Assembly: GCA_017526905.1 (NCBI GenBank)
Contig: JAFXQT010000089.1
Span: forward strand, 1 to 36,270
Reading direction: 5' to 3'
Length of the DNA stretch: 36,270 nucleotides
From: Bacteroidaceae bacterium
GTDB lineage: Bacteria; Bacteroidota; Bacteroidia; Bacteroidales; Bacteroidaceae
Below, piece after piece: positions 1 to 36,270 of this stretch. A program made the position numbers and the translations under genes. Each line of letters starts with the position of its first letter. Within the stretch, counting starts at the first letter, position 1. The notes under the pieces are model-generated. The model was not told where the DNA came from and made no database searches. It was given only the letters and a program-made list of their open reading frames with translations.

Positions 1-2
1 AA

Positions 3-211
3 GGTGTGTTCTATTAATTAATAAATTCTCTATGAATTATCTTTGTTTGCTCTTGCCTCTTTCCGGCATCTTTTGCTCCAAGTCCTTGGGACGTTCTTGA
101 AGTGTCAAGCGTCGCAAGCGCCGAGTGGCCCGCTACGCCCCGGCGGTCTTGAAACAAAATCTGTTCGGAAATAGCCTAAGAGCAATTCAAAGCTAATTTA
201 TAGAACACACC
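3..211 (+). repeat. Fold-back (MITE-like) repeat, copy A
   Basis: The element begins GGTGTGTTCTAT and ends with its exact reverse complement ATAGAACACACC (200-211). The two halves remain complementary through most of their length, so a single strand can fold into one long interrupted hairpin. A second copy lies inverted at 23665-23841; over the shared 177 bases I count about 7 mismatches. Copy A carries 32 extra bases near the hairpin tip (about 94-125). A TAnnTTTG box pointing inward is present in each arm (TATCTTTG at 38-45 on plus, TAGCTTTG at 188-195 on minus). The right flank ATAA and the two visible left bases AA are compatible with a 4-bp target duplication, but the window edge cuts it off. 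No coding capacity is seen. It is probably a non-autonomous mobile element. Confidence 0.85.
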
Positions 212-356
212 ATAAATCATTGATACCGCTTGGAGCGTTCCTTATACATAAGGTCCCACTGAAGCGGAAAGCGCAGAAAGGATTCGAACGGCACCCCCTT
301 TAGGGTCGTTTTAGTTGGGCTCTTCAACCGAAGCATACACCGATACACGCCTAATG

Positions 357-392
357 GTGTAGCTTGTTCGGTCGCGAGCGAACAACCTACAC
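357..392. repeat. 14-bp-arm hairpin next to the tandem repeats
   Basis: The arms are GTGTAGCTTGTTCG (357-370) and CGAACAACCTACAC (379-392), complementary except for one central C/C position, around an 8-base loop. There is no T-tract after it, so it is not an obvious intrinsic terminator. It lies 5 bases before the 32-bp tandem repeats. Confidence 0.7.
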
Positions 393-397
393 AGCTA

Positions 398-493
398 CGC
401 TTTCAGGCTGCAGCGCAAAGGTGAGTGCTCGCTTTCAGGTTGCAACGCAAAGGTGTGTGTTCGCTTTCAGGCTGCAACGCAAAGATGTGTGGG
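398..493. repeat. Tandem repeat, 3 x 32 bp
   Basis: Three head-to-tail units start at 398, 430 and 462, each opening with CGCTTTCAGG and continuing with a TGCAACGCAAAG-type block. The period is exactly 32 bases and units differ at only a few positions. There are no spacers, so this is a minisatellite and not a CRISPR array. Confidence 0.85.
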
Positions 494-630
494 CATGCGT
501 GGCAGGACGTATTGATGGCGATTTGTAACTTTGTTTGCGCGCACACGCGTGTAAACTCACTTTTGCATACACTTATACACTCTTCTATACCTAATATATT
601 GTGTTTAAACTTTCTACGCTTCTATTTTTT

Positions 631-773
631 GGTGTATTTTGGGTGTATTTGTGAGTGTATGAGTGTATATTGTTATGAAAAAGTGTCGAAAACTTTGCAC
701 AAATGGTATAAAATGACGCAAGCTTTTCCCATTCCATACACCCATACACCCTCAAATACACCCTAAATACACC
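631..773. repeat. 38-bp inverted repeat built of GTGTAT motifs
   Basis: The left arm (631-668) and the reverse complement of the right arm (736-773) match at about 34 of 38 positions. Each arm contains four GTGTAT cores spaced about 8-12 bases apart (GGTGTATTT repeated). The 67-base centre is AT-rich and holds no gene. The same core recurs singly at 822-839. The layout suggests clustered protein-binding sites such as iterons or operator repeats, but the binding protein is not identifiable here. Confidence 0.75.
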
Positions 774-998
774 ATCATTTAAGCATGTAAATGACTGGAC
801 TATAGATAAATAAATACATTTAGGTGTATTAGTGTATGGAAAATCGTTCTTTATACACGCGTAGCAAAATGTAAGATGTTCAAGTTCCTCTACGTTTGCA
901 GGGAGTAACTTCAGCTATATACCTGAGCCCACTTTAAAAAGTCCAAAGGGATGAAAAGACCACAAGAAGTGTGGGGCCTGTTTTCCGCGTTGGGTCAC

Positions 999-1887
999 TC
1001 AAGTGCCCTTTCGCCAGTCAGGCACCACCAGTTGGCATAGCTCAGACTGCTCTTCGTCCATCCCCAGATATACCCGCTTGGTCTGCTTTGACTTCGGCAG
1101 AGTGTAAGTAATGGCGTACATGTTCTTGACCAGTTCCTGTGCCCGGTAGATGGTTATCTCTGATTTTGCGGCCTTCAGTATGCGTTCGAGTTCCAGCATA
1201 ATCGTGTATGCTGTGAAGCAGATGCAGATGTGCCCTTCAATTCTGTTTCGGAGCCTGTGGTAGATAGGGCGCACGACCAGGTCAAACTTGTTCATCCTGA
1301 AAGCCCGCTCGATAAACCAAAGATTGGAGTAGCTGGCGATGACCTCACCCTTTTCCAGCGTGGTGTTGGTGAGATAGCCCTTTATGCCGTCTCATGCGGC
1401 ATCGGCCTCATACCTCTCCATGTTGATGCTGATAGTCACCTCACCCTCCATCTTGAGGTACTTGTTGTACCCCCGGTTGTTGATGTTCTGCTTCGTCAGC
1501 CTGCCGCTGGCCATCTTCTTCTGGAGCCTCGCCAGTCCACGCTGTCGGTTGTGTGCATCCTTCCTGGCACGTTTCTCGGTACATGACAGGACAAGCCTCA
1601 CTCCGCCGCCCTTCTCTATTTCCACGACATCGCCATACTTCATGCCCAAGGAGAGAATCTGTTCCTTGACCTTTTCACTCTCCGATTTCGGCCTTGCACC
1701 AAGGATAAGGCCCCTCCATCTCCTGAATGAAGGACGATGCTTGTTGCAACAGCTTTTCCAACGCTGCCGTGTCGTTGGGATGGGCGGAACCGAAGGATTT
1801 TACCAATCGCTGCTTACGGGACTTGGTCGTGCTGAGGACAAAAACGCTGATCGTCCCTGATTTGTTGCGCTTCTTTCGGATAAACAT
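999..1887 (-). pseudogene. IS1634-family (IS4-like) transposase remnant
   Basis: The first 70 codons (1887 down to 1675) give the typical N-terminus of IS1634-type transposases (MFIRKKRNKSG). After a frame change the sequence resumes at 1649 with the C-terminal part, including the IERAFR segment that carries the catalytic Glu of the DDE triad and the hydrophobic HICICFTAY helix. An in-frame TGA at 1392-1394 sits where related proteins carry Trp, followed by DGIKGY in the same frame. The total coding length is under 300 codons, and the middle with the two catalytic Asp residues appears deleted. It is therefore broken in three ways: frame change, nonsense codon and internal deletion. A 10-base direct repeat GGGTCACTCA occurs at 992-1001 and 1904-1913. 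Confidence 0.85.
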
Positions 1888-1896
1888 AGTGCAAAG

Positions 1897-2593
1897 TTAG
1901 TGCGGGTCACTCACATTTGCAACTTTTTGGCTCCCAACTGCTTGATTTTTAGGATAGTTTAATTTTAGAGGCAGAGAAGCGCGGAAAACAGGACCGACAA
2001 ACACAGGGTTGACGATGTTATGGGCGTCGTCATCCACATAGTCGGCGGCCTTGTCCCACTTGATGATGTAGGGCACGCCGGCAAAGAGCGTGTTCTCCAT
2101 CTCCGGGTCATCATTCCAAGACTTCCTAAAGGTGAGGTTGAGCGTGGTGCCCTCGATGCTGGCGGCGGTCACGGTGCGGTAGGTGGCGCCGTAGAGCGGG
2201 CCGTCGGGGTCGGTCATATCCACGTCGAAGGGCAGGCACAGCGTGTTCCACTTGCCGTCCTTGTAGAGTGTGCGGCCGGCGAGTGTCACGTCAGCCCGTC
2301 CGCCGTAGTTGGCGATGATGTCCGTAGGACATCGGCATTGTCGGCATTGTCGGCCAATTCGGCGGCCCGATAGCTGATGGTCACCTCGACCGAGCCAGCG
2401 ACCTCGTTGTAAATGTCATCGCCGGGTACTTTGTAATATACGGTGTAGGTTCCGGCATCCGTAGCTGTGGGGATGAACGTTGTATAGTCGTCGCCGCCGG
2501 TCAAGCTGTAGGTCATTATGCCGTTGTCGGTCGTGCCTGCTGCTACGAGCGGCTGCGCCGAGCCGTTGTAGACGAGGTCGGCTATGGGCGGTT
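1897..2593 (-). pseudogene. Remnant of a secreted surface protein (MBG-like plus C-terminal repeat region)
   Basis: Reading from 2593 downward, the first frame gives an extracellular-repeat-like segment (YNGSAQPLV, then TDAGTYTVYYKV) resembling the MBG/YDG-type domains of Bacteroidetes surface proteins. The frame is lost near 2330. It is regained in another frame as ADVTLAGRTLYKDGKW and NTLCLPFDV, a segment common in large Prevotella-type secreted proteins. An in-frame TAA directly precedes the first codons at about 2594, so the 5' part is missing. A short tandem repeat of CGGCATTGT (about 2333-2351) lies at the frame break and may have caused it. It abuts the transposase remnant and was probably truncated by the same event. 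The C-terminus is also truncated or altered next to the insertion. Confidence 0.7.
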
Positions 2594-2690
2594 AGGCAGA
2601 TGCGGTAAAGTGTATGTGCTAAAAGAAAAGTTGTTCGGCCGCCGACATGCCTTTTCCAATGGTGTAACTACCACTTGCCATAATCCAGGA

Positions 2691-2720
2691 ATTCCCCACG
2701 GACAACTGCCCATGGGGAAT
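2691..2720. terminator. Hairpin downstream of the nitroreductase gene
   Basis: ATTCCCCA (2691-2698) and TGGGGAAT (2713-2720) form an 8-bp perfect stem. It lies about 80 bases past the stop of the minus-strand nitroreductase gene. There is no clear T-tract on either side, so a termination role is only a guess. Confidence 0.3.
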
Positions 2721-2800
2721 CAGTACGGACAGGCAAGCGTCACACTGTTGCAATAATGACGAGTGCGGTGCTTGCCGATAAAAACTCTTGACTAAGGGCC

Positions 2801-3436
2801 TTACTTGGCGGGAGGCCAACCGATGGGGTTGTTGAGCAGGGGCACCTGCTGCGGGGTGAGGCCGAGTTCGCGCGAGAGCCCGACGGTGTCCATCATCATG
2901 CGCGGCACGGTGTTCAAGCCGAGGGCGGTACACACCAGGCAGATGTTCTCCGACACGTATGCAGCATCGTACTTGCCCATGTCGGCAGCGCCGCGCGAAC
3001 GGTTGCCAAAGCGGCTCTGATCGCTGACCATGATGAGGGAAACGGGTGCCTGGGTGACGAACTGCTGGCCGGCTGCGAGGTACGGACGGACGTCCTTCTC
3101 GGTGACCTGCTTCAGCGTGTTCGTGCGCGGATCGTAGAGGAAGGCCCCGTCCTGACGGGCCACATAGATCAGGATGTCCTGCGCGTTGATGGCGCTGGGG
3201 GCCGTGATCTTCTTCTCCTTTTCGCGGTTGATGCCGCAAGCGGCCCACAGCACGGTGGACAGTGTCTTGGCATCGATCTCGCGCTGGGAGAAGGCGCGGG
3301 CAGAGGCGCGCTTGGACAGCGCCTCCAACAATGACATGCCGGCCTTGGTCTGGGGCTTGGGCAACTTGTAATCCTTGGCCTGGCCGGACAGGCAGAACGC
3401 AGCCAGGAGCATGACGGAAAGAATGTGTTTCATCAT
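2801..3436 (-). CDS. Exported nitroreductase-family protein
   Basis: This 211-residue protein starts with a clear signal peptide (MMKHILSVMLLAAFCLSGQAK) followed by a nitroreductase/SagB-type fold. Visible family features are the early RASARAF segment (FMN phosphate-binding region of the family), the WAACGINR motif and the GLNTVPRMM stretch near the C-terminus. Such enzymes bind FMN and use NAD(P)H or another donor to reduce nitro, quinone or similar compounds. The exported form is common in Bacteroidales, and its physiological substrate is not known. The gene follows the Na/Pi cotransporter gene by 33 bases on the same strand and is probably co-transcribed with it. A second ATG directly follows the first, so the start could be either. 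Confidence 0.85.
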   Translation of the reverse strand: MMKHILSVMLLAAFCLSGQAKDYKLPKPQTKAGMSLLEALSKRASARAFSQREIDAKTLSTVLWAACGINREKEKKITAPSAINAQDILIYVARQDGAFLYDPRTNTLKQVTEKDVRPYLAAGQQFVTQAPVSLIMVSDQSRFGNRSRGAADMGKYDAAYVSENICLVCTALGLNTVPRMMMDTVGLSRELGLTPQQVPLLNNPIGWPPAK

Positions 3437-3469
3437 TGTGTCTATGGGGTTAAGGGGAGGGTAAAAGGT

Positions 3470-5236
3470 TCAGTCTCTGCTGCGCAAGCCCATGCGGGCC
3501 TCGACCACATTGACCACATAGTCGCCCAGTTTCTCGCACTCGTTGACCAGGTCCATGTAGATGGTGCCCACGGCATAGGTGTATTCGTGGTTGTTCACGT
3601 CGATGATGTTCTGCTGCTTCAGCTGGTTGCGGTAGTTGTTTATTTCGTGCTCGGTGTTGAACGTGCGGTTCACATCGAACGTTTCCTTGCGCCCGGTCAT
3701 CAGCTGGTTCATCAAGGTGAGCGCGTCGTTGGTCAGCTCCATCATCTGATGCAGATGGCTGTACTGCTGCTCGGTGAAGTGGTCCTGCTTGGCTATGTAT
3801 TTGCGGGAAATGGAACGGGCCATGTTGTAGCAGGCGTCGCCGATGCTCTCCAGTTCGCTGATTTCGCGCAGCATGGCACGAATCTTGGCCTTGGTCTCAT
3901 CGCTGAGGTGGGCATCGCTCACCTGGTCGAGGTAATTGGCTATCTCCAGTTCCATGTTGTCGGAAATGTTCTCGTACTTCTCTATACGCGAGAACAGCTT
4001 GTTGAACTCCTCGGCCTGGTTGTCCTTTTTCTTGCCGGTGAGTGAGGATGAGAGGGTGAGCAACTCGCGCACCATGGAGAACATGCGCTGCATGCGCTCG
4101 GAGAAGAACTCGATTTCCTTGTGCGCCTCCAGGACGGACAGCTCGGGGGTCTTCATGAAGCCGGCGGTGATGAAATGCAGGCGGAAATCCTCCTCTTCGT
4201 CCATCTTCTTGGATTTGATGACCCAGCACACGAACTTCTCAATCTGCGGAATGAACCAAATGAGAATGGCCGTGTTGACCACGTTGAACGTGGTGTGGAA
4301 GGCGGCCAGCACATAATTCAGCTTGCCCACGTTGGCCATGAACTCGGCATGAGTGGCCTGGTCCTTGGTCATTTCCACATCGAAGCCAACCCAATCGCAC
4401 ACCATATCGACGAAGTAGCGGAACACGAACATAATCCACAACACGCCAAACACGTTGAAGAACAGGTGTGCCAGAGCGGCACGCCGTGCCTGTGTGTTGG
4501 CCGAGAGGGCTGCAAGGTTGGAGGTGATGGTGGTGCCGATATTCTCGCCCAGCACCAAGGCGATGCCCTGATAGATGGGCATTGCACCGGTGGAGCAGAG
4601 CAACATCGTAATGGCCATCACGGCCGCCGACGACTGCACGCAGAACGTCATGAGGCCGCCCAGCAACAGGAAGATGATGGTGGTGAGGAAGGAATCGGGG
4701 TCGAACGACTTGAAGAAGGAGGTAACAGCCTCGTTATTGGCCAGATCCATGGACATGCCCGTGGCCTTCAGGGTGGTGAGGCCCAGCAGCAACAGTCCGA
4801 TACCAAACAGGAAGTCGCCCACGTATCTGTGCCGCTTCATATAAATAAGCACGATGCCCACAAAAAAGCCCACATAGGAAATGATGCTGATATCGAACGG
4901 GGAGGCATCGCTGCCCGATGTGCCCAGTGCCATGATCCAGGCTGTGAGCGTGGTGCCGATGTTGGCACCCATAATCACGGAGATGGCTTGTGCAAGGGTG
5001 AGCAGGCCGGCATTGACAAACGAAACGGTCATGACAGTGGTGGCCGTTGACGACTGAACCGACGCAGTGACAAGCGTGCCGGTGAGCATGCCCGTGAAGC
5101 GGTTGGTGGTCATGGCGCCAAGCACATGGCGCAGTTGCGGGCCCGCCATCTTCTGCAAGGCCTCGCTCATGGATTTCATACCGAACATGAGCAGGGCCAA
5201 CGAGCCGAGAAGCTTAAAGATAATCCAAATAGACAT
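3470..5236 (-). CDS. Na/Pi cotransporter family protein with PhoU-like C-terminal domain
   Basis: The 588-residue protein has two repeated membrane modules, each with the paired signatures of the NptA/SLC34-type family: QSSTATT (about 61-67) with GANIGTT (90-96), and QSSAAV (about 201-206) with GENIGTT (230-236). These motifs form the substrate and Na+ site in the family. About nine hydrophobic segments fill residues 1-320. From about 360 on it is hydrophilic and helical (LSVLEAHKEIEFF, ISELESIGDACYNM), matching the PhoU-like domain found in bacterial members. The role is sodium-coupled phosphate uptake or phosphate homeostasis at the inner membrane. The downstream nitroreductase gene is probably in the same transcript. 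The substrate is inferred from family membership only. Confidence 0.9.
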   Translation of the reverse strand: MSIWIIFKLLGSLALLMFGMKSMSEALQKMAGPQLRHVLGAMTTNRFTGMLTGTLVTASVQSSTATTVMTVSFVNAGLLTLAQAISVIMGANIGTTLTAWIMALGTSGSDASPFDISIISYVGFFVGIVLIYMKRHRYVGDFLFGIGLLLLGLTTLKATGMSMDLANNEAVTSFFKSFDPDSFLTTIIFLLLGGLMTFCVQSSAAVMAITMLLCSTGAMPIYQGIALVLGENIGTTITSNLAALSANTQARRAALAHLFFNVFGVLWIMFVFRYFVDMVCDWVGFDVEMTKDQATHAEFMANVGKLNYVLAAFHTTFNVVNTAILIWFIPQIEKFVCWVIKSKKMDEEEDFRLHFITAGFMKTPELSVLEAHKEIEFFSERMQRMFSMVRELLTLSSSLTGKKKDNQAEEFNKLFSRIEKYENISDNMELEIANYLDQVSDAHLSDETKAKIRAMLREISELESIGDACYNMARSISRKYIAKQDHFTEQQYSHLHQMMELTNDALTLMNQLMTGRKETFDVNRTFNTEHEINNYRNQLKQQNIIDVNNHEYTYAVGTIYMDLVNECEKLGDYVVNVVEARMGLRSRD

Positions 5237-5695
5237 AGGATAACAGGGGAGATAATAGGGATTTTAAGTTTCGGGAATGAGAGGGTGTAGCTTAACAGGA
5301 AGTTATGCCAGCATGACTGGCCGGAAGTTTTGGCACTGGGTGAGGGATGATACTATCGGACGCCGGGGGTGTTTCCCTGTTCACGGCACAAGCCTTCCTA
5401 GAGTGTAGCAAAGTAACTTCCATTTTAAGTTCCGACAGTTGGGTAATGAAAATTATGTAAGATATGGGTCCGTTGTGGGACTTTCGCCTGTAGGTGAATT
5501 GCATGCAACACCCGAGGGTTGCATAGAGTTCACTTTAAAGCTCTGCAAATATAGGTGGATTTTGTGTTATGGCGTGCAATGGCACGCATATAAGTTCTTT
5601 TTTTTAAGCGAAACGAAAAAAAAGGAGGCAAACGTTTGTCGGTTCTCACAAATTCTTCTTACCTTTGACCCCAACAATCTAACGAATACGACATC
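5237..5695. other. Divergent intergenic region between Na/Pi transporter and ssb
   Basis: The two genes point away from each other across 459 bases. The ssb-side promoter is called separately. On the minus strand a perfect -7 box TATATTTG lies at 5546-5553, about 310 bases upstream of the transporter start, so that transcript would have a long leader. I see no credible ORF: the 70-codon minus-strand frame at 5292-5504 has an unfamiliar composition. Confidence 0.5.
5635..5667 (+). promoter_or_regulatory. Promoter of ssb-gldE-mutY
   Basis: TTTG at 5635-5638 (-33 element) and TACCTTTG at 5660-5667 (-7 element) are separated by 21 bases and fit the Bacteroidetes primary-sigma consensus. The ssb start codon is 29 bases downstream. 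Confidence 0.8.
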
Positions 5696-6055
5696 ATGGC
5701 AAGTGTGAACAAGGTAATTCTGCTGGGCAACGTGGGCAAAGAGCCCGAGGTGCGCTACGTGGAAGCAGGCGTGGCTGTGGCACAATTCTCGCTGGCCACC
5801 ACCGAACGTGGCTACAAACTGCAAAACGGCACAGAGGTGCCCGACCGCACGGAATGGCACAACGTCGTGGCTTGGCGCAAGCAGGCAGAAATCATCGAGA
5901 AATATGTTCACAAGGGCGACATGCTCTACGTTGAAGGCAAGATACACACCCGCTCCTACGACGATAAGCAAGGCGTGAAGCGCTACGTCACCGAAATCTG
6001 GGCCGACCAGATTGAGCTGATGCCACGCCAAGCAGCCGCCCCTGCTGCACAGTAA
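5696..6055 (+). CDS. ssb: Single-stranded DNA-binding protein
   Basis: The protein has 119 residues and is essentially one OB-fold domain. It opens with the family-typical MASVNKVILLGNVGKEPEVRY and contains TEWHNVVAWRKQAEIIEKY and KGDMLYVEGKI segments, all characteristic of bacterial SSB. It binds single-stranded DNA during replication, repair and recombination. The C-terminus is short and ends in PAAQ. The acidic D-D-I-P-F-type tail that recruits partner proteins in most SSBs is absent, and no frameshift is visible that would explain the loss. The stop is only 3 bases before the gldE start, so the two genes are translationally close. The ssb-gldE-mutY clustering is typical of Bacteroidetes. 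Confidence 0.95.
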   Translation: MASVNKVILLGNVGKEPEVRYVEAGVAVAQFSLATTERGYKLQNGTEVPDRTEWHNVVAWRKQAEIIEKYVHKGDMLYVEGKIHTRSYDDKQGVKRYVTEIWADQIELMPRQAAAPAAQ

Positions 6056-6058
6056 CTT

Positions 6059-7387
6059 ATGGACTATTATTTATCGGGCCTGACGGGCCTTTTTGACGGA
6101 ATTACTACACAGGCTCCCACCATGGGGGCCATTGTTGCATTGGTAGTGGCCATTGTGCTGCTGGGCTGCTCGGCTTTTGTCAGCGGCAGCGAAATTGCCT
6201 TCTTCTCGCTCTCGCCATCGGACATGAACGAGATCGAGGACGAGAAACACCCTGCCGACACCAAGATAAAACGCTTGCTGGCCGACAGCGAACGCTTGCT
6301 GGCCACCATCCTGTGCAGCAACAACTTTGTGAACGTGGCCATCACGCTACTGCTCAACTACTTCTTCCTGCAAACCATCGACTTCGGTGTGAACAAGCTG
6401 CTGGAGTTTGTGTTCACCACCATTGTAATTACATTCATGCTCCTTATTCTTGGCGAGATCATGCCCAAGATTGCATCCGGGCAGAACGCCTTGCGCATGG
6501 CCCGTTTCTGCGCCCCAGCCTACCTGGTGCTGGAACGGCTCTGGTGGCCGGTGGCAACCCTGCTGGTGGGCAGCACCAAACTGACCAACCGCATCCTGTC
6601 ACATGCGCCCCAGCAGCTGTCGGTTGACGATCTGGAGCAGGCACTGGAACTGACCGACAAGGACGAGATTCGCGAGGAGAACCAAATCCTGCAAGGTATC
6701 ATCCGGTTCGGTGGCGAGATGGCACGGGAAGTGATGACGCCACGCGTGGACATGGTTGACCTGGACATCAAGACACCCTTCAACGAAGTGCTGCAATGTA
6801 TTGTCGAAAACAACTACTCGCGCATACCCATCTATGCCGGTTCGGAGGATAACATACGCGGCATCCTCTATATCAAGGACCTGCTTCCGCACCTGGGCAA
6901 GCCTGCCACCTTCCGCTGGCAGACACTGGTGCGCCAAGCCACCTTCGTGCCAGAAACCAAGATGATTGACGACCTGCTGCGCGATTTCCAGGCTCAGAAG
7001 GTGCACATGGCCATCGTGGTGGACGAATTTGGCGGCACCAGCGGTCTGGTGACCATGGAGGACATCATCGAGGAGATTGTGGGCGAGATCGAGGACGAAT
7101 ACGACGAGGAGGAAAAGACCTACCAGCGCCTGAACCAAAACACCTATGTGTTCGAGGCCAAGACGCTGCTCTCGGACTTCTATAAGATTGTGCAGGTGGA
7201 CGATGACACCTTCGACGAGGTGGTCGGCGATGCCGACACGCTGGCCGGCCTGCTGCTGGAACTGAAGGGCGAATTCCCCACCCTGCACGAACGCCTCACC
7301 TACGACCGCTTCGTGTTCGAAGTGTTGGAGATGGACGAACGTCGCATTGTCAAGATCAAGGTGATTATCAAGGAGGCAAAAGACTGA
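6059..7387 (+). CDS. gldE: GldE-type CNNM/CBS-domain membrane protein
   Basis: The 442-residue protein has an N-terminal CNNM (DUF21) membrane domain with about four hydrophobic segments between residues 20 and 170 and the SGSEIAFFSLS motif. It then has two CBS domains (about 215-335; VMTPRVDMV and DEFGGTSGLVTMEDIIEEIVGEI are diagnostic) and a C-terminal CorC/HlyC transporter-associated domain. This is the HlyC/CorC family to which gliding protein GldE belongs. In Flavobacterium GldE is needed for gliding and lies next to ssb and mutY, as here. Non-gliding Bacteroidales keep the gene, where a role in ion homeostasis or lipoprotein assembly is possible but unproven. No gldD follows within the window. 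Confidence 0.9.
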   Translation: MDYYLSGLTGLFDGITTQAPTMGAIVALVVAIVLLGCSAFVSGSEIAFFSLSPSDMNEIEDEKHPADTKIKRLLADSERLLATILCSNNFVNVAITLLLNYFFLQTIDFGVNKLLEFVFTTIVITFMLLILGEIMPKIASGQNALRMARFCAPAYLVLERLWWPVATLLVGSTKLTNRILSHAPQQLSVDDLEQALELTDKDEIREENQILQGIIRFGGEMAREVMTPRVDMVDLDIKTPFNEVLQCIVENNYSRIPIYAGSEDNIRGILYIKDLLPHLGKPATFRWQTLVRQATFVPETKMIDDLLRDFQAQKVHMAIVVDEFGGTSGLVTMEDIIEEIVGEIEDEYDEEEKTYQRLNQNTYVFEAKTLLSDFYKIVQVDDDTFDEVVGDADTLAGLLLELKGEFPTLHERLTYDRFVFEVLEMDERRIVKIKVIIKEAKD

Positions 7388-7418
7388 AGGCGGACGCTTG
7401 AAGATGGGAAATTGAAAA

Positions 7419-8423
7419 ATGAAAGATTTCGCCCCTACCCTTCTGCGCTGGTACGCCACCAACGGACGCACGTTGCCGTGGCGCGGCACACACGACCCCT
7501 ATCTCATTTGGGTAAGCGAAATCATACTTCAGCAAACACGTATTGAACAGGGGCGCGACTACTACCTGCGCTTCACCCGCCACTGGCCCACCGTGCAGGC
7601 CCTGGCCGCCGCCACCGAGGACGAGGTGCTGCTGCAATGGCAGGGACTGGGCTACTATAGCCGGGCACGTAACATGCTGCACGCTGCCCGCCAGGTAATG
7701 CAACAAGGCGGGACGTTTCCATGCACCATTGAGGGACTGCGCCAACTGAAAGGCGTCGGGCCCTATACAGCCGCTGCCATCGGGTCGATGGCCTTCGGCC
7801 TGCCTGTTGCCACTGTGGATGGCAACGTGTATCGCGTGCTGGCCCGCCACTTCGGCATAGACACCCCTATCAATTCCACCCAAGGCCAGAAGCTTTTTGC
7901 ACAACTGGCCCAGTCGCTACTGCCACAGCAACAAGCAGCCGACTTCAACCAAGCCATGATGGACTTCGGAGCCATTCAGTGTACACCGCAGTCGCCCCAT
8001 TGCGATACCTGCCCGCTGGCCGACACCTGCGTGGCATTGCACACGGATCAGACCGAGCGCCTGCCGGTGAAAGGAAACAAGACGAAAGTCACCACCCGCC
8101 GCCTTACATATATATATATAAGGTGTAACGGTTTCACGGCCATACACCGGCGTCCGGCCGGCGACATCTGGCAAGGCCTGTGGGAACCAGTGAAAATGGA
8201 AGAAGGGAAGATGAAAATGGAAGATGCCGTCTGTCTGCGCCAAAATGTGAAGCACGTGCTGACGCACCAAGTGCTGCTGGCCGACTTCTACCTGCTGCTT
8301 ACCGACCAGCGCCCCGCCCTGCCCCCAGACTACATTTGGGTACACGAATCCGAGCTGTCGGGCTATGCTGTGCCTCGGTTGGTGGAAATACTATTGGAAA
8401 GTGTACCCGAAATAACTGAATGA
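7419..8423 (+). CDS. mutY: A/G-specific adenine glycosylase
   Basis: This 334-residue enzyme removes adenine mispaired with 8-oxoguanine or G. The catalytic Glu lies in SEIILQQTRIEQ (E34), the helix-hairpin-helix is LKGVGPYTAAAIGSMAF (110-126), and the catalytic Asp is D134 in VDGNVYR. The iron-sulfur loop has Cys188, Cys195, Cys198 and Cys204 with the canonical C-x6-C-x2-C-x5-C spacing. A MutT-like recognition domain follows. Two oddities lie in that domain's coding sequence: a 13-base alternating AT run (8108-8120, encoding YIYI) and a low-complexity insertion KMEEGKMKMED encoded by purine-rich repeats. It starts 31 bases after gldE and is probably in the ssb-gldE operon. Confidence 0.95.
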   Translation: MKDFAPTLLRWYATNGRTLPWRGTHDPYLIWVSEIILQQTRIEQGRDYYLRFTRHWPTVQALAAATEDEVLLQWQGLGYYSRARNMLHAARQVMQQGGTFPCTIEGLRQLKGVGPYTAAAIGSMAFGLPVATVDGNVYRVLARHFGIDTPINSTQGQKLFAQLAQSLLPQQQAADFNQAMMDFGAIQCTPQSPHCDTCPLADTCVALHTDQTERLPVKGNKTKVTTRRLTYIYIRCNGFTAIHRRPAGDIWQGLWEPVKMEEGKMKMEDAVCLRQNVKHVLTHQVLLADFYLLLTDQRPALPPDYIWVHESELSGYAVPRLVEILLESVPEITE

Positions 8424-8541
8424 AGGTGAAACGCTTAATGTTTTCGGTCAAAAAAGCAAATATTTTTTCCCAAAAAAGTAAAAAGAAGCCTCTTTTGAAT
8501 AAAAAAACACGCAAATATTTCTGTAACTGCTTGGAAATACC

Positions 8542-8549
8542 TACTTTTG
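8542..8549 (+). promoter_or_regulatory. -7 element upstream of the HU gene
   Basis: TACTTTTG fits the TAnnTTTG box exactly and lies 52 bases before the HU start codon. The -33 region has only a partial TTTC match at 8518-8521. The preceding 100 bases are very A-rich. Confidence 0.6.
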
Positions 8550-8601
8550 CAAGCCTTTTTACAGGAACGTACATAAACCCATACATTAAAATACCACAAA
8601 A

Positions 8602-8886
8602 ATGACAAAACAAGACATCGTCAACACCATCTCTGAACAGACCGGTCTTGACAAAGCCGTGGTTCTGACCACCATTGAAGCATTCATGGCAACCGTGAAA
8701 GATGCTCTCATCGAGAAGAAAGAAAATGTCTATCTGCGTGGATTCGGCAGCTTCATCCTGAAGCGTCGCGCTCAGAAGACTGCTCGCAACATCACCCAGA
8801 ACACCACTATGATCATTGCCGAGCACAACATTCCCGCCTTCAAGCCCGCTAAGATCTTCTTTGAGGGTGTCAAGGCTGGCAAGTAA
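8602..8886 (+). CDS. HU/IHF-family DNA-binding protein
   Basis: The protein has 94 residues, the usual length of HU-type proteins. It opens MTKQDIVNTISEQTGL and has the family's dimer core with V-Y-L-R-G-F-G-S-F at about 44-52, followed by the DNA-contacting arm (RRAQKTARNITQNTTM) and the FKPAKIF ending. It bends and compacts DNA as a dimer. The gene lies between mutY and a small basic ribosomal-type protein gene, with its own promoter box. The start is supported by the preceding A-rich leader and by full family length. An IHF-like subunit is the alternative label. Confidence 0.95.
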   Translation: MTKQDIVNTISEQTGLDKAVVLTTIEAFMATVKDALIEKKENVYLRGFGSFILKRRAQKTARNITQNTTMIIAEHNIPAFKPAKIFFEGVKAGK

Positions 8887-8948
8887 AGGGTCAGTAATTG
8901 ACGATTTCACACCTTTGTTATAAACTCACTTATTAAATTATTACAGCT

Positions 8949-9038
8949 ATGCCAAGCGGAAAGAAGAAGAAAAGACACAAAATGTCTACTCACAAGCGCA
9001 AAAAAAGACTGAGAAAGAACAGACATAAGAGCAAATAA
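8949..9038 (+). CDS. 29-residue highly basic ribosomal-type protein (AURKAIP1/COX24-like, bS22-like)
   Basis: The frame reads MPSGKKKKRHKMSTHKRKK and ends in RKNRHKSK, 29 residues in all, with well over half Lys, Arg or His. This matches the tiny AURKAIP1/COX24 (DUF1713-type) proteins related to mitochondrial mS38 and mycobacterial bS22, which sit in the small ribosomal subunit. It lies 62 bases after the HU gene and before rng, an arrangement I recall from other Bacteroidales genomes. It is too short for many gene finders. Assignment rests on length, composition and the KMSTHKRKKR-type core; a ribosomal location is inferred from the family. Confidence 0.8.
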   Translation: MPSGKKKKRHKMSTHKRKKRLRKNRHKSK

Positions 9039-9085
9039 GCTATTTGCTCTGCGACTCTCAGCCCTCAGCTTAGTGAGTCACAACG

Positions 9086-9126
9086 AGGAACAAACCGCGC
9101 TCACAACAAAGAGCCGATTTGTTCCT
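9086..9126 (+). promoter_or_regulatory. Hairpin in the rng leader
   Basis: AGGAACAAA (9086-9094) and TTTGTTCCT (9118-9126) form a 9-bp stem around a 23-base loop, 67 bases upstream of the rng ATG. It has no T-tract and is not a terminator. A leader structure on an RNase E/G-type mRNA could be an autoregulatory cleavage site, as known for E. coli rne, but this is inference. Confidence 0.4.
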
Positions 9127-9193
9127 TGTTTGCAACAAACAAAACAACCAGAAACAAGTTACTGCAACAAAACTACATCACACTCACCACACT

Positions 9194-10768
9194 ATGACCT
9201 GCGAAGTATTCGTAGATGTTCAGCCTAAGAAGATAGCCATTGCGCTGACTGAGGACAAACGCCTGGTGGAATACCAAGAGGAAGCCCAGTCGGCCAGTTT
9301 CAACGTAGGCAACATCTACTTTGCCAAGGTGCGAAAGCTTATGCCAGGCCTGAACGCCTGCTTTGTCAATGTGGGCTACGAGCGCGATGCCTTCATGCAC
9401 TACCTGGATCTGGGCACTCAATTCAATTCATTTGCCAAGTACCTCAAGCAGGTAGGCAGCGACAAGAAGAAACTATTCCCCATCAGCAAGGCCAGCATTC
9501 AGCCCATCCTGCCGAAGGAAGGCACCATTTCCAGCACCCTTCAGCTGGGCCAGGAAGTGTTGGTGCAGATTGTCAAGGAACCCATCTCCACCAAAGGCCC
9601 ACGCCTGACCTGTGAGATCACCTTCCCCGGACGTTTCCTGGTGCTCATCCCCTTCTCGGACAAGGTTCATGTTTCTTCCAAAATCAAATCCTCTGCCGAG
9701 CGTGCACGACTCAAGCAGCTCATCACCAGCATCAAGCCAAAGAACTTCGGCGTCATCGTGCGTACGGTGGCCGAAGGCAAGCGAACGGCCGAACTGGATG
9801 CCGAGCTGAAAATACTGGAGAAGCGATGGGACGATGCCATCGCACGCGCACACGCCGCCAAGGACCTGCCATGCCTGTGCTATGAGGAAACCAGCCGGAC
9901 CGTAGCCCTGCTCAGAGACCTCTTCAACCCCACCTATCAGAACATCTATATCAACGATCAGGCGGTGTACGATGAAGTGAAGGACTACGTAAACCTCATC
10001 TCGCCCGAAAACGCGGAAATTGTCAAGCTCTACAAAGGCAAGTTGCCCATCTTTGACAATTTCGACGTGACGCGCCAGATCAAGACTTCGTTCGGCAAGA
10101 CGGTCAGCTACAAGCATGGTGCCTACCTCATCATTGAACACACGGAGGCACTGCATGTGGTCGATGTGAACAGCGGAAACCGCGCCAAGAACCCCGACGG
10201 ACAGGAAGCCAACGCACTGGAAGTGAACCTGGGCGCTGCCGACGAGCTGGCACGCCAGCTACGCTTGCGGGATATGGGCGGAATCATCGTGGTAGATTTC
10301 ATCGACATGAATGTGGCAGAGGACCGACAGACACTCTACGAGCGCATGTGCGAGAACATGAAACGCGACCGCGCCCGACACAACATCCTGCCCTTGAGCA
10401 AATTCGGATTGATGCAGATTACCCGCCAGCGTGTGCGACCCGTGACGGAAGTAACCGTGGATGAGACTTGCCCCACCTGCATGGGAAAGGGTACGATCAA
10501 GTCCAGCTACCTCTTCACCGATGTATTGGAGAAGAAGATTGACATGTTAGTCAATCAGCTGGGCATTAAGACATTCACGCTACACGTTCACCCCTACGTA
10601 GCCGCCTACATCAACCAAGGCTTTCTTTCCATTCGCCTGCGGTGGCAGATGAAATACGGCTTCGGCGTCCGCATCACCCCTAACCAACGCCTCGCCTTCC
10701 TGCAATATGAGTTCTACGACTCCAATGGAGTTGAGATAGACATGAAATCGGAAGATGAGATGAGATGA
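9194..10768 (+). CDS. rng: Ribonuclease G/E family endoribonuclease
   Basis: I place the start at the ATG at 9194, giving 524 residues. An upstream TTG at 9119 is in frame, but its 25 extra residues are low complexity and the family begins at MTCEVFVDVQ. Visible parts are the S1-like RNA-binding region (NIYFAKVRKLMPGLNACFVNVGYERDAFMHYLD), the catalytic core with the Mg-binding VVDVNSG and GGIIVVDFIDM segments, and the CPTCMGKG motif that links subunits through zinc in RNase E/G. The length fits RNase G rather than RNase E, since no long disordered scaffold is present. It processes rRNA and mRNA 5' ends. It is followed by a strong terminator shared with convergent tilS. Confidence 0.93.
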   Translation: MTCEVFVDVQPKKIAIALTEDKRLVEYQEEAQSASFNVGNIYFAKVRKLMPGLNACFVNVGYERDAFMHYLDLGTQFNSFAKYLKQVGSDKKKLFPISKASIQPILPKEGTISSTLQLGQEVLVQIVKEPISTKGPRLTCEITFPGRFLVLIPFSDKVHVSSKIKSSAERARLKQLITSIKPKNFGVIVRTVAEGKRTAELDAELKILEKRWDDAIARAHAAKDLPCLCYEETSRTVALLRDLFNPTYQNIYINDQAVYDEVKDYVNLISPENAEIVKLYKGKLPIFDNFDVTRQIKTSFGKTVSYKHGAYLIIEHTEALHVVDVNSGNRAKNPDGQEANALEVNLGAADELARQLRLRDMGGIIVVDFIDMNVAEDRQTLYERMCENMKRDRARHNILPLSKFGLMQITRQRVRPVTEVTVDETCPTCMGKGTIKSSYLFTDVLEKKIDMLVNQLGIKTFTLHVHPYVAAYINQGFLSIRLRWQMKYGFGVRITPNQRLAFLQYEFYDSNGVEIDMKSEDEMR

Positions 10769-10773
10769 AAAGC

Positions 10774-10815
10774 ATCGCGGCACAACGCTCTTGCAGTTGT
10801 GCCGCGATTCTTTTT
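10774..10815. terminator. Bidirectional intrinsic terminator between rng and tilS
   Basis: A perfect 13-bp stem, ATCGCGGCACAAC (10774-10786) with GTTGTGCCGCGAT (10796-10808), has a 9-base loop and is followed by TCTTTTT. On the other strand it is followed by GCTTTTC. It separates two convergent genes. Confidence 0.93.
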
Positions 10816-10840
10816 AGCAGTTGCTTGCCGGCTCGATGCA

Positions 10841-12223
10841 TCAGAGCTGTGTGATTGTCATTACAAAGCGCGTCTGCGCATCCACCTCGAAACCGGCAGC
10901 CACGCGGCGCCCCACCACCCAGGCTATGCGGTCGCCACTCTCCACCACCAGCTGCCGTTCTTTTTCAAATACCGACAGTTTCTGATCCGTGAGCAAATCG
11001 CTCACCAAGCGTGTGCCCTCCATGCCGAAAGGCTGAAAGCGGTCGGCCTCGGCCGCCAGGCGCACTGTAAGTGGCAACGATAGTTTCTCCAGATCGAAGC
11101 AGGCTGTATGTGCCGCGCGCGGAATCTCAAAACCCGCATACATAGCTTGCCTGCGAATGAGCAAGCGCACACCGGGAGCCACCTCGGCCAATCCTTCCAA
11201 GGGCAACACCGTAGGCGGCACATCAAATCGGTCTGTCCGCCGCCGCCACAGCAAACGCCCACGGTCGCGCAACAGACGCCACTCGGCACTCTGCCACTCA
11301 TGGCCCGGCTCACCGTCCAGATGCTCATACACCTCGGCAGCCTGTTCCGCACCGAAGTCACGCTCCTTCAGTATTTCATACAGCACAGTCCGCGGGGCCG
11401 TGGTGTTCTGCAGGGCTGCTATATCAATGCCATCGGTCGTTTCCACCTGTTGCCGTTCGCCCGCCAGCGCCTTGTCATAAAGCAGCGTGGCCTCTGCCAT
11501 CCGCTGTCCTGTCTGGCAGAGCGTCTCTGCTATACGCGGGTTCAGTTGTGCCAGCAGCGGTATCACTTCAAGCCTTATTTTATTACGCCAAGCGGCATCT
11601 GCATCCCGGTTGGTCGAATCGGTCACCCACGTCTCGCCACGTTCTGTGAGCCATTCCTCAATCTCTGTCCGTGACACCTCGAGCAGCGGTCGCAGCAGCA
11701 ACACTCCCGCCGATGCCGATGGGGCTGCAGAGGCTGCGTCTGATGCCTTGTCCGCAGCCAGCCAGCTGCACACACTCATGCCACACAGGCCACGTATGCC
11801 CGTTCCCCGCACCAGGTTCAGCAGCAGGGTCTCCGCCTGGTCGTCGCGGTGGTGCGCCACACAGATGCACTGCGCTGCTCGTCGGCGAGCCATCTGTCCG
11901 AACCAGTCATAACGCAGCTGACGCGCAGCCATCTCAATACTGATGCCTTGGCGCTGAGCCACGGCTTTGGTTCTGAAGTGCTTCACCGTGAGCGGAAGGT
12001 TGTGCAGCCTGCACACCTTGCGCACAAAGGCCTCATCGCGTTCGCTCTCAGCGCCCCGCAGCTCGAAGTTGCAGTGCAGGGCCTCCACAGCGAAGCCCAG
12101 CTCTTGCAGCGCCAACAGCAACGCCACACTGTCGGCACCGCCACTCACCCCCACCAGCACTGGTCCGCCAGCAGGTGCGATGCGACCTTCAGTGGCCACA
12201 CGTATCTGTTCCAATAGTTTCAT
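10841..12223 (-). CDS. tilS: tRNA(Ile)-lysidine synthase
   Basis: The 460-residue protein carries the N-type ATP pyrophosphatase P-loop SGGADS (27-32) near its N-terminus, the CVAHHRDDQAETLLLNLVRGTGIRGL motif that is diagnostic for TilS, and a C-terminal substrate-binding region ending near RQLVVESGDRIAWVVGRRV. It converts C34 of the CAU anticodon of a minor tRNA-Ile to lysidine, which makes it read AUA. Length and layout match the long (E. coli-type) enzymes. It is divergent from the ABC exporter gene and convergent with rng. A poorly conserved Ala/Ser-rich stretch (DKASDAASAAPSASAG) interrupts the synthetase domain. Confidence 0.95.
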   Translation of the reverse strand: MKLLEQIRVATEGRIAPAGGPVLVGVSGGADSVALLLALQELGFAVEALHCNFELRGAESERDEAFVRKVCRLHNLPLTVKHFRTKAVAQRQGISIEMAARQLRYDWFGQMARRRAAQCICVAHHRDDQAETLLLNLVRGTGIRGLCGMSVCSWLAADKASDAASAAPSASAGVLLLRPLLEVSRTEIEEWLTERGETWVTDSTNRDADAAWRNKIRLEVIPLLAQLNPRIAETLCQTGQRMAEATLLYDKALAGERQQVETTDGIDIAALQNTTAPRTVLYEILKERDFGAEQAAEVYEHLDGEPGHEWQSAEWRLLRDRGRLLWRRRTDRFDVPPTVLPLEGLAEVAPGVRLLIRRQAMYAGFEIPRAAHTACFDLEKLSLPLTVRLAAEADRFQPFGMEGTRLVSDLLTDQKLSVFEKERQLVVESGDRIAWVVGRRVAAGFEVDAQTRFVMTITQL

Positions 12224-12317
12224 GGTGTAATGGTTTTACATGGTTAGAACGTAAGGAACGCCCCTTTTATTGTCTCATTTTTCGCCAAATCTGTGATGGG
12301 CATCGAAATAAAATGCC

Positions 12318-12325
12318 TATCTTTG
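12318..12325 (+). promoter_or_regulatory. -7 element of the ABC exporter gene
   Basis: TATCTTTG matches TAnnTTTG exactly and lies 47 bases before the chosen start codon. I do not see a convincing -33 TTTG. Confidence 0.65.
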
Positions 12326-12372
12326 CGCCACACAAACACATTTACCACACACATCACACATCAGCCACACGC

Positions 12373-14175
12373 ATGAACCTCTTCCAACTGCTGCGCAAGA
12401 TAGCGCCCTATGTCCGCCCCTATCGGTGGTTGGTCATCGTCACCCTCATCCTCACCTTCATCGGTTCGCTCATCGCACAGGTCAATGCCGTGGTGCTGGA
12501 CCGCACTGTCGATGCCATCAATGCCCTGGTGTCACGGCCTCAGTTCGACTGGGCCCACGCTGCCCACATCCTCACCGTCATCAGCATCGTGCTGTTGGGC
12601 AAGGAAGTGCTGTCGGCAGCCATCACCTATGCGCAACAGTATTTCGGCGAACGCATGCGTATCTTCGTGTCGAAGGATCTGTCGCAGGCCGTCATTGACC
12701 GAATTCTCTCCTACCGCATGGCTTTCTTCTCGGCCAACGACAACGAAACCGGCAAATTGCAAACGCGCATAGACCAAGGAGTGAGCAGCCTTTCGGCCAC
12801 GGTGCAGAACTTCTTCATCGACCTGCTCCCCCTCTTCACCAGTGCCGTGCTGGCACTCATACTGATGTTTGCCGCCAACGTGTGGGTGGGCCTCACCGCC
12901 CTGTTCATCGTGCCCGTGTATATTTGGATAACCATAGCCCAAGCGCGCAAGCTGCAAGGGTGGCGCCGCAACATGCGCATGTACCGCGAGCAGAAAAGCC
13001 ACGGCGTGATGAACATCATCGAGAGCATCAGCGTGATCAAGTCGTTCAACCGCGAACAGATTGAGAGCCAGAAACAATGGAACCTCCAAACCGAGTTCAC
13101 CAACAACCAGATGCTCGTCCGCAAGACCTCCTTCCGCTACGACGGACTGAAGAGTTTCGTTCGCCAAGTGGGCACAGTGCTCATCATCATACTCACTGCC
13201 TACCTTGTGCTGTCTGGCTACCCCGGCATGACGATTGGTAAGATTATGTATCACGTTATGCTCTTTGCCAATGTCACTGCCCCCATCACACAGCTGCAGC
13301 GCATCTTCGACCAGATGAACGATGCCCTCATCTATGCCGAGGGCTTCTTCGACATCCTGGATGCCGATGCCGAGCGCGAACCCACCGGCACCTACCGCCC
13401 CGATGTGGTGCACGGGCACTTCCAGCTGAGCGGCGTGGACTTCACCTACCCCAGCGGCACCAAAGCGCTGCACCACATTGACATGGACATCCGTCCGGGC
13501 CAGATCACCGCCTTTGTAGGCCTGTCCGGCGCCGGCAAGAGCACCATTGTGAACCTACTGGACAAGTTCTACGAGCCTGACAGCGGCCAGATTCTGCTGG
13601 ATGGTGTTGACCTGCGGCAGTGGGACACGCACTTCCTTCGCGACAACATCGGTCTGGTGCTGCAGAAGAACCACATCTTCGACGGCACCATCCTGGAGAA
13701 CATACGCTACGGTCGGCCCGACGCCACGCTGGCCGAGGTGGAGGATGCCGCGCGGAAGTCCTACATCTACGATCAGATTATGGCACTGCCCAACGGCTTC
13801 CAGAGCAAAGCCACGGCCCTCTCCGGCGGTCAGCAGCAACGCATTGCCATTGCGCGCATGTTCTTGAAGAACCCGCCCATCATCTTCCTCGACGAGCCCA
13901 CCGCCTCGCTCGACGCCGTGGCCACCGAGCAGATCAAAGCCAGCATCGATGCCATCAAGCAAGGGCGCACCGTCATCATCATCTCCCACAGCATCTCTCA
14001 AATTATCGACTCCGACCTCATCTACGCCCTACAGAACGGGCGTGTGGAACAGAGCGGCGACCCAGAGGGGCTTTACAAGAAAGGCGGCGTTTACCGCGAT
14101 GTAGTGGATGCTGCCGCACGCAGCCTCAATATAGACAAGCTGGCACGCACCATCGACCAAGAACTCAGTTCCTGA
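12373..14175 (+). CDS. ABC-type multidrug/lipid exporter (fused permease and ATPase)
   Basis: From the ATG at 12373 the protein has 600 residues. Longer in-frame starts would run through the promoter box. About six transmembrane segments lie in residues 20-310. The ATPase half has Walker A GLSGAGKST (about 383-391), signature LSGGQQQR (about 483), Walker B IIFLDEPTAS (503-512) and the switch His in ISHSIS (about 539). This is the MsbA/LmrA-type half-transporter layout working as a dimer in the inner membrane. The substrate (drug, lipid or peptide) cannot be told from the sequence. It stands alone with its own promoter and no partner half-transporter nearby, suggesting a homodimer. Confidence 0.92.
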   Translation: MNLFQLLRKIAPYVRPYRWLVIVTLILTFIGSLIAQVNAVVLDRTVDAINALVSRPQFDWAHAAHILTVISIVLLGKEVLSAAITYAQQYFGERMRIFVSKDLSQAVIDRILSYRMAFFSANDNETGKLQTRIDQGVSSLSATVQNFFIDLLPLFTSAVLALILMFAANVWVGLTALFIVPVYIWITIAQARKLQGWRRNMRMYREQKSHGVMNIIESISVIKSFNREQIESQKQWNLQTEFTNNQMLVRKTSFRYDGLKSFVRQVGTVLIIILTAYLVLSGYPGMTIGKIMYHVMLFANVTAPITQLQRIFDQMNDALIYAEGFFDILDADAEREPTGTYRPDVVHGHFQLSGVDFTYPSGTKALHHIDMDIRPGQITAFVGLSGAGKSTIVNLLDKFYEPDSGQILLDGVDLRQWDTHFLRDNIGLVLQKNHIFDGTILENIRYGRPDATLAEVEDAARKSYIYDQIMALPNGFQSKATALSGGQQQRIAIARMFLKNPPIIFLDEPTASLDAVATEQIKASIDAIKQGRTVIIISHSISQIIDSDLIYALQNGRVEQSGDPEGLYKKGGVYRDVVDAAARSLNIDKLARTIDQELSS

Positions 14176-14240
14176 GGTGGGTCGTCCCCTACCGGAACCC
14201 GTATATTTCGCCTTTTTTGAAAGAAAAAGTGCAATAATCC

Positions 14241-14270
14241 TTGCAGGTTCAAAAAAAAGCAGTACCTTTG
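14241..14270 (+). promoter_or_regulatory. Promoter of tRNA-Cys
   Basis: TTG at 14241-14243 and TACCTTTG at 14263-14270 are spaced by 19 bases. The tRNA starts 20 bases downstream. Confidence 0.75.
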
Positions 14271-14289
14271 CATCCGCAAATGCCACAAT

Positions 14290-14364
14290 GGTGCCTTGGA
14301 TGAGTGGCTTAGTCAACGGTCTGCAAAACCGTCTACAGCAGTTCGAATCTGCTAGGCACCTCCA
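14290..14364 (+). tRNA. tRNA-Cys (GCA)
   Basis: The acceptor pairs GGTGCCT with AGGCACC. The anticodon arm is ACGGT-CTGCAAA-ACCGT with anticodon GCA, and the T arm is AGCAG-TTCGAAT-CTGCT. The discriminator is T73, the usual cysteine identity base, and CCA is encoded. It has its own promoter and terminator. Confidence 0.96.
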
Positions 14365-14402
14365 AAGAGGGCCTCTCTACCGAGAGGCCCTCTTTCCTTT
14401 TT
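14364..14402 (+). terminator. Intrinsic terminator after tRNA-Cys
   Basis: A 14-bp perfect stem, AAAGAGGGCCTCTC (14364-14377) and GAGAGGCCCTCTTT (14382-14395), with a TACC loop is followed by CCTTTTT. It begins at the last base of the encoded CCA. Confidence 0.93.
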
Positions 14403-14461
14403 GGCACTTTGTTTCTTCATGCCTGTGCCCTGCCAGGACACCTGTTATCTGTCAGCCGGCA

Positions 14462-15916
14462 CTACCGCTGCGGCAACGGCTTCAGATTCCATTTGGCATT
14501 ATCGGTACCAAAGTCCCATTCAGCCAATGTGGGTGTGCTGTCGGCTACCGAATAGAGCACATAGGTGGTGTTGACACCTTCCTTGCCAGGAATGGCACGC
14601 GGCAACAGCCGATAGGTGCCATCGGTCAACTGCTGTATGCACCACAACTGCTCCGGCGCACCGTTGAATACCGGCACTGTGGTCAGTTCCAGCGTGGCCG
14701 TGGCAGCCAGCGCACGCTCTGTTCCCTCCACCACAATCTTACAATATGGGCCGCCCAGACAACCTCCAGCTTCGGGCACGGGCACGATGGTCCAATGCTG
14801 GTGGGGCCTCATCATATAATCACCGCAGCGCACGCCGATAGCGCCCTGCGGCCAGGTGTCTGCCACCTGGCTCAGCTGTTGGTAGGGCACGGGATTGACA
14901 GGCTTGTCGGGATCAATGCGCCACCATGCCTGCCGTTCCTGTTGCAGGCGTACGAAATCCACCGCCAGTTCAAGGGCATATCCACGCCGTTCGGACAGGA
15001 TCTCAAAAGTGCCGCTGCGGAAGCGTTCGCCCGCCACGGGCCAGCCGTTTTTCCACAGCAGCGGACGCAGTCCAAGAACACTCCGCCCGCCTCGGTCAAA
15101 GTCGGCCTCAAAGTGGCACGACATCACCTCCACCCCATCGGCCAACACCGTGCGGCCGAAATGTCCGGGGCCGCACACACCGTCGCCGGCAGCAATCACC
15201 ATACGTCCGCCGCCCTGGCGCATGTCCCTGCCCACATTGTCCAGATAAGGACCGGTCACACTGCGCGAACGTCCCACCACGATATTATAGGTAGAGTTCA
15301 CCCCATCGCAGCAGGTGCCATGCGTTCCCAACAGATAGTACCATCCGTCGCGGTAAATCAGATCCGTGGCCTCGCAGTCGATGGCCACATCCAGTTCCTC
15401 ATTCCCTGCCACCCGCCGGCCTGTGGCAGGGTCCAGCTCGATCAGCCTGATGTTTCCGAAGTAAGTGCCGAAGGTGGTCCACAAACGTCCCGTGGTGGGA
15501 TCCAGCATCAAGCAAGGATCAATCGCATCGCAATCCTCCAGCCCATCGCTGGCGGCCACCTCGACAGGTGTCGTGAAATGGAAGTCGGGCGAGTGCGGGT
15601 CCAACGACCGGTTCCACATGGTAAGGATGCGACCGTTATGTCCGCCGCCCAGTCCGCCGCCCGTGGCACCATAGATAAAAAGGTAGCGGTCGCCTATACG
15701 CAGCACATCGGGCGCAGCGCCGCCACCAGGACGTTCGGCCCCGCTGTGCCACACCCAGCCATCGTCCGAGATCAAGCCGCCACCCCCAGTCCCGTACGTA
15801 TAGTACTTACCGTCGCACTGGGCAATGGTCGAAGGGTCGTGGATATATGGGGCACCAGTCTGAGCCTTTGCGCCCAGGCACACACAGGAAAAGAAAACTA
15901 AAGCAAGTGGTCTCAT
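14462..15916 (-). CDS. GH43-family arabinanase-like glycosidase with C-terminal lectin-like region
   Basis: The 484-residue protein has a signal peptide (MRPLALVFFSCVCLGAKAQ). A five-bladed GH43 catalytic domain follows, with the general base Asp in YIHDPSTI (D27), the pKa-setting Asp in DAIDPCLM (D133) and the acid Glu in DCEATDLIYRDGWYYL (E182). The arrangement resembles arabinan endo-1,5-alpha-L-arabinosidases. From about 310 to the end the sequence (YMMRPHQHWTIV, LWCIQQLTDGTYRLL) looks like a ricin-type or similar carbohydrate-binding domain. It is secreted or periplasmic and acts on arabinan or related side chains. It lies 40 bases after the other GH43 gene on the same strand, so they are probably one transcript. 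Confidence 0.88.
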   Translation of the reverse strand: MRPLALVFFSCVCLGAKAQTGAPYIHDPSTIAQCDGKYYTYGTGGGGLISDDGWVWHSGAERPGGGAAPDVLRIGDRYLFIYGATGGGLGGGHNGRILTMWNRSLDPHSPDFHFTTPVEVAASDGLEDCDAIDPCLMLDPTTGRLWTTFGTYFGNIRLIELDPATGRRVAGNEELDVAIDCEATDLIYRDGWYYLLGTHGTCCDGVNSTYNIVVGRSRSVTGPYLDNVGRDMRQGGGRMVIAAGDGVCGPGHFGRTVLADGVEVMSCHFEADFDRGGRSVLGLRPLLWKNGWPVAGERFRSGTFEILSERRGYALELAVDFVRLQQERQAWWRIDPDKPVNPVPYQQLSQVADTWPQGAIGVRCGDYMMRPHQHWTIVPVPEAGGCLGGPYCKIVVEGTERALAATATLELTTVPVFNGAPEQLWCIQQLTDGTYRLLPRAIPGKEGVNTTYVLYSVADSTPTLAEWDFGTDNAKWNLKPLPQR

Positions 15917-15956
15917 ATCATCGGGTTATAATGTTATCGCTATTCAGTAACTGCAC

Positions 15957-17978
15957 TCATTCCTCTCCTATCCTCACGCCCACCACAGGCTTCCCCTGTT
16001 TATCAATAAAGCGTGCGCAGAAGTCGCTCATACCAGGGCCATTTATCACGGCGCAGTGCAGCACATTACGGCCACGCCGGAGCGAAACGCGTGCCGACGC
16101 ACCATCGTCGCGAACCATGCGGCGGTCGCCAGACAGCAGCAGGATTTCCTCGCCGTTCAGCCACCACTTTGAAGCGCCATTGCTGCCTGCTGCCAAACGC
16201 ACATCGGGGATATCCTCGTCGCACATAATCACCGTCGCCGCCCAGAACAAGACGCCATAGGGCTGCATGCCCAGCAGGTCGGCAAAGCGAAACAGTTTCA
16301 CGTTGTAGCGTTCGCTTTCCACCGCGTGCCAAGCCAGCCACCTGCCGCCTACCTTCACCTTCTGCCCGTCCTTGGGCATCGAGCGCTGGTCCACGGCGAA
16401 GGGCGGCGTGGCAAACGCTTCGTTCAGATAGCTGTCCGTGAAAACGGTATTGGAGGGATTCGGCTTGGCAATGGGTTCCAGCACCAGCCAACGGCGAATG
16501 AATCCCTCGCTGTCGGGCGTGGCCGGGGCTGCCTTGGCTGCCACAGACGAGAAGTAAGGCTCGCGCACCTTGAACTGCAGCCAATCTACGCTAATGCCTG
16601 CTCCCTCGGCCACCACACACAGGGTGCCGACACCCTCAGGCACCGATTCGAGCTGTGCCGTCAGCGTAACCCATTGCCCGCGCATGTCGCGATGGCGACC
16701 ACCCTCTTGCTGCACCTTGATGGGCAGCCGGGCAATGACACGCCCCTTTGCATTGGTCTGTCGCACCACCAGCTGAGCATCGGCCATGGCCCGCACGTTG
16801 GCCACCAGGTAAACACCGCCCACATCCTTAGCGCGCAATGCACGCTGGGTGTTGAGCTGGCGCAGGTTACCGAAATCCACATCGGCATAGGTTATCCAAC
16901 TGCCCGCCTGTGGCAACACGGCGTGCCAACCGCGAAAAGTATCGGCCGAATCGTTGTAGGCATAGGTCACCCCCGTGCTGCACGAGCTGTAGCGATCCAC
17001 CTCGATGCACTGTGTGGCCGCATTCACGCCCACGCCGCGCAAGGTTGGCACCACCTCTCGGATGGTGCCGTCGGCATTAAAGAACAGCCTGTCGATATGT
17101 GCCGAACGCAGCTTGTCGAAGTGCGGCGAATAGTCGTTGTGGTGGTAAAAGAGCAGCCACTGGCCGCGATACTCAACAATGCTGTGGTGGTTGGTCCAGC
17201 AGCGGTTGGGGTGCTCCTTCATAATAATGCCCTTGAACTGCCATGGCCCCAACGGCTTATCGCTCATGGCATAGGCCAGCGTCTCAGTGCCGCCCTCGTG
17301 CCGCACCCAAGGGAAAGTCAGATAGTAGTGCCCACCATGTTTGAAGGCAAAGGGCCCTTCCTTGAAGCCGTCGGGCAGCCCCTGCATTTCCTGCACGCCA
17401 CCATCCAGATGCTTCATGTCTGCATGCAGCCTGGCACCGCGCATGGGGCCGCCGGCCCAGTAGATATAAGCCTGCCCATCGTCGTCCACCAGCACACAGG
17501 GGTCTATGCCCGTCACGCCGGCAATGGGTTCGGGCTCGCAGGTGAACGGCCCCTCGGGCTGGTCGGCCGTGGCCACGCCAACGGCAAAGCCACGTCCCTG
17601 GCGGGGTGCATCGGGGAAATAGAAATAGTAGCGGCCATCCTTGCACACACAGTCGGGTGCCCACATAGAGTAGCCATCGGCCTTGCCCCAGGGCACCTCT
17701 GCCTGCGTCACAATCACGCCGTGGTCGGTCCATTCCGTGAGGTTCTCCGACGAGAACACATGGTAGTCGGCCATGCAGAACCAGTCCTGCCGCTGGCCGG
17801 CCGGAGCCGGTATGTCGTGCGATGGGTACAGATACACCTTGCCGTTAAACACGCGTGCCGTAGGGTCGGCCGTAAACTGGTCACGGACGATGGGATTCTG
17901 CCCCATCACCGTCCGGCCAACTGGTGCAAGTACAAAGAGGGTGCACCACGTCAGAAGATTGTGTTTCAGACTTAACAT
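15957..17978 (-). CDS. GH43-family glycosidase with CBM6-like and extra C-terminal domains
   Basis: I start at the ATG at 17976-17978 (MLSLKHNLL), giving 673 residues with a hydrophobic signal-like N-terminus. The upstream in-frame extension has no signal-peptide character. The GH43 domain shows the base Asp in ADPTARVF (about D38), Asp in VTGIDPCVL and the acid Glu in GFKEGPFAF, followed by YYLTFPW. A CBM6-like beta-sandwich follows at about 355-490 (YADVDFG, GTLCVVAEGAGISVDWLQF). After it comes a region to the C-terminus (LLGMQPYGVLFWAATVI, KWWLNGEEI) of the type seen in acetylxylan-esterase-linked or PA14-like modules. Likely substrates are xylan or arabinoxylan side chains. It is the upstream gene of the GH43 pair. 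Confidence 0.85.
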   Translation of the reverse strand: MLSLKHNLLTWCTLFVLAPVGRTVMGQNPIVRDQFTADPTARVFNGKVYLYPSHDIPAPAGQRQDWFCMADYHVFSSENLTEWTDHGVIVTQAEVPWGKADGYSMWAPDCVCKDGRYYFYFPDAPRQGRGFAVGVATADQPEGPFTCEPEPIAGVTGIDPCVLVDDDGQAYIYWAGGPMRGARLHADMKHLDGGVQEMQGLPDGFKEGPFAFKHGGHYYLTFPWVRHEGGTETLAYAMSDKPLGPWQFKGIIMKEHPNRCWTNHHSIVEYRGQWLLFYHHNDYSPHFDKLRSAHIDRLFFNADGTIREVVPTLRGVGVNAATQCIEVDRYSSCSTGVTYAYNDSADTFRGWHAVLPQAGSWITYADVDFGNLRQLNTQRALRAKDVGGVYLVANVRAMADAQLVVRQTNAKGRVIARLPIKVQQEGGRHRDMRGQWVTLTAQLESVPEGVGTLCVVAEGAGISVDWLQFKVREPYFSSVAAKAAPATPDSEGFIRRWLVLEPIAKPNPSNTVFTDSYLNEAFATPPFAVDQRSMPKDGQKVKVGGRWLAWHAVESERYNVKLFRFADLLGMQPYGVLFWAATVIMCDEDIPDVRLAAGSNGASKWWLNGEEILLLSGDRRMVRDDGASARVSLRRGRNVLHCAVINGPGMSDFCARFIDKQGKPVVGVRIGEE

Positions 17979-18121
17979 ATACAACAATGTGAATAGTTTC
18001 TGCCGCGAATATAGGCATAAGACAGGACATAGGTACATGCGAGCGACCTAATTTCTGCCGGAAGATACAATTATGCACTACTTTTGAAGCGACGACGCAA
18101 GCCGCCTTCGTTTCTGCAAGA

Positions 18122-18160
18122 CAAAAATGCGAGAGGCCGGACCTTAGTCCAGCCTCTCGC
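18122..18160 (-). terminator. Intrinsic terminator (minus strand) downstream of the 1081-residue protein
   Basis: GCGAGAGGC (18129-18137) pairs with GCCTCTCGC (18152-18160), and the inner GGAC/GTCC extends the stem. Read on the minus strand it is followed by ATTTTTGT. Confidence 0.85.
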
Positions 18161-18168
18161 TCGTACGC

Positions 18169-18264
18169 TTATCTCCAACCTTGGTTGTTGCGTTCTTCTT
18201 CGGGACGCCAGTCGTCATCCCAAACATTGTAGTGCGGAGCGGCCGGCGTGACGTATACATTGCG
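18169..18264 (-). pseudogene. Short in-frame C-terminal remnant after the 1081-residue protein
   Basis: Past the stop of the large secreted protein the same frame continues TGA-GAA-TGC-TGA. It then stays open for 31 codons containing NVYVTPAAPHYNVWDDDW and ending EEERNNQGWR before a TAA and the terminator. The composition is protein-like (acidic, aromatic) rather than random. There is no start codon of its own in frame. It is best read as the 3' remnant of a lost gene, although stop-codon readthrough cannot be excluded from sequence alone. Confidence 0.45.
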
Positions 18265-18273
18265 TCAGCATTC

Positions 18274-21200
18274 TCACTTCACGACCACCTTGCGGCCCTG
18301 GCCGATGTAGAGCCCACGTGTGGGCTGTGCCACGCGCCGTCCGCTCAGGTCGTAGTAAGTGCCCTTGCCTGCCTTGGCTTCCAGCATTTGGCTTATCCGG
18401 GTTACGATGTCGTTGTTCAGATAGTAGCCCTTCACGCCACTGCCTGCCTCGCCTGCAATGTAGGCCCGGAAGCCAGTCAGGGTTTCGCCATCCCAGTGGA
18501 AGAAGCCCACCTTGTCCTCGCTGCTGCCCAGCACGTAGTGCGTGGCGCCGTCAAATGCGATCGGCAGATAGGTGCCCACCAGTGTTCCGCCGGTTGCGAT
18601 GTCGGCAGCTTCAGCCGCGGGTGTGATGGTGGCTGTGGCCGATGCACTTTGGGCCACCAGCAGCACGGGAGTTCCGGCAGCAACGGTGGTCGATGGCTCG
18701 GACATGTTCAGTTCGGTGCCGTCCTTGGAAAGCGTGTAAGCCTCAGCCTCGGTCAAGGCTGCTGCATAGGGCAGGCAGAGGGTGGCGTAATAGTAGTCGT
18801 CGCCGCCATCGTCCAGGGCCACAGGCAGTTCCGTTACTGCTTCGAGATACCAACTGGTGTAGCGAGCATTGGTCGAAGCATTGATGGTCAGGTTGCCACC
18901 GCGGTCTGCACTGCTGGAATTATCGCCATTATCATAGAAATGGGCATTATTTGAGAGGATGGCATAGCCGCCATTGGTCTGCCCATCCTGGAAGGTAACC
19001 TGCGAAGCTGCATCGCCAGTAACCCAAGCCCAGGCACTGGTATTCATACCATTGCTCAAGCCCGAGCTGAAGTTGGTGAGTGTGGTGCCATCGAAGTAGA
19101 AGATGGTGCTGGCATCCGTGGCATCGCTCATGGCAAACTTATTGTTGCTGGCCAGGCCTGCTGCAAGATACTTGCTGCTGGTTTGGCCTTTGATGCGGTA
19201 GAAGCCGGCTGCGGGCAGGTTCAGCGCGTAGTTGGCAAGCATCTGTTGGGCAGCGGCCAGATTCTGCTCCGAGTATCCCGACTTCAGCTGAGCGATAAGC
19301 GCTGCTTCGTTGCCTGCGTAGCCAGCCAAATCACCGCTCACTTGATACTTGTTCAGCCCAGTGCCCCAATTGACGGCTTCGATCTGTGCAAGCAACTGGT
19401 TGTAGAGGGCCTCACCTTCGAGCACTTCCTCGGCAGTAAATGTCGAGCCCAAATCTGCCCCGTTAGTCCAATATGCCAAGGAGGTGCCGGGGGCGCGGTA
19501 ATTCAGCGCATGGCCATCGGCATTGTAGATGAAGAAGCCACCAGTGAGGAAGGTGCTCGGAGTCAGAGACCACAGCTCATTATGACTCGTGCCAGGAGCA
19601 GCAAGAGAGGCATGAATACTGGCACCTGAATCGTCAATGCCAATGGTGGTGGCAGAACCGAGCACAAGGCCCGTTCCGGCTGCGCGGTTGATGATTTGGA
19701 AACCGGTGTAAGGAGAGCCTATGAAGGCCCACTGGTTGTTAGTGTCATCGTCTGTGGACGGCGCCTGCACATTATCTGCGCCATCGGCTACATAGACTGG
19801 GTAGTACGCATCCTTCAACTTCAGCTTATACCAGACAGGGGCGGTTGCATCGGCTGTGTATTTAACCAACGGCGCTGCCTTGGGTGTGGCAGTGAAAGTA
19901 GCCGTAGTAGCAGCCCCGCTCACGGTCAGGCTGATGGTATTGTAGTCGTAGAAACCAGACCTCTGATACTTTTCGGGCAGGGTGGTGATGACTTCGCCAA
20001 TGCCCACCTTCTCTGCCTCCGGGCTTCGGAACAATTCGTTGTTGCTCTCATCCACAACCACGTAGGTCACCTCCGAAGCCGACAGGATGCGCAACGTGAT
20101 ATCCACAATCGTGCCACCATTGGCAATGATGTGGTTGCTGCTGGTTACATCGTTGATGTCCGCGCCTGGGTTGCCACCTGGGTCAGTGCTGGCCCAGTCC
20201 AGCTTGAAGCGTGCACGATAGTCGCCGGGTGTGGTGGGCATTGTGAATGCCGGCATCTCCTGCTTGCTGCTGTTCAACGCATTGCCTTGGTTGGCATAGG
20301 AGAGCAGTTCGCCATTATACTCGGTGTTTGCCGCTGTTTGGTGGTCGGGATTGGCCACGTAGAAGGCTCCGTCGTTGTCCAGGTCAACATAGAAGAAGCC
20401 GTGCATCCACTGGCCTTGGTAGCCGATGGCAGGAACCAATGTAGCGCCAGCCGGAACCACGAGTACCTGGTCGGTCAGGTCGCGATAGGCAGGCGTATTG
20501 AGCCCATCGTTGGTGATGTCGAAGGTCTTGTCGCCAATGCGGACATTGGTAATGAAACGGTCGGTACGTGTGTATTTCTGATCCTTCGAGAAGTTGATCG
20601 GCCAACGTCCATCCTCGCACTTCACCGTGATGGTGGTGCCGCTGATGGTCACCGTGGCCTTCATATAGTCGTATCCTGCAGGGAAGGTAACGACTACATC
20701 GTTTTCGGTGATAGCGCTCTGCGAAGTCACGCTGCCCCCATTGCTCACGGCCTCGTTCTTGACCGTGACGGCTGTTCCCTCCACGGCGCCATTGATCACG
20801 ACTGTATAATCGTAAGTGCTTGAGGCATAGGTAAACGTAATGGTCTTGTCGGCATCGGCAGTCGCGCTGCCCGTGCCTTGAATTGTATAGCCTGCCAACT
20901 GGGGAGCCTTGATAGTGGCCCCTGTCTTCACGATCATTTCAGCAGGGTCTTGGACAGGATTGTTGCTGGCATCGACATACTGCACGTTTACGACATAGAA
21001 AGGACCATAGGTGATATAAGTGCTATAGCCGCCGGTGCCCGCGCGGAAGCCAAGGTTCACGGTGTTGCAGTTGTAATGGTTGCCGGCAGCATTGTCCAAA
21101 CTGACATGCAGGTCGGCACTGGCAAATTCGGCGGCATAGTCGCCGGCGCGGCGGTTCACGGGCTTGAAGTCCAGCTTTGTGCTGGCATCGAAGTTGCCAC

Positions 21201-21519
21201 CTTCGGCGGATACATAGTTGCCATCGCTGACGCGCTTGATGTTGTACCAACCATCGCCCGTGGTGCTACTTTCCAAGTCAAAGAGGTGCTCCTTATCCAG
21301 CGTACCGACAAAAGAGGTCGAAAAGCCGAACCAGTTGGGATAGCAGAACTGGGTGTTGCTGCTTGAACCTACAATGGCAAAATGCTTTCCTGTGCCTGCC
21401 AACGCGGTGAACTCATCGAACGTAAGCGGGCTGCCTGCACTTGCACGGTCCGTAACGGCCTGTGCCCAACCGGCAGCAGTCAGACAGGCCAATGCAATAA
21501 GTGTAAAGATTCTTTTCAT
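18274..21519 (-). CDS. Large secreted protein with GEVED-type domain and Prevotella-type C-terminal tail
   Basis: The 1081-residue protein has a signal peptide (MKRIFTLIALACLTAAGWAQA). No catalytic domain is recognised. Around residues 370-440 the segment FFYVDLDNDGAFYV then PGDYRARFKLDW matches the GEVED domain found in many secreted Bacteroidetes proteins. Two regions (about 80-130 and 580-690) have repeated W/Y-rich motifs such as GWYNIKRVSDGNYVSA and QWAFIGSPYTGFQIINRAAG that resemble ricin-like lectin repeats. The tail YYDLSGRRVAQP followed by GLYIGQGRKVVVK is the C-terminal motif shared by many exported Prevotella-type proteins. It probably binds or degrades carbohydrate at the cell surface. 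It has its own promoter and terminator. Confidence 0.8.
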   Translation of the reverse strand: MKRIFTLIALACLTAAGWAQAVTDRASAGSPLTFDEFTALAGTGKHFAIVGSSSNTQFCYPNWFGFSTSFVGTLDKEHLFDLESSTTGDGWYNIKRVSDGNYVSAEGGNFDASTKLDFKPVNRRAGDYAAEFASADLHVSLDNAAGNHYNCNTVNLGFRAGTGGYSTYITYGPFYVVNVQYVDASNNPVQDPAEMIVKTGATIKAPQLAGYTIQGTGSATADADKTITFTYASSTYDYTVVINGAVEGTAVTVKNEAVSNGGSVTSQSAITENDVVVTFPAGYDYMKATVTISGTTITVKCEDGRWPINFSKDQKYTRTDRFITNVRIGDKTFDITNDGLNTPAYRDLTDQVLVVPAGATLVPAIGYQGQWMHGFFYVDLDNDGAFYVANPDHQTAANTEYNGELLSYANQGNALNSSKQEMPAFTMPTTPGDYRARFKLDWASTDPGGNPGADINDVTSSNHIIANGGTIVDITLRILSASEVTYVVVDESNNELFRSPEAEKVGIGEVITTLPEKYQRSGFYDYNTISLTVSGAATTATFTATPKAAPLVKYTADATAPVWYKLKLKDAYYPVYVADGADNVQAPSTDDDTNNQWAFIGSPYTGFQIINRAAGTGLVLGSATTIGIDDSGASIHASLAAPGTSHNELWSLTPSTFLTGGFFIYNADGHALNYRAPGTSLAYWTNGADLGSTFTAEEVLEGEALYNQLLAQIEAVNWGTGLNKYQVSGDLAGYAGNEAALIAQLKSGYSEQNLAAAQQMLANYALNLPAAGFYRIKGQTSSKYLAAGLASNNKFAMSDATDASTIFYFDGTTLTNFSSGLSNGMNTSAWAWVTGDAASQVTFQDGQTNGGYAILSNNAHFYDNGDNSSSADRGGNLTINASTNARYTSWYLEAVTELPVALDDGGDDYYYATLCLPYAAALTEAEAYTLSKDGTELNMSEPSTTVAAGTPVLLVAQSASATATITPAAEAADIATGGTLVGTYLPIAFDGATHYVLGSSEDKVGFFHWDGETLTGFRAYIAGEAGSGVKGYYLNNDIVTRISQMLEAKAGKGTYYDLSGRRVAQPTRGLYIGQGRKVVVK

Positions 21520-21638
21520 AGGTCACAAAGATTATAGTTAGTATATGAAGGTATTCTTCGCATCCAATCGTGAGCCACGCCAATGTACATCCCCACATCC
21601 GATTCCCTTTGGCTCTGTTTCCCATTAGTATTACGGCA

Positions 21639-21668
21639 CAAAGTTAGCGATAAGTTTTGAACAACCAA
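21639..21668 (-). promoter_or_regulatory. Promoter of the 1081-residue protein gene
   Basis: On the minus strand TAACTTTG (21646 down to 21639) and TTG (21668 down to 21666) are spaced by 19 bases. The start codon is about 120 bases downstream. Confidence 0.8.
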
Positions 21669-21857
21669 CTATTCCGAGGAGTTTTTTTTCTTTATCAGCA
21701 GCAGTCCCTGCCCTCTGCACCACACCAAAAGGTCACGACACAGGGCTGCGCAGCCAGCCGCACGCACACGCCCCGCCAAGCCGCGGGCCAGTGCCAGCCT
21801 GGCAGCGGCTTGGCATCCGACCTGCGGCAGCAGGGCATGGTGCTTCAGGGCAGCGGC

Positions 21858-22643
21858 TCAGATGCCTTCGCCATCGGTAAAACCTATTTGCTTGATGGGC
21901 TTCGACTGCCGCACCACCGAGCAAGGCTCCACGTCGTGAGTAATCCACAGGTTGCCGCCCACCACGGCATCGTGGCCTATGGTGATGCGGCCCAGCACGG
22001 TGGTGTTGGCATAGATGGTCACGTTGTCCTGAATGATGGGATGGCGCGGCTGGTCGAGCAGGCGGCCCGAAGCATCGTGCTGGAAATTCTTGGCACCCAA
22101 CGTAACGCCCTGATAGAGCATTACGTGGTTGCCGATGATGGCCGTGGCCCCGATGACGATGCCGGTGCCGTGGTCGATGGCAAAGGCCCGCCCGATGGTG
22201 GCGGCAGGGTGTATGTCGATGCCCGTGAGCGAGTGGGCACGCTCGGTGATGATGCGAGGCAGCAGGGGCACCCCTACCTGATGCAACAGGTGAGCCACCC
22301 TGTAGCTGAGTATGGCCACAATGGCCGGGTAGCAGCACAGCACTTCGGCCACCGATGTGGCTGCCGGGTCGCGCTGGCTGATGGCGGCCGCATCGGCCTG
22401 CAAGGCGCGCCACACCCCTGGCAACTGCTGCCAAAAGGCGGCGGCCAGGGCGGCGGCCCGCTCGTCGGGCTGGGCCTGCCCTGTGGGTGCAGTGGCCTCG
22501 GTGGCCTGCACACTCCAGCGTATCAGGCTGAGCAGCAACGCTTCCCTGGATGGCATAGGGGCGGACGCATCGAAGGGAGGAATGCCATGCTCCGCGAGCA
22601 GTTGCTGGCGGAGCACGGCAAGAAAGGTATCAACAGGTAACAT
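21858..22643 (-). CDS. cysE: Serine O-acetyltransferase
   Basis: The 261-residue protein has the alpha-helical N-terminal half of serine acetyltransferases. A left-handed beta-helix of hexapeptide repeats starts near residue 140 (GIDIHPAATIGRAFAIDHGTGIVIG), with the catalytic His residues in GIDIHP (H145) and IDHG (H158). A YQGVTLGAK motif and an INDNV-type turn follow. It transfers acetyl from acetyl-CoA to L-serine, the first step of cysteine synthesis. The C-terminus ends GFTDGEGI and lacks an obvious terminal Ile-peptide match beyond that Ile, which in other species docks into CysK. It follows cysK by 81 bases on the same strand, forming a cysteine operon. Confidence 0.93.
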   Translation of the reverse strand: MLPVDTFLAVLRQQLLAEHGIPPFDASAPMPSREALLLSLIRWSVQATEATAPTGQAQPDERAAALAAAFWQQLPGVWRALQADAAAISQRDPAATSVAEVLCCYPAIVAILSYRVAHLLHQVGVPLLPRIITERAHSLTGIDIHPAATIGRAFAIDHGTGIVIGATAIIGNHVMLYQGVTLGAKNFQHDASGRLLDQPRHPIIQDNVTIYANTTVLGRITIGHDAVVGGNLWITHDVEPCSVVRQSKPIKQIGFTDGEGI

Positions 22644-22724
22644 GAAAGCTGTCGGTTTGTGGTTATAAGCAGGTGTTCACAATTGGTTTTATAAAGCTAC
22701 TGAAGGTATGCCCGTTCGCGCACA

Positions 22725-23651
22725 CTACACCTCGGCACCGAACAGGCCGGTGGAGAGGTAGCGCTCGCCTGTGTCGGGGAACACGGCCACGATGTTCTTG
22801 CCGGCATGTTCGGGCATGCGGGCCAGCCGCAGCGCAGCGGCATAGGCGGCACCGGAGGAGATGCCCACGAGCAGCCCTTCGCGCTGGGCCAACAGGCGGG
22901 CATGTTGGCGTGCCTCGTCGTCGGTCACGGTGAGCACCTCGTCGATGGCCGCAGCATCGTAGGTGTCGGGAACGAAACCGGCACCGATGCCCTGGATGGC
23001 GTGCTTGCCTGCCTGACCTGTCGAAAGCACTGCCGAGGTGGCAGGCTCTACGGCCACCACGCGGACGGACGGGTTGTGGCGCTTCAGCGCGCGTCCGGTG
23101 CCACTCACCGTGCCGCCGGTGCCCACGCCAGCCACCAATATATCGACCTGCCCATCGGTGTCGGCCCATATCTCCTGGGCTGTGGTGCGCTCATGCACGG
23201 CTGGATTAGCCGGGTTGACAAACTGGCCGAGGATGATGGCACCCGGTGTCTGGCTACTCAACTCGTTGGCGGCGGCAATGGCACCCTTCATGCCCTGAGC
23301 GCCGGGCGTGAGTTTCAGCTCGGCTCCATAGGCCTGCAGCAGTGCACGCCGTTCCACCGACATGGTGTCGGGCATAACCAACACCACCCGATAGCCCTTG
23401 CTGCGGCCCACCCATGCCAGGCCGATGCCGGTGTTGCCGCTGGTGGGCTCTACGATGGTGGCACCCGGCTGCAGCAGGCCACGCTGTTCGGCATCCTGAA
23501 TCATGGCCAGCGCTATGCGGTCCTTCACGCTTCCGCCCGGGTTGAAATACTCAAGTTTGGCCACGACGGAGGCTTGTTGCCCCTCGGCCTCACGCAGGCG
23601 CAGCAACGGTGTGCGCCCAATCAGTTGGGTAAGGTTGTTGTAAATCATCAT
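22725..23651 (-). CDS. cysK: Cysteine synthase A (O-acetylserine sulfhydrylase)
   Basis: The 308-residue PLP enzyme has the Schiff-base lysine in GGSVKDRIA (K43), the substrate loop TSGNTG (70-75), the glycine-rich phosphate loop [11 protein letters not shown] and the late VGISSGAA motif. It makes cysteine from O-acetylserine and sulfide. Length and motif order match CysK rather than the longer cystathionine beta-synthase. Two Met codons open the gene and either could be used. The fold-back repeat copy B ends only 13 bases upstream of the start codon, so its promoter and leader must lie in or beyond that repeat. It is the first gene of the cysK-cysE pair. Confidence 0.95.
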
Positions 23652-23664
23652 GTGTTTGTGTTTA

Positions 23665-23841
23665 GGTGGGTTCTATAAATTAGCTTTGAATAGCTCTTAG
23701 GCTATTTCCGAACAGATTTTGTTTCAAGGCCGCCGGGGCGTAGCGGGCTACGTCCCAAGGACTTGAAGCAAAAGATGCCGGAAAGAGGCAAGAGCGAACA
23801 AAGATAATTCATAGAGAATTTATTAATTAATAGAACGCACC
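23665..23841 (-). repeat. Fold-back (MITE-like) repeat, copy B, in the cysK leader
   Basis: This is the reverse-oriented copy of the element at 3-211. It is flanked by TTTA on both sides (23661-23664 and 23842-23845), consistent with a 4-bp target duplication. It lacks the 32-base tip insertion of copy A. Its centre is a clean palindromic tip (GGGACGTAGC-CC-GCTACGCCCC when read on the minus strand). Ends GGTGGGTTCTAT and ATAGAACGCACC are imperfect versions of the copy A ends. No coding capacity. Confidence 0.87.
23799..23806 (-). promoter_or_regulatory. -7 element inside repeat copy B, facing cysK
   Basis: Read on the minus strand, TATCTTTG fits TAnnTTTG exactly. A transcript from here would start near 23792 and carry the remaining repeat as a hairpin-forming leader of about 140 nt before cysK. 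No clear -33 TTTG is seen, so activity is uncertain. Confidence 0.45.
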
Positions 23842-23902
23842 TTTAATAAAGTGGTTATTAAGAAAAGGGTTGATTGTGAATGAACGGTGCAACACAAAAC
23901 AA

Positions 23903-23942
23903 AGGTTCCGCCCATCAGTGTGGATGAGCGGAACCTCTGCCT
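23903..23942 (-). terminator. Possible terminator downstream of the GH-A glycosidase gene
   Basis: AGGTTCCGC (23903-23911) pairs with GCGGAACCT (23928-23936), with an inner CATC/GATG pair. On the minus strand the stem is followed by TTGTTTTGTG. It lies about 200 bases past the stop at 24140. Confidence 0.65.
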
Positions 23943-24139
23943 ATGTGTGTAGAATGAATCTTTTCCTGCCTATGGCACTACTATACACGCTTCTGACCCG
24001 CTCGGTTTGTAGCAGGGACAACAACACTGTGTATGGACGTTTGTGCCAGTCATGATGCCGCAAAGGTAATGGGCGCTGTAGCCCCAACGCAAGCATCCGG
24101 CTGTAAAAACGGCCGAAAGGTGCGAGATATTGACTTATA

Positions 24140-26878
24140 TCAATCAGACACTGCCCATTTGCGGCCTTCGGAAACGACGATGCCGCGCGCCGGACGGCTC
24201 AGACGCTGGCCCGACACGCTATAGACGGCGCCTGAACCCGTGGCCTGGGCACCGGCCTCGGAAGCAGACGTCTGCGGAGCCTCAATGCTGCGGATGCCCA
24301 CGGCGCTTTCGTAGATGCCGGCCAGCTCGTCGGCCGTGAGGGCATAGTTGTACACACGCACGTCATCCACAAGCGCCTTGAGCATGGGATCGGCGCTGAA
24401 CTGGCTGCGCCCCACATAGTTGAACACAGGCTGGAAGTGGTGCGGACGTTCCTGAATGCTGGTGTTGCGTGCCACCTGCTTGCCATCCACATAGATGGTG
24501 ATGGCATCGGCACCGAAACTGACGGCCACATGGCGCCAGCGGCGGGTGCTGATGGTGGCGCCCAGAGCCATGGTCTGCTCGGCACCGCCGTTCTTGATGG
24601 CCAGGCGCGGACCGCTGCCGCTCTGGGCCGTGAGGAACACGTAGTGGTCGGTGTCGGTGCCGAAATCGAACAGGCGGGCCCAGTTCTGTATGCCGGTGAG
24701 GTAGAACCAGCCGCACACGGTGAGCTCCTCCGAGGCGGCCACGGTGGCAGGCAGCTGCAGGAACTGCGAGCCGTCCAGACCGACGGCCTTGCCCACACGC
24801 CCCTCATCGTAGGTCGGGGTGCCGAACAAGGCAGCGTGGTTGCCGTTCACGGTGGTGTCGGCCAGGCTCTGTTCCATGCACAACTGCATGATGCAGGCGC
24901 GCTCGTCCGTCGCGGCTGCCTGGACAGGCTCCGTGGCTTCAGAGCGGTTTTGCGACAGGTCCTGCGCCTGCACCTTATAATAATAGGTGGTGGCTGGCAG
25001 GGCTGTGTTATCGACATAGGCAAAGGCATCGTCGGTACTTACCCGCTTGGAGGCAGGCACACGGGCAATGGTGTTCCACACCTGCTGGTCGGTGCTGCGC
25101 AGAACGACGAAATGCTGCATATCGACCTCCTTCTTGCCCGGCGTCCAGTCCAGACGTATGCTGCCGGGCTGCGGGGTGGCGGTGAGGCCGACGGGCATCT
25201 GCGGAGCCACGCTGTTGAAGCTGGCATCGCCGGGAATAAGCCGCCACTGCTGGCTTTCGGCACCTGTGCAGGGGGCCTGCACCACGGCACGGTTCGTAGC
25301 CTTCATCTGCGTGTCGCTGCCCTGCTGTATGTCCAGGCAGAAACCGCTATGCTTGCTCTTGATGTAGAAATAGCCGTCCTCGGCATATTCCAGGTACCAC
25401 AGCTCGTTGTCGCCCAGACCGCCACGGTAGGCCACCACGGCCCCCTGGTTGTCCAGCGTCCAGTCGAGCAGGTCGGGCACATAGGTGGTATCGGCGGCGT
25501 TGCGCAGCGTTACGTAAGAGAAGTCGCCCCCACGGTCGCGAGGCACCCGGCGCAGGTTCCAACGCACGGTGTTGTAGGCTGTCTTGACCTGAGTGAGGGC
25601 CGCGCCATTGCTCAGGGTGCCGCCGGCAGGTGCCAGGTAACAGCCGCTGAAGCGGTTCACCAACCGGTAGGTGCCGTTCTGTATGGCAGGCATAATGTCC
25701 TCGCCGTCCTGAATGTTCACCAGGCCCTCGGCATTGGTCTGGCCCTGCTGGTAGCCTGTGCCGCCGGGCATCTGCATGAAATACTCGCGGGTGGGGCCCA
25801 CGCCGTCGTACCACACATCGTGGTCCAAGGCCACAAAGCGGAAGTCGGTGGGATTGGCCTGGCGCTCGCTGCTGCCGCCGAAGCCCTGCACATAGCCGGC
25901 CGGATGGACGACGGTGGACGGGTGGCGATAGACGGAGGCTGCCGTCCAGCGCGAACGGTTCTCGGCATAGCCCAGGCGGGTGCCGCGCGAAGCCTTCATC
26001 CACTGGCTGCGTGTATGCTCGCAGGTGCCCCACCAGATGGCCTGCCCCAGACCGTAGTTGCTGGCTATCATGGCCTCCATGGTGTTGTGCAGCTCGTCGG
26101 CCATGCCAATTTTGCCATCGGCAGCCACTTGCTGGTAGAAGGCAGCAAACTTGTCGAACGAGCCGGCCAGCTGGTGTGTGTTGCCTATGTCGAGCGCACT
26201 CTTGCAATAGTTGTACCAATCGGCGGCCTGGTCGTCGTTCAGCGTGTTGCCGCCACAGGTCAGCACGCCCGCCATGGCCGGATCGGCCTTGATATTCTTG
26301 CAGATGGCCAGGAAGTCGGCCTTCGACCCCTGCTTCCACGCCGTGTAGTCGGGCTCGTTGAAAGGCGAAACGCTCTCCACCTTCAGGCCGGCCGTTTCAA
26401 CGTGCTGCTTGGTCAGTTTGATCAACTGCGCCCAGCGTGTGCCACGGCTGGAGTTGTACCAGCTGTCCACGCCCGCCTCTTGGTCGGAATTGAGATTGAT
26501 GGCGGCGTTGGGAGCCCATTTCTTCACATAGCCGATGCGGCGGTTCAGCACGCTCTTCTGGTCGTCGGAGAGCGCACCGTCGGCCACGCTATGGGTGGTT
26601 TGGAACGACAGGCGTACAATATCGATCATGTCCTGACCGGCAAACTGAACGCCGCGACGCAGGTTGGACTCGCTGATCCAGGCCAGGTCCAGGCCCCAGC
26701 GTATGTCGGGCAGTTTCTCGCCCGCATCGGCTATGCGGAAAGGCACGGTGGTGTGTGGCACTGGGGTGGCCACGGCATTGGAAGCGCCACTGAAAGGGGT
26801 GACGCCGGTCTGGGCGCTGGTTGCTGCAGGAACGAGCAACAACGCCGACACAGCAAAGCGTAGTAAGTACTTATGCAT
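24140..26878 (-). CDS. Multidomain secreted glycosidase: GH-A (GH30-like) + ricin-like + Fn3 + LamG + C-terminal tail
   Basis: I start at the ATG at 26876-26878 (MHKYLLRF), which begins a signal peptide ending near Ala22; the upstream in-frame extension runs over the promoter. The 912-residue protein has a GH-A clan barrel with the acid/base Glu in SPFNEPDY (E175) and a likely nucleophile in ADELHN (E262), most like GH30-type galactanases. A ricin-type lectin region follows at about 380-560 (YRLVNRFSGCYLAP, GFCLDIQQGSDTQMKA, QQWRLI). Then come a fibronectin type III domain (about 575-665) and a LamG/concanavalin-like domain (about 690-860, VCGWFYLTG, WRHVAVSFGADAITIYVDG). The tail YSVSGQRLSRP then GIVVSEGRKW resembles that of the 1081-residue protein. 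Probable targets are galactans or mucin-type glycans. Confidence 0.8.
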   Translation of the reverse strand: MHKYLLRFAVSALLLVPAATSAQTGVTPFSGASNAVATPVPHTTVPFRIADAGEKLPDIRWGLDLAWISESNLRRGVQFAGQDMIDIVRLSFQTTHSVADGALSDDQKSVLNRRIGYVKKWAPNAAINLNSDQEAGVDSWYNSSRGTRWAQLIKLTKQHVETAGLKVESVSPFNEPDYTAWKQGSKADFLAICKNIKADPAMAGVLTCGGNTLNDDQAADWYNYCKSALDIGNTHQLAGSFDKFAAFYQQVAADGKIGMADELHNTMEAMIASNYGLGQAIWWGTCEHTRSQWMKASRGTRLGYAENRSRWTAASVYRHPSTVVHPAGYVQGFGGSSERQANPTDFRFVALDHDVWYDGVGPTREYFMQMPGGTGYQQGQTNAEGLVNIQDGEDIMPAIQNGTYRLVNRFSGCYLAPAGGTLSNGAALTQVKTAYNTVRWNLRRVPRDRGGDFSYVTLRNAADTTYVPDLLDWTLDNQGAVVAYRGGLGDNELWYLEYAEDGYFYIKSKHSGFCLDIQQGSDTQMKATNRAVVQAPCTGAESQQWRLIPGDASFNSVAPQMPVGLTATPQPGSIRLDWTPGKKEVDMQHFVVLRSTDQQVWNTIARVPASKRVSTDDAFAYVDNTALPATTYYYKVQAQDLSQNRSEATEPVQAAATDERACIMQLCMEQSLADTTVNGNHAALFGTPTYDEGRVGKAVGLDGSQFLQLPATVAASEELTVCGWFYLTGIQNWARLFDFGTDTDHYVFLTAQSGSGPRLAIKNGGAEQTMALGATISTRRWRHVAVSFGADAITIYVDGKQVARNTSIQERPHHFQPVFNYVGRSQFSADPMLKALVDDVRVYNYALTADELAGIYESAVGIRSIEAPQTSASEAGAQATGSGAVYSVSGQRLSRPARGIVVSEGRKWAVSD

Positions 26879-26930
26879 AGTGAATAGGTGCTTGGGGAAA
26901 ATGAGCAGGAAAACGAACTCTTTCTGCGCA

Positions 26931-26961
26931 CAAAAGTAATCGTTTGCCGTCATTCGGCCAA
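26931..26961 (-). promoter_or_regulatory. Promoter of the GH-A glycosidase gene
   Basis: On the minus strand TACTTTTG (26938 down to 26931) and TTG (26961 down to 26959) are spaced by 20 bases. The start codon is about 53 bases downstream. Confidence 0.78.
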
Positions 26962-27070
26962 GCAAATCGCCTTTTTTCTGAGCCAAAGCCACCACACTGA
27001 TACTGCGGCAGGCACCAACTACCCCACCCTACGCCACCCACACGCCTTCACTGAACACCCAACATACACG

Positions 27071-27200
27071 CTATAAATGGCCTACATGCGTTCTCTAAAC
27101 AGCCCGTATTCGTGTTCTGAATGGCCTGCATTTGCGCGCTGAATAGCTTTATTCGCTCACGGAATGGCCTATATTCGCTCTCTGAATGGCTTGCATACCA
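27071..27200. repeat. Degenerate tandem array, about 22-bp units
   Basis: Six units begin near 27071, 27095, 27117, 27139, 27160 and 27182, with consensus CTGAATGGCCTGCATTCGC. Spacing is 21-24 bases. Unit sequences have diverged, so the array is old or loosely constrained. No ORF or spacer structure is seen. Confidence 0.75.
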
Positions 27201-27283
27201 TGGATGTCGCGACTGTTCCGGCGCCCTACATTGCACTTTAACGCGGCCACACAAGCCTACACGGGCGAGGACAAACGGAATTA

Positions 27284-27389
27284 TACGTACGTACAAATAT
27301 AAATTATACGTACGTATAACTACATGTTGTACGTACGTATAACTACAAGTTGTACGTACGTATAAATATAGGTTGTACGTACGTATAAT
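27284..27389. repeat. 23-bp-period array of TACGTACGTA palindromes
   Basis: Five copies of the 10-bp palindrome start at 27284, 27307, 27330, 27353 and 27376, exactly 23 bases apart. The linker is AT-rich (TAACTACAAGTTG-type) and varies slightly. The best unit extends to a 16-bp perfect palindrome, TTATACGTACGTATAA (27304-27319). It lies between the DUF45 protease gene and the promoter of the GH-A glycosidase gene. It resembles phased operator or iteron sites; the binding protein is unknown. Confidence 0.9.
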
Positions 27390-27569
27390 TTTGCTTGAGG
27401 CCTTGGGTGTATGCATGTGGGGGTAATGATGTGCACAATTAGCCTTATAGATAAACATCTATGACACAAAGAGTAAAGGGATTCGGCCCTTGCTTTTGTT
27501 GCAAGCGCCTCTGGGCCGCAATGCCATTGTGGCAAGCACGTCCGAACGGTACAACAGAATTAGCCCAGC

Positions 27570-28232
27570 CTACAGGGCCGACAGCACCCACTGGGCCTGC
27601 TCGCGGCGCAAGGCCTCGTTCTGCCCGCCGCAGACGCTGTCCAACAGCGCCCAGAACTGCGGGCTGTGATCCATGTGGCGGGTGTGGCACAGTTCGTGCA
27701 GCATGGTGTAGTCCTGCAGGTGCGGAGGCAGCAAGGCGAGCCAAAGGGAGAGGTTGATGCTGCCGCTGGCGGAGCAACTGCCCCACCGTGTGCGCGACTG
27801 GTTGATGCGCAACGAACGGTAGCTGAAGCCATGCTGGCGGGCCAGTTCGGCCAGTCGCGATGGGAAAGTGCGATGGGCGCGCTGGCGCAACACGGCCATG
27901 AGCAACAGGTGGCGCAACTGGTCGGGACTGATGTCCGGCCGGATCAGCTGCGGGTTCAGCCGCTGACGCAAGGCTTCCATCTCGTCGGCTATGCCCCGTT
28001 CGGCCAACGCTTGTCGAACCAGTTCGCTGCCGGCGGAACGACGGACGGCCACCCGCTTGATGAACGGGCGCAGCCGGGGGCGCAACTGCTCCAGGGCGCG
28101 CCGCACATCGGCCTCGGTGGCACCCGGCGGAACGGACACCTGCAGCAGCCCGTCGTCGGCCACGCGGAACACGCAGCGGCGGGCACGGGTGCTGGGCACC
28201 AGATGGATGTGGCCAAACTCTTCGTCGTGCAT
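27570..28232 (-). CDS. YgjP/DUF45-family metallopeptidase
   Basis: The 220-residue protein has the YgjP-type hallmark RTRWGSCS (about 147-154) followed by the zinc site HELCH (179-183) and a third His ligand in MDHSPQFW (H189). This is the M48-like, DUF45 family of cytoplasmic metalloproteases of unclear substrate. No signal peptide is visible. The start lies 12 bases after the fucosidase stop on the same strand, so it is probably translated from the same message. The function in this context is unknown. Confidence 0.88.
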   Translation of the reverse strand: MHDEEFGHIHLVPSTRARRCVFRVADDGLLQVSVPPGATEADVRRALEQLRPRLRPFIKRVAVRRSAGSELVRQALAERGIADEMEALRQRLNPQLIRPDISPDQLRHLLLMAVLRQRAHRTFPSRLAELARQHGFSYRSLRINQSRTRWGSCSASGSINLSLWLALLPPHLQDYTMLHELCHTRHMDHSPQFWALLDSVCGGQNEALRREQAQWVLSAL

Positions 28233-28244
28233 TGCCTCAAGAAC

Positions 28245-29699
28245 TTAGAAAGCCGCAACAGAGCGGATCACGGCCGGGCCGTTGGCGGCATTGATGGCGA
28301 CACGCAGGGCATCGGCGCTGACCGGATGTGTGAGCGGGAGGATGCGCTTGTGGCCGATGGTGGTGGTGGCTTCGGCGGTGGGCAGAGGCAAGAAGGCGGT
28401 CTGCCCGGCCGGCCTGTAGGCCACATGGAAGGCCTCGATGTGCTGCCCTTGTCGGATATCCTCCTCGAGCACCACAAACCGAATCGAGGCCGGCGCCGGC
28501 AGGCTGTAGGTGAGGGTGTTATCGGCTGCGGCCAGCGTGGCGTCGGCAAGAATGTCGCGGGCAAACGCCTGCTCGCGCAGCTGGCGGAAGCCGCGCAGGG
28601 CGGCTATGTCCGGGGCTGAGATGCGGCCGTGCCGGTTCACGGGCACATTGAGCAGCATGGTGCCGCCGCGCCCTACACTCTTCAGATAGATGTCGAAGAG
28701 TTCGGCGGGCTGCTTCACCTGGGCATCCTCCTGCGCATGCCAGAACCAACCCGGACGGATACTGACATCGCACTCGGCCGGGATCCACAGGTCGCCATCG
28801 GCCTGTCCCTGGCCCAGCAACTGCACTTTGTCCGTGCCCAAGGTGAGCACTCCCGACGGCACACGGGCCCAGCAGGTCTGGCCGGCATGGCCACGTTCGT
28901 TGCCCACCCAGCGGCAACCGGGTCCGGCATCGGAAAAGATGATGGCATTGGGTTGGAGCGAATCCACCAGCTGGTAGATCTGGGGGAAGCGGTAGTAGGT
29001 TGTGGCATCGATGCGACGCTTCTCTCGCGCGCCGCCATAATAGCCGTCGCCGCCGTTGGCACCGTCAAACCACACCTCGAACAAAGGGCCGTAATGGCTG
29101 AGCAGGTCGGTCAGTTGGCGGTGATAGTAATCGACGTAGGAGTCCGAAGCGTAGTCGGCCCGATGGCGGTCCCAGGGCGAGAGATAGAGGCCAAAGTGCA
29201 GCCCCTCCTCGCGGCAGGCACGCGAGAGCCACCCCACGATGTCGCCCTCTTCGCGCGCGCGACCCGCGCGAGCCTTCTTTATATAATAAGGTGTACGCGC
29301 GATGCTGTAGTCGGGATTGTCGCGGCTGGGCCAAAGGCAAAACCCGTCGTGATGCTTGGCGGTGAGGATCACACCCTTCAGGCCGCCGGCCTTGAGCGCC
29401 CGCACCCACTGGCGGCAGTCCAGGCTGTCGGGATCGAACAGCGCGGGCGATGCATCGCCATAGCCCCACTCGGCATCGGTATAGGTGTTCAGGCCGTAGT
29501 GGATGAAGGCATAGGTCTCCAAATCGTGCCAGGCCAACTGGGCTGCCGTGGGGCGTGGCGAAGCGGTAGAGTCGCCCTGTGCAGCCACGAGCACAAGGGC
29601 CGCACGTGCAACAACGCCAAGGGCGAAGGACATTGCGCTGAAACACAACGCCCAACGAGCCAAGCGCCAAGGGAAAACGGGAAGAAGAGGGGATTTCAT
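28245..29699 (-). CDS. Alpha-L-fucosidase, GH29 family
   Basis: I use the ATG at 29697-29699 (MKSPLLPVF), giving 484 residues. The upstream frame lacks a better start and this one begins an extended signal-like region ending near AAQG. GH29 features include FIHYGLNTYTDAEWG (65-79), AKHHDGFCLWPS (114-125) and the nucleophile Asp in EVWFDGANGG (D212). C-terminal beta-sandwich sequence follows from about 370. It releases L-fucose from glycans, plausibly host or plant side chains. It is followed after 12 bases by the DUF45 protease gene. The substrate linkage cannot be told from the sequence. Confidence 0.93.
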   Translation of the reverse strand: MKSPLLPVFPWRLARWALCFSAMSFALGVVARAALVLVAAQGDSTASPRPTAAQLAWHDLETYAFIHYGLNTYTDAEWGYGDASPALFDPDSLDCRQWVRALKAGGLKGVILTAKHHDGFCLWPSRDNPDYSIARTPYYIKKARAGRAREEGDIVGWLSRACREEGLHFGLYLSPWDRHRADYASDSYVDYYHRQLTDLLSHYGPLFEVWFDGANGGDGYYGGAREKRRIDATTYYRFPQIYQLVDSLQPNAIIFSDAGPGCRWVGNERGHAGQTCWARVPSGVLTLGTDKVQLLGQGQADGDLWIPAECDVSIRPGWFWHAQEDAQVKQPAELFDIYLKSVGRGGTMLLNVPVNRHGRISAPDIAALRGFRQLREQAFARDILADATLAAADNTLTYSLPAPASIRFVVLEEDIRQGQHIEAFHVAYRPAGQTAFLPLPTAEATTTIGHKRILPLTHPVSADALRVAINAANGPAVIRSVAAF

Positions 29700-29825
29700 A
29701 GACAGGCGATAGAGGTTGAAACGCACCAATTTGGGGGTAAAGATATATAAAAGATAGGAATGTGCCATGCTTTTGGGCAGAAATCTTCATTAAAAGCTGC
29801 ACCTTCACTTTTTCTCTTCCTAAAA

Positions 29826-29857
29826 TTTGGCCGAATGGCTACAAAGGCCTACCTTTG
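29826..29857 (+). promoter_or_regulatory. Promoter of the structured RNA
   Basis: TTTG at 29826-29829 and TACCTTTG at 29850-29857 are 20 bases apart, a near-ideal Bacteroidetes housekeeping promoter. No credible coding sequence follows; a frame from 29835 covers the promoter itself. Confidence 0.8.
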
Positions 29858-29863
29858 CTCTCA

Positions 29864-30097
29864 GAAAACGATCATTGACACACACGGCGCCTCAAGCGCT
29901 GCACCTATAGCCGCAACGGTTCGATCGGGAGACTCATCAATTACAATCAGAAAACCGAGAACGTTTCGCTGTCCAATGGCGGGCTGCGCCCCTTCGCGGG
30001 GTAACTCCTTAACGGGAGCCGGCAGATTACAAAGGAAGCGGGCACTCAAATCATTTATGCTCGGAGTTCTCATCACATCACCGTTGTGGCTCTTTTT
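29864..30097 (+). ncRNA. Predicted structured non-coding RNA, unidentified
   Basis: Downstream of a good promoter, the segment AGCCGCAACGGT (29909-29920) pairs with ACCGTTGTGGCT (30080-30091) across 159 bases with one G-U pair. The 3' strand is followed by CTTTTT, as in RNAs whose closing helix also ends transcription. A second nested helix pairs GAGACTC (29929-29935) with GAGTTCTC (30064-30071). Inside are a CCCC-TTCGC-GGGG hairpin (29989-30001) and a CTCC/GGAG hairpin (30005-30018). The 5' part holds a GCGC-CTCAA-GCGC hairpin near 29888. Size and layout recall 6S-type RNAs, but I cannot confirm any family. Confidence 0.55.
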
Positions 30098-30177
30098 ATG
30101 CGCTTTTGGCACAGCACTGGTGCGACAAAAGCACTGATAATCAGACAATATGGCAGAAAATGAGCCAAAACGTCAGT

Positions 30178-30193
30178 TGGCACGGTTATTGCA
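30178..30193 (+). promoter_or_regulatory. Sigma-54 (RpoN) promoter of hsp20
   Basis: TGGCACG-GTTA-TTGCA is a perfect match to the -24/-12 consensus (TGGCACG, 4 bases, TTGC, A/T). The expected transcription start is near 30203 and the hsp20 start codon is at 30244. Upstream lie a CTTTTG-GCAC / GTGC-CAAAAG inverted repeat (30103-30131) and CTGATAATCAG (about 30133-30143), either of which could bind an enhancer protein. Confidence 0.85.
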
Positions 30194-30243
30194 AGAAGAA
30201 GGGCGAAACGTTTAACCCTTTTAAAGTATAGGAGATTACAACT

Positions 30244-30693
30244 ATGATGCCTACCAGAACAAACAACTACCGCACCGACTGGATTCCCAGTCTTTTCAAT
30301 GACTTGTTCAACGATTGGACGCCCGCAGTGTTCAACACTGGCGCAGCCCGCACGGCACCCGCTTTCAACGTGGTGGAGAACGAGAAGAACTATCAGGTAG
30401 AAGTGGCCGCTCCGGGCATGACCAAGAACGACTTCAAGATTCACCTGGACGATGAAAACCGCCTGATTGTACGCTTGGAGAAGAAGGAAGAGAACAAGGA
30501 GGAGAAGAAGGACAAGAAGTACCTGCGCCGCGAGTTCAACTACGCCACCTTCGAACAGGCCCTGATCCTGCCCGACACCGTTGACAAGAAGGCCATCAGC
30601 GCATCGATGAACGACGGCGTACTGACCATCACACTGCCCAAGATGACTCCTGAACAGAAGGAAGCCGAAGTGAAGTACATTGAGATTAACTAA
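30244..30693 (+). CDS. Small heat-shock protein, Hsp20 family
   Basis: The 149-residue protein has a short N-terminal arm, then an alpha-crystallin domain (about 40-135) beginning PAFNVVENEKNYQVEVAAPG and ending DGVLTITLPK, the most conserved stretch of the family, followed by a short tail. It is an ATP-independent chaperone that holds unfolded proteins and forms oligomers. A GGAG ribosome-binding site lies upstream of the ATG. Two Met codons open the gene. A Lys/Glu-rich loop (KKEENKEEKKDKK) lies in the middle of the domain. Control appears to be by sigma-54 rather than the primary sigma factor. Confidence 0.95.
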   Translation: MMPTRTNNYRTDWIPSLFNDLFNDWTPAVFNTGAARTAPAFNVVENEKNYQVEVAAPGMTKNDFKIHLDDENRLIVRLEKKEENKEEKKDKKYLRREFNYATFEQALILPDTVDKKAISASMNDGVLTITLPKMTPEQKEAEVKYIEIN

Positions 30694-30750
30694 TGCGAGG
30701 TACATCGACCCCGATTACAGGCAATCAATGAACCTTTGAAGTTTGAAAAG

Positions 30751-30786
30751 GATAGCGCACCGCAACCGCGATGCGCTATCTGTTTT
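30751..30786 (+). terminator. Terminator after hsp20
   Basis: GATAGCGCA (30751-30759) and TGCGCTATC (30772-30780) form a 9-bp stem followed by TGTTTTG. It lies between hsp20 and the convergent amidase gene. Confidence 0.85.
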
Positions 30787-30824
30787 GTCACCCCCCGCAC
30801 ATTCTCACGGCATAGCACCTGCTT

Positions 30825-32141
30825 TCACTTTTCCATCTTCATCGCCTCGCCCGTTGTAACCTGACGGTCGCCCACATAAGCCACAATGAAGGCATCGGGG
30901 AATTTATCGCGCACCTGTGCCAACAGGTTCTTGGCATCCTGATAGGTGGTTGCGTTGCCCACCAGCAGTTTGTAGCGGTCGGCAGTTTGCACATAACGGA
31001 TTTCGGTCTCGCCCTTCAGGCGGTAATCGCCTATTTTAAGAATGGTGGGCGATGTCATAATCTGAATGGAATAGACAGGCTTGGCCGATTCGGCCTTGGC
31101 ATCGGCATTCTTTTGCGCAGCCGGCTTGGGCGAGGCAGGCTTTGCATCAGACTGGGGCTGCTTGCTTCCGTCCGGTTTTGCCTGCGCCCTCTTGTCTTCG
31201 TCCCGTTTCTCTTCCTGCTTAGCCTCTTCGTTCTTGCCATCAGCCTTCTTTACAAGCTCCTTTTTGGCTGCCTCCTCCTGCTTAGATTCCTCTTTTTTAG
31301 TCTGTGGCTGCTCGGCCTCGGCCTTCGGCCTGGCCTCATCCGCCGCAGACTGCTGGGGCTGAGCCTGATTGGTAGCGGTGACAGGCACATTGGCAGCCAA
31401 GGCATCGTCGGTTTTCTCCTTTACCACCGTGATTTTCGGCACAGGCTTGCTCTCGCGGCGCGGATCCATATAGGCGTAGCGCAGGTTTCGCAGTTCGCGC
31501 TTGTCGAAGCCGTTGGCCGTGAGCTTTTGCCACTCGGCCAGAGCCTCATAGATGGCCTTGGCCAGCAGCGCCTGTCCTTGCTTGGAATTCATGAACGCCT
31601 CTTCCTCCAGGTTGGAGATGAAGCCCACTTCGGTCAGCACGCTGGGCATATTGGTGTGCTCACACACGTACAGCGCCTCCTGCTTCACGCCGCGGCTCAC
31701 CGCCCGGCCGTTGGCTAGATACTGCCGCTGCAACAGCAATGCCAGCAGTTCGCTCTTGCCCATATTGGCCCCGCTTTGTGGCACATTCGTGGCATAGTAC
31801 GATTCGGTTCCCGATGCAAACTTGTTCTCGGCATCGTTCACGTGGATGGACAGGAAAAGCTGAGCCCCCTTGTCGTTGGCCAGTTCGCAGCGACGGGGCA
31901 ACGTGGGATAGGTGTCCCTCTCGCGGGTATAGACCACGCGCACCCCTTTGATGTTCTGCTTGACCAACCGCCCCACTTCCTTGGCAATGGCCAGCGTGAG
32001 GTCCTTTTCCTTGGACATGGTGCCTTCGCAGCCAGTGTCATGACCGCCGTGGCCTGGGTCGATTACCCACACCACCTTACGTGCCGCACTACCTCCCAGC
32101 GCAAAGGCCAAAAGGCAAACAAAAACGACTATTTTCTTCAT
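30825..32141 (-). CDS. N-acetylmuramoyl-L-alanine amidase with SPOR-like C-terminus
   Basis: The 438-residue protein has a signal peptide (MKKIVVFVCLLAFALGGSAA) and an Amidase_3 domain (about 22-215). Its zinc ligands fit His31 in DPGHGG, Glu45 in SKEKDL and His100 in LSIHVND, with catalytic Glu171 in LTEVGFISN. A long Lys/Glu/Gln/Ala-rich linker (about 240-350) leads to a C-terminal SPOR-like domain (YSIQIMTSPT, then RYKLLVGNATTYQDAKNLL) that binds denuded septal glycan. It cleaves the stem peptide from muramic acid during daughter-cell separation and acts in the periplasm. It is convergent with hsp20. Confidence 0.92.
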   Translation of the reverse strand: MKKIVVFVCLLAFALGGSAARKVVWVIDPGHGGHDTGCEGTMSKEKDLTLAIAKEVGRLVKQNIKGVRVVYTRERDTYPTLPRRCELANDKGAQLFLSIHVNDAENKFASGTESYYATNVPQSGANMGKSELLALLLQRQYLANGRAVSRGVKQEALYVCEHTNMPSVLTEVGFISNLEEEAFMNSKQGQALLAKAIYEALAEWQKLTANGFDKRELRNLRYAYMDPRRESKPVPKITVVKEKTDDALAANVPVTATNQAQPQQSAADEARPKAEAEQPQTKKEESKQEEAAKKELVKKADGKNEEAKQEEKRDEDKRAQAKPDGSKQPQSDAKPASPKPAAQKNADAKAESAKPVYSIQIMTSPTILKIGDYRLKGETEIRYVQTADRYKLLVGNATTYQDAKNLLAQVRDKFPDAFIVAYVGDRQVTTGEAMKMEK

Positions 32142-32209
32142 TTTCTACTCCTAAAGCGCACAAATGTACAAACATTTCATTACTTTTGCACAAAAAAAGC
32201 AGAAAAAAC

Positions 32210-32413
32210 ATGAGCGACGGCAATTTTAACAGGGCTTTGCTGCCCCACACACCTTATGCCAGTGGGCTGAAGGCAGGAAAAGCCATAGCGCGAAGCAAGG
32301 CTGTGGAAGCCTTCAGAGAGTGGCTGGCAGAAGCCTTCCCCACCCTGTCGGCCGAGGAGCAGCAACGGCACCGCGACACCTTCGGCCGGCTGCTTGAGCA
32401 CAAGATGCCTTAG
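32210..32413 (+). CDS. 67-residue conserved-looking protein of unknown function
   Basis: The ATG at 32210 gives MSDGNFNRALLPHTPYASGL then KAGKAIARSKAVEAFREWL, a 67-residue acidic/basic helical protein with no signal peptide or membrane segment. The opening NFNRALLP and the AGKA segment resemble a small Bacteroidales protein family I have seen without an assigned function. A TACTTTTG box at 32181-32188 lies 22 bases upstream. It is divergent from the amidase gene. Confidence 0.75.
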   Translation: MSDGNFNRALLPHTPYASGLKAGKAIARSKAVEAFREWLAEAFPTLSAEEQQRHRDTFGRLLEHKMP

Positions 32414-32511
32414 CGGCACTTTTGCAATCAGGCCGAAGGGGGGGAGCGCACAACCAAAGAGTGGTTTTAGCATTACTTTTACAGCGAATCGAAAAGTTTT
32501 TCCGCGAAAAG

Positions 32512-32543
32512 TTTGGCTGGGTCGCAGAAAAGCCATACCTTTG
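32512..32543 (+). promoter_or_regulatory. Promoter of the tRNA-Ser / SRP RNA / tRNA-Thr cluster
   Basis: TTTG at 32512-32515 and TACCTTTG at 32536-32543 are spaced by 20 bases, matching the Bacteroidetes consensus at both elements. Confidence 0.85.
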
Positions 32544-32567
32544 CAGCCGCAAAAGTGAGAAGCGCTT

Positions 32568-32655
32568 GGAGAGATGCTCGAGTGGCTGAAGAGGCACGCC
32601 TGGAAAGCGTGTGACCGTCAAAAGCGGTTCGCGAGTTCGAATCTCGCTCTCTCCG
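32568..32655 (+). tRNA. tRNA-Ser (GGA)
   Basis: The acceptor pairs GGAGAGA with TCTCTCC. The anticodon loop is in CACGCCTGGAAAGCGTG with anticodon GGA. The long variable arm (ACCGTCAAAAGCGGT) is the serine hallmark. The T arm is GCGAG-TTCGAAT-CTCGC and the discriminator is G. CCA is not encoded. Confidence 0.95.
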
Positions 32656-32663
32656 CTCCACAT

Positions 32664-32759
32664 GGGAAAGTCCTGTACGGCCAGCTCCCTCGGAATCCCC
32701 CAGGGCTTGACCGCAGCAAGGGTACTTGGTTGTAGCGGCGCGATGCAGACCGCTTTCCC
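32664..32759 (+). ncRNA. ffs: 4.5S / SRP RNA (bacterial small type)
   Basis: GGGAAAG (32664-32670) pairs with CTTTCCC (32753-32759) to close a single long hairpin of about 96 nt. The apical domain shows the SRP signature: CAGG on the 5' side (about 32701-32704), a TTGA-type tip and GCAGCA on the 3' side (32713-32718), equivalent to CAGG and GCAGC of E. coli 4.5S RNA. It is the RNA of the signal recognition particle and binds Ffh for co-translational membrane targeting. It lies between two tRNA genes in one transcription unit. Confidence 0.85.
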
Positions 32760-32763
32760 ACCC

Positions 32764-32837
32764 GCCTCATTAGCTCAGTTGGCCAGAGCACGTGATTTGT
32801 AATCTCGGGGTCGTTGGTTCGAATCCGACATGAGGCT
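32764..32837 (+). tRNA. tRNA-Thr (TGT)
   Basis: The acceptor pairs GCCTCAT with ATGAGGC, and the discriminator is T. The anticodon arm CGTGA-TTTGTAA-TCTCG gives anticodon TGT and contains one T/T mismatch (29-41). The T arm is GTTGG-TTCGAAT-CCGAC. CCA is not encoded. Confidence 0.93.
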
Positions 32838-32840
32838 CAG

Positions 32841-32876
32841 AAGAGGGTTGTGTCAGTCTTGGCACAACCCTCTTTT
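32841..32876 (+). terminator. Terminator of the RNA cluster
   Basis: AAGAGGGTTGTG (32841-32852) pairs with CACAACCCTCTT (32863-32874), ending in a run of T. The 12-bp stem is perfect. Confidence 0.92.
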
Positions 32877-33010
32877 CTATTCATAACTTTGGCTATTCCT
32901 GGCCTGCACCCTTGCCCAGACACAGGCTCCGGCACTGACGGAGATGGAGTTGCACCGTTATAAGATGTTAAATAACGGCTATACATTGCGTGTGTTTGCC
33001 TTTTTGGGCA

Positions 33011-33018
33011 TATATTTG
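33011..33018 (+). promoter_or_regulatory. -7 element of the GH27 gene
   Basis: TATATTTG matches TAnnTTTG and lies 27 bases before the ATG at 33046. TTG at 32986-32988 is a possible -33 element at 22 bases. This position argues against the longer in-frame start at 32944. Confidence 0.7.
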
Positions 33019-33045
33019 TTGCAACTTACCCAACCACCTATTACT

Positions 33046-34614
33046 ATGCGCAAGACTTTACTCCTGGCGATGCTGGCCACCGCGGCCACCGCCTTTGCAC
33101 AACGCACGCCGACGATGGGCTGGAGTTCGTGGAACACCTTCGCCCTGAACATTAACGAAGAACTGATTAAAGGGCAGGCCGATGCCATGCACAGCAACGG
33201 GCTGCAACAGGCAGGCTACCTGTATGTGAACATTGACGACGGCTACTGGGACGGACGCGGCCAAGACGGACATCTGCGCCTGAACACGAAGCTGTTTCCC
33301 AACGGAATGCGCCCGCTGGTGGACTATATCCACAGCCTGGGCCTGAAGGCAGGCATCTATTCCGATGCCGGCGACAACACCTGTGGCAGCGGCAACCGCC
33401 ATGCTTGGGGCATCGGCGTGGGGCTGGCCGGACACGAAGAACAGGATTGCCACCTGTACTTCATTGACTGGGACTTTGACTTTATCAAAGTGGACTACTG
33501 CGGCGGCAACCACATGCGGCTGGACGAGCGCCAACAATACACCAAGATATCCGAGGCCATCAAGAACTGCGGCAAACGAGACGTGGTGTTCAACATGTGC
33601 CGATGGGCTTTCCCTGGCACTTGGGGGGCCGACATCAGCGACAGCTGGCGCACCACAGGCGATATCTATGACGCCTGGCGCAGCGTGCGTGGCATCCTGG
33701 CCGAGAACCTGTACCTGAGCGCCTTCTGCCGCAACGGGCACTACAACGACATGGACATGCTGGAAGTGGGACGCTCCATGACACAAGTGGAGGACGAGAC
33801 ACACTTCGGCATGTGGTGCATTATGAGCTCGCCGCTGCTCATCGGCTGCGACACGCGCAACATCCGGCCAGAGTCGCTACGGCTGCTGTGCAACCGCGAC
33901 CTCATTGCCCTGAACCAGGACCCGCTGCACCTGCAGGCCTACGTGGCCGCCAAGCAGGGTGAGTGCTTCGTCATGGTGAAGGATATCAAGCAACTGCAGG
34001 GCAAGGAACGGGCCGTGGCCATCTACAACCCCAGCGATACGGAGCAACAGGTAACGCTGGACCCGGCCACCATCGACCTGGGCGGCGCTGTTCAGTACTA
34101 CGACTGCTTTGCACAGACGGACTATGCCATCGACCAAAAGCCCATCGCCCTCACTATCCCTGCCCACGGCACCAAGATTTTCCGTGCGAAAGGACAGCGT
34201 CGGCTGGACCGCAAGGTGTATGAAGCCGAGACTGCGCTACTGCCCGCCTATCAGGAACTGCGCAACAACCAAAGCGAGCGGTCGGCCATATTCGAAGCTG
34301 CAGCCGAAGCCAGCGGTGGCTACAGGGCCGGATGGCTGGGCAGCCGCGCCGACAACGACGTCCAATGGAACGATGTGTATGTGCAGAAAGCTGGCAAGAA
34401 GCGCCTGACCATCACATACTTCTGCGCCGAGGACCGCGACATGGACCTGACAGTGAACGGACGCACCATCACCACGCTGAAGACCCACTCGCGCAACTGG
34501 AATGCACCGGCCACCATCGCACTGGACATCTATCTGCAGAAGGGGCGCAACAGCATCCGGCTGAGCAACGCCAACGATTGGATGCCCAACATCGACAAGA
34601 TGACGATTGAGTGA
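33046..34614 (+). CDS. Alpha-galactosidase, GH27 family
   Basis: From the ATG at 33046 the protein has 522 residues with a signal peptide (MRKTLLLAMLATAATAFA). The (beta/alpha)8 domain contains TPTMGWSSWNTF (21-32), NIDDGYW (62-68) and YSDAGDNTC (105-113). The nucleophile Asp is in FIKVDYCGG (D150) and the acid/base Asp in SWRTTGDI (D206). A beta-sandwich and a CBM-like domain fill about 350-522 (YEAETALLP, DVQWNDVYVQKAGKKRL). It removes terminal alpha-galactose from raffinose-type sugars, galactomannan or host glycans. It is monocistronic. Confidence 0.94.
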   Translation: MRKTLLLAMLATAATAFAQRTPTMGWSSWNTFALNINEELIKGQADAMHSNGLQQAGYLYVNIDDGYWDGRGQDGHLRLNTKLFPNGMRPLVDYIHSLGLKAGIYSDAGDNTCGSGNRHAWGIGVGLAGHEEQDCHLYFIDWDFDFIKVDYCGGNHMRLDERQQYTKISEAIKNCGKRDVVFNMCRWAFPGTWGADISDSWRTTGDIYDAWRSVRGILAENLYLSAFCRNGHYNDMDMLEVGRSMTQVEDETHFGMWCIMSSPLLIGCDTRNIRPESLRLLCNRDLIALNQDPLHLQAYVAAKQGECFVMVKDIKQLQGKERAVAIYNPSDTEQQVTLDPATIDLGGAVQYYDCFAQTDYAIDQKPIALTIPAHGTKIFRAKGQRRLDRKVYEAETALLPAYQELRNNQSERSAIFEAAAEASGGYRAGWLGSRADNDVQWNDVYVQKAGKKRLTITYFCAEDRDMDLTVNGRTITTLKTHSRNWNAPATIALDIYLQKGRNSIRLSNANDWMPNIDKMTIE

Positions 34615-34663
34615 AAAAGGAAAAGTGACAAGTGGCCGCCCAGCGTTTGCAGGGGTAGTGACC

Positions 34664-34692
34664 ATCAGGCATGCTGGTTGATTTGGCCTGAT
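34664..34692 (+). terminator. Weak hairpin after the GH27 gene
   Basis: ATCAGGC (34664-34670) and GCCTGAT (34686-34692) form a 7-bp stem with a 15-base loop, without a good T-tract. Termination is possible but uncertain. The rest of the 34615-34830 gap holds only TATCTTTC (34777-34784), a near-match -7 box for the next gene. Confidence 0.35.
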
Positions 34693-34830
34693 TCAACGTT
34701 CTTCACGTGGGGGCGCTCGGCTTCCCATTGGCTGCGACCGTGCACAAAGTGTTTTACTATCTGCGCTGATAGCACCTATCTTTCACCTTAACCTCCTTAT
34801 TTATTCCCGACAGTCTAAAGTTTAAGTTCT

Positions 34831-36012
34831 ATGCTCAATATTCAATCCCCGAAGCCCCGCGAAGTGTGGGTGGACTGGCTGCGCGTGGCGGCCTGCCTGA
34901 TGGTGTTTGTGGTGCACAGCACTGAACCCTTCTACCTGGGCGGCCAAGGGGCACTGGTGCTGACACAGGCCGACGCCTACTGGGCTGCTTTCTTTGACAG
35001 CTTTGTGCGTGCCTGCGTGCCCCTATTTGTCATCGCCTCAAGCTACCTGCTCTTCCCCTTGCGCTACCCTACCGGCGAGTTTGTGCGACGGCGTGCGGCG
35101 CGCTTGTTGGTGCCGTTCGTGGTGTGGACGGTGATCTATGCACTTGTCTGGGGCAACCCTGTGCAGAACTTCCGCGACCTGCTGTTCAACTTCAACTATG
35201 CCGCCGGTCACCTGTGGTTTGTGTATATGCTTGTTGGCGTCTATATGTTGATGCCGTTGCTCTCGCCCTGGGCCGAACATGTGGGCAAGCGCGAGCTGCA
35301 AGTGTACCTCGGCCTGTGCCTGCTCACCACATTCTTCCCGCTGCTGCGCGACTGGCTGAGCGGGGGCTCGCTCAGCGTAATCTACGGCACGTCGGGCTTG
35401 CCGCGCCAGGCTGTGTATCCGCTGTGGGGCGAGTGCAGTTGGAATGCCTACGGCGTGTTCTACTACCTGTGCGGTTTCATCGGCTACCTGCTGTTGGGGC
35501 TGTACGTGCGCCGATTCCTGAGCCAATGGTCGTGGCGGCGGACACTGGCAGTGGCCGTGCCTTGCTACGCCGTAGGGTTCGGCATCACCTTTGGCGGTTT
35601 CATCCGGCGCGTGCTGGCAAGCGCGGGCGGCACCTTCCCTGTGGAGGGGCTGGTAGAGAAGGCCGTGTGGTGGGAAACCACTTGGACCAACGACACCATC
35701 GGGGTGGCCCTGATGGCTGTGGCATGGATCCTTGTGTTCAGAAAAATCGGGGCCAGCGGGCGGCTCTATCGGAAGTTGCTGCTGCCCGTGTCGCGTGCCA
35801 GCTACGGCATGTACCTGTGCCACCTGCTGGTGCTGGTGCCCGTGAGCGGCTGGGTGCGCGGTTGGTTAGGGCTGGGTGCCGAAGGCCGTCTGGGCGTGTG
35901 GACCACACCGGCACAGATTCTGCTCTCGGCCATCGGCTCGTTCGTTGTTGTGGCTATTGCAGCGGTGCTGATGCAGCGTGTGCCGCGCATCGGGAAATAC
36001 CTTATGGGATAA
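34831..36012 (+). CDS. Acyltransferase-3 family membrane protein
   Basis: The 393-residue protein has about ten hydrophobic segments. It opens with VDWLRVAACLMVFVVHS, whose R and H match the catalytic start of the Acyltransferase_3 (OafA/NolL-type) family. A CVPLFVIASSYLLFP segment and a late SRASYGMYLCHLLVL helix are also typical. Members transfer acetyl or other acyl groups to sugars of surface polysaccharides or lipids. The acceptor is unknown here, because the nearest genes are unrelated. The start is preceded by a near-consensus promoter box. Confidence 0.88.
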   Translation: MLNIQSPKPREVWVDWLRVAACLMVFVVHSTEPFYLGGQGALVLTQADAYWAAFFDSFVRACVPLFVIASSYLLFPLRYPTGEFVRRRAARLLVPFVVWTVIYALVWGNPVQNFRDLLFNFNYAAGHLWFVYMLVGVYMLMPLLSPWAEHVGKRELQVYLGLCLLTTFFPLLRDWLSGGSLSVIYGTSGLPRQAVYPLWGECSWNAYGVFYYLCGFIGYLLLGLYVRRFLSQWSWRRTLAVAVPCYAVGFGITFGGFIRRVLASAGGTFPVEGLVEKAVWWETTWTNDTIGVALMAVAWILVFRKIGASGRLYRKLLLPVSRASYGMYLCHLLVLVPVSGWVRGWLGLGAEGRLGVWTTPAQILLSAIGSFVVVAIAAVLMQRVPRIGKYLMG

Positions 36013-36167
36013 CAGGCGGGCGTCCCTACAGTCCGAGCTCACCTTTCGCTTTCCTGAGGTTTACACGGCAGGGAACCACCGGACGCGGTGACTTTGCTGA
36101 AGGGCTTTTGTAACTCTTATTCTTCACTTTTCTAATTTCCGCAACACTATAATTTAATATTTTTTAT

Positions 36168-36192
36168 AAGCACCTGAGCAACAAAAAGTTGC
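36168..36192. repeat. Hairpin near the window end
   Basis: CCTGAGCAAC and GTTGCTCAGG form a perfect 10-bp stem around AAAAA, at about 36172-36196, followed by ATTTTGCC. It could terminate the acyltransferase transcript or be part of the end of a mobile element. Confidence 0.55.
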
Positions 36193-36199
36193 TCAGGAT

Positions 36200-36270
36200 T
36201 TTGCCATGTCAGAAATTTCACTTATCTTAGTGTTGCAAATAAAAAACAAATAAAACTCTGAATGACATGG
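36200..36270 (+). mobile_element. Possible left edge of an insertion sequence
   Basis: CCATGTCA (about 36203-36210) is repeated in inverted form as TGACATGG at the very end (36263-36270). Between them is an AT-rich leader with TATCTTAG, a near -7 box. Base composition shifts sharply from the GC-rich neighbours. This layout is seen upstream of IS transposase genes, but the gene itself would lie outside the window. Confidence 0.3.

Follow-up and report, generated by a model that had tools for sequence, protein, structure and literature searches.

A gene-less, hairpin-folding MITE-like element dispersed in Prevotella-like gut bacteria

Two fold-back elements lying in opposite orientations bracket 23.4 kb of the 36,270-nucleotide stretch of Bacteroidaceae DNA analysed here (the window), which raises the question of whether they form a functional pair around the intervening segment or are two copies of a dispersed repeat. 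The window is a complete contig (G000:C27) of a 2.8-Mb genome that is assembled in 104 contigs and estimated to be 79% complete, with copy A at the very start of the contig. Our preferred reading, to which we assign a probability of roughly 0.88, is that both represent a MITE-like DNA transposon, non-autonomous and mobilized by a transposase supplied elsewhere, and that the 23.4 kb between them is ordinary chromosome.

The two copies and their relatives

The features concerned are as follows.

3..211, minus strand: copy A, 209 bp long with the 32-base block at the hairpin tip; flanked by ATAA on the right, and on the left by AA only, where the contig begins
3..20, plus strand: left terminal inverted repeat of copy A, GGTGTGTTCTATTAATTA
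194..211, minus strand: right terminal inverted repeat of copy A, GGTGTGTTCTATAAATTA
22725..23651, minus strand: cysK-like gene (PALP family), the leader of which holds copy B
23661..23664, no strand: left TTTA of the target duplication around copy B
23665..23841, plus strand: copy B, a 177-bp element within the cysK leader, its end 13 bases from the cysK start codon
23665..23682, plus strand: left terminal inverted repeat of copy B, GGTGGGTTCTATAAATTA
23824..23841, minus strand: right terminal inverted repeat of copy B, GGTGCGTTCTATTAATTA
23842..23845, no strand: right TTTA of the target duplication around copy B

The first-pass annotation had described the copies as inverted, about 96% identical over 177 bases, different by a 32-base block, and self-complementary throughout, with TTTA on both sides of copy B, and all of these points were borne out. 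After removal of the 32-base block, which is present in copy A only, copy A agreed with copy B, read as its reverse complement, at 170 of 177 positions, and a repeat search paired positions 1–94 with 23750–23843 (97% complementary) and 125–211 with 23665–23751 (95%). As single-stranded DNA, both copies folded end to end far better than shuffled sequences (z = –9.5 for copy A and –6.3 for copy B; equally good shuffles, 0/200 for either). No open reading frame of 80 or more amino acids was found within either copy in the ORF list of the window.

A BLAST search of the same genome with copy B yielded 51 candidates, and the 40 that were scored all matched at E 0.01; the element therefore occupies at least 40 places, some of them partial. 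Its 18-bp terminal inverted repeat, GGTGnGTTCTATnAATTA (the ends are also given in the form GGTGnGTTCTAT), was found at 68 sites in this genome with up to two mismatches, compared with one site for a reversed control pattern. The body of the element was detected in 27 of 139 genomes of the genus, this one included (six candidates scored per genome), and the exact terminal repeat in 25 of the 139, as well as in 31 of 399 genomes of the family and in 12 of 30 sampled genera. A contig scan for the terminal repeat listed at least 113 loci, mostly from entries titled Prevotella, Prevotellaceae, Bacteroidaceae, Bacteroidales or Muribaculaceae; some of the listed loci from other phyla are probably chance matches. 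A named carrier with paired ends is Segatella buccae ATCC 33574 (L311), in which the flanks are TTCA and TTAA, without a perfect duplication. The plasmids and phages searched contained no match to the element; viral contigs gave nine loci, four of which showed a 227-bp pairing with four mismatches at one end and no duplication.

The family that the first-pass annotation could not name is a MITE-like family: its members are short (177 and 209 bp), occur in many copies, carry terminal inverted repeats and lack a transposase gene, and the target duplication has a fixed length of 4 bp. Without genes of its own and folding as a hairpin, the element occurs widely among Prevotella-like gut bacteria. 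No description of it was found in the open-licence literature searched, and the hits to sequence strings were unrelated by title. Among the other matches, a 30-bp element (L056, 900–929) consists of little beyond two terminal repeats and has ATAA on both flanks, and two lone terminal repeats (L053 and L055, on G000:C24 and C60) adjoin a common sequence, AAGTTTCGCAAGCGATGCCGTAGGCATCAGA, perhaps another repeat family.

Transposition and the search for a transposase

Copies with both ends and flanks were examined for target duplications. In the same genome, 11 of 14 such copies showed identical 4-bp flanks, compared with a mean of 1.7 and a maximum of 7 in 10,000 shuffled pairings; the remaining three were L004, L022 and L025. 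Among 71 distinct elements of 150–260 bp from other genomes and loci, identical 4-bp flanks were found in 40 (shuffled mean 11.6, maximum 24) and were lacking in 31. Identical flanks of five bases occurred in 2/71 and of six bases in 0/71, and 37 of the 40 duplications had the pattern T..A.

An empty site was sought at one locus, the cysK leader. Copy B is absent from the leaders of the two closest cysK relatives (G018 and G111, 73% identity). In G018, TAAACACTCAACTATG next to the start codon aligns with TAAACACAAACACATG after the element in the window; a second TAAA lies seven bases upstream, so that the empty site cannot be placed at one single base. The element has moved by transposition, and the dispersed copies, the 4-bp duplications and the absence of copy B from two relatives together support a mobile fold-back element; these were the checks on which, according to the first-pass annotation, its reading could have failed.

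In the mechanism that we propose, a transposase made elsewhere, most likely that of an IS982-like element, would recognize the ends, excise the element and insert it at a T..A target cut with a 4-bp stagger, in many cases between genes. The element ends agree with those of IS982-like elements of the genus at 12 of 16 positions (0.00055 at random), the next best of the 12 ends compared agreeing at 9; this resemblance between sequences is suggestive only. The genus IS982-like elements are about 1.03 kb long, have the ends AACGTGAGTTCGAYGAATT and contain a transposase, whereas the element has none, and the flank repeats of their copies, read by eye, are 4–6 bases long and not T..A, whereas those of the element are 4 bp and mostly T..A.

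Partial searches found no autonomous parent with the same ends, in genomes whose fragmentation hides multi-copy IS. Seven of 85 listed pairings of terminal repeats were 0.9–3.3 kb apart, and none of these had matching 4-bp flanks. The 29 new PF13612 loci examined in 33 genomes had no such ends, except for a fused fragment in G129, and the PF01609 loci checked in 20 genomes had other ends, with the same exception. A search for IS982-like fragments in 139 genomes, together with that for PF13612 in 33, returned the ends AACGTGAGTTCGA or ACGYCAGTTCGGG and variants. By eye, no transposase was noticed in the ORFs nearest to lone terminal repeats, among the matches listed. In the G129 fragment (G129:C138), one element is joined to part of an IS982-like transposase (PF13612). 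Since this locus is occupied in six other genomes by an element that lacks the transposase part (75 bp in G081, G088 and G108; 165 bp in G412, G426 and G452), the fusion may be secondary, and we lowered our estimate that it proves an IS982 parent; the elements at this locus in the other genomes have no perfect duplication (TAAA and TTAA). A search for the partner would have a well-defined target. A relic of an IS982-like transposase without its N-terminal half was also noted in the genome of the window (L202, G000:C78:2238-2657).

Comparable systems differ in detail. Correia, RUP and ERIC elements are dispersed, hairpin-forming mobile repeats without genes, like the element here; their duplications are TA, compared with 4 bp here. 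MITE239 of Porphyromonas gingivalis is likewise a small non-coding element in the genome of a member of the Bacteroidales, the listed end of which, ACGTGAGTTCGATATAAAGGAA, shares a GTGnGTTC core with the element here and, compared by ends alone, differs in sequence from GGTGnGTTCTATnAATTA; ISPg3 (ACGTCAGTTCGA), labelled IS5 in the table, is given there as matching MITE293 and MITE700 (PMC4596501). A MITE derived from ISCca4 in Cardinium cOegib is about 240 bp long and has ends very like those of an IS982-family element; by description alone it resembles the element here in lacking a transposase and in occurring in Bacteroidota, but intact copies of its parental IS are reported, whereas none was found for the element here (PMC9769881).

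Conservation and possible role of the hairpin

The most frequent spacing of paired ends was 188–195 bp (31 of 85 listed pairings, with nine at 175–180 bp), although the bodies differ. Inside the terminal repeats, 56 of the 71 elements folded better than shuffled sequences (mean z < –2, median –4.0; 25 mononucleotide shuffles each), and 15 folded no better (mean z > –2). In an alignment of the 177-bp type (n = 31), 23 of 45 consensus pairs had changed on both sides and 94.3% of cells paired, and none of 500 shuffles reached the observed values on any of five measures; in an alignment of 187–195 bp elements (n = 38), at least two Watson-Crick types were seen in 15 of the 16 inner pairs that both strands predicted, and Watson-Crick cells numbered 531/606, compared with 104–199 when the alignment was slid, the counts in both alignments being inflated by shared ancestry. 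As judged from these two alignments, the internal hairpin is maintained through compensatory changes.

The hairpin could be kept because the folded DNA matters for movement or for correction between the arms, or because, in the RNA of leaders and trailers, it allows insertions to be tolerated. Conservation of a single RNA strand would predict tolerance of G-T mismatches but not of A-C mismatches. Among the pairs that both strands predicted, G-T and A-C numbered 21 and 21 in the 177-bp type, and 23 and 21 in the 187–195 bp alignment. With strand-neutral structures, G-T exceeded A-C in all six settings (61:39, 55:32, 32:24, 47:38, 29:20 and 12:10), with P values from 0.018 to 0.83 and cells that are not independent. 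The plus orientation folded better than the minus in both alignments (–32.3 versus –19.7 for the 177-bp type; –27.0 versus –9.9 for 187–195 bp). The mismatches appear mainly strand-neutral, and a weak RNA component is possible. Given the better folding of the plus orientation and the mild excess of G-T, a strict DNA-level reading of the covariation was given less weight.

The near neutrality of the mismatches is consistent with the idea that the covariation arises without selection, as a by-product when one arm of a DNA palindrome is corrected against the other during replication. We regard this account as possible but tentative, as the length is held near 190 bp across genera despite differing bodies, which correction alone does not explain.

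A second alternative is that the element is a functional RNA or promoter cassette, in which the hairpin was spread and kept to regulate adjoining genes. Copy B separates the cysK start from an attenuator-like hairpin, insertions just upstream of one gene occur in seven genomes of two genera, and both the compensatory changes and the folding and mismatch biases described above point in this direction. However, the strand bias is weak, with nearly equal G-T and A-C counts on both-strand pairs; copies next to genes occur in either orientation, and an ORF heuristic places several copies between convergent genes; and neither the element nor the attenuator-like hairpin matched an Rfam family at the gathering threshold. 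Taken together, these observations make a regulatory cassette unlikely, and the MITE-like transposon remains our preferred reading. By inserting into leaders such as that of cysK, the transposon could change expression. The attenuator-like hairpin itself is at window positions 23903–23935, with its sense on the minus strand; the corresponding place in G018 and in G111 is occupied by a hairpin that differs in sequence, with a T-run after it.

A broader version of the transposon reading would place the element in a family-wide class of DNA hairpins of about 190 bp in Bacteroidales, long without a resident autonomous partner, in which fold and length rather than sequence are conserved and the folded DNA is the substrate of a transposase with a 4-bp T..A target. 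We consider this generalization unlikely. Should fold and length prove to be conserved as the sequence drifts, the elements would be a natural data set on the needs of a mobile hairpin.

The bracketed segment

Contig ends were found within 60 bases of 20 of the 40 scored places of the element in the genome. Since half of the places are at contig ends, the bracketing of the 23.4 kb is most simply explained by a dispersed repeat together with an assembly break, and the bracketed segment looks incidental. The repeat breaks the assemblies of these genomes and can give a false impression of paired structures. The proposal of the first-pass annotation that recombination between copies A and B flips the 23.4-kb segment is very improbable: although the copies are inverted and their identity over 177 bases is in principle enough for homologous recombination, they are two among at least 40 places in this genome, copy A coincides with a contig end, no recombinase was noticed beside either copy in a partial ORF scan, and the fetched contigs of the cysK relatives G018 and G111 have in common with the window only 21862–23665 (cysK-cysE) and short matches to the element, too little for a comparison of order and orientation.

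Other repeats and RNA matches were noted in the window. A 32-nt tandem array of 2.9 copies lies near copy A (398–491), and a 23-nt tandem array of 4.6 copies is found at 27284–27388; the BrickBuilt repeats of P. gingivalis are likewise 23 nt, a likeness in unit length alone (PMC4596501). Matches to the Bacteroidales-1 (6S-like) RNA and to the small SRP RNA are located at 29909–30097 and 32657–32763, respectively.
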